From Pyxicephalus adspersus (lineage: Eukaryota; Chordata; Amphibia; Anura; Pyxicephalidae), in contig NC_092860.1 in NCBI RefSeq assembly GCF_032062135.1, positions 63,008,949 through 63,072,948 of the forward strand: a stretch of 64,000 nucleotides of DNA. Reading direction: 5' to 3'. Positions 1 through 64,000 of the stretch are shown here, piece after piece. The notes under the pieces were generated by a model. It made no database searches and was not told the DNA's origin. It saw only the letters and a program-made list of their open reading frames with translations. Every line of letters begins with the position of its first letter. Position 1 is the stretch's first letter. The position numbers were made by a program, and so were the translations under genes.

Positions 1-396
1 TCAATGTTTGTTTTATATTCAAGAAATGTACTTGTGCAGACGGCATATTTAGATACCGAGTCAAACATTACTTCACAGTAGATGTTCAATGAGGAAGAAA
101 ACCACCAGACTCCATGGAAAACAATTACACATCACCCACCTGTGTATTAAAAACATTATTAAAAAAAAACACGATATTGGTGGGACAAAATATCTCCTAG
201 CCAACGACAGTCGTGGGTGACCTTTAGAATGCCTTTGTCCTCAAGCACCAACAGGAGACAATTTTTAAAGACCCCTGGTTCCATGGTGAGGATGTCAAAG
301 AGGTAAACATGATTTCTTGTGCCCACCTGCAGCCAACAGTTTTCCATTGCGACATATGTTTAGGCCAGAAGCTCCCAAGCTCAAGACCTTTTGGTG
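1..396 (-). pseudogene. exd1: EXD1-like exonuclease domain, degenerate 3' part
   Basis: EXD1 is a DEDD-type 3'-5' exonuclease-domain protein of the piRNA pathway. Reading leftwards from 396, the DNA encodes GLNICRNGKL, then CWLQVGTRNHVYLFDI, then ILKVTHDCRWLGDILSHQY, NNVFNTQVGDV, LFSMESGGFLPH and a further stretch to the window edge. All follow the order I remember for vertebrate EXD1. An acceptor-like ttctgcatctctag ends at 397. The frame is broken twice: about 2 bases are missing between GKL and CWLQ (near 335), and one extra T lies in the T9 run at 161-169. Stops are in frame at 125-127, 86-88 and 68-70. The middle of the protein, between the LSm-like exon and GLNICR, is not found. I infer a dead copy. 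Homology is recalled, not computed; the gene runs off the left edge. Confidence 0.72.
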
Positions 397-453
397 CTAG
401 AGATGCAGAACCTTTCTTCTATTGTCTCTCTTTCAACCTCTTGGCCTCTTGAG

Positions 454-1050
454 TAGTGTTGGTGTTCGAATTTGGGTTGTCTTTATATTCCACCTGAATA
501 TGGCTGTTCGAATTCGGATAGACCCGACCCGAAAAACACAGGATTCGACTTTGAAAATTCGTGTGTAAAAAATGTGTTAAAAAACAAAAGTAATTTATTA
601 AATGTGTGTGATTTGTAAAAAATAACTTATTTTTTAGGTTATCCCACAATGACAGGATGATTCCCACGGCTGCACAGCCGTGGAAATCCTCCTGTCAGTG
701 TGGATGTCCCGGGCACTAGAGGTTAAATGAGGAAAAATCTCCCCATTCATCACCTCTAGTGCTCTGTGGTTGGCTGAGGAAAGTTAAACCCTGATGACAG
801 CTAAAGCGAGGTGAATGAGTGGGGAGACTTGTCCCCATTTAGCCTCTAGTGCCCGGGGATCCCATGGGACTTTTGTGTTCTTGGATAGAGAATCTCTATC
901 TAAGCACACATACTATAGTTACGCTAGGGCTGCAAGAGCAATCAGGGGAGCGGAGCTGTCAGCCTACACAGTCCCGAAAAATAATCAGAATTTTCCCCCA
1001 ATTGATCGAATAGCTGTCGAATCGAATAGTGAGATATTCAACCAACAATA
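454..1050 (-). mobile_element. hAT-type MITE, short copy
   Basis: A 597-bp element with imperfect terminal inverted repeats (tagtgttggt at the left, complement of tattgttggt at the right). It matches both ends and part of the interior of the 2-kb element at 55575-57609, in the opposite orientation: the outer TTCGAAT/CGAATA blocks and the inner 'gacaggaggattt... gcactagrggttaaatgagga' blocks recur. It sits between the two EXD1-like pieces. The flanking 8-mers (ctcttgag and ttcttcta) no longer match well, so the target duplication has decayed or the ends are slightly off. There is no transposase coding sequence. Confidence 0.6.
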
Positions 1051-1055
1051 TTCTT

Positions 1056-1283
1056 CTACTTCAAGTCTTCTACTGGTTCCACATTTAGAAAATTTTGCCA
1101 AAAAAACAGCCTTGCTCCTCGCACAGCTTCACCAGTCTTCAATTCCTTGACTTGAATCAGGAGAACAGTGTGATCTACATGAACACCAAGTAAAACTCCT
1201 TGAAATCCTCCATTAATGGTTGTAGTTTTGATAGTCTTCCCAATAATACAGCTCAAAAAATGTTCACCAGAAGTGGACTCCAT
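1056..1283 (-). pseudogene. exd1: EXD1-like N-terminal LSm-like exon
   Basis: An open stretch of 75 codons starts at an ATG (1281-1283) and reads MESTSGEHFLSCIIGK, then FQGVLLGVHVDHTVLLIQV, then GARLFFWQNFLNVE. This resembles the N-terminal LSm/Tudor-like fold of EXD1 (short strands, G-FQG turn, ending in LNVE). It lies on the same strand and upstream of the exonuclease-domain relic at 1-396, in the right order. The frame itself is undamaged. Its 3' boundary is uncertain: a weak donor-like CCA|GTAGAA falls after NVEP, otherwise the frame ends at a TAG at 1056-1058. Because the downstream part is broken I class the locus as a pseudogene. A live gene with unrecognised exons elsewhere cannot be fully excluded. 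Confidence 0.65.
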
Positions 1284-1382
1284 ACAGAATTAGTAATGAA
1301 GTTATTGCAAATAAATGTCAGCCTACTGCAGCTTCTGCTGTGTGAGTTAGGCGGGATTGCAAACATCTGGGAGCCCCAATAC

Positions 1383-1535
1383 AGATATTTTAGTGTTTGA
1401 TACATGTTCCTGTTTACCAAAGTAGACCGCTTGGTACAGTGAAATTTCTGTTCTACTATAAAATAAATAGATATTTTAGTGCTTGATACCTGTTCCTATT
1501 TACCAAAGAAGACTGTTTGGTACAGTTAAATTTCT
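1383..1535. repeat. 86-bp direct duplication
   Basis: The block agatattttagtg...gaaatttctg occurs at about 1383-1451 and again at about 1469-1535 with few differences, a tandem duplication of about 86 bp. The core 'tgttcctrtttaccaaag' is retained in both copies. No coding capacity is seen. Confidence 0.75.
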
Positions 1536-2040
1536 GACGATGGACTACACCCAGCTCTAGTTACCAATGCAGTCCCCACTCCTTTTCGGGGCCCACCGCC
1601 TTCTCCTGCTGTTGCTGCCGCCTGTCAGTACTCATTCACTAAAATTGTATTACACACTTCTGGGTGGCATTGACGATGCACTACACCCAGCTCTAGATGC
1701 CAGTTATCAATGCGGTCCACACTCCGTCTCAGGGCCAACCGCCTCCTGCTGCTGCTGCTGCCTGTCAGTACTCCATTCACAAAAATTGTTTTACACACTT
1801 CTGGGTGGCATTGATGATGCACTACACCCAGCTCTCCATGACACTTACCAATGTGGTCTTCCTGGCTATAGCTGACCATAGGCTACACACTGCTACACAC
1901 TCGCTGACCCACGCTCTGTCCCTGGTTCTCCATCGTTTTGCCTAATGTCACTGAGCTACTTGTCCACAAACTTTGTGGGTGGCATTCCTAACACATGTCG
2001 TCCAGATCATGATGCCAGCTAGCAATGCGGTCTCCTGCTA
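1535..2040. repeat. Tandem repeat of about 140-bp units
   Basis: The word gatgsactacacccagctct starts at about 1539, 1675 and 1816 (spacings 136 and 141). A weaker fourth copy (gatgccagctagcaatgcgg) is near 2009. Each unit also holds 'ttctgggtggcattga' and a (ctg)n-rich stretch 'cctgctgctgctgctgcctg'. Open frames across it (1567-1875 +, 1625-1879 -) repeat with the DNA period and are by-products of the repeat. Confidence 0.8.
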
Positions 2041-3229
2041 TTTTGATGACAGAGACTGCTGCTAGTAGACTGAGTTCACACGTAGCGCCACCCTTTCTCA
2101 ATCTCCTAATGTTTATGCTGCCTTCTGTACGCTGTCTTTCACGCAAAAATCCTATTTGCCTGCTGTCAATTTGCCTGCCATTTTCTGGAAAACCACAAGG
2201 TCTTTTAGAATCTTTGTATTTTTCCCTTGTTGCCACTGTTCTCCCGCACATACCTAGCCAATTTGGTGGTTCTAACATGTATAGGGGGCTTTGCTAATTA
2301 TGTTTAAAGTCGGCCTGTTGACTTTAATTGAATTAGCGAAATAATTTTGCCGAAATTTCGCGGACCCATCGGAAGTTCAAGGAAATTTGCGCGAGAATGT
2401 CAGAGGCCTTCTCGCTCATCCCTATTAAACACTAAAAAAAGTATAAGGTGAATGTCTGAATGCTCCAAGTAGAAGTAGTGTAACTTGCTAATCTAAAAAC
2501 GCTACTATAAACATTCTGATTTCTGTGGCTTCCCTGTCTGGAGTGGCAGTGGGTGGGACAGACAGTACTAAAACGTGTTTGGCAAGGGTTAACAGATGGG
2601 TTTACCTTGTCCCATGATGGCCCTTCTCAGCCTGCTTGTGCTTAGATTGTTGCTGAGCATGCTGAAAAGTCTATGCCGAGGGTGAAAGCTGAGAGGACAT
2701 TTGTCACATTGAGGAAATAAATCCTTAGGGTCTGGTAGTAGAGTTATGCCTAAGTGCTTCAGCCCTTTAGTCTCTCATTAAAAGAGAAAAGTAGTACTCA
2801 ACTCTTGAGTTTGCTGGTTGGTAAGGTTCACCTCAAGTGTTGCAAATTTTGAACAGTTTATTTTAAAATTAGATATGAAGTTGAAAAATTAAAATTCCTA
2901 CAAAAAATTGGGTAAAGAGCTAAAGGTAAATCAGTAAATCATCTGCATACTCCCCCTCCAAGCAAAGCCAGTGATTAACAGTTTAATGGTTCTGATCATT
3001 ATTGACGAGCACCTTTATGAATTTGAAATTTCTTTCTAACAATGCAGAGCTTAGAAAGTTCTTTCTAACAATGCAGAGCCTATAACAAATGTGCATATAA
3101 AGGAAAATCTGGTTACCAGTGACTATGCTATGATTTTATTTAATGTAGTTGTAAACTGGAAACAAAAACAGGAAAGTTAAAAACATTTATTTTAGGAGGG
3201 CAAATTTTCCATTATTAAGGGCGGCTCTC
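2041..3229. other. Unassigned intergenic sequence
   Basis: No gene, RNA or clear transposon end recognised. A short direct duplication, 'ctttctaacaatgcagagc', occurs near 3031-3052 and 3061-3079. The region is AT-rich from 2800 onward and leads into the CR1 element. Confidence 0.5.
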
Positions 3230-4442
3230 TGGTTTGGTTTGGACTAGTGGACAATATTGTCCTCAAAGAACACCGAACAGAAATGGGAATGTTTCAAGTC
3301 TGTTCTACAAAAGCACACTGAGAAATATATTCCAATGAGTAATAAGTTTAAGAGGCTAAAATTAAAACCTTTGTGGCTCACAGCTAATGTTAAAAAAAAG
3401 CAATAAGAAAAGGGCATTTCAAAAAATATAAAAATTAAGGATCACCTTTATCATTTGAAACCTATGGAATATAACAAACGATGTAAAAAGGAGATAAAAT
3501 GTGCAAAACTTCAAAATGAAAGACAGACAAAGGATAGTAAGGCAAACCCCAAATATATTAATAGCAAAAAGATCAGATCTGAGCATGTGGACCCCTTAAA
3601 GGATGTCTCTAGGTTGGTAACTGGTGATAAATAAAAGGTAGATTTACTAAACACTTGTTTTTAGCTATGTGTACACAAAGGAAAATGGCAGAGCTGAAGT
3701 CCAAATTCATAATAGCAATGTCACTGCCTTAAATGAGTCACAATGGCTCATTATTTAATAACTATTTATAAATTAATATGATTGTGAAACAGTTGGACAA
3801 AATTAAGGCTGACAAAACACCAGGACCAGATGAATTACACCCACGTGTACTCAAAGAGCTGAGCTTGGTTATTTCAAAGCCATTTTGTCTAATTTTTAGA
3901 GACTCTTTAGTCACTGTCATGGTACCAATAGATTGGCGTAAGGCCCAAGTGGTTCCTATCTTCAAAAAGGGAGCAATATCATTACCAGGCAACTACATCG
4001 GTTAGTTTAACGTCCATAGTTGGAAAGGTCCTAGAGAGTTTGATAAAGAACTACATGGAGGAGTTTCTGCCAATAAATATTATTATAAGTGATAGTCAAC
4101 ATGGCAGAATGAAGTTGTCAAACAAATTTACTCTCTTTTCATTAGGAAATAGGTAAACAGGTAGACAGTGGAATAGCAGTTGATATAGTGTACTTGGCTT
4201 TGCTAAAGCATTTGACACAGTACCCTACAGACGGGTAATATGCAAGTTGGGGTCATTAGGTTTAGAAACATCAATTAGTAAATGGATAGAGGACTGGCTT
4301 AACCCCCCTAGCATTCTAATTCTGTCATTTTTTGATGCAAAAAGTGATCCTATTTTTTTTGCGTAGAAATTTTTGTTTATATTGTGGGCCTGTAATTCTT
4401 AGGATTAACTCCCGGGTATAATTATTATATTTATTTATTATA

Positions 4443-4670
4443 TTAGAATGGCGGTGCCGCCTGGTCCGCATCAAGGTCAATAGGACACCATGTGCGCACA
4501 GCACTGACCTCAGGTCCAGAATCGTCGCTCAGTTCACTTTCGCTGTCCGATGACAAATTTCCTGGTGAATCGCTATCGCTCGATTTCACAAAGGACTCCA
4601 AATCGATATCGCTGCGTTCGAATTCCTCCAAAACAGCCCTTGCGCCGGCGAGATGCCTTTTGGATGCCAT
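4443..4670 (-). pseudogene. piggyBac transposase N-terminal remnant
   Basis: A 75-codon frame inside the piggyBac element starts MASKRHLAGARAVLEEFE and continues as an acidic Ser/Asp-rich tract (SDSDSPGNLSSDSESELSDD). Vertebrate piggyBac transposases typically begin with such a short basic start followed by a disordered acidic Ser/Asp stretch. No DDD catalytic core follows: the frame stops at 4443 and the rest of the element is noncoding. So this is a deletion derivative that kept its start. The call rests on composition, the start motif and its position inside a TTAA-flanked element. Confidence 0.6.
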
Positions 4671-5078
4671 GTGGTCTCCAGCAATCAGTCAGGAACAATC
4701 AAGGTCAAGGACAAAGTGATGAAATGATACATTCAGGAAGTGATCAAAAAGTAATCAAAAGGTCAGATCAAGGTCAGGACTAATAGTGGGCAAAATGTAA
4801 ATCCGGGCACTGGACAATGATGCTTGGTGCACTACAATGTGTATTTATACATTTATTATATGTTTTGATGTGTTTTTACTGTAAAAAAAAAAAATTTAAA
4901 AGCAGATTACTTAGTAATCAGCCTCCGGGAGTAGGGGATGTCCCCGCTGCTCACTCTCCTGCTAGCATCACCCGGAGATCAGCCTCCGGGAGATGGGAGC
5001 AGGACAGCAGTAGATTCGGGGGGTGCTGCCAGCGGGAAATCTCCGCTGGCATCATCCTCTGGATTTACTATTGGTGAT

Positions 5079-5149
5079 CGCATCTGCAGTTAGATGCGAT
5101 GCACCAAGCAGAACTCCTGCATGGTGCATCGCATCTAACTGCAGATGCG
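5079..5149. repeat. Perfect 28-bp hairpin
   Basis: Left arm 5079-5106 (starting cgcatctgcagttagatgcg) is the exact reverse complement of 5122-5149, with a 15-base loop. It lies in the right half of the piggyBac element. Confidence 0.95.
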
Positions 5150-6580
5150 TGCATCGGGGTGGTGGGGACCCGGGCGGTATTTAAAAGCAGATTACTCCAT
5201 AATCTGGCCACGCCCCCCGACGGAGAAGCGCCCCGCCATCACAGCGGGATCGTGAGATCGCCGCTGGAGCACGGGGATAAGGTAAGGGGGACCCTCAAAG
5301 GTACCCCAAATGTGATTCGGGGTTACCGCTTTTTGCAATTTTTTCCACCCCGAGTCACACTCGGGAATACCGCTAGGGGGGTTAAAGACTGCATCCAGAG
5401 AGTTTTAATAAATGATTCAAACTCTGAATGGTCTAAGGTTATTAGTGGTGTACCCCAGGGTTCAGTGTTGGAACCTTTACTGTTTAACATCTTTCTAAAT
5501 GATATAGAGTTTGGGATCAAAAGTACCATTTCTGTGTTTGCAGATGACACCAAGCTATGTAATAGAATTAAATCCCTGCAGGATGGTCTAAAATCTACAA
5601 GCAGACCTGGATGTACTGTTTGATTGGACAGCCGAGTGGCAAATGACATTTAATATAGATAAATGTAAAGTTATGCACTTTGGGGCTAACAACATGCATG
5701 CTTCATACTATCTAGGGGGAATACATTTGGGGGAGTTAGAAATGGAAAAGGATCTGGGAAATCTGGTAGATCATAGACTTAACAACAGCATGCAATGCCA
5801 AGCTGCAATATCTAAAGCTAGTAAAGTACTTTCTTGTAATAAAAGAGGAATAGACTGCAGGGATGGAGACATAATCCTGCCCATGTACAAAGCATTGGTC
5901 AGACCACATCTGGAATATGAAGTCCAGTTTTGGGTACCAGTTCACAAAAAGGACATTGTGGAATTGGAGAGAGTGCAGAGAGAGAAGGGCAACTAAATGA
6001 ATAAAAAAAATTGAGGAGCTCAGATATGAGGGAGATTAGCTGAACTGAATCTTTTCTCCCTTGGGAGAAGACTTATAAGGGGAATATGATAACCCTTTAT
6101 AAATATATAAATGGTCCATATTAAAAACTCTCTTCCCAACTATTAGCTTTAGGATCGCTACAAAGAACAAGAGGGCACTCTTTGCGTCTGGAGGAAATGA
6201 AGTTTAAGCTCCAGATAAGTAAGGGATTGTTCACTATAAGGTTTGTGAAAATGTGGAATAGGCTCCTTCAGGAAGTAGTTTCAGCAACTACTCTAGATTG
6301 CTTTAAGAAAAAGCTGGATGCTTTTCTAGAAGCACAGAAGCACCTCTGTATTAAAGCTTTAAAGTAAAGATAACAGACTGTTGATCCAGGGAACATCCAA
6401 TTGTCTCATGGAATCAGGAAGGAATTTTTTTTACAGAGTTGGAGCAAATTGTACCAGTTTTTTTTTCTTTTGAGTTTCTCTGGATTAACTATCCTCAAAG
6501 GGTTTTATATCTGGAAAATGTTTATTTCCCTAGTGATTGAACTTGATGGACTTCCATTACACTTGTTATGACAATTGTGA

Positions 6581-7245
6581 TTCATCCAAATAAATTAAAA
6601 AGCTTGTTTATCTGTCAAGATAGCGACTTGACAGATAAACAAATTCAGACTGTTATGATGAAACCTGTGTTGAAACAGAGCAGGAGAATAAGGCTTCATT
6701 TTCACTATGCTTGGTTCACTGTGCTTCACATTGTTACAGATAAATGTCTGATGTACCCACTTATGTGTCGTACTGTAGTCTATGTTTTACTATGCACTGC
6801 TTCATGCATTGCTGTCTGTTTTTGTGCACTGCTCCAATTCAGTGTAATAAATTGGATCAACATAGCAACAAACAGCCACGTAAGCGGCTGTGCAGTACAC
6901 TACATTGAGGTATAACATCCGGCTATGCACTTTCTTATAAAGTGAATGACATCTAAGCTCCAAACCTGAAAAAAAGATTAACAAAACTGGTAACGTAGGC
7001 AGGCATCCCTAGAAATGGCATAGTTTGTTTTAAAACTTTGCATTGTCACTTTTAGCCTAAATGTATAGAAGAATAAAAAAAAGTAAAAAAAAAACAAGTT
7101 ATAAACTGGGATTCATATATAGAATACTAAAATCATGTGTAATAACTGCATATACATAGGAGATTTTTGTTTAAAAATTGTCATGTAAAGGAATCATGTA
7201 CATGTGCACCCTACACACACAGCAGTATTTACTAAGAAATGTGCT
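6581..7245. other. Unassigned sequence with a 16-bp hairpin
   Basis: A perfect inverted repeat, ttgtttatctgtcaag (6604-6619) with its complement at 6627-6642 and a 7-base loop, follows the CR1 end. The rest shows no recognised gene. The open frame at 6568-6915 (+) is Cys-rich and has no family resemblance. Confidence 0.6.
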
Positions 7246-7249
7246 TTAA

Positions 7250-7873
7250 CCTCTCTAGCGGTAACCCCGAGTGGGACTCAGGGTAGAAAAAAGTTGCTGG
7301 AAGCGGTAACCCCGAGTCTCACTCATGGTAGGTAAACCTATGGGAAGTAATAGTAAATACATGGTAGTAAATAGTAAATATATGGTAGGTAAACCTATGG
7401 GAAGTAATAGTAAATACAGCCTTACCCAAACCGCCGGCGTACCGCATCGTCCATCACTGTGATCCGTATTCTTTCTTCTTTCTCCGGTGTCTTCTGCACA
7501 CAGTCAGTCACCGGGGGAGTTCCTGTTGACGTTGGTGTGTGCGTACATTGCCTGCGGGGCGGGAAACTCAAAATCTATTTGTATTGCATTGAACACAAAA
7601 TAACTGTATTGAATGCAATACATTGGATTTATATGTGTAAAAGCAGTACATTGTTTTCAAGAACATTTCTTTTACAGTATAATATAATAGTATGAATATA
7701 ATATTTATTTATTTTAAATATATCTTTTTTTAATTTATTTAATTTAAATATTTTTACATGATTTTGTGTTTCAAGCTTTATTATAATCATACTATTATAT
7801 TATACTGTAAAATAAATTTTCATGAACCGCTTTTAGACATATAAAACTGGAAAGAAATGTACTGCTAGGGAGG
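7250..7873. mobile_element. piggyBac-type MITE, 624 bp
   Basis: TTAA at 7246-7249 and 7874-7877 flanks the ends cctctctagcgg and its inverted counterpart ctgctagggagg. The left end carries the subterminal 'taaccccgag' motif. The interior has 'gggcgggaaactcaaa' followed by tgtattg/caatac words, and a large imperfect palindrome built on 'ttttacagtataatataata' (near 7671-7690 and 7788-7812). No coding sequence. Confidence 0.85.
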
Positions 7874-8106
7874 TTAATATGGATTATAATCTGGTGTCTA
7901 AGTATATGGGACAGTAAAAATGCAAAGTGACTGTAAAAGAACAAGCACAGTAAAAACACCACTGTGCACATTGCGCTTAAGATTGATTTTATATTTGGAT
8001 AACTTTGCATATGCGGTAATCTCGGTCAGCAGGTTTAGCATGGGGATCCTGGGTGAGGTGATATAAAAAAGTAAATCATCTGCATAAACTGCCACCTTAT
8101 TCTCCT

Positions 8107-8128
8107 GCCCCCCCCCCCCCCCCCCCCC
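8107..8128 (+). repeat. Poly-C tract
   Basis: An uninterrupted run of about 22 C inside the L1 copy A RT region. Its length is likely unstable in assembly. Other runs: C at about 17427-17438 and 33046-33062; G at about 20188-20196 and 58150-58161. Confidence 0.9.
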
Positions 8129-10692
8129 CTGTATATTGGCATTACCTCACACTTGGCGAAGAAAAGGTTCAAGTATCAAAAAAAAGAAGTGACAAAGGAC
8201 ACTTCTGCTCAAAAATGACGGTGAAAGAAAACCGTTGACTTTAATTTGGGCTGTGGGGGTGGAGTACAGGGATAGGATCCACTGAACAAATGGGAGAGGA
8301 AGTCCTATGTGAACCAAAGTGAGCGACAAGAATTCCCAGTCTGTCAAACACTTTTCCGGTGGCAGCCGACAGAAGCATCGCAGGAATTTGGTAAGTGCGA
8401 GTGTAGTCAATCAAATTTAATGTCCTAATGGTGTTGTCTCGTGCTTCATGACCAGGGAGGAACCCTCTTTGATCAGGATGAATAATGGTTTGGAGAACGG
8501 GTGCGAGACAGCTAGCTAATATACTGCTGAACAATTTGAGGTCGCAGTTGAGAAGGGAGATCAGCTGGTAGCTACCACAGGAGTTTGGGTCTTTCCCCGG
8601 TTTAAAGAGCACAGATACATGAGCTGCAAGTGTATATCTCTGCAATTCCGTCCCCTGGGCCAGGGCATTGAATTGAAAATGATTGGATAGACTAGGAAAA
8701 AAAACTCCTATAATATTTAAATGGTTGACCATCTGGCCCAGTAGCCTTCCCAGGAGCCGCTCCAGAGATGGCCCTGGACAGTTCCTCTGCCGTAATAGGG
8801 GCGCTAAGAGATTACACTAACTCCTCAGAAAGAGAAGGCAAACCTGAGGATTGTAAATAAGCACAAATCAAATCTTTCTTATCGGGTACAGACCCAGGAG
8901 GGTGTCCTCTATCTAAATTGTACAGGTTTTCATAAAAAGTTGGAAAGGTCCCCGCAATGTCTGGGGTGCAAGACACCAACTGACCAGCTGTGGGTGTGAC
9001 ACCTGAAATAAATGCCCTGGCTATTTTTTCCCTCAAGGCTCTGGCCAGCGCTTTACCACATTTGTTTGAGTGTTTATAGTTAAAACCCCTGCACTTAGTG
9101 ATCAAGTGCTTCAGTTTTTGACGGTAAAATTCCGTAATTCATTCTCTAGTAAGTGTGATCTGCTGTTCTATGTCAGGGGTCTGATGTCGCTTTTGGGAGA
9201 CCTCTTAATTATGCAGTTTCTAAAAATAATCATAATGAGAATACGATTTAGGCATTGCTGAGTAAAACGTGTAATCATACGGAGGATCCGCCAGATGTCT
9301 ACTAGCTGATGGGAATGCAATAATCGTTTAACTCTGCAGAGGGCAGCAAAGGACATCGCTGAGGTACCTCTAGACACATCTAGTGCAGGAGAAAGAGCCA
9401 AATTAAAGTTACTTCCCATAAATAAAGTGCCTTATAATTCAAGAACAGTTACTAAAAAAACAATCTGGTTAGTATTCAAAGAATATACATTCACGAAAGT
9501 GAATTTTTGAGCACCGATCAATCCTTTTACTAGCAATTATCTACCCTCTGGGTCGGATCGGTATGCAATAAGAGACCATTGTACAGATTTGTCCAGAAGA
9601 ATGCTTACACTTTTAGATTTGGAGTCTGCTGAGGTGCCATGATATACTGTGTGAAAACGGTGATCTGTCAGTTTCTGAAACTGGTCATGCCGAAAGTGCG
9701 TCTCTTGTAAAAACGCCAGCTGGCATTTATATCTATGAAGTTCAGGAAGAATAATTGCTCTTTTAATTGGGGAATTTAAACCCTTGTTGTTCAGAGACAT
9801 AACTTGTAATGCCATGTATAGAGTACAAAAACAATTGTTGAGGGGCAAGAAACACTCCAAAAACAAAAAAACAGTAAACAAAATAGAGATCTTTATCAGG
9901 AAAGTAGAAAAAAACTCCTCCAATAAAAGGGGGAGGAAGAAGTGAATATAACAAAATACTCTTTGCAAGGGTCTACAAAAGTCAAACCTCCAATGGAGGT
10001 GAGTTACCCCTATGTGGGGTAACTTGCTCACCGAAGGGCCCTAACAATATATATTAAAATTATAATAATTTTCAAGTGCGTCCTGCATAGTTGTACAAAA
10101 TATGCAAAAAAGATCCCTCTAGGTTAAATAAAACATAAACACTTTAACAAGGGACACTGATACAGACCAGTGTACATGTTCCCCTCTCTTGTGCTGGGCT
10201 CAGCTTGCCTGGGTGAAGGGAAGGGAGAGGATAAGCCCACACCCCCTTCTTCTATTGAAAACAAACTTCCAACCACTAGCTGTGAGCACTATAAGCTGAG
10301 TCACAGCCAACGAAATGCAGGCACCCTGAGCATTGAAAAACAATTAAAATACAGTTTCCAACTATCGCGGTCAGTCTCTACAGAAATAGTTCCTAATAGT
10401 AAAAAAGCATACCGTCAACGCCGTAGTAATCACAAAAATTATGTAACCAAGGAGGAAATCCCCCAAAGAACCACTAGGACAATAGCAGTAATTCCTAATA
10501 GGATCCTTTCCAAATAGGAATCAGCATCAATCGGATACACCCAGTATATATTAACAGGAATCCTAATATGGTAGTTCCAAGTCTTTCCATTGGAAATGAA
10601 GAGTAAATAACATACGAACCTCTACTGGTGGGATCTGAAGAAAATCAAATAAAGCTGGTAACTGTGTCTATGGAGCGCAAAAATAGTATCAC

Positions 10693-11472
10693 CTATAGAC
10701 ACCAGCAGGTGAAAGGGGTAGCCCCATTATGGGTTGCTTGTGCTGAGCAAATGGCATCCAATAGTGGGCGAAAAATGCGCCTCATCCTCAAAGTATGGCT
10801 TAAAAGATCGGGCAAAATTTGTATTTGGGCCCCATCAAAATTAATTGGACCATGCCTCCATGCTTGCCTCATAACCTCCTCCTTAACATTATAAAAATGG
10901 ATTCTGCACAACACATCCATTGGAGGAGCTCCAGGGATCGCACGCAGTCTGCTCACTCTATAGATTCTGTCCATCTCTTTGGCTGTGTTTGGAGGTCCAT
11001 CCAGGAACAAATTCAGGATCGCAGTGACCGTTGCCCTCAGATCTAGACCTCCCATCTCCTCAGGAATGCCCGCGCTATTCCTACGGTTCCTATTTTCGTT
11101 GTTTTCAGTGCGCAAGAAAAGTGAGGTAAGTTGAGCTTGCATGTGGAATGCCGCATCTTCCAGGGCAGTTAGTCGAGTTGGAGTCGCCGAGGAATCAGAT
11201 TCCAGGACTGAAACCCGTGTGTCCACTGACAAAATTTGTTTTAAAGATTCCAGCTCTCGTTTGAGGGAGTTCTGAATTCTAGTGGCCATGTCATTGAGAT
11301 CATCCTTGAAAGGGAGCTGGCGCAATGTGGCTTCCAGCTGCATGTGTGAGCAGACTGGAGCCTGGGATCAGGGATCAAGGCTATCTCGGTGATCTGCAGG
11401 AGTGTCTATGCTGCCCTGGGAAAAACTTAGTTGGTCCTGACTGTCATTCGGGGGGACATGCTGTGACGCCAT
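10693..11472 (-). pseudogene. L1-like ORF1 of copy A
   Basis: This frame encodes the RNA-binding chaperone of the element. It starts at ATG 11470-11472 (MASQHVPPNDSQDQ) and is read in one frame except for a single TGA shortly before MQLEATLRQL (11343). It includes a coiled-coil-like stretch, an RRM-like part (RTENNENRNRRNSAGIPEE) and a C-terminal domain (GAQIQILPDLLSHTLRMRR, then RPLLDAICSAQATHNG). This is the domain order of L1 ORF1p. Without the TGA it would be about 260 residues. It lies immediately upstream of the endonuclease remnant on the same strand. Confidence 0.75.
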
Positions 11473-11764
11473 GTTCACTCCAGCGTAGGCTTCAGGAGAG
11501 TCCGCTGATGAGGCAAAAAACTGACTGATTTTTATTTTACTGTGTCCTCACAGACTGTGGAGTCCTCCGGCGCTGGAACATGAGAAAAGGGGGTCAAGAT
11601 TCTGTGGAGTGACCAGGTTGCAAAAAGTCCTATCGGTGGCAGAGAGTTCCGGGAAAGTACTAGCTCACGGCGCCATTGTGTGACCACCACCCCTCATAAA
11701 TATGGTTCTGAATATCTTTAGCTTTTTGATGCATTCAGAAAAAAGTAAGTAAGCAAATACTTAC

Positions 11765-11927
11765 ATTTGCCTTTACTGTTTCTGCACAGAATTTTTTCTT
11801 GATTGGTGAACTGAATCACTTCAAAGATTTCTCCTTTACTGATTGACAGATCTTTTCCTCCACCTCTCTTGTTTCCAGCACTTGGGACTACCATCATACG
11901 AGTCAGCACTTTAATTTCACCTTCAAA
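11765..11927 (-). CDS. FYB/PRAM1-family adaptor, SH3-like exon
   Basis: A clean internal exon of 163 bp. The acceptor ttcttccttcttcag precedes it and the donor AAAT|gtaagt follows. It encodes FEGEIKVLTRMMVVPSAG, then KRGGGKDLSISKGEIFEVIQ, then FTNQEKILCRNSKGK, ending one base into the next codon (expected Tyr of a GKYGY motif). This fits the C-terminal helically extended SH3 domain of FYB1 (ADAP), FYB2 or PRAM1, haematopoietic adaptors acting downstream of immune receptors. There are no stops or frameshifts. The upstream exon at 59331-59415 ends in phase 0 with RKKFK, which joins this exon as the family predicts. The next exon (GYV... to the C terminus) was not found to the left. The paralogue cannot be decided from this piece. 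Confidence 0.82.
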
Positions 11928-13204
11928 CTGAAGAAGGAAGAAGATCAAAAAAACGTGTACACAAAATATTGAAAACTATTACATTATAGAGAATAGTTTA
12001 CTTTGTAATTTTGCTTTTTGGTTTAGATGTTTTTAAATGTTCTGGTTTGTGTTCAGAATGATTTGAGAGCAACATTACAAACATAAAGGTGAACTTAGTC
12101 GGCACTTTAAAATATCCTTAAACTACCCTTTTCTCCCCCTGTGTAGTGTAATTTACAGGAAATACTGTCATTACAAAAAAATACATAAGATCTATTCATA
12201 AGAACTGACACAGTCATTAAAAAAAATATAATTATGTCATGTCTGTGTCCAAAATGTATGTAAGTTAAAGCGGGCATGACCACATATACAGTAGGTGTAT
12301 GTGATAGTAGTAGGAGTTTTCTACCAAGGGTGGAATTAGTAGAAAGAGAAATAATCAGCAGGGATCATGCAAGGATGGGTTGTGAGGAATGTGAGGAGCA
12401 GAGATGATCTTAAGGGATCTATAAGGGAATTCCATGTGAGAAGCAGGGCTGAACTAGTTAGCATTAGGTATTAGTAAAGCAGAGAATATGTATGCACTGT
12501 GCAGGTCTGTATGTTTAGAATCCCTCGGCATAAGTTTTTTTATTGGTGTCTGTATCAAGTGTTACATGATTTTGAGTATTGTGGACAGGAATATTTTTAT
12601 AACTTTTTACAGTTATGCACAATCCATTTGTCAACTCGGGGATCGATTTTTTTCCCCTATTCTTCTTTCTCTTCCCAATCTGAATCTGTGACACAGTCAT
12701 AACGGGTAGTAGCACAAACAGGTGGAGACTTGATTCGGAGAGACAGAAATTAGGGTAGAAACCTGGAGTTACTGGCCAAGTTCCAACTTATGACTATAAT
12801 AATAACAGTTACTAAAATTTTTGTTCATAAACAAGCTCTGTCCACCTATATGATGAAGTGTAACTCTTTTCCCATTTAATGGCACATTACACATGTAAGG
12901 CACACACTGATTAATTAGTGATTGTCACCATCTCAACCTGTACTTTTGAGTTAACTTGCAGTTTATTAGCAAGAGTGCTAAAGTTTGCTTCACAGGGACC
13001 CTATAGGACTAAGGGTCCATCTATATTAGCTGTGCAAAGCAGATGTTTGCTGTCTGACCCCAACTGTATGTCAGAGAATGCAAAATCTTTATCTATCTCA
13101 GGTCATTTGCTTTCCATCTGACCTCCCTTCAGCATACTCAGTGTGCCCAGTCTACTGATCATGCTTTGTGCCTCTTCAAATGCCCTCTAAACAGCGTCCA
13201 ATGT
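11928..13204. other. Intron sequence without recognised elements
   Basis: AT-rich sequence just upstream of the adaptor SH3-like exon (minus-strand sense). No transposon ends or coding similarity seen. Short frames at 12488-12715 overlap on both strands and look random. Confidence 0.5.
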
Positions 13205-13307
13205 TTTTTTGTTTTTTTTTTTATCTGGGAAATGTTTTTTTTTCCTGTTGAATGAACATGATGGACTTATGTCTTTTTTCAACCTGACTAACTGTGTAAC
13301 TATGTAA
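13205..13307 (+). mobile_element. CR1/L2 LINE 3' tail fragment
   Basis: Carries the 3' terminal words 'atctgggaaatg', 'acatgatggacttatgtc', 'ttcaacctgactaac' and 'tgtaactatgtaa', as at the ends of the copies at 6.5 and 35.7 kb. Confidence 0.75.
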
Positions 13308-13738
13308 AATTCAATTTGACCTGGCTGTATATGAGCCAGCCAAGTAAATACCATATGCCATCTAGAAGCACACTAAATGCTGCTTTTTGTGAAATAGCTT
13401 TAGTAGAATATTTGAATATAGTGGTACTAATCCGGGACCATTCCATTGCTCCATTGATCTTTCTCCCAATTCATGATATAGAAGTGAGTAAAAGGGTTGG
13501 TTATATATGACAGGTCAGAGAAAACCAAAGAAATAATTTGCGTGAGAGAGGTGTACAAAGGCAGAATTACAGGGAACCCTATTCCTGATGATGGTCATTA
13601 GCCATTGTTGAAACTGCATATAAATAAAAAAAAAATCTTTAGTGGTGTCCTGATAAGTCTCCCAAATAGTATACCAATAAATGGGATTGGGTGTTGATCA
13701 AAAAGAAATGAACATGAGAATGTGCCAATCACCAAGAT

Positions 13739-13890
13739 AAGAGACTGTTGATCCAGGGAACATCCGATTGCCTCATGGAATCTAAAAGGATTTTTTTTCC
13801 CCTGTTGGAGCAAATTGTACCAGGGTTTTTTTCTTTGACTTCCTCTGGATCATTTATGTCTATAGGGTTTTATATCTGGGTGTTACAGTG
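13739..13890 (+). mobile_element. CR1/L2 LINE 3' UTR fragment
   Basis: Begins 'gactgttgatccagggaac' and includes 'cctcatggaatc', 'gagcaaattgtaccaggg' and 'gggttttatatctggg', the conserved 3' UTR of the CR1 copies. No terminal repeat tail. Confidence 0.75.
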
Positions 13891-14007
13891 CACAACATTA
13901 GTTGTAAAAAAAACAGCACTTATGCATTTTCCATTTGATATGATCTGTTTAATATGACTGTTAGTGAGCCTTGATGGGGGTTGCCTTTGAAATGCCAATG
14001 AGAATAA

Positions 14008-14431
14008 AGCTGCGTACACACTTCCAATTTTTATCGTTCAAAATGAACGACGAACGATCGATTGGGCAAAAATCGTTCGTAAAAAAAGTAACCAACGACG
14101 CCGACGAACGAGGAAAGTCGTTGGAAATGAACGACCGGACCGGCGGATCGGATTGGACAACGATCGTTGACCATCGTTCGTGTGTACGATCGTTCATTGA
14201 TCGTCCATGGTCTGAGCATGCGTGATGAACGAACGTTCGTTCACTTCCTGTCATGCACGTCACTTCTTGTATCGCTCAAACGATCGCATCTATTGTGTGT
14301 ACAATATCTACGAACGATCGTGTCGTTATCTGTATGTACAGGATCGGTGCTATACGATCGTTCGCAGATATCGTGCAGGATCGTTCGTCGTTCGTTTACC
14401 AACGATAATAATTGGAAGTGTGTACGTAGCT
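14008..14431. mobile_element. Harbinger-type MITE, 424 bp (copy 1)
   Basis: The ends agctgcgtacacacttcc and gtgtgtacgtagct are inverted repeats extending inward (cttccaattwttatcgtt). The 3-bp duplication TAA lies at 14005-14007 and 14432-14434, which fits PIF/Harbinger (TWA). The interior is very rich in cgttcg and cgatcg. Copy 2 at 42614-43037 has the same length and nearly the same sequence; copy 3 at 55908-56338 is diverged. Open frames on both strands (13961-14615) come from the palindromic composition. Confidence 0.85.
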
Positions 14432-14698
14432 TAAATCTAGCAGGATGATTACAGCTGGAGATTGGAGCCAAGCAACCATAAGGGAAGATAACACTTATTT
14501 GAGCAGGAAGATGGGGGTTGTGTATGAAAGGATCAACTTCAAGAACTTCTCCAATCATCCTGCTTGGTTTATAAACATCACTGCTAACTGATGGATGAGT
14601 CTGAGGACTTGCCACCAGTGCAACAGTGACATCTACTAGAGAATACCTCTAGGCACATATGAACAGTGTATTTCCAGATGTGGGGTTCGGAGGACAAC

Positions 14699-14970
14699 TG
14701 TCACGGCTCCACAGAGCAGAGTGGTGGACCCTCTGTGTCACTAGCCCAGTGGGTGGAGACGTGCATGGGAGGCAGAGTCTAAGCAACAGCTCAGTCTTCT
14801 CCAAAACCTCTAGAGGTGAGGATGTTGTGCGTCGACCTGCTGCCAAGTTGCTGCCCCCGTGCCCACCAAGGCAGGTGACTGGTAACTAGCAGGTACAAAG
14901 CATGGTGCCAGAACGAGAGCAAGAGAATGGTCAGGCAAGCCAAAGGTCCGGGCAGGGCAATGAATCATTT
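14699..14970. mobile_element. Possible gypsy-type LTR fragment
   Basis: Starts 'tgtcacggctccacagagc' and later has 'ggtcaggcaagccaaaggtc' and 'gtccgggcagggcaa', words I associate with amphibian gypsy LTRs and their flanks. No second end or target duplication found; weak call. Confidence 0.3.
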
Positions 14971-15079
14971 TACTTGGCTTTATAACTATTCTTTAGTTTC
15001 TCTTAAATTATTTTATATGTGTTAATTCTTTTCCTCTGTTGATAAATATCTTGTAAATTAAGATCTGTATGATTATTTA

Positions 15080-15385
15080 CCCCCTAACGGTAATCCCGAG
15101 TGTGACTCGGGGGGATTTTAGATACCAAAAGCGGTAATCCCGAGTCACACTCACAAAGCTAAAAAAAAACCCCCACTTACCTTGCTCTGTTGTCGTCCCC
15201 CATAGTCCTTCTGGTTCCTGCAGGTCCTGGGGACATGTTTTCTCCCTCAGATCTCCAGCCGTGAAGTGAAGAGCCAAGATAACAGGGCTTCCCATGATGT
15301 TTGCGTGGGCGGAGCGGCGGGAAATTCAAATAATTTTGTATTGGATTCGATACAAAATAGCTGTATTGAATCAATACAAAGACAT

Positions 15386-15429
<44 letters not shown>

Positions 15430-15645
15430 TATAAATGCTACTGTACACTTGTATTACATTTTAACTATTTTTTATTTAACAGATTTTTTTTAAGTTTATT
15501 ATTAAATTAAATACAATTATTACTATTGGACATATTTTGGGGAGTTATGCCAAAAATTATATTCTACAATGTAAAATAAATTTCCATGCAAAAATATTTA
15601 ATGCTTTTTGCTCGGAAATTTTGAGGGAATTAGAGCGCTAGGGGG
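15080..15645. mobile_element. piggyBac-type MITE, 566 bp
   Basis: Ends ccccctaacggtaatcccgag and the inverted gcgctaggggg. The flanks read TTTA and TAAG, close to but not exactly TTAA. The interior has the shared 'gcgggaaattcaaataattt' with tgtattg/caatac palindromic words (15325-15385), followed by a TA microsatellite at about 15390-15428. Confidence 0.75.
15390..15428. repeat. (TA)n microsatellite
   Basis: About 19 uninterrupted TA units inside the piggyBac MITE. A shorter AT tract lies at 34926-34941, and a (AT)12 tract at about 54671-54694. Confidence 0.95.
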
Positions 15646-15724
15646 TAAGTTATTAGAGGCTTAGGAAAGATACTGCTCTCAAGAAAGGGGATAACATAGG
15701 GGAAACAGAAATGTTTCTTTCATT

Positions 15725-15870
15725 ATTGGCACCCTCAGAAGTTTTTCTTTCATTGGAATATGTTTATTTCCTTAGTGGTTGAACCTGATGTATGTATGTA
15801 TGTATGTATTTATGGATTTTTTTTCAGCCTGACTTACTATCCAACAATATGTGACTATGTAAACCTTTCA
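15725..15870 (+). mobile_element. CR1/L2 LINE 3' tail fragment
   Basis: Contains 'ggaatatgtttatttcctta', 'gtggttgaacctgatg', a (tatg)n run, 'cagcctgacttac' and 'gtgactatgtaaa', matching the 3' ends of the other CR1 copies. Confidence 0.7.
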
Positions 15871-17670
15871 GGAGGTCAAAAGCCCAGGAACCAGGGAAAA
15901 GGGAAAAGAGAGGTATTTGGTATGGAAAGAAAAGGTTAGTATGCTGATAGTAGACCGACCAAATATTTTAGGCTATCCTAAATCCTAAAATTATGTGTGA
16001 GGAGAGATAGCAGCCAGGAGATAGCAGTAATATCTACAAACTCACAATAATAGGATTCAAGACAAACCCACAAAGGCAAAGCTGGGCCAGCAAACAGTGA
16101 TAATAGTGGGACAATATGAGCTAAATGATATTATTTTTGAAAATTCAAAACCCTGAAGTCTCAGATGAGGTCTTCCATGGTTTCGAGTTGACGTAGAGAT
16201 CAATACTGAAAAAGGGATTGATATGATTGTTTTACGCTGGGCTGATATCTGCTTTTTTTCTTTCCTAGGCCAGCCATCTTGTGCTGCATCCTGGCCTTTT
16301 CTGACCAATAACATCCAAATGCACACACCATAGGATATTTTCCACACGAAGAAAATAATCACAAACACCTAAATTAAGCAAAACCTTTACTGAAAAAATA
16401 TTTCCCAAATAGTACAAGTAAAATATATTAAATGACCACAATGCTCCATGGAGAACAGGCCCTCCACTGGTGCTGTAATGGCTTCACACCACATGCAAAC
16501 TCAGCCGCCTACAATCATTTAGTCACTTTGTCCATAGCAGTGTGTACAGGTCATTGGTTAGAAAGTGAGTATAAAAGACAACTACCATCTGCTTGTTTTT
16601 GTCTTCTATTTGTCCTTATTGGTGTGGTCTACCTTTACTTCCTGTCCAATACATGCAAAAAGAAGTGAAAGGAAATTTCTCTAAAGTGAGAATTCCAGTT
16701 CAAACTACTGATACTAAAACAGGTTATTGTAACCCATCACCACTGAAAAAAGAAAATGGGTTATGCCATTGCAGGCACACTGCCTTGGGTGCCATTTAAA
16801 ATTATGTATATTACCACAATAGACTGCAGAATCCTTTTGTTTTCGGGTTGTACAAGACTGCAGGGATTGTTTTTGGATGGGAGATATATTTCTCCAGGAT
16901 ATAGAGCATAGACTCCAGGGTGTTAACTTGGGAAAATAGTCCAGCATAGTGGAAAGCAATGCTGCAAAGGGTTGCTGTGTTTGAGCAAATTTTAGGGCCC
17001 AGACTCTAGAATGGAAAGGAAGGTACTACTAAAACCCTAGAATCCTGTTCTCGTTGTGCATATACCTACAAAAACGACTTTCTTTCTATCACATATAACA
17101 GTAAGGTGCATTACACCCCAATGATTTTTATCTGGTGAGCTCAACTATAAGGTACTGAAGTTCTTTGGTTCTTCCAAGTAGTTCTATCAGTTGCTATCAA
17201 AGTACCTGCCAAGTCAAACCACCTGCTGTATGACCTTGTTTTGCTGGGGCTTTTGAGAGACAACAGAGGAGCAATAATTCGCAGGATAACCATGATGAGA
17301 TTAGGGCAACATCTTCTATAGGAGTACTGAGGATGCTTTGAGGCTGTGGGCACAAGGGTGCCCCAAGCAACACTGAACAAGACAAAGTAGATAGCATGCT
17401 GTCCCTGAGCTGTGTCATCATATACCCCCCCCCCCCCTTCTAATTCTTTCTTTTTTGATTCTTTCTTTTTTGTCTGCAGCATTTTCTCTGTACAGTCTGT
17501 ACAAGCCATTAGGGCTACTGACTGCACCCTGCTGTGAATTCTGCTGACATCTGCTAACCAATGTGCTAGCTGCTGCCTGGGCACAGGATGCAACATGAGA
17601 TGCTGTGCTGTGCTTAGTTTAGTAGGCCATCTGTCATTTTAACAGGTGCTATGGCGCCCTAGGCCACAGA
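15871..17670. other. Intron sequence without recognised elements
   Basis: No transposon ends recognised. A minus-strand frame at 17141-17596 spells VYDDT next to a C run. The resemblance to adaptor YDDV motifs looks accidental (see rejected list). Confidence 0.45.
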
Positions 17671-17679
17671 CTTTGTAGG

Positions 17680-17800
17680 TTATTATTATTATTATTATTA
17701 AACAGGATTTATATAGCGCCAACATATTACACAGCGCTGTACATTAAATAGGGATTGCAAATGACAGACTAATACTTGCAGAGTATAATTATATGTCCAA
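17680..17800 (-). mobile_element. Rex1/L2-type LINE 3' end fragment
   Basis: A (tta)n run followed by 'ggatttatatagcgccaac', 'acacagcgctgtacatt' and 'aaatagggattgcaaatgac'. The same 3' end, diverged, begins the large LINE at 55195. The element lies on the minus strand, with the (tta)n as its tail. Confidence 0.7.
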
Positions 17801-17937
17801 ATCTGTTCCAATTCCTGTGTCAATTCCCTGGATTAATTCCCATTGCACTTATAATTTGGGCACTTGAGATTTGGGCACGTGACCAGGGTCCCAACGTGAC
17901 CTTGCCTGTTGTTTAAATAGGTTAGCCAGAAATCAAG

Positions 17938-18830
17938 CCTTTTTTTAGAGGGTGTGGTAATTTTAATAGAGGTAATAGGACCCAACCAAGAAAAAGGATG
18001 ACGATGCCAACTCGAAATTTGGCACTTACGATGTTAAAATATTAGAGGGTAATTGGCCGAATAAAGCAATCATAGGTTCCAAGTAAGGTTTAAATAGATG
18101 AGGTGATGGGTGGCCCAAGAAAAAATGTTACTGAAGAAAATGTACGATGTTAGAAGAAAGAAATCAACTGATTCATTTTGGTAATAGTTAGACCAGAGAT
18201 TTTAGAAAAGTGGGATAAGATGGAAACAAGGTTAGGAAGGGGGGAAAATAGGTTGATTGAGAGTTCAGCGTATTTCATTATTAAACAATTTTATGAGTCA
18301 CCCCCACCTCTATACTAAGTACATAAACATTAGGCTGAATAAAGTGAGTCCACCCTCAAAAACCAATATAAAGGGTAACGGTGAAAGCAGACAGCTCTTT
18401 CTAGTGCCGTGGGCAATGGAAAAGCTACTAAAACAATAAATAGGATATTTACCTTGTGCCTTTTAACTAGAGTGATTTATTCCATGCAGGAACATTATCC
18501 AAAAAGCCCTATTTAGTGTCAATATAAAAAAAAATACTACCACAAAATGCCATGTATATCTAAAGCCAGTAATATACTCATTTGGTGATTTTGCTGTAAA
18601 ATATAGAAAAGGTGAATAACATTTGGGGTGATTCCAGATGCTTACCTACCAGAGACAAAGCATACTTGATCTTTAAGGTTTAGAACACTCAAATATGAAA
18701 TAGTGGCAAAAATCTTAGCTAGTAATTTATTATCAATGTTAAGAGGAGATATTAGCCTATATTTGTGAGGGTTAAGCTGATCCTTTCCTTGTTTGGGCAG
18801 CATTACAATGTGAGTGACACACTTACCCTC
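17938..18830 (-). mobile_element. L1-like ORF2 RT fragment
   Basis: The reverse complement of 18600-18815 encodes NPHKYRLISPLNIDNKLLAK and DQVCFVSGR, the L1 RT fingers motifs ('YRPISLLN...DQVGFVPGR' type). That of 17938-18250 encodes NLFSPLPNLVSILSHFSKISG and HLFKPYLEPMIALFGQL, the post-RT region. The order is right for one minus-strand copy. Frames are broken and there are no ORF1, endonuclease or 3' end. Confidence 0.65.
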
Positions 18831-19068
18831 TCCTACCTAAACAGCCGGCTCCTCTCTTTTGCATATGCTGAGAGACCTGATCCCGAGTGCCTGCTTTTCC
18901 AGGTTTGATCACCCCTCCCGCTGGCCAATCAGGTTGGCTCAGACACGTTGCTCGAGGAACATGTTTCCACATTAGTGAGAAGCCCCTAGCTATGCCGAAT
19001 ACAGTTCCTGTTTCGCTGCTCCTGGTGTCCCCAGCATCTTCCTGTGTGCCCCGCTATCCCTTGTGTTC
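18831..19068. other. Unassigned GC-richer block
   Basis: More GC-rich than its surroundings (e.g. 'cccctcccgctggccaatca'), ending where an L1 tail starts. It could be a 5' UTR or LTR fragment. No ends identified. Confidence 0.3.
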
Positions 19069-19480
19069 TTTTTTTTATTGAAAGGGTTTTTAAATATTTA
19101 TCAAACAATAATAAACATATAATAACCTCATATAAACATCAGAGAAAGTTAGCAGAAAGATTGAATATAGGAAGAGGAAAAGGGGTGGTGTAATAAAAAA
19201 TAGTCTGAAAAATCTCCAATGATCAGTCCATTTTGCTGGGGAGAAAGTACTTATACAATTCAAATACATTAAGAGCCACATTTTATTATATGTAAAGCAA
19301 TATTATAAGTTAGGGTCCAGGCGGCATTTTAATTCTGCAGTGTCTCTATAGTATATCCAGCTATGCCAGATAGCATTGTATTTTTCAGACTTGCTGGAAG
19401 GTCTTCCATTAACATGATGCCATTACCTTATGAATGCATAACTTTACTGTTGTTGGTAAAGTGCATGTCCAATAGGTAGA
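19069..19480 (-). mobile_element. L1-like 3' end fragment
   Basis: On the minus strand the sequence ends '...accctttcaataaaaaaaag', a polyadenylated LINE tail, at about 19069-19090. Upstream sequence is AT-rich 3' UTR without readable coding. The right boundary is approximate. Confidence 0.5.
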
Positions 19481-19722
19481 TATGGGAAATGGGAATGTTT
19501 CAAATCTGTTCTACATAAACACACTGCAAAATATATTCCCATGGGCAATAAGTTTAAAAGGCAAAAATTAAAACCTATGGGACTCACAGCTAAGCGTTAC
19601 AAAAAACATGAATAAGAAAAGGGCATTCCAAAATATAAAAATGAAAGAATATAACAAAAGATGTAAAGAAAAAACAAATGTGCAAAACTTTAAACTTCAA
19701 AAAGAAAGACAGATTGTAAACC
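19481..19722 (+). mobile_element. CR1 LINE internal fragment
   Basis: Nearly the same as 3275-3535: 'aaatgggaatgtttcaaatc', 'aaacacactgcaaaatatat' and 'gaataagaaaagggcattcc' recur in order. This is the endonuclease-RT linker of the CR1 family. It is followed directly by the L1 copy B tail. Confidence 0.8.
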
Positions 19723-21542
19723 CCCACACTTTTTTTTTATTTTAAAGATTTTATTGAAATTTTCAAATAAAGTAAACAATAAAATTACACAGCAAATTTG
19801 CATAGAATAACAGGAAGAAAAACAAAAGGAGGGTGAAAGGCCAAATATGGGGTTCAAAACAAAAGAAGAAGAGTGACAATCAGTACCAGACATCAGTAGA
19901 ATAAACATATGAGGTCAAACATAGTTTAATACCTCTTAGGTAACAAAGTCTAAATACAGCAGGCAATAAAGTAGTTTTCCATATTCACAATAAAAAATAT
20001 AATACAAATAAGTACAACAGTACAAAAATAGCGTTATTCACAGATTTAAAACTTGTGAGGTATACAGGCATATCAAGTTTAGAGTGAGATCATAAAGGTT
20101 GGCAGGTAGAGGTACCTTTTAATCAAACACCCCTTTTGTAAAGATTTAAAATTTAAATTGAAAAAAAAGAAAATAAGAGAAAAATGGGGGGGGGGGATAA
20201 AGTAATGTTAAGGGTTACACAATGATTGCTCTGTAAAATTAGCTTGAATTAAACATGATTATAATCTAACCACGGGTCTCATATGTTGTAGAACTTGTTA
20301 AGGTTGTTTTTAAGTGTACAGTACAATTTGTCATTGACCATTATCCAGTTGAGTTTGTTAATGGTGAACTTAGGTGCATAATGGAAGCTTTCCAGTAACA
20401 AGCAATGGTAATATGAGCAGCTAACAGGATATATTTAATTAGCTTAGTTAACTGATTTGGAGCTTTATCCTCTAATTGGGGAAAAAAGAGCACACTCTAT
20501 TTTCCTTGATGTTTACCTGGGTGACAGAGCGTATTAGGTGAAAATGCGGATCCAAAATCTCTGAACCCTAGGACATCTCTACCAAGCACGGAGTAAAGTG
20601 CCAGTCTGACCACATCCTCAGGAGAGACAGAGGGATTGGCTTTATGGATCCTAAACGGGACCATGTACCATCTCATCAAAACCTTATAATTGGCCTCTTT
20701 TATCGAAGTGTTTACAGATGTTTTGGAAATGGACACTGAAAAATCCTACTATTCCTGGGCACTCCACTCCACCTCCAAATCTGACTCCCATTGTTTCAAA
20801 TGGGAAAGTTTATTATGGGGTGAGAAAAAAATGTTATATACTACCGACATCCTTCCTTTGCATTCAGTTGTAAAACTAACAGTGTTACAGTGTACCCAAT
20901 CCTCCCAATTTTATAGGAGCATAGAATGTAGTTGCAATAATGCGGTGAAGTTTGTCTCCCAAAACAAATTTTTTGGGTTTGTTTTGGATATACCCAGACC
21001 AGCCTGGGTAAAGCATTAGGGAAGGTGCGGAAAATATAAAGCTATCTGGGTAAAGTGATCATTTTAATTGCAGCTATTCTACCGAACCAGGGGTAGGGGG
21101 GCTAGAACGTCATCTATTCAAATCTCTAGCTATTGCACAAAACAGGGGTGGGTAATTAGTACAGATCATGATGAGAAGATGTAATCTGAATGCCTAGATA
21201 GGTGATTGCTTTGGGTTTCCATGTGAAGTCAAAATTATCTTTGAGTTGGGTGACTATGTTTGGGGGCAGTGAAATATTTAGGGCCTCTGCTTTGGCTCAT
21301 TGAGTTTTAGACCTGACACCAAGTCAACAATTATGTTCTATAGGACCACATCAGATGCCCTTGATGTCAGGATTAAGCTACATTGCTAAGGGTTATTAGC
21401 AATGTAGAACAGCTATTGCTAAGGGTTCAATAGCTAAAGCGAAAAGTAAAGGGGAGAGAGGGCAGCCTTGTCTGGTGCCTCTGAGGATATTAATCAAGGG
21501 TGAATAGTGCCCTTTAATTGCTATTTTGGTGTGTGTGTGTGT

Positions 21543-21567
21543 NNNNNNNNNNNNNNNNNNNNNNNNN
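21543..21567. other. Assembly gap (25 N) in a TG repeat
   Basis: 25 N follow gtgtgtgtgtgtgt. The true repeat length is unknown. Confidence 0.98.
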
Positions 21568-22833
21568 ATAGAGAGGATATAATCCGGCAAAACGCTGGAT
21601 TTTAAGGGTTTTCAGATAATCCTATGATAAGATGTCAAAAGCTTTGTGTAGATCTAATGAGAGTAACATCACTTCTCCTTTTGCCCCACCGTCCCAATTA
21701 CCATTTACAACTGAAATCAGGTCTAATGTACGGCTAGTATGGTCCGGGGAATGTGGATGGTTAAGAAATCCCACCTGGTCTGGATGGATGTACTGGTCTA
21801 GGAAGTAACCTGGGTGCAGGGATAGGATTTTCGTCATAATTTTAAGATCGCAATTTATTAGGGAGATGGGTCTATAATTAGAGACTTCAGCAGGGTCTTT
21901 TAGGTTTGGGGATAACACTTAATAGGGCTTTATTAACTTCCACAGGTACTTCTTTTTCTTTGCAAAGAAAATTGAAATAGTCTGAAAGGTGATTTGCTAA
22001 TATCTTGCTAAAAGTCTTATAATAAAGGTTGGGTAAGCCATCTGGACCAGGGGAACTATTAGTTTTAAGATTTTTAATGACTCCCATGACTTCCTCATAA
22101 ATTCTTTATCTAAGATTTTAGCATGGGATTAATGTAATCTCGGAGTTGGGAGCCTAGTAGAAAATGTTTCAATTTTAGAATTATTTTGACCTATGTTCTT
22201 CATAGTGTAACAACGTGTAATTGAGCCCTTTAGCACATTGAGCCCTTGAGCACATTATGAGTGAGAAAAAGAAAATCTTCGATTAGCCACTGTCATTACA
22301 GAGACATGTTGAAAAGCTGAAACCTGAACTCAAGTGTAGACTCCATAAATGACCTGTTTTAAACTTGAATGACCTATCCACTATCAGATGGACCGAGGAG
22401 GGAACCACACAGAAAGACATGGGGAGGGGAATAGGGTGGGTTTTAGGGGGAGGGGAATGCTTCAGAAAGCATAATAATATTTCTAAAAAAAACTCTTGAC
22501 AAAAAACAAAACAATAGGGGCAAAAATTCAGACCAAAATGGGAGCGGGATCTGCATAACTAGCATACCACCACTCCAGGGAAGGCCATGTTTGCCCCCTC
22601 CAGTGTTTCAACTAGTATAACAGGTTGAATTTGAATTACTCAAACCAGAATAGCAAACCAATAAAGTAAACAAATCAACCAAAGGTCAAAATCAAAATAA
22701 ACATTTTAGCATTTGCACAGCTGAATATAAACTCAATGGAAATGGATATGCTCTACATTAATTTTGGCGAAGAAACCAAATCTTCTGAGAATGAGGACTT
22801 CTTAACACTGGTGAATGATGATAGACCAGAAGT

Positions 22834-23382
22834 TCACAAACTCTTCTTTCTTGGTTTAGGGGAAGATTGCACTTGGGACCAGATGGGAGAAACTGATGAC
22901 GGAGCTCCACCTGCTGGTGATTTGTTGGTAGGATCTACAGAAATAGTTCCCCAGTCTTTTACTAGATTTTCCCCTTCAGCAAAAGTTGAAAATGCATAAA
23001 ATTTATTTTGGTAGTTGAAACATAGTCTGAAGGGAAAAGCCCAGCGGTATCTAACATTGTGAGAAAGAAATGCCTGAAGAAGAGGTTTAACGGTCCTCCT
23101 TTTTTGTATTGTGGCTGGTGAGATATCCGCACAGATCTGTATCGGGTAAGCTTCAATAGCCAAATGTGAAGTGGACCGGGATGCTTTCATTAAGGCATCT
23201 TTGGTATGAAAATAGTGAAGCTTTACTATAATGTCTCTGGGGGAGCCATCTGCCCTTGGTGCTGCTGCGGCTCTATGTAGCTGATCAAATTCCAAATGAA
23301 AGTCATTAGATGATGGTAGGAGTAATTTTATGAATGCTTTTAATGTACCCTCAAGAGAGACCTTGAATTCTGAAGTTGTCAC
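22834..23382 (-). pseudogene. L1-like ORF1 C-terminal half of copy B
   Basis: A 182-codon frame with the C-terminal ORF1p signature: EFDQLHRAAAAPRADGSPRD, IIVKLHYFHTKDALMKASR, IQICADISPATIQKRRTVKP and LSHNVRYRWAFPFRL. The first methionine is probably not the natural start. A second piece, 23951-23667 (MARKTAVPSAESESKKV), looks like the N-terminus of the same protein, shifted in frame and separated by about 285 bp. It would act as the element's RNA-binding trimer. It lies upstream of the RT remnants on the same strand. Confidence 0.75.
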
Positions 23383-24109
23383 GCCAGAAGGGGGTTTCCA
23401 GATCCTCTATTTTTTTCCTGTGCTATTTCCTATCTTTCTTTTAAGGAGGAGATAGCTGTGGTACTTTGGGTGACCCGACGGGTAGTTTCTTCTGATTTTT
23501 GTTGAAATAAATCTAGCTGTTGGCCCAGGGATTGGAAGTCCTGTTTTAGGTCTGAAGTGATTTTAACTATAGCTTTGTCCAACTCTCTTTCAAGCAGGGC
23601 TGCAAATCTGGCTATAAGATAGGCATCGCCAAAATATTCAGCAGAGTGAAGTTGAGTGTAGGGATACTAGCAGGGCTGAAAGGGACTTGATCTATATTTG
23701 CAGGGAGGCTTAAAACTTCTTGTTGTATCTGGGTCTTGTGATGAAGAGGGGGAGGAAATGTCCCTGGCGTGATCCCTGTGCATAGGAGAGCACATGGCAG
23801 CCTGCTTATTTTCTGGGCAAGAGGGGGTGTTCTTTCCTCCTTCCCTGATGTCTGCACAGTCAGAGAGCTCCACAGATGCAGAGGTGCAGGATTCCTTGGA
23901 TACTTTTTTAGATTCTGATTCTGCAGAGGGAACTGCTGTCTTGCGTGCCATCTTACTTGAGCTGGGCCTCTCCCAGGATTTCTGGGTCTGCTTGCTTTTT
24001 ATTTTTTAACCCTTGAGGATGTCTGCTGCTGTGGGAATGAAGGAGCCATGGGAAGAGGAATGAAACACCGGAGGGACACTAAGCTAACTAGAGATGCTTG
24101 CTCAAACAT

Positions 24110-24660
24110 TTTTTAATGATATTAGGAGCAAAAAAGATTAGGTCATGCAGGCTCCTTAAAGTATGTATTAGGGTTGATATTTTGGAATAAAGAAAAGGCA
24201 CATTTACTAAACACTTTTGTTTAAGCTCTGTGTACACAAAGGAAAAAATTAGCTTAGCTCTTTAAGAACACGTGGGTATATTACATAAGGTCTTGGTGCT
24301 TTAGCAATCTTAATTTTATTCAACTGTTTCTCAGTCATATCAATTTGGAGCCATTGTAGCTTGTTTAAGGCTGTGACATTGCTATTTGCAATTTGAACTT
24401 TGCCATTTACCCTTTGCGTATACAGGGCTAAAAATAAAAAGTGTTTGGTAAACCTGCCTTTTCCTTATCCCCAGTTACCAACCCTGAGACATCCTTTAAG
24501 GAGTCTATATTTTTGGGGTTTGCTATACCTTTGCAATCTGTCTTTCATTTTGAAGTTTTGCACATTTTATTTCCTATTTACATATTTTGTTATTTTCTTT
24601 ATACATTTCAAATGATAACGGTGATGTTTCATTTTTATATTTTTGAAATGCCCCTATACT
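24110..24660. mobile_element. Inverted pair of CR1 fragments
   Basis: 24118-24245 (+) repeats the CR1 words 'aggctccttaaagtatg', 'tttactaaacactttt' and 'gtgtacacaaaggaaaa' seen at 3590-3685. From about 24255 to 24620 the reverse complement matches 3500-3850 of the same family (e.g. 'gccattttcc' region, 'aacagttgaataaaatt', 'acccacgtgttcttaaagag'). So two pieces of one family lie head-on. This is the layout expected from a 5' inversion during target-primed reverse transcription, or from two insertions. Confidence 0.6.
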
Positions 24661-24664
24661 TTGT

Positions 24665-24990
24665 CTTTTTTATGTAATTTTTTATTGAAGAATTTTATAA
24701 TTTTACAGAGGCAAGTAAATAAATAACTTAAAAGGAAAAATACAGGAAAAGACACAAAAAACCCTACAAATTCCCAGTTTAATAGTTCAATAACATTGGA
24801 CATAACTGTAATATTCTCTTTGTACAAAGTGCATATGAAACTTTTTGTCGCTTGACTCTAGATTACTTTCCAAAAAAAACCTACTGCATATATAAATGGC
24901 TGAATGACCCTGTGCTATCTGTATGCATTTCATAGTAAAAAAAACAATTTCTGCGTTGTGACTTTTACACTCTTGTAGCACTAAGCTTCA
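24665..24990 (-). mobile_element. L1-like 3' end fragment
   Basis: On the minus strand it ends 'attcttcaataaaaaatta', a LINE poly(A)-type end. The interior is noncoding; the right limit is uncertain. Confidence 0.45.
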
Positions 24991-25525
24991 CTTAGCAGGG
25001 TAGTTAAGCCCCTTAGCATTAAGAGAAAGACAGCAAATCATAGCTCAACAAGTAAAAGTGGATAAAGAGCTTGTCACCCAGCCTAGTCAGTTCCATTGGC
25101 TTGAATTCCCAGCTATTAGTGTGCAGCAAGTGTATGTCAAGTGTAATGTCTTTAATAACTGGGGAAAGGGCAAGGATACAGAGAAGAGAGAAGAAAATAG
25201 GGGATAAGTGTAAAACAAATAACAGACAAAACAGACAGGAACCAGTAACCTATGGCAAGGTAAACCACATTTGTTGGTGGAAGCATCCAACCGACCCACT
25301 TGGAGCCTGTGGGTGGTACCACCCAGAGCCCTATAAGTAGGGGTGAGGAAGAGGCCTCAAGGGGGTTCATTCTGAATGTCCAACTACCATTTTCGTCATG
25401 TCCCGCATTCCAGCAATCAAAAATATTACATCTTACAGTTATTACCTTGAGTACTAACGCAAATCCAAGCATATTTTTGATTGCTTTGCATTTCAGTAAT
25501 CAACACAAATATAAAAAAAAATAAA
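24991..25525. other. Intron sequence without recognised elements
   Basis: No clear coding or terminal repeats. The overlapping frames on both strands around 25071-25472 show no family resemblance. Confidence 0.4.
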
Positions 25526-25855
25526 TAAAAAACATGCACCTTGACTTCTGTAGGCGGAGCTGAATGAGGCAGACGCGACATACCTCGGCTCCTCAGGAGA
25601 ATAGCTTTACTGGCTTGCAGTGTTCTTCTTTGGCTCTTCTGAGACACAGAAGTGCCTCCTATATCCCCTGGGGACCGAGCAGGGGCAGTGGAGAGTGAGG
25701 AGACTGCCGTTCACCACACACCCGGAGCAGGGGACCCGTGCACATGCTGCTGGCCACGTGGCAGGAGCCATCTTGCTTGCCTAGCTGCAGCGTGCTATAT
25801 GCTATTGGAGAAAAAAGAGCCATAATTTCACATACAGAGGACCACACTTTAAAAG
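25526..25855 (-). mobile_element. Possible L1-like 5' end fragment
   Basis: Reverse complement has 'gcaagcaagatggctcctgc' near 25780, like LINE 5' UTR starts, and the block is GC-rich. It stops at an A-rich string 'aaaaaaaataaataaaaaac' (about 25516-25534). Weak call: no readable protein. Confidence 0.3.
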
Positions 25856-26160
25856 AGTCTTCTTATAATCCTGGGACACAGATGGAGGGGTGAGTGCTGG
25901 AGATTTCCCTTACACCTGAGTGGCATTGTGGCTGTGGAGAGCTCTAGTTACTATCAGAGACCTCATAGATGTTTTCCATGGAAACTTCACTTTCAACTTA
26001 GAGCGTTGAGCTTGTAAACATGGGAAGCCTGTCTTGAAGCCTTGTGCTAGATTGAATCGGATTTAATAGTGTTGTAATTGCAAGTGATGGATACTCGCAT
26101 TCGTGTTGTATCAAGCCGATTGGACCCTCATACTGTGATTGCTGCTACTGAAATTGGCAT

Positions 26161-26345
26161 CTGTATCCTGTACCAAGCTTAATTGGCCTATACATCACTG
26201 TGCTTAAAAATACTTAAGAATCTATATCTGTATCCAGTATAAAGTCGCATGGGCCTATACACCACTGTGCTAGCAAATATTCTTTAAAATCTGCATCTGT
26301 ATCCTGTGGTAGGTTGAATCGGCCTGCACACCACTGTGCCTGCAA
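26161..26345 (+). repeat. Three tandem monomers in L1 5' UTR, about 68 bp each
   Basis: 'ctgtatcc' starts at 26161, 26228 and 26297 (periods 67 and 69). Each unit carries 'ggcctrya cacactgtgc'-like words. They lie just upstream of ORF1, comparable in position to promoter monomers of rodent L1. Confidence 0.8.
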
Positions 26346-26428
26346 GTTATTGAGATCAGCAATTGCTGCAAGCGACGGAAACTCGCATTTGTGTTGTTGG
26401 ACTGGCCATCCCTGCAATATTTATACTA

Positions 26429-27180
26429 TGGATAAATACATGAGGAAACACTTAGCCACAGCACTTCGCAAGCAACAATCTAAATCAAAATCGAAGGGTC
26501 TCCAGAAATATAGTGTGTCCTCTTTAACGCTTTCCCCACTATCACCTGAATTAATGCCTTTGCAACACTCACAAGACCTGTCTACCTCTGATCTTGAGGC
26601 ATCCATGTCTTCACCAGTGCCCAATGCCACAGCAGCAGAGGTGAAAAATCTCTTACACCATACTTTGACAAAAAGTTCTCTATCCTCCAGGCCACATTTG
26701 AAACAGCATTGGCGACCATTGCTTCCAATACTACACGTATAGTGGAACTGGAACAGAGGGTGAGTGATCTTGAGGAACAAGCACTGGAAACATAAGGCAA
26801 ACTTATCACTCACACAAAGCAGAAGATCTAGAAAATAAAAACAGGCGTGCCAATCTACGCATAATTGGCATTCCGGAATCATGGAAAGGGGAGGATCTAA
26901 TTAAATATATCACGGTTAATACGCCATTGATGTTTAACCTTATACCTATGACCCTGCAGGCTTCAGAAAGGGTTAATCGAGTGGGTCCTGAGCGCCCCAC
27001 ATACAACCAGAGGCCTAGGCCAGTGATTGCAAAGTTTTTTCACGCTCTGGACGCTCAAGCACCATGACTTAAAAGTGGGTGAGAACAAACTTTTATTATT
27101 TCAGGACTTCTCCCCATCTGTAGCCCAAAGACTACCGCAACTCCCAGGAAACGTAAGATATGTGATGGACACTAAATGCT
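26429..27180 (+). pseudogene. L1-like ORF1 of copy C
   Basis: Starts MDKYMRKHLATALRKQQSK (26429) with a basic N-terminus, then a Ser-rich stretch and a coiled-coil-like part (LEQRVSDLEEQ in a shifted frame). After a shift comes EDLENKNRRANLRIIGIPES (about 26825-26880) and WKGEDLIKYITVNTP, the RRM-like part, then ASERVNRVGPERP and a broken C-terminal domain. This is the L1 ORF1p layout; at least two frameshifts and a stop (APstopLKSG) break it. Confidence 0.75.
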
Positions 27181-27560
27181 GGTATTTTTCTTTTTTTTTT
27201 TTCTTATGTTTAACGTTATGGCTCTTGATGGCTATTTAAGCATGTTGGAAGCCCAGTATAGCATGCTTTTGATTCATACTATTTTGACCTGCATAACTGT
27301 GTTTCATCTAAAAGACTATTTTAATGTTGAATATAAATGATGTGTATTTTAATGTTGAATATAAAAAGTTTTGGAAATTTTGTTACATAGTTCACCCTTC
27401 TACCTGGAATAGATGGCAGAGGTTTGAGTTTATATATTTAAAACAGGGGAATTGGAATATAAGTAAATGTGATTAATGCACTTCAGGTGTTTGTTATGTT
27501 AGGAGATACAGATTTTGTAATTTTGTTATATTTGTGCAGAACTACTACTGATTTTTAGAC

Positions 27561-27773
27561 CAGCGGTCCCCAACCACCGGGCCGCGGCCCACTACCGGTC
27601 CGCGGCGGTGTTTTCAGTGGGCCGCGAGTACATGATCCATTATTGAAAACGAAGCGGCACCCAACCACCATCCGCGGACCGGAAGTGGTCCGCAGCGGTG
27701 TTTGTATCCGGTCCTCAGAGAAATTTCCTTCCGTGAAACCGGTCCCTGGGGCCAAAAAGGTTGGGGACCGCTG
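27561..27773. mobile_element. hAT MITE with 15-bp perfect TIRs
   Basis: Ends cagcggtccccaacc and ggttggggaccgctg are exact inverted repeats. The target duplication is ttttagac (27553-27560) against tgttagac (27774-27781), 8 bp with one difference: the hAT hallmark. GC-rich interior (ccgcggcc words), no coding. It is nested in L1 copy C, so it is younger than that L1. Confidence 0.93.
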
Positions 27774-27788
27774 TGTTAGACGATTTGA

Positions 27789-28667
27789 GTGACCCCTACT
27801 GGCTGGGATTGGGATTGCTCTTTTTTGAGAAAGATCTGCTGGTTGTTTTCTGTTTTGATTACCACCATGACATTCCCGCTATGTATTTCTCCCCACATAG
27901 TCACCAGTTCTCAAAGTAATTTACGCTTGATATCCTGGAATGTAGCTGGTCTTACCAGTCCCCAAAAGTGTAAAAAAGTACTGACACATTTAAAATGCAG
28001 AAAACCTGATATTGTGTTTCTGCAGGAAACTCACTGGGAAACAGGTGACACTGCAACTTTGCGTGTCACTTGGATTGGGGACACCATTGCCACCACTTAT
28101 GTCACTAAGAAAACAGGAGTGGCTATTTTCCTGAACAAAAATCTCCCCTATAAGGTTATTACTATGCTATTGGACGAAGAGAGTAGATATGTGATAGTAG
28201 TGTTGGAACTGGCAGGACAAAGGTACACATTATGTTCCATTTATGCCCCTACAGGCAATTCAAATTCATTTTATGCATCTCTCACACAAATATTTCTTGA
28301 AGAAAACTATCCGAATTTGATAGAGGCCAGGTATTTTAATGCCATAGTGGACCCTGCCTTAGACCGCTCCAGTCTAGCTCATAGTACACCAGGGACTACT
28401 TCAGGGGGACTCCAGCATTTATTGACTCAGACTACCTTGGTGGATGCTTGGTGGCTCCTTAACCCTGATGAAAAAAGCTACACCTGTTATTCTAAATCCC
28501 ATATGTCTTTTTCAAGAATTGATTATATTCTAATTGATGAATCTCTCTATTCTAGAGTTTCTGACGCGTTAATGGCGGATATTACTATATCCGACCATGC
28601 TCCTGTTGTGTTGATCTTCCCCAAGGCATTAATAGGACATTTCAATGGAGGTTCCCAACATATTTAA
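27789..28667 (+). pseudogene. L1-like apurinic-type endonuclease domain of ORF2
   Basis: The longest clean frame of the L1 (292 codons). It shows the endonuclease motifs in order: LRLISWNVAGLTSPQK, PDIVFLQETHW, GVAIFLNK, YTLCSIYAPTGNS, SFSRIDYILIDES and ITISDHAPVVL. This domain nicks the target DNA to prime reverse transcription. The N of the usual 'GDFN' motif is in a changed context (EARYFNAI), which would probably harm catalysis. The true start is nearer NLRLISW (about 27912) than the first methionine. RT pieces follow from 28769 in other frames. Confidence 0.85.
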
Positions 28668-28768
28668 TAGGATCACCGGATTTCACAAATTATGTGAAAA
28701 TCCACTAGGCCCATAGCTTTGATGACAATCTTGAACATTGGGATACGCCCATACTGCTCTGGCGCACT

Positions 28769-31745
28769 TTGAAAGCGGTCATGAGAGGCTATCTCATGAA
28801 TGATACTAGGCGTAAACCTGGAGACCACCTCAAGGTAAATGAGGAGTTAGAGAGCAAGGTAACTAGGGCTTATAGGGATTTTTTAGGAACTGGTTCATAT
28901 GCTGCAAAATTGAAATGGCGGAAGGCGGTCACTTGTTTTAATACTTATGTAGACTCCAGAGTAGAAACACAACTTAGATACCAAAAGCACAAGTTTTACA
29001 GGTGAGGTAATAAGGTTGGCTCATTGTTGGCAAAGTTAACTAAACCCCAGGGACCCAAACGTCATATTTTAAAGATAGTTGATCCCATGTCTGGAGTAAT
29101 TCACAATTCTTCAAGGGAAATTTTTGAAAACTACTATAAACAACTTTATTCAGCTCAAAAGCACAGCCGGTGTTATTAGATGATTTGCTGACTAAGGCTA
29201 GGCTCCCTAAACTAGGCCCAGAGGATAGGGAAGCTCTTAATAAACCAATTTCACTGGAAGAGGTTCAGAAGACAATTAAGTCTATGGCCAATCATAAAAC
29301 CCCTGGCCCAGACAGCTATGCAGCTGAATTTTATAAATTACTCTAGGAGGAAGTAACACCCCTTCTGACCGAGGTTTATAACACTATCCTCCTAACTAAG
29401 CCAACACGATACTTATTCCCAAAGAAGGTAGGGATCCAACCTCGTTCTCATCCTATAGGCTGATATCGCTTTTGAATTGCGATTATAAGATTTTGGTGAA
29501 GGTAATGGCCAATAGGCTCCAAAATTTTTTGCCCTCCCAGCTTACTAAGCACCAACTGGGATTTGTCTGGGGCAAACATTCTACTAGAGGTGTTCGCACA
29601 GCAATAGCAGCAACAGTCGCAGCATCCGCTCCCAATTCCCCTAAAACAATGGTATTAGGTTTGGATGCTGGAAAGGCATTTGATAAGGTAGAATGGCCAC
29701 TTTTGCATGCAGTTTTTGCTCAACGGGCGTTTGGCTATACCTTTTCAACCTTTATCCAATATCTCTATAGTCTACCGCAAACCCGACTGTTTATTAATGG
29801 TTTCCTGTCTTCCCCAGTGGAGATGAGCAGAGGTACCTGCCAGGGATGCCCGCTTTCGCCACTGCTGATTAATCTGGCTTTAGATCCATTGCTGAAACTT
29901 CTTGAATGTTCCCTGGATTTTGTGGGTTTTCTAATAGGTACCAAGAGGGTAAAAATAATGGCATTTGCAGATGATTTACTGCTTTATATTACTAACCCAA
30001 GGACTATCTCTCGGCTATTTTGAATCTTTTTACCCTGTACAGCTCGGTCTCTGGGTACTCTAATGATTTGGATAAGTTTAAAGCCCTCTACCTGACTAAT
30101 AGACCTGTTTGGGGTTCTCTATATCCGGTGGTCTGGTGCAAGGAGAAACTGCAATACCTGGGAGTCCAAATCACTAAAAAACCAGCTAAACTGTATGATC
30201 CTAATGTCAAACCATTGTGGCAGGTTGTTAAGACTCAACTACAAAAATTGTCCTCATTTACTCTTTCCTATCTGAGTGAGCTTGATTAAGATGATTTTGT
30301 TCCCTAAGCTTTTGTACACTATTCAAATGTTACCAATTCTGCTCTGTCAACCAGATCTTAAAGAATTATATAGATTATTTTGTTTTTTTGTTTGGGGAAG
30401 CAAGAGAGCACGAGCTAGTATGTATATTATGCACCAATCTGGTAAAAATGGAGGGCTGAATTTTCCTGATGTAGAAATGTATAATTGGGCTGCTCTTACG
30501 AGATATCTCAGGGATTGGCTACATGATACAAACGACTATGCTGACACGTTTTTGGAGCAGCAAATGATCCCGAATTACACCCTTGAATATATTCTACATC
30601 TGCACAGTGAGCTGCTCCCAGCTGAGTTGATTAACCCACCCCCAAACCCACTTTTATACTCAGGCTGACAAGCGTGTGGCACAAGATAAGGGGATTTTTT
30701 TAATGAAATAGTCACTCTACCCTTCATCTTCTGATAGTGAATAACCCAGATCTGCCATTGGTAATCCAGGGCACATTGGTTGAGGAGAGACGGGTGATAC
30801 GACAACTGACGATTAAATCTTTTACTAATAACCTGACTAAGAAGCCAATTTCCTACGCAGCTGCAGTGTCTCTTTACCTTTTTATGGAAAGGGAAGTTTT
30901 TGGGTACCATAAAATCCTCTCATTTGTCTCCACAATAACACAGAGATTTTCTGATAACGATTGGACCAATGCTCTGGATAAATTGCTGTTTAAGCCGAAT
31001 CCAGAAAAGCTAGAGAAGAGCTATAACGACAGTTTATTTGGCCTATAAGCCCACACTTAATTATGAGGAGAGCGGTACAGGCTTAAGTAGATGACATGAG
31101 TTTCTTCCGACTAGGTCCCCAACAGAAATTCTGTCTGACTATCATAGAGCTTGGAGGGCAATCCCCTCCTCTATATACAGAGAAATGGTGTTCAAATTTT
31201 TTCATGGTGCCCATGTTTCTCCACACCGTTCCTTTTGGATGGGTTTGAGTGAGACACCCCCATGTTTGAAATGTGGTACAGTTAAAGCAGATTTATTTCA
31301 TAAGTTTTGGGGTTGTCCCCTAGTTAAAAGATTTTGGAGGCAGGTGGTGCGGTTTGCACTGAACCACCTGGTAACATTTCTCCCACTTACTCCAATCTAG
31401 GCCCTGTTTGGAGTATTGTCTGAACAGATCCGGGTAGCCAGAGGATGCAGCAGACTCCTCGCAATCATATCATTGGTTGCCAAGAAGGTGATTTTACATA
31501 AATAGATAAGTGCAGACCCTGCTAGTTTGCATTTATTTTTAGTAAAGCTTAGACACGTCTTACAAATGGAATGGTTAGAAGCTTCAATTCACAAAGATTT
31601 AAAGACACAACATTTCTTTGAGTTATGGGAGTCATATATAAATATGCTACCACTGGCTACTAAACGGTGTATAATATCTATGTTTGAGCAGATTTCCTGG
31701 TATGTCACCACGTTACTGGATAATGATCCACCTGTAGTCTTGTAA
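28769..31745 (+). pseudogene. L1-like RT and C-terminal domain of ORF2
   Basis: Pieces in several frames. 29210-29345 has NHKTPGPDSYAAEFYKLL. 29472-30023 has the main RT block: MNCDYKILVKVMANRLQ, KHQLGFVWGKHS, LGLDAGKAFDKVEW, GCPLSPLL and the catalytic AFADDLLLYI. 30020-30289 and 30276-30668 hold the thumb. 31185-31400 has the Cys/His segment PPCLKCGTVKADLFHKFWGC. 31527-31745 holds the C-terminal helices. The YVDD-equivalent Asp pair is intact, but frameshifts at about 30020, 30290, 30670 and 31050 and a TAG just after the KLL at about 29345 make it nonfunctional. Confidence 0.85.
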
Positions 31746-32004
31746 TGCATTTTTTGCAGAGTTATGATGGTTCTCTAATGTATCCTTTATTTTATGATTT
31801 TGTTTATGCGAATGTAACTGCACGATAACTGATAAGTAATGTTAACTCAATGTCTGTATCTCAGTATTGTTAATTTGTTAGTATATGGTATGTTAATTCA
31901 CCTGTGTTGAAATTTTCTATTATGTTGTAATAGATGGTTTACAAATTCCTCTGTTATTGGTTTGAAAGAATAAATAAAAAAATGAAAGAAAAAAAAAACA
32001 TGCT

Positions 32005-33010
32005 CCTTTATAGATAAGTACATTGAGAGCTTTGGTGGCCACGGAGTGGGGGTTACAAAGAATGACAATAAAAATCAGCTAATTTAGCCCAGAGAGGCAC
32101 CTAATACCCTCAAGGGGTATTAGACACTACAACATCAGACTTGGGCACCCATATCGCTTTTTCAAGTAAAGAGAAACCAAGAGCCCTCAAAAGAGAAAGA
32201 ACAGCATCACAGCCATAAATGTATAAACACAACTTCAGGATATAGTATAGTTATGTAAGACGGCCTCTTAGGAGGAAGGATTCAGGCATGGAGACTGCAT
32301 CCACTTTTGGACCTGTAGCCAGGGATGTCCAAGTCATGGCAAAATTTTTGTAAATCCTCAGGATAACGTAGGACCGCTAATTTGTCTTCCATTCTCGTGG
32401 TAAAATTAAAAGGGAAGCCCCAGTGGTAAGGTATGGAGTTATCCTGTAAGATGGTAAGAAGAGGTTGGAGCAAGTGACTCTGTTGGAGCATAATTCAAGA
32501 TAGATCTGGCAATGGCTGTACTGAAGCTCTATCAAACTCTATGGATCTCATGTTCTGTGCGATGCGTATTATTTCCTCCTTCAACACAAAGTCATGGACG
32601 GTGCAAAAACATCCCTGGGTCTAGAAGGGCCCAGGGTCTTGAGTGCTTGATGTGCTCAGTCAAGCTTTATGGTGTTGGAAGCCGGGCGACTAAGAATATT
32701 GTTGAAGATGCTTTGCAATACTAAAGGAAGGTCTGCCGAAGAGGTTGATCTCAATTTTGAATAGCTTGTTCACAAATAAAGTCTTTCAATTGGAAGACCA
32801 GATCTTTGGTTGACTGGAGATGTTTATTTACGAAGTCCACCCTAACTTCCAGGGAACAAAAATCCTCTTACAAAATGTGAATCTCTGTTCTGCATGCCTC
32901 CTTCACTTTGGCTATAAGTAGGCGAAAATCTTTCCTAGTAGAAATAGAATGCAAATAAATCTGCCAAGGTGGAGGAACAAACTGTGTTTGTGTAGAACAA
33001 ACTTGAAATA
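32005..33010 (-). mobile_element. L1-like ORF1 fragment (copy D)
   Basis: Minus-strand frame 32491-32282 encodes LQPLLTILQDNSIPYHWGFP and FNFTTRMEDKLAVLRYPEDL, the C-terminal end of an L1 ORF1p. Upstream (to about 33010) are diverged ORF1 coding remnants, e.g. the complement of 32540-32640. It has no ORF2. Confidence 0.65.
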
Positions 33011-33139
33011 TTACCATTTCTGTTCTGTTTTCTTTGCAGACAACACCCCCCCCCCCCCCCCCAAGTCATAGAGAGCCACCCTTAATAGTGGAAAATCTGC
33101 TTTCTTAAAATTGAATGTTTTTGTCTGTCCCCTTTTTGC

Positions 33140-33875
33140 TTCTTTGTTAGATAATGTTTAAAGACTGCATCCAGAGAGTAATGATTAACGATTCATACTC
33201 TGAATGGTCTAAGGTTATTAGTGGTGCAGCCCAGAGTGCAGTGTTGGGACCATTACTATTTAACATCCATATAAATGATATATATTTTGGGATTAAAAGT
33301 ACCATTTCTGTGTTTGCAGAATATACCAAACCATGTTAAGGAATTAAGTCCATATAGGATGTCTCTACAAGCAGACCTGGATACACTTTATTTGGGCAAC
33401 CAAGTGGCAAATTACTTTTAATATTGATATGTTTCATACAGTCTAGGGGGATTACATTTGGGGGAGACAAAAAATTGGGTTTGGTAGATCATAGACTTAA
33501 TAATAGCATGCAATGCCAAGCTGCAATTTCTAAAGCTAGTACTTTCTTGTATTAAAAGAGGTATAGACTGCAGAGATTGAGACATAATCCTGCCCCTGTA
33601 CAAAGCATTAATCAGACCTAATATGGGATTATGCAGTCCAGTTTTGAGAACCAGTTCACAAAAAGGATAGCTGGATGTTTTTCTAAAAGCACAGAATATA
33701 ACTGGAAATTAAAGTTGAAAAGAAAACAGACACTGTTGATCCAGAGAACATCCTTTTGCCTCACCGAATCAGGAAGGAATTTTCTTCCCATTTTTGACTT
33801 CCACTTGATTAACTATGTCTATATGGTTTTTCTGGGATTTTGTCTTTTTTAACTTGAATAACTGATTGTAACTAT
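33140..33875 (+). mobile_element. CR1/L2 LINE RT-to-3' end fragment
   Basis: 33154-33339 encodes KDCIQRVMINDSYSEWSKVI and GPLLFNIHINDIYFGIKSTI; the catalytic FADD has become FAEY. Then come LVDHRLNNSMQCQAAIS and KRGIDCRD, followed by a large internal deletion and the 3' UTR ('ctgttgatccagagaacatc', 'ttgaataactgattgtaact'). Confidence 0.85.
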
Positions 33876-34158
33876 GTAACCAAACTGAAAGTGCAGTGTT
33901 TAGACTGATTTCATAACCAGCCTGAATCTGAACATCAACACTGTTTGTAAATCTTTATCAAATAATTTTGATGTTGTATGTTGTGTTAGTTGTAGGATAT
34001 CAGCACCAGAACCTGCTGACTGACTTCTGTAGCTGTAGTAGTATGATTCATACTTTACAGCAAAAGCATTGAAATTTGCTCTCAGCAGCTTAGCTCACTC
34101 ATCCTAAAGGTCCTGGTTTGTGTTTAAATGAAAAACAGTAAAGCTGTCAAGACACTGC
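33876..34158. other. No recognised feature
   Basis: Single-copy-looking sequence between the CR1 tail and the mariner MITE. Confidence 0.5.
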
Positions 34159-34160
34159 TA

Positions 34161-34421
34161 CCGTGTTTCTCCGATTTTAGGACATCCCCATTAAGTAAGC
34201 CACCCCCGATTTTTAAAAAAATAATTAAAATAAGACACTCACCCATTTATAAGACAGCTCCAGATCAATGGAACATAAGTGATTATGAGTGACTTTCAAC
34301 AATAAATGTGTACTGTAGTCTTCTTCATGGAAAAATAAGACATCCCCTGAAAATAAGACCCAGGGCATATTTTGGCATTTCAAAAAATATAAGAGAGTGC
34401 CTTATAATCGGGGAAACAGGG
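34161..34421. mobile_element. Tc1/mariner-type MITE, 261 bp
   Basis: The ends ccgtgtttctccgattttag and the inverted ...aatcggggaaacaggg are flanked by TA at 34159-34160 and 34422-34423. The interior has several 'aataagac' words. This 'gtgtttccccg-aaaataagac' MITE type recurs in tetrapod genomes. Confidence 0.75.
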
Positions 34422-34544
34422 TAGGAAGGAGAGCAAGGTGATCTGAACTGGCTGACAACAGCAAAAGTGGTTCTGCTGTGCATCTAGAGGTTAAAATGCT
34501 CCACACTGCTTGCAGCTACAGAGCTCAGTGAGGGTTATTTTCAA

Positions 34545-34640
34545 GCTAATTTTAGGCTAAGTTTACACAGACATTTCCCACAGGAATAAAACGTTACATT
34601 TAAATAAACTTGTGTGGAAGTGAGGCCATAAATAAAAAAT
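34545..34640. repeat. Fragment of the element interrupted at 55.9 kb
   Basis: 'ttttaggctaagtttacaca' here corresponds to the two flanks of Harbinger copy 3 ('ttttaggctaa' / 'gtctacacggactg'). It therefore serves as a related empty site. Confidence 0.6.
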
Positions 34641-34942
34641 AAAAAAAATCTGCAGATTTGGGTGTTCTTTAATCACTCATACACAAGTTCAAAACATTCA
34701 TAAAAAACTAGTGTTTGCAGGTGTTAATTGGCATTTTTTGGGGGTGTTTACAGATGTTTACTTGTTTCTACCATGTTACTTGGTTTAAAACCTTTTTTTA
34801 TTAAAGTAGGAAAATTGAAGGCTGACTATTCTTTATCCTACCCTTATCCCTAAGTTTTTGCCAACCCCCGAAGTTGGGATCTAGAGAAAATGCATGAAAG
34901 AAAAAGCTGGGGTTTTCTTGTGGCAAATATATATATATATAT

Positions 34943-35080
34943 TGAAATAAAATAAATCAAATAGATCACCATTTTCTGTATAACAAAGGTAAACAAAGTA
35001 GTATCATACGACTGATTCTACTTTGTTTATCTTTGTTATACAGAATATTGTAATCTTTTTTATTTATTTTATTTCAAAAC
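34943..35080. repeat. Long palindrome, arms about 60 bp
   Basis: Left arm (tgaaataaaataaatcaaat ... aaacaaagtag) and right arm (ctactttgtttatc ... tttattttatttca) are near-perfect inverted repeats around a spacer at about 35003-35018. It is probably a palindromic MITE. It starts beside an (AT)n tract. Confidence 0.85.
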
Positions 35081-35087
35081 ATTTATA

Positions 35088-35257
35088 GTTAGGTTCATAA
35101 ATATTTGGACAGAGACAACTTTTTTTCTAGATTTGGTTCTGTACATTACCACAACTACCACATACCACAAATACCACAAATGAAACAACTAAGATGCAGA
35201 TGAACTGCAGACTTACAGCTTTAATTCAGTGGCTTGAACAAAAAGATTGCATAAAAA
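35088..35257. mobile_element. Tc1/mariner-like transposon end fragment
   Basis: 'taggttcataaatatttgg', 'acagagacaactttttt', 'gtacattaccacaa' and 'gcataaaaatgtgag' match a repeat common in fish and frogs that I remember as the end of a Tc1/mariner-like element. It is cut short by the CR1 fragment at 35258. Confidence 0.5.
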
Positions 35258-35695
35258 TGTGAGGGCACTCTTTGCCACTGGAGGAAAAGACGTTTAAGCT
35301 CCGGATAAGGAAGGGATTCTTTCAATGTAAGGTCTGTGAAAATGTGGAATCGGCTCCCACAGGAAGTAGTTTCAGCAACTACTATAGATTGCTTTAAGAA
35401 AAAGCTGGGTGTTTTTCTAGAAGCACAGAATGTAACTGGCTATTAAGGCTTTAAAGTAAAAATAACAGTGACTGTTGATCCAGGGAACATCCGATTGCCA
35501 CATGGAATCAGGAAGGAATTTTTTTTCCCCCTGTTAAAGCAAATTGTACCAGGGGTTTTTTTTTGCCTTCCTCTGGACCAACTATGTCTTATGGGGTTTT
35601 ATATCTGGGATATGTTTATTTCCCTAGTGGTTGAACTTGATGGACTTATGTTTTTTTTTTCAACCTAACCTACTATGTAAGTATGTAAAACCTCA
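35258..35695 (+). mobile_element. CR1/L2 LINE 3' end
   Basis: 'gagggcactctttgccactg' begins the RT C-terminal region, which encodes KVWNRLPQEVVSATTID-like residues in broken frame. The 3' UTR 'gttgatccagggaacatccg' follows and the tail 'gtaagtatgtaaa' ends it. It is the best preserved 3' end of this family here. Confidence 0.85.
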
Positions 35696-36322
35696 CAACA
35701 TAATGTTGTATAGATGTTTTTAAATATTTTAAAATATAATCTGTGCAAATGAGGCTTTACTGTATCTTAAAAAGTTTTATACTGTATATTTGATATATGT
35801 CCACACTGGCCACAGCTAAAAGTGGCCTGAGACATAACATTTAATTGTTCACACTAAATGGACATTTAAGTTTTTTTTTTTAATTAGTAATTCGTAAAAC
35901 AAGACCTTACTAACATTTAGCTGCAAGGCATTTTCATACATTTTACTCAACGTGCTATCCCTCTTAGAGCACCTACTTTGTATTACAGAACAAACAGTTA
36001 GAGAGCAGCACAGGGAGCTTAAATGCTGAGATAACAATATGAATTACTTTATTATATCTGCTTTTTTCATGAACTTTTTATTGTGGTAAACACACAGAAA
36101 AAAATAAATGTATCATAAGAAATAATAGGACAGAATAAGCAACCAAAACTTCTTTATCAATATCTTTGTGTATTATCTCATCTTGAGTTATTGTATGCCA
36201 ATATATAGATAAAATGTGTTGTAATTGCATTAATTGTTCGGTAAAGGGTGTATTTTTTGGTATACCATTTATGTTTTTTGTTGTTATATGAAATGACAGC
36301 ATGTAATTTATTCACATGTTGG
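35696..36322. other. Mostly unassigned; possible LINE tail at 36060
   Basis: 'tttttcatgaactttttatt' at about 36064 resembles a minus-strand LINE end, but no coding follows. The rest is not recognised. Confidence 0.35.
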
Positions 36323-36926
36323 TTCAAAAAAATATATATGGAATTTTAGTGGGACTTTTAAGGCCAAAATGATTTCATATTATCACACAGTTACTTATTA
36401 CATTTAAAATACATGCAAACCAAGGATATTCCTGTAGGGGTTCCCCTGAAAGGATGGGGTACACACACAATACTTCTACACGTTTCATGGACTAATGCCA
36501 CTTTTTTAGGTAACAACACAAGTATATCTGGGATTAAAATTAAAACACGCAATTCTATAGTCAGAAAAACATGATCACATACAATATTAGAATTTTGTTT
36601 TATCAATACAAGTAATTTTTCGCTGATTATTTGAATGAAGGTGTACCTGTTACTTGTGGCCTGTAAACCTCACTCAATTACGAGGGTAGCAGACAGAGAC
36701 TTTCAATGAGAGGACAAATACAGGTTATTTTCGAATGCAGCACTGTACTAATCCGTATGGATAAAGCATGTACAATGTTACAATTCACAATAGTACACGT
36801 ATCAATTATATACATATAGAAAGTTTCCACTTAATTTTCAGTGGAATGGAGTATAAATTCTAGACATTGATTCCTAGGTACACATGAGCTGAATGGGAAA
36901 AGCAAGTAGAAATCGTGTCCCGACGT

Positions 36927-36951
36927 GTTTCGCCCTATGTGGCTTCCTCAG
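36927..36951 (-). ncRNA. Hammerhead-ribozyme-like core (PLE-1 inverted arm)
   Basis: The minus strand reads CTGAGGA, a short stem AGCC/GGGC-type around acata, then GAAAC. This matches the hammerhead core CUGANGA - stem II - GAAA. PLEs are known to carry such motifs near their ends. Cleavage site and stems I/III were not modelled. Confidence 0.6.
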
Positions 36952-37175
36952 GGGACTCGTAGACATCAAAAGTGCAACTGTATGTAGACATCAAAAGACA
37001 ATCCATGTATTGACATTTAACTTCATTGTATAAGGCATGCAAATATACAATTGTATCACAATATTGAAACATGCATACATTTACAAATAATTCTTTTTGT
37101 GTGTGTAAAGTATCATTAGTCCAATAAATCTATACAAGTAAATTTTATTTTTGTGTGTGGCTAGTGATAAGACAA

Positions 37176-37652
37176 TCATATTGGATCACGTTGATATATT
37201 GCATTGGGTATCGAAATAAAGAAGCAGGTGAGTGAAAAAGGTATACTTAAACTAAATACAACAGGTGATGATGGTAGTTTGAGGATAAGGGAGGTGGTCT
37301 TAGTAAGGAGAAAATGGAATAGTTGACTCTGTTTCTGAGTGGTGTTGGTTACTACCTGGGGTAGATGAAAGGTAAAATCCTGGGGGCGCAGGCACCAGAT
37401 GGTGGTGCTGTTGTAAGGAGCAGCAACAAGAGGTTTGCTGCGTTGGCTCTTTAAATGCTGCCTGATGTGTGGCGTCTGGATGATCTGCGCAGATGTACTT
37501 GGAGGGTTTAGTGTGTCCTCCAGCTGCTGGATGTGTGGCGTGAGGTAGTTCTTGATGCGCCTGCGCGAAAGTTCACGCAAATACATTGGGGGAATTAGCT
37601 CAGATGAAGCCCACACGGTGTGCATTAATGATAGATCAAGCTGTGCATTCAC
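37176..37652 (-). CDS. 158-codon open frame in PLE-1 terminal region
   Basis: Reads MNAQLDLSLMHTVWASSELI, then RRRIKNYLTPHIQQLEDTL, then hydrophobic C-terminal stretches. The paired arm on the plus strand (42260-42557) contains the same start (MNAQLDLSPMHTVWASSELI) but is frameshifted and interrupted by the Harbinger MITE. I do not recognise the protein. It may be chance openness of 3' UTR sequence; whether it is expressed is unknown. Confidence 0.25.
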   Translation of the reverse strand: MNAQLDLSLMHTVWASSELIPPMYLRELSRRRIKNYLTPHIQQLEDTLNPPSTSAQIIQTPHIRQHLKSQRSKPLVAAPYNSTTIWCLRPQDFTFHLPQVVTNTTQKQSQLFHFLLTKTTSLILKLPSSPVVFSLSIPFSLTCFFISIPNAIYQRDPI

Positions 37653-38684
37653 CTGCGTGATAGTTCGTGCAGGTGTACTGGGGGTTGAGTAATTATAGGA
37701 TAAAAGAGGATATGAAGGAAGGATAACATAGCTAAATCATAACTAATAAATGATAATTTATAATTTAAATCTTAAATTAAATACCATTGTTAGAGATGAC
37801 AAAAAATGGGTTATAATAAAATCGTATTCATAGATAGGCATATCATACATATATAATATTCAATATTATACATCATGTTACATAATTCACATAGATCATG
37901 ATTACAATTGTTCATGATTATTAACTCAAAGATTGTGGTTGTAGGTATGAGATGATATACCAAAAGTGTATTTATGTGTTAAAATGACTGATATGTGATA
38001 GGTAATAAGTGTAGGTAGTCAGGTTTAGGAAATATATAGTGTTATGGTATGTAAGCACATAAAAGAGAGTTAATGAGGTTTAGTGTGTAAGATATAATTA
38101 TATGTATTGATGAATAAACAGTTCACTACTCAAAAGTTTGGGTACATAGCTAAAAGGGAGGGTGGAGGGGGGAGGGTTGGGAGGCTGTAAAGAGGAGCTA
38201 TAATTGTGTACCTGTAATGTGTGTTATAGTTTTGGTAGGAAGGGTTTATAGCTTAATACATCATTTAGTCCTGGATATTTTGTTGCTTGTAGGTTGTAGA
38301 GGCATGTATGCCTCTTTCTGTTCCTAGAATCCCACCCACCAATGTAAACCAATGTACCACCAATGTACCTCCCATATTCCAGTCCCCTCCACAATCCATC
38401 CCTCCCGGCAGCACTATCATTGACCACACACTCTTCTCCTAGTCCCACCAAAGAATTAGATCCATTGGATCAAGACCTCTTAACATCACCAGACACACAT
38501 CCCCCAATCAAATCCTCCAAACCCCCATAGATGCCTCCCCTTCCCCCGTCATACCCCCCTCCTTACCACCCACTGCTTGTGTTCCACTGCAAACCACAAC
38601 ATCTTCATACACCAACCAAGGAGCCTTACCGAAAACCCAAAAGTCTTTTTTTTAGGCCAACTGCATCCCCATATCTTCTCCCTA

Positions 38685-39285
38685 TGTCACAGGATGTGGA
38701 GGTGTAAGAAACACCTGAAGGAAAATAGAAGGATAATGACAAGGAACTAGGTCTCAAAGGCTAGGGAGAGGGAAACGGTCACCACCTATGAAAACCCTAA
38801 ATCTAGCCCTGACTCCTGTCAGTATGAATAGACCCTGAAGGTGGGAAAACTCATACACCGGAACCTAGGCCCTAGTAGCCCTGAATTGCTCCAGGAGTAG
38901 TGGCAGGGTTTGAGACTACTGGTTCCTTCCCAGACGAACGAATCAGCGTCTCTCTGAGGCCCAGTAACCACGAGCACAAGAGAACAACAAAATACCAAAA
39001 GCAGTACAACTTATCTTCAATAGGAAATAAATGAGCAGGAACTCAAGAGAGGACTACACACCAGCACTTCCACATCCAAGCAAAGAATATCAAGTGCATA
39101 GCATGAAGTGTGAGGCCAGACTAAGTAGAGGAGAAGTAATGACCACAAGCTGCAGCTGAGACAAGAGGTGTGGTCATTACCAACAAAAACACTAAAACAA
39201 GTGAAAACAAAGAGACTGTCAGATAACCTCACGTGTAGCCAGTCTCTCAGATCTTCTAACCTCAGTCACGGGAGAGAGTGTGAAA
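38685..39285 (-). mobile_element. Solo gypsy LTR inserted in PLE-1
   Basis: A 601-bp sequence starting tgtcac and ending gtgaaa, collinear with the LTRs at 48791-49320 and 53257-53812 (shared 'cctaggccctagtagccctg', 'agtgtgaggccagac', 'gctgcagctga' and 'ggtgtggtcattac' words). Flanks cccta (38680-38684) and cccca (39286-39290) form a 5-bp duplication with one change. There are no internal gypsy genes, so it is a recombination product. It splits the PLE-1 N-terminal coding region. Confidence 0.88.
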
Positions 39286-39386
39286 CCCCAATACCCAAAC
39301 AATACTTAATTGATCAGTTCATCTTAGAGAACTTAGAGATTGTCAATCTATCATAACACCATCTCTCAAAACGGGAATGTGATGTT

Positions 39387-40640
39387 TTGAAAATGGGACT
39401 TTCATTTTGCCCTCCCACGAATTATGATAAATTTGAGGTTATCAAAGACATAAAATTATTTGCCCGGAATTTACTTTTGAAATGCATCTATGACCCCACC
39501 AAGGAAGACACCTGCACTACACAAGCCTATAAAGATCTAAAAATGGAAGACTTTAGTGTCCTTAGGGACCTTATTCCACTATTCATGGAAAATGAACCAG
39601 AGACCACACCAGTGACTTCAACAGCAGACACTAGTGCGCAAACAAATCCCCTTTCAAGGAAACCCAAGTCCAAATACTTTCCTCAACTGTCCCTGAATCC
39701 ACGCATCCAACTGTTTGTGGATTCGGTGACCACCGACATCTTGAAATCTAACTTAACAGGATCCTACTCTAACCACAACTTCTCTCCAGCTAAGAAAAAA
39801 ACAATAACAAACCTCAACAACAATAGGAATATCATTAATAAACCTTCTGACAAGGGAGGCAATGTGGTTATTATGGACACTAACCACTACAAATCCATAT
39901 GCATGAAGATCCTAGGAAATAGAGACTGGTACTCACCAATACCTTCTGATACATTGGAACTATACAAAAACAAATTAATCACAATCTAATCTGGGATGCC
40001 TACAATAATATTATCATAGATAAGGATACATCTCCTAGTTCCCACCTTTTACATCCTTTCCAAGATCCACAAGAATATACAAGACCCCACAGGCAGACCC
40101 ATTGTCTCAGGCATCAACTCCATAGCCTCTCATGGCAGCGAACTTGTTGATGGCTACCTTCAACCTTTAGTAACACTAATGCCATCCTTCCTAAAGGACA
40201 CCATAGAGCTCCTGAAGTCCAAACATCATTTGCAAGTTCCACCTCACACTACGATGGTTGCCATCGATGTAAAGGCTCTTTATTCGAGCATACCACATGA
40301 GAAAGTCATCACCACAATTGCTAAATGCCTTCACAGACACCGACCCACCGAGGAGAAAAAAAACAATTTCATTTTTTAACTGCTCTGATACATCTTAGAA
40401 CGAAACATCTTCATATTTGACGGAACCACCTACCTTCAAACTCAAGGTGTAGCCATGGGCACTAAATGTGCCCCCTCGTAGGCAAATTTATATCTAGGTG
40501 AGTGGGAGAATGAAATGTTTACCAACCTAGACATCTATATTAGTACTCATCCTCTCATAACAAAGATATATTGACGATATTCTCATGTTTTGGACGGGTC
40601 CCACCTCATTGAGCAATTCATTTGAGTCATCCAGACAAAC
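39387..40640 (+). pseudogene. PLE-1 reverse transcriptase
   Basis: 39387-39989 is an open stretch of 200 codons: KMGLSFCPPTNYDKFEVIKD and NRNIINKPSDKGGNVVIMDT, the N-terminal signature of Penelope RT. 40179-40379 has MVAIDVKALYSSIPHEKV (motif A region). About 40437-40500 has LQTQGVAMGTKCAPS followed by a stop and ANLYLGEW. About 40566-40600 has the catalytic RYIDDILMFW. The Asp pair is intact, but stops and frameshifts break the protein. It acts in target-primed reverse transcription with the GIY-YIG domain downstream. Confidence 0.88.
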
Positions 40641-40838
40641 AGTTACAACCTCAAATTCACTTTTGAATACAGCAAAACCAGCCTTCCATTCTTGGATGTC
40701 CAACTGTCCATAGATCCGGATTTAAAAATCCCAACCTCCCTGTTCAGAAAACCTACAGCCGGCAACACAATATTACACGCCAAAGGCTTCCATCCCTAAC
40801 CTCTAGTGAAAAGCATCCCCTAAAGTCAATATCTACGT

Positions 40839-41667
40839 TTGAAACGCAACTGTTCTAACAACTCATCCTTCTACAAGGAGGCAAAAGCCCTGCAGATAAG
40901 GCTCTCCCAAAGAGGCTATTCGAAAAAAACCCTCAAGAAAGCATTTCAGAGAGCCTGGAATTTATTAAGAGACGATCTTCTATCCAATATCCACAAACCA
41001 CCAAGGGAAACAACCCTGGTGACCAGAATCATCACAACATACAGCCAAATCGATCCAGGACATCTGGTCAAAACATTGGCATATCCTAAGATCAGATCCG
41101 ATAGCAGACAAATTTATAGGACCAAAACCATCAATGTTCCACAGAAAAGCTCAATCCCTTAAGAACACAATAGTTTCCAGCAATTTCTCCGGCAATCCTA
41201 CTACTATTTTTGGATACAAAGGGAACATTCATGTGTGGCCGATGTCCACAATGCAAGTGGATACATGAGGCCATGAACATCACTCTCCCAAATGGTACCA
41301 CACACAGACCTAGACACTATAGTGACTGTGCCACACCTGGGGTCATCTATTTACTTCTTTGCCCATGTGGGCCTTCTATATAGGTAAGACCAAGAGGCCT
41401 TTACGTAAACGGATTTATGAGCATATATATGCCATTACGAATGGAAAAATCACTCCAGTTAGCTACCATGTAGCTTTGAAACATAAATTTAATCCCCAAG
41501 GGATAAACTTCTTTGGCCTAAAACATATCCCCCCCAACCCAAGAGGAGGGGACATCGACACATTCCTACCACAATTGGAATGTAGATGGATTGTAAACCT
41601 ACAAGCAACAAGATATCCAGGACTAAATGATGTATTAAGCTATAAACCCTTCCTACCAAAATTATAA
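40839..41667 (+). pseudogene. PLE-1 linker and GIY-YIG endonuclease
   Basis: 40839-41162 encodes the RT C-terminal part (QRGYSKKTLKKAFQRAWNLL). A Cys-rich stretch follows (CGRCPQCKWIHEAMN, about 41237-41280). Then comes the GIY-YIG endonuclease: GVIYLLLCPCG, YIGKTKRPLRKRIYEHIYAI, NFFGLKHIPPNPRGGDIDTF and LNDVLSYKPFLPKL, ending at 41667. The catalytic Tyr, Gly, Arg and Glu region is recognisable; a frameshift lies between LCPCG and FYIGKT. The endonuclease nicks the target for PLE integration. The same last residues recur in the inverted arm at 38230. Confidence 0.88.
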
Positions 41668-42613
41668 CACACATTACGAGTACACAAATATAGTTCCTCT
41701 TCCAGCCCCCCAACCCTCCACCCTCCCTCTTAGCTATGTACCCAAACTTTTGAGTAGTGAATTACGTATTCATCAATACATATAATTATATCTTACGCAC
41801 TAAACCTCATTTACTCTCATTTATGTGCTCAAATACAATAACACTATATATTTCCTAAACCTGACTACTTACAGTTATCATCTATCACCAAATTGGTCAT
41901 TTTTACACATAAATACACTTTTGGTATATCATCTCATACCTACAACCACAATATTTGAGTTATATTAATCATGAGCAATGGTAATAATAAAACATGATAT
42001 ATAATATTGAATATTATATATGTATGATATCCCTATCTATGAATACAATTTTTATAATCTATGACAATGGTATTTAATTTAATATTTAAATTATAAATTA
42101 TCATTTAATAGTTATGATTTTGGTATGTTATCTTATATAAAAATCATCCATGCCAAAGGAATCACCTGACTCATCCTATTCGGAGCCATTCATCCTTCGC
42201 ATCCTCTTTTATCCTACAATTACTCAACCTCCAGTACGCCTGCGCGAACTATTGCGCAGATGAATGCACAGCTTGATCTATCACCAATGCACACAGTGTG
42301 GGCTTCGTCTGAGCTAATTCCCCCATTTTTTGAGCAGGCGCATCAAGAACAACCTCACGCCACACATCCGGCGGCTGGAGGACACACTAGACCCTCCAAG
42401 TACGTCTGCGCGAACCCTCGCACACTCGCAATGTCTACATCCAGACGCCACACATCAGGTGGCTTTTAAAGAGCCAACGCAGCAAGCCTCTTGTTGCTGC
42501 TGCTCTCCTTCACCATCTGGTGCCCCCAGGATTTTACCTTTCATCTACCCCAGGTAATAACCAAACAGCACTCAGAAGCTGAGATTCCAATTATTCCATT
42601 TTCTCCTTACTAA

Positions 42614-43037
42614 AGGTGCGTACACACTTCCAATTTTTATCGTTCCAATCGAACGACGAACGATTGATTGGGCAAAAAATCGTTCGTAAAAAAGTAACCA
42701 ACGACGCCGACGAACGAGGAAAGTCGCTGGAAACGAACGACCGGACTGACGGATCGGATTGGACGACGATCGTTGAACATCGTTCGTGTGTACGGTCGTT
42801 CGTTGATCGTCCATGTTCAGAGCATGCGTGATGAACGAACGTCCGTTCACTTTCCTGTCGTGCACATAGTTCCTCTATCGCTCAAACGATCGTATCTATT
42901 GTGTGTACAATATCTACGAACGATCGTGTCGTTAACTCTATGTGCAGGATCGGTGCTATACGATCGTTCGTATATATCGTGCATGAATGTTCGTCGTTCG
43001 TTTTCCAACGATAATAATTGGAAGTGTGTACGTAGCT
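42614..43037. mobile_element. Harbinger-type MITE, 424 bp (copy 2)
   Basis: Same length as copy 1 (14008-14431) and nearly identical. TAA duplications lie at 42611-42613 and 43038-43040. The inverted PLE-1 arm shows the uninterrupted site (ccttactaagacc in the same sense, near 37300), confirming an exact 3-bp duplication and insertion after the arm duplication. Ends aggtgcgtacacacttcc / gtgtgtacgtagct. Confidence 0.93.
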
Positions 43038-43718
43038 TAAGACTACCTCCCTTATCCTCAAACTACCATTATCACCTGTTGTATTCAGTTTAACCACACC
43101 TTTTTCACTCACCTGCTTCTTTATCCCGATACCCTATGCAATATATCAACGTCCCTTCAGCAACATTTTTATACACTCCATCTCAATCACTTTTTCCCCC
43201 CACAAAATATTATTCCCAGATATTAACTATACATTATATTTACAATTTCCAGTTTTTGGATGGATGAGTCGCACCACTGATTCCTTTGCGATCTCCTTGC
43301 ATAAGCTTCTAATAGTAAGTGCCTGTTAGTTATGTCCTTATTTACTAAAAATTAGTTAAATATTATTTAAAAATTATTAAATTCAATTATTAGCAAAAAC
43401 AATTTTTTCAAGTGTACTTTTAAGTTTTTCACCTTTCCCAGTGTATTTATCTATTGGACAGTTCATAAAATAAAAATAAAATAATCAACACAATTTACTT
43501 GTATAGATTTATTGGACAATTCATACTTGTAAATGTATGTAAATGTAATGTATTTGTAAATGTATGCAGGTTTCAATATTGTGATACATTTGTATATTTG
43601 CTTGCCTTATACAATGAAGTTAAATGTCAATTACATGTATTCAAATGTCAATTACATGTATGTCAATTACATGTCGAATACATGTATTGTCTTTTGCATA
43701 CAGTTGCACTTTTGATGT

Positions 43719-43743
43719 CTGAGGAAGCCATATAGGGCGAAAC
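43719..43743 (+). ncRNA. Hammerhead-ribozyme-like core (PLE-1 3' end)
   Basis: CTGAGGA (43719-43725), stem agcc-atata-gggc, GAAAC (43739-43743), followed by gtgtcgggacacg, which can itself fold. It matches the core in the inverted arm at 36927-36951. Confidence 0.6.
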
Positions 43744-43849
43744 GTGTCGGGACACGATTTCTACTTGCTTTTCCCATTCAGCTCATGTGTACCTAGGAAT
43801 CAATGTCTAGAATTCATACTCTATTCCACTGAATAGATGATGTACTCAA

Positions 43850-45095
43850 CCTATGGCATGGCCCTCAGACACGATTGTGGAATTTTTTAATAAGATCTCT
43901 GTAAATAACTTCAAATTGAAATTCACAATACAGTTTAACAAGGTACTTATTCCTTTCCTTGACATAGAGATCTATAATTACTGATCTTACTATTTCTACA
44001 AGACTTTTTTGAAAATCAACTGCAGGGAACACTATATTGTTGGCTAGAAGCGCCCAGTCTATATCATTTAAAAGAAGCATCCCTTTTTCTCAATATCTGA
44101 AAATAAGGAGAAATTACTCCAAAGATGATGAATTCGAACTCACAGCAAAGGATCTTCAACAAAGACTATTGGAAAGAGGCTATACATAAACGTCTTTGAC
44201 CTCCGTAGCGGTAACCCCGAGTCTGACTCGGGGTAGAAAATATATGTGTAAAAGCAGTACATTGTATTTCATGAACATTTATTTTACAGTATAATATAAT
44301 ATATATATATATTTTTAATTAATTTATTTCATTTATTATTTTTACAAGATTTTGTGTTTCAAACTTTATTATACTCATACTATTATATTATACTGTAAAA
44401 TACATTTTCATGAAAAACAATGTACCGCTTTTAGACATAAAACTGGAAAGAAATGTACCGCTAGGGAGGTTAAGGAAAGTCTATAATAGGGTCAAAAAAC
44501 GGGGAAGAACTCAAATTCTTTATACTACCAAGACAAACAAAGAACTAGACAATCAGATAAGAATTATGACTCAATACCCTGATCAGCATCAGATATTAAA
44601 GGATATCTGTAGCCAATTTTGGCCCATTCTAATATCAAACCCACTATTTAAGTAACATTTAAAAGACTACCCACAATTAACTTTTAGGAAACTGCCCTCA
44701 TTGAGGGTTAAATTAGTACATAGCCATTATGATACGAAAACATCACATACACTATCAGAAAAATCAGAGGCACAGTCCCATGTGGGGGCAAAACGAGAGC
44801 CATATTATATCAGGCATTCTGCAGCTGTGGCCTATTTAATGTGGGGAAGACTGAAAGGGAATTCAGAAAACAAATTTACGAGCATATTTATGCCATCAAC
44901 AATGGTAAAATAATCACCCCTTTGAGTCTCCACATGGGAATGTGCCACAGGTTTAATGTAGATGAAATAAGATTCCTAGCACTTGAAAAAGTTATGCAGT
45001 ACCCTGGGGGAGGGAGCTGGGACAAACATGTTCTACAAAAAAAATTCAAATGGATTTATTTGTTAAACACAACAAACTTCCTAGGCCTAAATTAA
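43850..45095 (+). pseudogene. PLE-2 RT C-terminus and GIY-YIG endonuclease
   Basis: Starts inside the RT palm/thumb: FFNKISVNNFKLKFTIQFN and LIPFLDIEIYN (about 43885-43980). After piggyBac copy 44200-44469 it continues YNRVKKRGRTQILYTTKTNK and YPDQHQILKDICSQFWPIL. The GIY-YIG part is 44841-45095: GKTEREFRKQIYEHIYAINN, DEIRFLALEKVMQYPGGGSW and LLNTTNFLGLN. The 5' half of the element is absent. Stops and frameshifts are frequent. The sequence is clearly diverged from PLE-1, so this is a different, probably older copy. Confidence 0.82.
44200..44469. mobile_element. piggyBac-type MITE, 270 bp, in PLE-2
   Basis: Left end cctccgtagcggtaaccccgag and right end accgctagggagg are inverted repeats. The right flank is TTAA (44470-44473); the left flank is TTGA, one change away. 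It interrupts the PLE-2 frame. The interior is a shortened form of the 7250-7873 copy (shared 'ttttacagtataatataata'). Confidence 0.85.
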
Positions 45096-45473
45096 ATATT
45101 AAGCTTTCTGCCCTTTCTATAAGGGAGGAACAAAAAAGAAGGAGGAGGGGAAGAAAAGGGGGAAAGAAAGGAAAAAGGTTCTTGTTTTTTTTTATTTATG
45201 TTAATTTATTTAGAACACTACGGCAATAAAGCATGCAAAGTTAATAAATACTTAGTATAGGTGCATGATATTTGATTATTTAAATTACTAAAAATTCACC
45301 ATACCTAATTTATGTATGTATAAACTGATGCTCTTTATACTGTTAAAAACATTGTACTATGATGTATAATTAATAAAATGAATGCAGAAGTTCACTGGTA
45401 TTTGCAGCCTAAGTTATCATATATTTATAAAAAAAAAAAATAATTACAATACTAAAATGTGGAGCAAACAAAA

Positions 45474-46613
45474 GGGAACCACCTGGGCGTTTCACTGATG
45501 TCTAGATTTCTGTACCAAAAGCGGTACACTGTTTTTCATGAAATTTTTTTTTTAAATTGTAGACCTGTAACTTACAGAAATATGTCCCAACAAGGGTCTA
45601 GTAGATATCATGAATATAAAAAACGTTTGAAACACACAATCAAAAAATGTACTTTTAATAAAATTTAATAAAAAACACAAAATCAGCTCAAACAAGAATA
45701 CATAAATAAATCAAAAATACTGAAAATGCAATAATTTGGTATACTGTATAGTAATATATTTTTCTAAAACACCTCCCTAGTGTGGTAAATTTTAAAACAG
45801 AGTCCAACGTCACATTCCTATAGACAAAACCACATAAATATATTTTGTATTATTTTGTATTGGATTGGATACAGGACTTTGTATTGAATCCAATACAAAA
45901 TATTTGAATTTCCCGCTACGACCCCCATCGACGGGCGCATGCATGGACATCATCAGGAATCGCCGAGGGACGCGTACGCGAACACCGGGTATTCTAATTC
46001 TTTCCGAATTTTTGTACTTCCATGCAAAAAGTGTTAAATTTTTGGCATGGAAATTTATTTTAGATTGTAGGCTATAATTCACCTAATTACCGCATAACTC
46101 ACCGAAATATGCCCAGAATTTTATAAATTTAATAATAAATTTTTTTTTTATAAAACAAAAAAAAAAAAACTTAAAAAAAAAAACTTAAAAAAAAATAGTG
46201 TATAATGTAATTTAATTGTACAGTAAGTAGCCTATATAATATATATATAATACAATTATAAATATATTATATCAAGATTTCTTTGTTTTGGACTCAATAC
46301 AGCTTTTTTGTATTGAGCTCAATACAAAGTTATTTGAATTTCCCGCCCCGCCTCCTGCACCGACGTCACCGGGAAACCCCGGAGATCGTCACTGCACTCG
46401 CCAGGAGAAGACAGAAGAGGACAGACATGTCCAGAGGAGCTGCGGGGACCGGGTAAGTATATTCTTTCAGTTGTAATCCGATTGTCATACAATATATGTA
46501 AGACAATCGGATTGCAATATAATGTTTGTTTACCCACCTGAGAAAAGTTCGGGTTTACCACTTTTTGCAAGTGTTTTTACCCCGAATCAAGGTCGGGTTT
46601 AACGGCCAGGTGG
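45474..46613. mobile_element. piggyBac-type element, second subfamily
   Basis: Right end ggccaggtgg followed by TTAA (46614-46617); left end ggaaccacctgggcgttt, where TTAA seems to have changed to GGAA. The interior shares 'ttgtattg' palindromic words and 'gaatttcccgc' with the other piggyBac elements. The stretch near 45520-45600 matches the complement of 60902-60990 in the element at 59797. It may be two elements merged (an internal 'cctccctagtg' at about 45772). It lies in the PLE-2 3' region. Confidence 0.65.
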
Positions 46614-46617
46614 TTAA

Positions 46618-48083
46618 TGGAGTAGTGCGTTTACACAGAAAAGCGGTTGCTTGTTTTTTTGTAACTATGTTCTAATAACCCCTACTACGATGCGTGGAAA
46701 ATGACAGACTAAAAACACCAACCCTCCACTCTCTCCCTTTTAGCCTCTGAAGAGGTGAAGAGGTTGGAGAAGGAACTGCTCCATTAGGATGCGCGCCTTC
46801 GCCCTTTCCCTGCTGGCCATCGCTGATTGGTGGAGCGGCTCATTGAGAACTGGAGGGCTTGCTGGATCCCCGGCTTCTTTGCTAAACTACGTCGCCATGG
46901 TGGAGTGGGTGGGACGTGCGGGTTGATATCGCACGTCCCTCTACCCATGAGGACCATTTACTTGGCCTGATTCATTTAGTAATGAATAGAGGGTTCCCAT
47001 TTGAGTTGGATTCTTTCTCTGTGCTATGCCATTTATGGTAACGGCCGTACGTACACAGATAAGAGTACCTTATCAAATTGGACTAGGATTATTTGAAGAA
47101 GCCTATTTCTTACAATGAATGGTAGATACAAGTATGTGCTTTCTAATTAATATACTGTGCTGAGAGACACGTGGTAGCGTTTGTTCATTATATTCTATGT
47201 TCCTTAATAGGCACTACTTGGTCTATCCAAACATGTGAGAAAAAAGATGTTTAAACTGTGGACCCATTCTGAATGAATGAAGAGAGGGTAAATACTAAGT
47301 AATCTATGGCTAAATACTGATGTATTACAGCAAGCACTTTTGCATAGTCATAATAACAGCATCAATAATACTAGAGCTATTATTCAAAAAGTGATTATTA
47401 GTGAGTGATTATTTGATATTATCATTGAAGCAATATTCCTTTTTTGTTTTAAACTGGAATCATTTTTATTCGTTTCATAAAAGTGTTTTGCCTTATGTTT
47501 GAGGGTACAAATACACATACTTACCTTATGAAAAATTTAATGGCACTTTCCTTTATTGTTAACAAGATAAATATTATTGGCCTACCTATATATATTTCTA
47601 TACATTTATTTCTATATCAACAAATAAATGTATATGGGAAAGTATTGCTGTCTCCGTCTGCTACCCTCATAATTGAGTGGGGTTTACATGCTGCAAGTAA
47701 CAGGTACACCTATTCAAATAATAAGTGAAAAATTATTTGTATTGATAAAAAAAAATTCTAATATGATCATGTTTTTTTACTATAGGATTGTGTGTTTTAA
47801 TTTTAATCTCAGACATACCTGTATTGTTTCGTGAAGAAGCGTCATTAGTCTGTGAAACGCGTAGAAGGATTGTGGGTGTACACCATCCTTTCAGGGGGAA
47901 CCCCTACAGGAACATCCTTGGTTTGCATGTATTTTAAATGTAATAAGTTTTAATGTTCTGTTTTTAAGTACCGTATATGCAATAAAGTCTAAAATAAAAT
48001 TTAATATACTAAGAACTGTGTGATAATATGAATTAATTTTGGCCTTAAAAGTCCCACTAAAATTCCATATATATTTTTTTGAA
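46618..48083 (+). mobile_element. PLE-2 3' region
   Basis: Noncoding. Together with 45096-45473 it gives about 1.84 kb of 3' sequence, close to the 1.74 kb of PLE-1 without its MITE. The end (47650-48083) pairs with 36323-36701 and contains a hammerhead-like relic (gtgaagaagcg... GAAAC at 47854-47858). Confidence 0.6.
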
Positions 48084-48790
48084 TTGACACATTTTGGGGA
48101 TGTGGCCTTGAAATAATGAATAGGCTAAATATCTTGTTGTGAATTCTTTACATTTTGGGCCTTCTTTGCATTGCACAGACATTGTACTACAAGACTATAG
48201 TGATAGGAAAGCTACAGTTCACCTGCTATAGGAGAATGATGTACTGAACAAAAAAAAGAGCTGCTAATCTGTACAAAGGTATCTCGGTAATTGAACCCTG
48301 ACCCTGAGCCTAAGCTAACTTGGCCGCCCAACACTACTCATCCAATACTGCACTCCCACCCTCTCTGCCTCCCTCTCCACTCCCCACTTATACACGAGCC
48401 TTGGACGCAAAGTTCCCCAGCATCCCCATAGACGTACAGCAGGGCTGCTGGTAAACAGCAGGGAGGGGTAGGGCATGGCTCCAGGATCGACTCGCATTGC
48501 CTTTGCGATCGACCAGTAGATTGCGATCAGCGCGTTGGGCACCCCTGCCTAGGACAATCTTCTGCACCATCTGAATGTAGGCTTGTTTTCCAGTTTGATG
48601 ACGTATATCCTGTTATATCTGGATTTTTGGTCTGGGCATGGACTTGCATTCTAGCTTGGAAGACATGAATCCAGATGACCCCCATCCGAATGCATGGTGG
48701 ACAAATCCGCGCTTCCTCCTACAATGCTATTTATAGCATGGTGGCTTTTGGTTCCATTTATAGCATCAGAGCCCCTGTTTGGACTGCAAG
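48084..48790. other. Mostly unassigned; hAT-like end at 48547
   Basis: The stretch ending 48547 (tgcgatcagcgcgttgggcacccctg on the plus strand, read in two parts) looks like one end of a 'caggggtgcccaac' hAT MITE. No convincing left end. Flanking sequence unrecognised. Confidence 0.4.
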
Positions 48791-49320
48791 TGTCACAGAT
48801 AACAGGGAGGGGAGGGAAACAGAAAGGTAAATACAAGGGACTAGGCCTCCAATGGCTAAGGAAAAGGGAATAGTCAACCCTTATACAGACACCCTAACCT
48901 AGCCCTAACTCCTGACAGTATGAATATCCCCTGATGGTGGGGAACCTAGGCCCTAGTAGCCCTGAATAGCCCTAGGAGTAGTGACTGGGCTTGAGACTAC
49001 TGGTTCTTTCCCTGGTGAAAGAACCAGTGTCTCCCTGAGGCCTAGTAACAACTAAAGAACAACAAAACCAAAAGTAGTTCAACTTATCTTAATAGCAAAA
49101 TAGAGAAGCAGGAACTCTGGAGAGGACAACACACGCATAGAATGAAGTGTGAGGCCAGACTAAATGGAGGAGCAGTAATGACCATCAGCTGCAGCTGATA
49201 CAAGGGGTGTGGTCATTACAAACAACAAAACAGAAACAAGTAAAAACAAAGAGACAGATAACCTCATGTGCAGCTTGTCTCATGGATCTTCTAACTTCAG
49301 TCACGGAAGGGACCGTGACA
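48791..49320 (-). repeat. Gypsy 3' LTR
   Basis: 530 bp, TG...CA ends. Collinear with the other LTR but lacks about 26 bp net (e.g. the part after 'aggacaacacacgcatag' is shortened) and carries several substitutions, so the insertion is not recent. Confidence 0.92.
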
Positions 49321-49399
49321 GTACCCCCCCTTCTACGGGTGGTCTCCGGACACCCAGGACCGACCTTATTCGTATTAGCCCTGTGGAAAGCTTTCACTA

Positions 49400-50382
49400 G
49401 GCGACTAGCATTAACGTCGGTCGCTGGAACCCACATTCTTTCCTCTGGACCGTACCCCTTCCAGTGAACGAGATACTGGAGAGATCTGCGGAGAATTCGG
49501 GAGTCCAGTATCCCGGCAATCTGAAATTCCTGGATTACCATCCACCATGACAAGTGGGGGAGGCAAGGAAGACGGTTTCGCTGGTTCGACATATCTCTTC
49601 AACAGTGATTTGGGGAACACATTATAATTCTTTAACGCCTGTGGCTGTTCGAGACGAAAGGCAACCGGGTTAAGAATGGCGGAGATCTTATATAAACCAA
49701 TAAACCTTGGACCCAACTTCCAAGAAGGTACGTTCAACTTAATGTTTCTTGTGGACAGCCACACAGAATCACCCACTCTTAGGTCTGGACCACTCATACG
49801 TCTCTTGTCAGCCATACGTTTATACTTGTTGCCCATCTTTTTTAAATTATTTTGAATTTTCTGCCAAATAGATGACAAAGAAGAGGAAAATCTTTCCTCT
49901 TCAGGAATGCCTGAAGTCTCAGTACCAGAAAATGTGCCAAATTGCGGATGGAACCCATATACCCCAAAAAACGGCGACTTATTTGTGGACTCCTGCCTAC
50001 GGGTATTTATGGCAAACTCAGCCAAAGACAAATATGAAGACCATTCCTCCTGATTCTCTGAGACAAAACATCTCAAATAAGTCTCTAGATTCTGGTTAGT
50101 GCATTCCGTCTGTCCGTTCCACTGAGGATGAAAGGCCGAAGAGAAGGACAATTGCACCCCCAGATGAGTGCAGAACACCTTCCAGAATCTGGAAACAAAC
50201 TGAGTCCCCCTATCAGACACCACATCCGAGGGAATACCGTGTAGCGTCACAATGTTATCGACAAACACTTGTGCGAGGGTTTTAGCATTAGGTAGCCCTG
50301 ACAATGCAATAAAGTGTGACATCTTACTGAAGCGATCAACAATCATCAGAATCACGTTTTTTCCCGAGGAATTCTCGAACAC
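49400..50382 (-). pseudogene. Gypsy integrase with chromodomain
   Basis: 50382-49411 is the longest open piece (323 codons). The catalytic core D,D-35-E is visible: IVDRFSKMSHFIAL, SDRGTQFVSRFW and FHPQWNGQTECTNQNLE. GPDLRVGDSVWLSTRNI and KLGPRFIGLYKISAILNP (GPY/F module) follow, then a frame change to the chromodomain, DSRILRRSLQYLVHWKGYGP and EERMWVPATDVNASRLVKAF (49520-49400). The zinc-binding N-terminus is broken off near 50385. The chromodomain likely guides integration to marked chromatin. Confidence 0.9.
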
Positions 50383-50599
50383 CTTGTGTCATTATTGGTA
50401 TGGAACAAACAACTTCCCCGAAGGACAAGAATCCAGTGCATCTCCCTCTGCCTCAAGATCGGGATAAAGGGCGGATATTACTACTCCTTCAGACAATATC
50501 AGACCAGGATCTTCCGAATCACCCCCCCATAAAAGCTACGCGACAAAGCGTCCGCCTTGACGTTCTTAACCGCAGGGCAATAGGTGACAATGAAATTGA

Positions 50600-51480
50600 A
50601 CCTGGTAAAAAACAATGACTATCTGGTCTGTCTTGGGTTCAGATGTTTAGCCGACTCCAAATACACCAGATTTTTGTGATCGGTAATTACCGTAATAGGA
50701 TGAATCACTCTTTCTAACCAATGACGCCATTCCTCAAAAGCCAACTTAATGGCCAGCAACTCTCTATTACCTACGTCATAATTTTTCTCTGGATTTGAGA
50801 GTTTTTTAGAGAAGAAAGCACATGGGCGTGTGACACATCAGGTTGCACCAGTATAGTAGCAGAAGCAAAACATTCCTGAAGCAAAACAGCTGAAAAGGCT
50901 TGTAATGCCGCCTCCGACCAGGCTGAGAAATCTGAACCTTTCCTCGTCATGTCTGTTAAAGGTTTAACCACAGTCGAGTAATTAAAAAAAATTTACGGTA
51001 GTAATTGGTGAACCCCAAAAATCGCATAAGTGCTTTCAGATTTTCGGGTCGATCCCAGTCCAACACCGCACAGACTTTTTCAGGATCCATATGAAAACCT
51101 GAAGATAAGATTAAGTAACCCAGGAACTGCAACTCCGGAACTGCAAAAACACACTTCTCCACCTTCGCATACAATTTATTCTCTCTAAGGATCTGTAACA
51201 CTTGTTTCACGTGATCCTGATGAGTCACCATGTCTTGAGAATAAATTAGTATATCATCCAGATACACCACAACAAACCTGCCCACCAGATGATGAAAGAT
51301 GTCATTAATAAAATGTTGAAAACCGCATTGGTTAACCCAAAAGGCATGACCATATTCTCAAAATGACCCTCAGGGGTATTAAAGGCCGTCTTCCATTAAT
51401 CCCCCTCTCTGATCCTTACCAGATTATACGCCCCCTCTTAAATCCAATTTAGAGAACACCTTGGCGCTGACAATCTGATT
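50600..51480 (-). pseudogene. Gypsy RT catalytic part and RNase H
   Basis: 51285-50956 encodes [18 protein letters not shown] (catalytic Y-L-D-D at about 51251-51264), KCVFAVPELQFLGYLILS and MRFLGFTNYYRKFF, with the connection domain after it. 50971-50600 has broken RNase H motifs (VKPLTDMTRKGSDFSAW, the usual D-A-S region damaged). Several stops. Confidence 0.85.
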
Positions 51481-52320
51481 GAACAAATCCTGGATTAAAG
51501 GAAGGGGGTAAAGGTCACGGACAGTAATACGGTTAAGCTCACAGAAGTCCAATCATGGCCTCAGAGTTCCGTCCTTTTTCTTAACAAAGAAAAACCCGGC
51601 GGCTACTGGAGATTTGGATGGTCCAGCATGACCCTTAACCAAACTCTCCGTAATATATTCTTGCATGGCCGCTCTTTCGGGTTCAGAAGGATTATACAAC
51701 CGACACTTGGACAGCTTAGCTCTGGGAATAAGGTTGATGGGACAATCATACTCCCGATGTGGAGGTAACTCCTGGTCCCCACTTTCAGAGAATACATCAG
51801 AAAACTCAGCAATAAACGAAGGTACAACCTTAGTGGTTACAACAGAAAGCAATGTGTTAAGACAGTTGTCTATGCAATAATCACTCCAATCAAGAATCTG
51901 TCTTGCTTGCCAATCGATGGTAGGATTATGTTTGCTTAACCATGGTAAACCTAGTACCAACGGAGCAGGCAGACCCTCCAGCACAAAGCACGAGATAGAT
52001 TCTTGATGAAAATCACCCACCTTTAAACGGATGTCCTGCACCATTTGTGACAAACATTTCTACCTGAGTGGAGTGGAATCAATTGCAAACACAGAGATAT
52101 TTTTGTCTAATGCACTAGTTGTTAACCCATGCATACGGACGAACTGACCATCAATTAAGTTAACCCCTGCCCCGCTGTCAATAAACACTTCAATTCCCAC
52201 AGTTTTGGAGTCTAGCGCCACCTCAGCAGACAGGAGAAATCGAGTACTACCGGTAAATGACAAAAGTAAATTCTCTGGTTCCCAACACAGACCACCAAGT
52301 GAGAGATGAGGGTTAAACAC
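51480..52320 (-). pseudogene. Gypsy protease and RT N-terminus
   Basis: The protease active site reads FIDSGAGVNLIDG (about 52150-52190, D-S-G-A). The next piece, 52053-51553, has the linker LVLGLPWLSKHNPTIDW, then YDCPINLIPRAKLSKCRLYN and GFFFVKKKDGTLRP, the RT entry. A frameshift and stop separate the two near 52055. Confidence 0.88.
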
Positions 52321-52329
52321 ACATTTTTT

Positions 52330-53256
52330 TTTTGTTTTGACCTTGGCACTGAACATAAGGACAGATGTTGACAAAATGTCCCGGTTTTCCACAGAAAAAA
52401 CAGAGTCCCTTCTTATGCCCAAAGTTCTTATTCCCAGGTCCAGAGGTAGCTCCCCCCAACTGCATAGGTTCTTCACTGGACATGAACTCAAGAGTCTCTC
52501 CACCCAATGCGTCAGAGGAGGCCGCCATCTTATATGATTGTACGTCCTGGGATTGAGAAACCTTAGATCTCCCCCTCAGGCGTCTATCCTACAGGTTTAA
52601 CTATCGTACAGCAAGGAACATAGCCGCATCCAATGACCCAGGATATTCGTGAAACGCCAATGTGTCCTTCAGGCTCTCAGATATCCCTTGACAGAATTGA
52701 CTACGGAGAGCCGGATCATTCCACTCAGTATCCGTAGCCCACCTCCTAAATCCAGAGCAATAGGTCTCCGCAGAACGCTTACCCTGCTGCAAGCCACGCA
52801 ACTTGGTCTCGGTCACGGAGACCCGATCTGGATCATCATGGATAAGACCTAGCTCTCTGAAAAATTAATCTACCGACCGGAGGGACTGAGATCCGGTCGG
52901 CAACGAAAAAGCCCAAGACTGAGCATCGCCTTTAAGCAATGAGATGATAATACCCACTCTTTGACTCTCATCCCCAGAAGAGTGTGGACATAGTTTAAAT
53001 ATAGTTTGCACGACTCCCCGAACTGAATAAAATTGTCGATTCCCCCGGAAAATCTGTCTGGGAGCGCCACCTTGGGTTCAGGGCAGGCCTGATTCCTGCT
53101 GTCAGAACTAGCTGCCTGTGGTCTCTGTATGTGTGAGATGGTCGTGCAGAGGTCAGCTACCTTCAAAGACATCCCCTGCAGTTGTGCGACCAGTGCAGAG
53201 ATCGTATCTATAGTTGCACTGACACAAACAAAAATAGCGGTTTTGGCGGTTGATAA
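52330..53256 (-). pseudogene. Gypsy gag (capsid and CCHC nucleocapsid)
   Basis: Pieces: 53256-52870 (KVALPDRFSGGIDNFIQF), 52816-52601 (TETKLRGLQQGKRSAETYCS, FRRWATDTEWNDPALRSQF) and 52528-52313 with the zinc knuckle CFFCGKPGHFVNIC (CX2CX4HX4C, 52361-52402). This protein packages the element RNA. It is interrupted by at least two frameshifts, between the first and second piece (near 52950) and near 52600. Confidence 0.88.
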
Positions 53257-53812
53257 TGTCACGGATAACAGGGAGGGGAGGGAAACAGAAAGGTAAATAC
53301 AAGGGACTAGGCCTCCAATGGCTAGGGAAAAGGGAATGGTGACCCCTTACAGACACCCTAACCTAGCCCTAACTCCTGACAGTATGAATATCCCCTGATG
53401 GTGGGAATACTCATACACGGGAACCTAGGCCCTAGTAGCCCTGCATAGCCCTAGGAGTAGTGACTGGGCTTGAGACTACTGGTTCTTTCCCTGATGAAAG
53501 AATCAGTGTCTCCCTGAGCCCTAGTAACAACTAAAGAACAACAAAACACCAAAAATAGTTCAACTTATCTTAATAGCAAAATAGAGAAGCGGCTCTTCAC
53601 ATCCCAGAAGTGAATATCAACCGCATAGCATGAAGTGTGAGGCCAGACTAAATGGAGGAGCAGTAATGACCATCAGCTGCAGCTGATACAAGGGGTGTGG
53701 TCATTACAAACAACAACACAGAAACAAGTAAAAACAAAGAGACAGTCAGATAACCTCACTTGCAGCTTGTCTCACAGATCTTCTAACTTCAGTCACGGAA
53801 GGGATGGTGACA
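53257..53812 (-). repeat. Gypsy 5' LTR
   Basis: 556 bp, TG...CA ends. It would hold the promoter and polyadenylation signal for the minus-strand element. The next internal bases in element sense are ttatcaaccgcc. Confidence 0.92.
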
Positions 53813-54090
53813 GCAACGTCCTGTGTACAGCACCTAGGGCCCCTGTTTGGATTTATTTGTAGGTATATATGTTCTTCATATGACTTCTGGGTAAAATTTT
53901 TTATTCTTACTGGCGTATTTTCATCATATAATTGTTTTTCTTGGTGGAATTGTTTGTTTTCATCTTCAGCTTTTTTTCCGTTAATAAAAGTTGGACATAT
54001 ATTGGTAAGAGTATATTTTCTTTTTCATTTTAGGATCTTTTTTTTTCTTTAAATATTTCCCTAATTAGATATTTTGGTTATTACAAATCC
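53813..54090. other. Unassigned AT-rich sequence
   Basis: Right flank of the gypsy element. 'gcccctgtttggatttattt' here resembles the left flank 'agcccctgtttggactgc' (48770). Confidence 0.45.
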
Positions 54091-54099
54091 CTACAAATT

Positions 54100-54670
54100 G
54101 GCATAAGGAATGCCAATAAGGAATGGGTGAACGTAAAGTATCTAAGTGTTTTTATTTATTTAAGTGTAGTTACAATACAATGTAAAACAAAAATTGGGGT
54201 TTTATGTGGTCCAACATTTCACATATTCATTATAGTTAAAAAAAGGTCACTATATTTACAAAGCATTTATTAAACATATATCTATTACATTGCACCACAA
54301 AAACAAGTGAGAATAAAAAGTCACACTGGTAATAAGATATTGCCATGCAAAAATGCTATAAATCTATTAATTCATCTCAATGTGTTTCAAAAAATATCTT
54401 GGTCAGGAGGTATTTCCATACTGTGCTTGATTATGGCTACAATGGTACATGTGTATATAATAATATTATTTGACAAATAATAAAAAAAATACATAATATT
54501 TGCAAATATAATACTTTTTATAACCACCTGGTAGTTAAAAAGTCACATATTTTTGAATAATTTGTTGGTTACAAAAAGTAATATATTTTAATATATAATA
54601 ACCACTATGAGGTGGTTACAAATAGTAATATGTTTTTGTATTTTAAGAACTTAAGTGCTATTTATTATTG

Positions 54671-54702
<32 letters not shown>

Positions 54703-54985
54703 TATAATTGTAGCCAATATCGAGTGCAAATTATGAACACTACTCCTGACGAAGATATTATTTGAAACGCATTGAGGTGGCAACTGTCAGAGTTGATGGC
54801 TTTATTGCTCTTTCGGATGGCAATATCTTAATACCTATGTGGCTATTTATTCTCACTTGTTTTTAAAGTGGAATGTAATGGATATATGTTTAATAAAGGC
54901 CTTGTAATTGTGATAACTTTTGTAGTTTAATTACTCAGTGAAATATTGGTTCATATACAGCCCCAATTTTTGTTTTACATAGTTT
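54100..54985. repeat. Inverted repeat with hammerhead-like cores (PLE-type ends)
   Basis: The left half (about 54160-54420) is the reverse complement of the right half (about 54735-54985). Paired words include 'atgtaaaacaaaaattggggtt' with its complement, 'acaagtgagaataaa', 'atctcaatgtgtttcaaa' and 'ttcaggaggtattt'-like words. Each half holds a core: 54746-54768 (+) CTGACGA ... GAAAC and 54384-54404 (-) CTGACCA ... GAAAC. No coding lies between, only AT-rich sequence with (AT)12. It looks like two opposed PLE termini without a body. Confidence 0.65.
54746..54768 (+). ncRNA. Hammerhead-like core
   Basis: CTGACGA, weak A/U stem agat-att-attt, then GAAAC. It fits CUGANGA/GAAA. The opposing copy has one core base changed (CTGACCA). 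Confidence 0.45.
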
Positions 54986-55574
54986 CCTTTAAAAGTTGAC
55001 TTTAGGGGTGAGGTCACTGCTACATTTCAAAACATTTAACTTTCAGATTGACTTTCTTTACAGTACCAGCATATATACAGAGGTAAGTAAAGAAAGGTTT
55101 GCCTAAAATAAATATCTTAAATAAATCCGAAAATTCCTTGTATACCTAAAGTATTAGGAGGAGAGCTGAAGAACAGCTGCAACCCTCTTTTTATCTCCTG
55201 ATCATTATTATTATTTTTATTAATATACAAGATGTATATAGCACCAAGACATTTTGCAGCACTGTCTACTAAATAGGGGTTGTAAATGACAGACAGATAC
55301 AGACAGACAGTGACACAAAAGAAGGAAATGACCTTGCCCTACAGATCCTTCAATCTAGGAGGTCGGGGAAGTAGTACACAATTGGAGAATAAGAAATTGT
55401 GGGAAGTAGTGAGGGTTTTAAGAGATAGAAGAAGACGAGTAGGCAAGTTTGAAAAGATGGGTTTTGAATGCTCTTTTAATGAAGCAGAAAGTAGCAAGCC
55501 GATTAGGACAAGGAAGACCATACCACAGAGTCAGAGCAGCTCTAGAAAAGTTTTAGAGCTGTGCATGTGACCAG

Positions 55575-57609
55575 TAGTGTTGGTCGAATAGCTCATTATT
55601 CGATTCGGCAGCTATTCGCTCGAATATAGCAAAGAAATTCGGGTGGTCGAATGTCAAAGTCGAACACCATTAATGTCAATAGGAGGAAAAATTCGGGTTT
55701 TTTTCAGCACTTTGTAGAGCTTCTACAGCCTCCAAACAGATGTAAAAAGATACATTATAAAAGGATACATAAAAAGATACTTGTAAAAAGATACATTGTA
55801 AAAGGCTACATAAAAAGATACATTATAAAAAGATACATAACACTATTACACACCCCTGTACTTCACATGAAGATTAAAGAGCACCTGTCAAATCAATTTT
55901 AGGCTAAAGCTAGGTACACACTTCCAATAATTATTGTTAGAAAATGAACGATTACGACCGATCAACGATTATGCACAATTATACTTAAACAATCATATTG
56001 TGCACAATTCTGTACATGCTGTAACAATATGATCATTCATATATAATCCACCAACAGTGTCCACACACTAGATACAATCGTTTGAACGATGCAGGGAGGG
56101 ACATGTAAAGGAGAAAGTGTACCGCAGAAACATGCACAATCACTGAACGACAAGATACTGTACACACGATAGATAGTGAAAGATCGTCGGCCAATCAGAT
56201 CCACCGTGGTGGTCGTTCATTTCCAACGACAATCCTCGTTCGTCCGCGGCCTTGGTCACTTTTTTTTGGCCAATCGGTTGTTCATCGGTCGTTCGTCAGT
56301 CGTTTCTAACGATAATTATTGGACGGGTGTATGCAGCTTTAGTCTACACGGACTGTTTCCCCAGCGTTTAACCTGAGGCTTTTTAAAGCACATGTTTGAA
56401 GTCCCAATGCATTCCCATGGGCTAATCTACACCAGGACGTTTCCTTCAGGCACGTTTTTGAGCGTTATCTTAAACGTTGCTTGCAACATTTAAAAAATTA
56501 AAACGCTGGATAAACACGGGAAAATGCTTTCATTGAACTCAATGGAGGCTTTTTCAAGCGTTTTTAAGCTTTTATGACAGCTTCCACTGAAAACAATGGG
56601 GGCTTTTATAAACATTTTTAGCAGGACTTTGGAATCTGGAAGCCCCCTTTAATAAGGAGACTCCCAGATCTCCACCGCCCCACCCTGGGGAATGAGTACA
56701 GGGGTACATAAATCCCCTTACTCATTCCCTGAAAGGGTTAAAATATAAGTAAAAAATAGGACAAGGCTTTAATGTTAAATTATTTTATTAATGTGTGTGT
56801 GTTTGTGTAATTAAACTTTTTTTTTTACAGGTTATCCCAATGACAGGAGGATTTCCAGGGTTGCAATGAACAGAGCCCTGAAAATCCTCCTGACAGTGAG
56901 GGATTGCAGGGCACTAGGGGTTAAATGAGGACAAGCCTCTCCATTCACCCCTAGTGCTCTGGCTGAGGTTTTACATTTCTCAGCCATTCAGCACTAGAGA
57001 TAAATGGGGAGACTTGTGCCCATTCATCCCTAGTGCTCTGTGATTGGCTGAGAAATAGGAAATCCTGATGACAGCTCAAGCATCATCTGTGACGAGTGAT
57101 CAGGGGAGCAGAGCTGTCAGCATAGTAAAGCTCCGCTGATTGCTCTGCTTCCTGATTGGCTGAGCAAAGGGAAACCCTGATGATGCTTGAGCTGTCATCA
57201 GAGTTTCCTATTTCTCAGCCAATCATAGAGCAGTAGAGGTATGAATGGAGATAGTATCTCCATTCAACCTTTATTGCCCTCGTATTGCCTGCGGTTACAG
57301 CTAATTGAAGGCACCTGCTTTCAATTAGCTGTGACCGCAAAGTTCCCACGGTCCAGGAATCCCACAATGACATTATGATTCATAATGTCATTGTCAGATA
57401 ACCTGTAAAAAATAAAAAAAGAACAAGTTTAAAATAAAAAAACACATACACAACACAAAAAATAAATACTTTAAGAAAAAAAAACATTTTTTTTTTCCCC
57501 CCGAATTTTTGCTATTGAATCCCGTGTTTTTCGGGTCGGGTCTACCCGAATTCGAACAGCCATATTCGGGTCAAATATAGGGACAACCCGAATTGGAACA
57601 TCAACACTA
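55575..57609 (+). mobile_element. hAT-type nonautonomous element, 2035 bp
   Basis: Ends tagtgttggtcg and the inverted ...caacacta, with an exact 8-bp target duplication gtgaccag at 55567-55574 and 57610-57617. It is nested in the Rex1/L2 LINE. Subterminal TTCGAAT/CGGGTCGGGTC words are shared with the copy at 454-1050. Inner parts contain inverted blocks (e.g. tcatcaggg/ccctgatga around 57060-57200). There is no transposase frame. Confidence 0.92.
55908..56338. mobile_element. Harbinger-type MITE (copy 3), diverged
   Basis: Ends agctaggtacacacttcc and gtgtatgcagct; 3-bp flanks TAA (55905-55907) and TTA (56339-56341). 431 bp. The interior resembles copies 1 and 2 but many CG dinucleotides have changed to TG/CA, so it is older. 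It sits inside a repeat whose empty form is at 34551. Confidence 0.82.
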
Positions 57610-58875
57610 GTGACCAGGTTATGAGTGAACAATTTATTGGTAGGCCAATGGAGGAGTTAAGAAAGCTGATGGGGGTGTATTTTTCTACCAGGTCAGAAAG
57701 GTAAGTGGGAAAAGAACTGTGGAGGGAATTGAAGGAAAAGCACAGGAGCTTGAATTTGATTCTAAGGTGAAATGGAAGCCAATGGAGAGAACTAGAAAGA
57801 GAGGCAGCAGATGGGTAGTGGTGGAAAGGATAGATAAGTCCAGCTGCAGTATTCATAATAGATTGTAGAGGAGAGAGTTGGGTTAGGGAAATACCAGAGA
57901 GTAGGATGTTACAGTGGTCCAGACGAGAGATAAGAGCATGTTCAAGGAATTTGGTGGTCTATGGGGGCAGGTAGAGAATGATTTTGGAGATGTTGTGTAG
58001 ATGAAAGTTACAGGACTTGGAAATGTTGCGAATATAGGGGGTAAATATAAGGCCAGAATCAAAGGTGACACCAAGACAAGTGCCTGAGGGGAGGGATGAA
58101 TAACAGTGTTGTTAACAGGTAGAAATAAAACAGGGAGATTTGGAATTGGGGGGGGGGGGGGATGATGAGTTCGCTAGACTGAGTTTCAGAAATCTCTCAG
58201 CCATCCAATATGGCTCACAGGCAGCATGAAACCTTTTCCAGGACTGAAGGAGACAAGTCAGGGGTGGACACATCAGCATACATATGATACGGTACAGGAA
58301 GATATGAGACTACCGAGTGATGTGAGACTTAGCTCCGATGAGGTCATTGGCCAGTTTAGTAAGGGCTGTTTCGATGGAATGGGCAGCTCAACAGCCAGAC
58401 TAGAATGTGTCAAGGAGAGAGTTGGTGTTCAGGTAACCAGTGAGTCTTTTATAGACAAGGCGCTCAAGTTTGGAAACATATGGGAGGAGGGAGATAGGAC
58501 GGTAGCTAGAAGGCGGGGGGACATCCAGTAAGGGTTCTTCAAGAAAAGGAAAGCGTTTAAAAGTGAAGGGTTCGATACCAAAATAAAGGGAAAGGTTGAA
58601 TAGTTTGGTTAGTGCGGGGGCCAGGGTGGAGGAATCGGCACCAAGTAGATCAGGCAGAATTGAGTCAAGTGGACAGGAAGTAGATGGAGATGACTTCATC
58701 CAGACTACCAGGGCTGGGGAAGGCTAGTGATGATTTACAGGTGGAGGGGGTGGATATGGTTCAGTAGCACAGTGAGCAGTGAGTCTGATTTTGACAATTT
58801 TATCTCTAAATTAGGTGGCTATGTCTTGAACAGATAAGGTAGTTGTGGGAGAAGCAGGTGTGGGGTTTAGGAGGT

Positions 58876-59330
58876 AGTAAATTGAAATTATTTATTTATT
58901 GAGAGAAACTTAAGAAGTAACTACAAATACTCTCAGAAGGAGCAATCTTTGAAATCCTGTGTCCAATTACTACAACCACCCAGTTCAATAAGTGGCACTA
59001 ATTTGTCTGCTAGGCCTGCTCTTTAGCCCTCTTTCTTCTCCATTTGAAAAAAAAAACAGTGTTTCCAAGGACCTTGTCTATATGCAATTCAGCTAGTATA
59101 ATGTGTCACTGCAATCACTTTGCCTCTCTCATTGTAAAAATAAAAGTGGAGGAATTTAACAGCCTATTTGCACCTATTTTATGGCATTAGTGCTGAGACG
59201 TGCAGAATATCTCAACTATTTGGAGAGTCAACAAAGATCATTAAAAAACAGTACGGAAATATGGAAAAATATCATATTAAATAAATTAATGTATAGTTGC
59301 TGTATTTTATAATTCCTGTCTTTTTAATAC
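58876..59330. other. Intron sequence without recognised elements
   Basis: Adjacent to the adaptor exon (donor side); nothing recognised. Confidence 0.5.
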
Positions 59331-59415
59331 CTTAAATTTCTTTCTCATTTCTTTCAGTTCTTTATCTTCTGCCTTCGTATTTTTTACATTTTCCTTTTTT
59401 GGAACTTCAGGTTTA
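59331..59415 (-). CDS. FYB/PRAM1-family adaptor, charged helical exon
   Basis: An 85-bp exon. Acceptor 'ttttctttaaacag' lies just above 59415 and donor AAG|gtatta at 59330. In the phase that ends flush, it encodes KPEVPKKENVKNTKAEDK followed by ELKEMRKKFK. FYB1-type adaptors have a Lys/Glu-rich helix ending RKKFK immediately before the C-terminal helically extended SH3 domain. The exon at 11765-11927 begins FEGEIKVL in the same phase (0), so the two join exactly. The exon starts in phase 1. No damage is seen. It is too short to stand alone; the pairing with the SH3-like exon is what supports it. Confidence 0.78.
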
Positions 59416-59792
59416 CTGTTTAAAGAAAACAAAAAAGTTAGAATATAAAATAAAATTGATTTGATTTTTCATTCCTAGAAAACTTTTTTCCCAATGCAAT
59501 GGTTAAAAGGTAACATTTCTGTCAGATTCATATATCTGTGAGCACAGGGGTGATTTTCTCTTACTTCCTGTAAAGTCTTACCAAGAGGGTGTGATTATTG
59601 TTGGAACACGAAGGCAAAAGGCAGAAATTCCTACTCTTCCTCACATTATAAAAATGTGTTTTGTTTATCTGATACATTTTCCATCACTACCTGCCCTACC
59701 TAATAGGAACACAAATGACAATAAAAGCTTAAAACAAAATCCATCCAAAACAACATACCATCCAAAACAAACTTTTCAACCGGAGTTGGGCT
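59416..59792. other. Intron sequence without recognised elements
   Basis: Lies upstream of the charged exon (minus sense). Nothing recognised; no further adaptor exon seen. Confidence 0.5.
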
Positions 59793-59796
59793 TTAA

Positions 59797-61021
59797 CCTC
59801 CCGACCGTTAAGCCCGACCTTGGTACGGGCTAAAAAAAAGTGCTATTTTGGTTAACCCCGAGATTTTCCCTACATTAAAATCCCCACTTACATGGTCCCG
59901 CTGTGCTCATCCAGCGCCGTGTTCATGTTCCAGCGCCGTCCTCCGTCGATCCTCGTCCGTCGATCTCCCTCTCCAGCGTCGGGTGCCTTCTATACCAGCG
60001 GGACCGGTAAGATGCCGGCCGGCTTCTTACCTGGTCCCGCTGATCGTCCCGCGTCGTTCTCCGTCCAGCGCCGGGTGCCTTCTGAAACGAGAAGCCGTCC
60101 AGCGGAGAAAAAAAAGCCGCTCGGCTTCTCCCTGCGTGCGTGATGACGTCGGCGCGTGTCATTCATTTTGTATTGGATTCAAGTCATTCATTCATTTTGT
60201 ATTGGATTCAATACAAACTCCTGTATCCAATCCAATACAAAATAATTCAAATAAATACAAAGTGTNNNNNNNNNNNNNNNNNNNNNNNNNNNNNNNNNNN
60301 NNNNNNNNNNNNNNNNNNNNNNNNNNNNNNNNNNNNNNNNNNNNNNNNNNNNNNNNNNNNNNNNNNNNNNNNNNNNNNNNNNNNNNNNNNNNNNNNNNNN
60401 NNNNNNNNNNNNNNNNNNNNNNNNNNNNNNNNNNNNNNNNNNNNNNNNNNNNNNNNNNNNNNNNNNNNNNNNNNNNNNNNNNNNNNNNNNNNNNNNNNNN
60501 NNNNNNNNNNNNNNNNNNNNNNNNNNNNNNNNNNNNNNNNNNNNNNNNNNNNNNNNNNNNNNNNNNNNNNNNNNNNNNNNNNNNNNNNNNNNNNNNNNNN
60601 NNNNNNNNNNNNNNNNNNNNNNNNNNNNNNNNNNNNNNNNNNNNNNNNNNNNNNNNNNNNNNNNNNNNNNNNNNNNNNNNNNNNNNNNNNNNNNNNNNNN
60701 NNNNNNNNNNNNNNNNNNNNNNNNNNNNNNNNNNNNNNNNNNNNNNNNNNNNNNNNNNNNNNNNNNNNNNNNNNNNNNNNNNNNNNNNNNNNNNNNNNNN
60801 NNNNNNNNNNNNNNNNNNNNNNNNNNNNNNNNNNNNNNNNNNNNNNNNNNNNNNNNNNNNNNNNNNNNNNNNNNNNNNNNNNNNNNNNNNNNNNNNNNNN
60901 NGACCCTTGTTCGGACATATTTCTGTAAGTTACAGGTCTACAATTTAAAAAAAAAATTTCATGAAAAACAGTGGAACACTTTTGGTACAGAGATCTAGAC
61001 CTCAGTGTAACGCTCAGGTGG
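59797..61021. mobile_element. piggyBac-type element containing an assembly gap
   Basis: TTAA at 59793-59796 and 61022-61025; ends cctcccgaccgttaagcccg and the inverted ...aacgctcaggtgg. The interior shows 'ttttgtattggattcaatac' words (60165-60242) shared with the other piggyBac elements, and 'aagttacaggtctac', which matches the complement of 45560-45580. Most of the centre is N, so a transposase gene cannot be excluded. The long frames across 59848-60948 are produced by the N run. Confidence 0.8.
60266..60901. other. Assembly gap (636 N)
   Basis: Unknown sequence inside a piggyBac-type element. Confidence 0.99.
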
Positions 61022-61025
61022 TTAA

Positions 61026-61515
61026 TAAGTCCAACAACAGTGGTACATAAGGACTAAGATGAGGTAGGTAAAATCCAATGTAGAAAAAAACAGATGTACA
61101 AAGACAAAGGCTGGGGGTTATAAGTGAAAGGAGGGTGAGGGAAAATGACACTTTCGTCCACTTCACTACGCTGGGCCAGGAATAGACATCACGTAGATGT
61201 TCAATATTAAAGTCACTTGTTAATTAATGCCGTATCCATGGAGACCATGTCTTGGGGAATGTCAACAAGGAGTCTTGTAATGTGGCTGCCATTAGCTCAT
61301 TAGTAATGTACCAGTGGACCTTTCATTTGTAAGATAGCTGTAGACTTTAAACAGTTTTGTCTGGCCTTTATGACAACCAGAAGATGCAAGGAGCAGGAGC
61401 GCCTCATAAGGGTCTTTCTGTAAGCCCCTTCCGAAACAATTTGTCTACAATTTGATATACCCCTGTCAAAAAATGCTTTATACAGGGGCACTCCCAACAA
61501 CTATGGCAAAGGGAG
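61026..61515 (-). mobile_element. L1-like ORF2 C-terminal and 3' fragment
   Basis: Minus-strand frame 61500-61300 (MLGVPLYKAFFDRGISNCRQ) resembles the L1 C-terminal 'GCPxIxxFW' region, and LHLLVVIKARQNCLKS follows as in that family. Continuation to 61026 looks like 3' UTR. Diverged. Confidence 0.5.
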
Positions 61516-61894
61516 TTCCTGGATCAGTACCCTCTGAAGCATTTAGGATGCACTTGTTACAGTGTTGCTTAACCCCTTTTTCATCTGGGGAACACTGATG
61601 ACACTGAGATAAAATTCACGGGCCACAATGAAAAGAAACCTTAAAGATGCATGTTTAAAACTAAAATAGTTTTAATTTAAAATGAAATGAAATTAAAATG
61701 TTTCAGTTTCCATAACATGCATGTACCAAATAAAAGAAATGACAAATTAAGAATTTCTGCACTCACCATTTGATGCTCATTTTATTAACGGAACATTTTT
61801 ATTAATGCAAGATACTAAAGCTACATACAGTGCTGGCTGGTCATATACTGCTTTCTGCTCACCATTTCTGTACCAAAGAGCAGAAACTACACCA
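61516..61894. other. No recognised feature
   Basis: Unassigned sequence between the L1 fragment and the palindromic MITE. Confidence 0.5.
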
Positions 61895-61898
61895 CTCG

Positions 61899-62126
61899 TA
61901 GGGCCTGATTTATTAAAACTCTCCAAGGCTGGAGAGGATACTCTTTTATCAGTGAAGCTGGGTGATCCAGCAAACCTGAAATGGATCTGGTCAAGGGTTA
62001 AAAACACTTGCTAACAAATAGCAAATTACTTCTTTGAAATCTATTCCAGGTTTGCTGGATCACCCAGCTTCACTGTGGAAAGTGTATCCTTTCCAGCCTT
62101 GGAGGGCTTTATTAAATCAGACCCAA
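61899..62126. mobile_element. Palindromic MITE, about 228 bp
   Basis: Left half gggcctgatttattaaaact ... ctgggtgatccagcaaacct and right half aggtttgctggatcaccca ... gggctttattaaatcaga are near-complete inverted repeats around a short centre at about 62000-62030. The superfamily is uncertain: flanks TA and AA allow a TA target (Tc1/mariner), but this is not proven. I remember this MITE type from ranid sequence. Confidence 0.75.
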
Positions 62127-62264
62127 TGCATTGTTAGTTAAAGGGGGCTGCTAATGTTGTTTGTACCCCCAACTCTCTGCAATGGATATTTTGAAATGCA
62201 ATTCATGTGACAAAAAGCTAGGGGGCACATGTTGATACTACATTTTCAGGTCCCTACATCTCCC

Positions 62265-62880
62265 CATTCCTGAGAAATTAGGGTTTACAGAAGGTAAGTG
62301 TGTGACAGATGTGTGACAGGGTAGTATGGTATAATAGCTATAGTTTTTCCTATCTTGAGATGGGGCTGCAGCAATAAAAGTTTAGGGAAGTTAACCACAA
62401 GACTTCTCCACTTACCGTACATTTTATTATACCTACAACTCCCCTTTCAGGAGAAAAAGAACATAAGTGGACATTTATATGTGACAGGACACCATAGTAT
62501 GGTAGTTATAAAATTTTACTTTATACGGGGTAGCCACAAGAGTTCCCCACTTATTGTACGTTTCTCTTTCTCCACTGTTAAAGAGAAAATTGGGATTCAC
62601 AAAAGGTAAGTGACCAGCTATATGTGACAGGATAGCATGGTATGACATCAACAGTTTTTTTTATCTTGTGAAGTTGCCATAGGGATAAAATTTTAGGGGG
62701 AGTTAGCCACAAGAGTCCTCCACTTGCAGTTACATTTCTCTTCTCTTACAGAGAAACTGGGGCTCTTAGAGAGTAAGGGGATAGCTATGTGTAGGGATGT
62801 CTTACTGGCTTCCAAATTTCCAAGTGCCAACATCCCTCTGTTCCAGAGAAATTGGGGTTCACAGATGGTAAGTGTAACCA
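62265..62880. repeat. Minisatellite, 4-5 units of about 150-165 bp
   Basis: The words 'tatatgtgacaggatagcatgg' (near 62307, 62474, 62619 and, weaker, 62785) and 'agagaaattggggttcacag' (near 62272, 62577, 62750, 62843) alternate through the block, usually followed by ggtaagtg. 'agccacaagagttctccact' words recur too. Units are diverged and of unequal length. Confidence 0.75.
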
Positions 62881-62889
62881 GCACCCCAC

Positions 62890-64000
62890 CAGCTGCTCAG
62901 TCCCTCGCATCCCAGAGTCTGCAGATTTGACTCCAGGCAGCAGTTAGCAATACTGAGCGTCTTTCCCTAGGCAGGGTTCTATGGCATGAGGAAGAGATAA
63001 CCGCACCACAACCTTACCACACAGCCTTGCAATTTTGTGAAAGAGCAATTATATATTTGGGGCACCACAGCACAGAGCAGATTAAAAGTACCCTAATTCT
63101 CATTACCATGAAAGTGGCCCCCCTGGATCCCTAACATGCAAACTCAATTTTGGGACCCTGGTCTTGAAAAAGCTGCCCTTAATGTGAAAATATCCCTGAT
63201 TGTTCTTAGGATTTTATGCTTGTAACTCCATATCTGGCAACTTGTTATGTTTGGGGGCTGAAAATTTTACGCGTCTACGACAAACAGTGTGGGAGATATG
63301 AAGTTTTAAACATAGGGATAATGGCAGCTGCATGGACACAGACACAGTTCTCATGCTGTTGGTGAATGAGGGGTGGGAAAATGTCACAGTACATAGGTTT
63401 CTGAGGTTTTTAGTGCAAGCCCACTCTCAGGGAGCTAACACTGAGCATGCTAAGAAAGCTCCTCACCTCCTGGTAGCACGATCCAATAGGTAGGATTATC
63501 TTATAGGACATCAGTGCCATGTCTCCCACAAGACAATGAGCAGAGAAGGAATGGGAGAGGGCCAGATGTGGCCCATGGGCCATAGGGATGGGCACTCTTG
63601 ATTAATTGTGTTCTGCTTTTCTTCCCCTGTCACTGCTCCTAATGGCACTATTACCAGCAATTACTGTCATTTAAAATACATTGAGGAATTTAATTGTATT
63701 ATATGGCAGAAGCAGCTGTCGGTAAGCACATGCTCTTATGTAAAAAAGTGTCATTGAGTAAATATAAAATATTTTTAAATTCTTTTACTGTATTTATTAC
63801 GTATTTTATATTGTGAGACTTTGATCTGCATAGGTTAATTCAATAAATTTAACAAAATCTTACAAGTAAAAAAATTCTATTTTTTTTTGGCCCTAAAGCC
63901 AGATACACAACATCACCCAATGATAAAGCCTAATTTTCTGCCCCTTTTATCACTCTTTGTAGCCCAATAACACGGCAATGGATACTTCCAGAGAAATGCA
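62890..64000. other. No recognised feature
   Basis: No exons of the adaptor, transposon ends or RNA genes recognised. The sequence is moderately GC-rich up to 63600, then AT-rich. Confidence 0.5.

What the first reader, a model, noticed from the sequence alone, without database searches (positions are those of the whole stretch)
11765..59415. Two matching adaptor exons 47 kb apart: most of the window is one giant TE-filled intron
Minus-strand exons 59331-59415 (ends ...RKKFK, phase 0) and 11765-11927 (starts FEGEIKVL, phase 0) join exactly as the FYB1/FYB2/PRAM1 family requires, both with good splice sites. The intron between them (11928-59330, 47.4 kb) holds L1, CR1, Penelope, gypsy, hAT, Harbinger and piggyBac copies. 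A short exon like 59331-59415 is easily missed by gene prediction.
Basis: partly seen in the sequence, partly recalled or inferred. Interest (0 to 1): 0.75.

Follow-up and report, generated by a model that had tools for sequence, protein, structure and literature searches.

The report
Frog adaptor gene split by 47-kb intron
Two short coding pieces 47,000 bases apart in this frog-like DNA join letter for letter into a stretch of a protein already predicted for the African bullfrog, so the transposon-rich DNA between them is likely one long but ordinary intron of an immune-adaptor-like gene.

Summary
The pairing is real and already in public databases. The 85-nt and 163-nt minus-strand exons join in frame into 82 residues that match, 82 of 82, residues 95-176 of P0033, a predicted Pyxicephalus adspersus (African bullfrog) protein named "PRAM1-like isoform X2". 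Pfam's helically extended SH3 model scores 84.9 bits for the join, 71.2 for exon B alone. Of 148 homologous rows with letters on both sides of the junction, none has an insertion there; no further exon of the gene was found in the window. So 11928-59330 (47,403 bases) is most likely one intron. Corrections: exon A's splice sites are weak; the intron contains a 25-N gap, so its length is approximate; hAT, Harbinger and piggyBac were not confirmed; the small exon was not missed in this species. Exon A is predicted to form the helix that the relative ADAP needs for lipid binding (PMC8152464). Side result: 27 of 29 amphibian homologs have two such domains where single-domain amniote PRAM1 has one; when this arose is unresolved. 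No RNA-seq was available and the genome server did not complete.

The parts
59331..59415 (-). Exon A, 85 nt: KPEVPKKENVKNTKAEDKELKEMRKKFK plus the last base of a split codon; predicted N-terminal helix of the C-terminal hSH3 domain
   Evidence: 29 of 29 residues identical to P0033 94-122, E 2.6e-12 (the S is read partly from the acceptor AG); predicted helix 106-121 of P0033 lies within exon A's residues 95-122
11765..11927 (-). Exon B, 163 nt: FEGEIKVL...RNSKGK, most of the SH3 core; ends with the first base of the Y codon of YGYV
   Evidence: Pfam hSH3 71.2 bits alone; identical to P0033 123-176
11928..59330 (-). Inferred single intron, 47,403 bases as assembled (including 25 N)
   Evidence: No insertion at the junction in 148 of 148 rows that cover it; GT-AG ends; no other exon of the gene found by tblastn of 149 proteins
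21543..21567 (.). 25-N assembly gap inside the intron; its true size is unknown
48791..53810 (-). Ty3/gypsy-type LTR element pieces: direct repeats at 48.8-49.3 and 53.3-53.8 kb with gag, RVT_1 and integrase matches between them, reading frame broken into several ORFs
   Evidence: Pfam rve 40.6 bits, RVT_1 54.5, gag 24.8, each above cut-off; repeats D1, D2, D11
27789..30023 (+). APE-type non-LTR (L1-like) retroelement pieces: endonuclease and reverse transcriptase
   Evidence: Exo_endo_phos 35.5 bits, RVT_1 94.9 bits; the L1 name is recalled
39357..41664 (+). Probable Penelope-like element pieces (RT and GIY-YIG-like motif), between inverted arms
   Evidence: Motifs read by eye; RVT_1 only 14 bits, E 0.043, below cut-off; no Pfam GIY-YIG match; inverted arms

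Best explanation
The two exons, joined, equal residues 95-176 of a predicted African bullfrog PRAM1-like protein, so they are likely consecutive coding exons of that gene and the transposon-rich 47.4 kb between them is likely a single spliced-out intron. Shown: the joined 82 residues, the phases, identity to P0033, the hSH3 family match, no insertion at this point in the homologs examined, and no other exon of the gene found in the window. Inferred: that the transcript is really spliced here (no RNA reads seen), that the window is Pyxicephalus adspersus or a very close relative, and that the intron grew mainly by insertion of retroelements. Predicted mechanism: exon A supplies the basic N-terminal helix and exon B most of the SH3 core of the protein's C-terminal hSH3 domain; by analogy with ADAP/FYB1, where a construct without the helix does not bind lipid, the folded pair would bind acidic membrane lipids and orient the adaptor at the membrane. 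Skipping exon A, exon B or both would shift the frame (85, 163 and 248 nt are none of them multiples of 3), so a working transcript would have to cross the whole intron.
For: Exact 82-residue identity to P0033. hSH3 Pfam score rises from 71.2 to 84.9 bits on joining. PDB sequence match 1ri9 63.1 bits spans the junction. 148 of 148 covering rows have no insertion at the junction. tblastn of 149 proteins finds only these two exons as credible matches. Predicted helix 106-121 falls in exon A, first strand 131-135 in exon B; best PDB fold match is 1ri9. ADAP helix needed for lipid binding; PRAM-1 hSH3 the strongest binder of the three tested (PMC8152464 passages). Exon lengths modulo 3.
Against: No RNA reads were seen and the P0033 model's support is unknown. 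Exon A's splice sites are weak (donor matched or beaten by 18.8% of GT sites, acceptor by 9.1% of AG sites). A 25-N gap in the intron leaves its length and strictly its contiguity to the scaffolder. Only 18 of 147 homologs hit exon A on their own at E<=0.1. P0033 is a short model (214 aa, one hSH3) whose first ~54 residues have no counterpart in the other frog proteins printed (by eye). The structure model is poor outside the domain (mean pLDDT 66.5, pTM 0.44).
Confidence: 0.93

Rival explanations
1. Exon A is a chance lysine-rich open stretch and the true helix exon lies elsewhere.
For: Low-complexity peptide; weak splice sites; only 18 of 147 homologs hit it on their own at E<=0.1.
Against: 29 of 29 residues identical to the annotated P. 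adspersus protein, E 2.6e-12 in this window; joining raises the hSH3 score by 13.7 bits.
Confidence: 0.02
2. Exon A is the helix exon of the gene's first hSH3 domain and exon B the core of the second, with two exons unseen between them.
For: 27 of 29 amphibian homologs carry two hSH3 domains whose helices end in similar motifs.
Against: P0033 joins the two directly and exactly. The first-domain helices printed read EFRRKFQFHGE or EFRKKFQFHGE, while exon A's ELKEMRKKFK matches the second-domain helices. No other hSH3 piece was found in the intron.
Confidence: 0.02
3. The two exons are neighbours in one gene but the distance is an assembly artefact: the scaffold joined unrelated contigs at the 25-N gap, so the real intron is much shorter or longer than 47 kb.
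For: 25-N gap at 21543-21567; a published P. adspersus assembly has contig N50 of only 30 kb (PMC11646304 Table 1).
Against: Both exons are in the same order and on the same strand as in the protein; the gap-free stretch from 21568 to 59330 alone is 37.8 kb, so the intron would be long unless the gap join is wrong.
Confidence: 0.06

Closest known systems
Pyxicephalus adspersus PRAM1-like isoform X2 (P0033)
   Same: Contains the joined 82 residues letter for letter at 95-176
   Different: Nothing in the stretch compared; its other exons are not in the window
Amphibian proteins annotated 'FYN-binding protein 1-like' (Mantella P0008, Lithobates P0009, Xenopus P0019 and others)
   Same: C-terminal hSH3 88% (Mantella) and 85% (Lithobates) identical over the 105-residue query
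   Different: They have a second hSH3 upstream; whether this frog's gene has it was not seen
Amniote PRAM1
   Same: Same hSH3 family; 58-63% identity to the bird PRAM proteins P0003-P0006 over 88-90% of the joined 82 residues
   Different: One hSH3 domain in the two PRAM1 proteins given to Pfam (platypus P0048, alligator P0111) and in the single-domain rows
ADAP/FYB1 hSH3-C (PDB 1ri9) and hSH3-N (2gtj)
   Same: Same fold of helix plus SH3: 63.1 and 26.2 bits by sequence, ranks 1 and 5 by fold
   Different: FYB1 pairs a divergent N-type domain with a C-type domain; FYB1-N separates from all other domains at 100/100 in the tree

Membership tests
hSH3 family (FYB1/FYB2/PRAM1) | Pfam PF14603 above its curated cut-off | tested here: met
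   84.9 bits joined, 71.2 exon B alone, cut-off 25.7
hSH3 family (FYB1/FYB2/PRAM1) | N-terminal helix directly before the SH3 core | tested here: met
   By prediction only: helix 106-121 then strands from 131 in the model of P0033; best fold match 1ri9
hSH3 family (FYB1/FYB2/PRAM1) | Binding of acidic phospholipids | not testable with these tools
   Known for ADAP and PRAM-1 domains (PMC8152464 passages); not measured for a frog protein here
PRAM1 | Orthology to amniote PRAM1 | tested here: inconclusive
   P0033 bears the name PRAM1-like; best short hits are bird PRAM; the best tree does not group amphibian and amniote PRAM1 domains together, but the AU test does not reject such a group (p 0.385)
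PRAM1 | Single hSH3 domain | tested here: inconclusive
   P0033 has one, but 27 of 29 amphibian proteins including P0033's close frog relatives have two; the upstream part of this gene is outside the window
FYB1 | A divergent N-type hSH3 plus a C-type hSH3 | tested here: inconclusive
   Amphibian first domains fall on the C-type side of a 100/100 branch from FYB1-N, but an AU test does not reject them sharing a side with FYB1-N (p 0.472)
FYB2 | Closest match to FYB2 sequences | not tested
   No protein named FYB2 among the hits listed (one search lists 120 of 234), so no comparison was possible

The most novel reading that the evidence does not exclude
The gene is a PRAM1-type adaptor that in all three living amphibian orders carries two tandem PRAM1-like lipid-binding hSH3 domains, a two-handed membrane clamp that amniote PRAM1 lacks and that databases mislabel as FYB1; in the bullfrog its second domain is cut between helix and core by a giant retroelement-filled intron that every functional transcript must cross.
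Probability: 0.35. Interest if true: 0.4.

Novelty: already known. Interest (0 to 1): 0.18.

Why it matters
It is a clean case in which a reader of raw sequence paired two small exons across 47 kb correctly, and a public gene model agrees. The biology is ordinary: long retroelement-rich introns are common in vertebrates (recalled). Of modest use are the exon-level view (the helix on its own 85-nt exon, no in-frame skipping) and the two-domain layout of the amphibian homologs, which would affect naming and any functional comparison with mammalian PRAM1.

Tried and rejected
Tried without result: viral-contig scan for exon B's protein (27 pattern matches, none confirmed). Rfam scan of the whole window (0 matches at gathering score). 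Search for the next exon in the window (none). The genome search on the window's own assembly, eight times, never answered, so the neighbouring exons, the first hSH3 domain and the rest of the gene could not be checked. Literature: PRAM1 with amphibian gave 1 paper, on Phytophthora (listing only); hSH3/FYB/domain duplication/evolution gave 5 papers, none about an amphibian duplication by title or abstract start (listing only); FYB2/PRAM1/FYB1/hSH3 gave 8 and PRAM-1/ADAP/SH3/helical 4, listings. Papers: PMC8152464 (passages), PMC10453029 (passages), PMC11646304 (passages; section 3.1 with Table 1), PMC10794172 (passages), PMC10324214 (passages; the words Pyxicephalus and adspersus do not occur in its main text), PMC3846280 (passages), PMC7082503 (listing only). 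I found no intron-length distribution for this species, so 'giant' is not quantified.

Considered and rejected: that exon A belongs to the first hSH3 domain; that exon A is a chance stretch; that the amphibian two-domain layout is proven to be an amphibian duplication. On the last, AU tests reject none of the four groupings that needed a test (p 0.385, 0.472, 0.42, 0.41); a fifth, FYB1-C as one group, was already in the tree at 77/91; the tree has few columns. The domain profile used to count hSH3 copies was seeded with 11 domains of six frogs, so its scores favour amphibian copies. Pfam's own model agrees on two copies in all five amphibian proteins given to it (P0008, P0019, P0030, P0017, P0031), one in both amniote PRAM1 proteins given (P0048, P0111) and two in lungfish P0034 and gar P0047 (nine proteins). 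The tree used 33 proteins picked by hand out of 147, giving 58 domain rows, plus two PDB fragments and the window (61 rows). P0010, from a source without an organism name, was counted as amphibian on similarity alone, and Rhinoderma appears twice among the 29. Structure prediction used 49 of the 147 proteins.

Full report
What was checked. Exon B (11927-11765, minus) reads FEGEIKVLTRMMVVPSAGNKRGGGKDLSISKGEIFEVIQFTNQEKILCRNSKGK. Exon A (59415-59331, minus) read from its second base gives KPEVPKKENVKNTKAEDKELKEMRKKFK; read from its first base it holds four stops. The 85-nt exon ends in phase 0; the 163-nt exon starts in phase 0 and ends one base into a codon.

Family. The joined 82 residues match Pfam's helically extended SH3 domain (PF14603) at 84.9 bits (cut-off 25.7), exon B alone at 71.2. 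The best solved structure by sequence is ADAP/FYB1 hSH3-C, 1ri9, aligned over query residues 11-82, that is across the junction; the only other hit is hSH3-N, 2gtj.

The decisive hit. A protein search returned P0033, 'PML-RARA-regulated adapter molecule 1-like isoform X2 [Pyxicephalus adspersus]', 214 aa. It contains the joined 82 residues exactly at 95-176, flanked by S and YGYVK; it is the only one of 149 proteins held that does so. Mantella, Nanorana and Lithobates match at 88%, 88% and 85% over the 105-residue query, whose last 23 residues were taken from Rhinoderma. This answers 'easily missed by gene prediction': not in this species. In Rhinoderma darwinii one model, P0007, does start inside exon B and lacks exon A's residues, while another Rhinoderma model, P0030, includes them.

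One intron. Of 149 rows aligned (147 homologous proteins and two PDB fragments, last hSH3 domain of each), 148 have letters on both sides of the junction and none has a residue inserted there. tblastn of all 149 proteins held against the window (E<=0.1) finds exon B with 147 of 147 homologs and exon A with 18 of 147 (a short lysine-rich peptide; P0001 and P0002, the exons themselves, are left out of these counts). Five other matches reach E<=0.1: three gar proteins at 29197-29334 (E 0.005 to 0.036, inside the non-LTR element), P0023 at 62065-62220 (E 0.022, plus strand) and P0006 at 32545-32688 (E 0.092); I read these as chance. Neither the upstream exon nor the downstream YGYV exon was found in the window, so the flanking introns would also be long: at least about 4.5 kb upstream, unless the upstream exon sits in the 636-N gap at 60266-60901, and at least 11.7 kb downstream.

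Corrections. Exon B's splice sites are strong; exon A's are weak (donor AAG|GTATTA, matched or beaten by 18.8% of 6919 GT sites in the window; acceptor by 9.1% of 7808 AG sites; matrices from memory). The intron holds a 25-N gap at 21543-21567. The published P. adspersus assembly GCA_004786255.1 has scaffold N50 157,522 kb, contig N50 30 kb and 31.64% repeats (PMC11646304 Table 1); P0033 lies on a 157,633,650-base record. Whether the window comes from that assembly was not tested.

Content of the intron. Pfam supports a Ty3/gypsy-type element (gag 24.8, reverse transcriptase 54.5, integrase 40.6 bits) between direct repeats at 48.8-49.3 and 53.3-53.8 kb, and an APE-type non-LTR element at 27.8-30.0 kb (endonuclease 35.5, reverse transcriptase 94.9 bits). 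A second non-LTR fragment at 21.6-23.4 kb is below cut-off (RVT_1 28.7 against 29.6; L1 RBD 15.6 against 22.4). Penelope at 39.4-41.7 kb rests on motifs read by eye plus a sub-threshold RVT_1 match (14 bits); it sits between nested inverted arms, and inverted-repeat layouts are described for Penelope elements of a rotifer (PMC3846280 passages). hAT, Harbinger and piggyBac were not confirmed; 20 open stretches of the window were given to Pfam, not all of them.

How it likely works. In the model of P0033 the helix 106-121 falls wholly within exon A's residues (95-122) and the first strand starts at 131, in exon B's; confidence is 85-94 in blocks from 111 to 190 but low elsewhere (mean pLDDT 66.5, pTM 0.44). 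The top fold match is 1ri9 (E 1.2e-05), with 2gtj at rank 5. For ADAP, a construct without the N-terminal helix shows no lipid binding, and PRAM-1's hSH3 binds acidic phospholipid vesicles more strongly than either ADAP domain (PMC8152464 passages). So exon A, by analogy, supplies the lipid-binding helix and exon B the core. Exon lengths 85 and 163, and their sum 248, are not multiples of three, so none of these skips would keep the frame. This step is inference from lengths, not from transcripts.

Side result. 27 of 29 amphibian proteins (frogs, three caecilians, three salamanders; one from an unnamed source, one species twice) have two hSH3 domains; the exceptions are P0007, a fragment, and P0033. 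Among the other rows, 51 single-domain rows are amniote PRAM1 or PRAM1-like (47 bear a PRAM or PML-RARA name, P0064 has no named organism, and P0003-P0006 are short), one single-domain row is a duck FYB1 (P0079), and 66 rows of fish, lungfish, birds and unnamed sources have a first domain at 16-42 bits and a second at 91-134 (the profile was seeded with amphibian domains and so favours them). In a 61-row tree amphibian first domains group with the C-type domains, apart from FYB1-N at 100/100. AU tests do not reject their sharing a side with FYB1-N (p 0.472), nor amphibian plus amniote PRAM1 as one group (p 0.385), nor amphibian first domains as one group (0.42), nor all amphibian domains as one group (0.41). 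So the two-domain layout is observed; whether it is an amphibian duplication or an old state lost in amniotes is open.

Verdict. Real, correctly read, already annotated, ordinary in kind.

Noticed in passing
P0007 to P0033, P0080, P0081 (protein homologs, outside the window): 27 of 29 amphibian homologs carry two hSH3 domains, both closer to PRAM1/FYB1-C than to FYB1-N, though most are named FYN-binding protein 1-like.
   Followed up: partly
window 36323-48083: Nested inverted arms: 36323-38295 against 41596-48083 (the right arm interrupted by about 3.8 kb), around a probable Penelope-like element.
   Followed up: partly
window 38800-39283: A lone copy of the gypsy-type terminal repeat, 86% identical to the copy at 53.4-53.8 kb and about 65% ungapped to that at 48.9-49.3 kb.
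   Followed up: no
window 60266-60901: 636-N assembly gap upstream of exon A; the missing upstream exon could hide there.
   Followed up: no
P0007 and P0030 (Rhinoderma darwinii): Two separate gene models on a record of the same length (669,129,486 bases) both contain exon B's residues; either the exon is duplicated or the gene was split by the predictor.
   Followed up: no
P0033 residues 1-54: The first ~54 residues of the bullfrog model resemble nothing in the other frog proteins printed (by eye), and the model lacks the first hSH3 domain; it may be truncated or mispredicted at its start.
   Followed up: no
window 1559-1858 and 26157-26339: Short tandem arrays: period 141 (2.1 copies) and period 69 (2.7 copies).
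   Followed up: no
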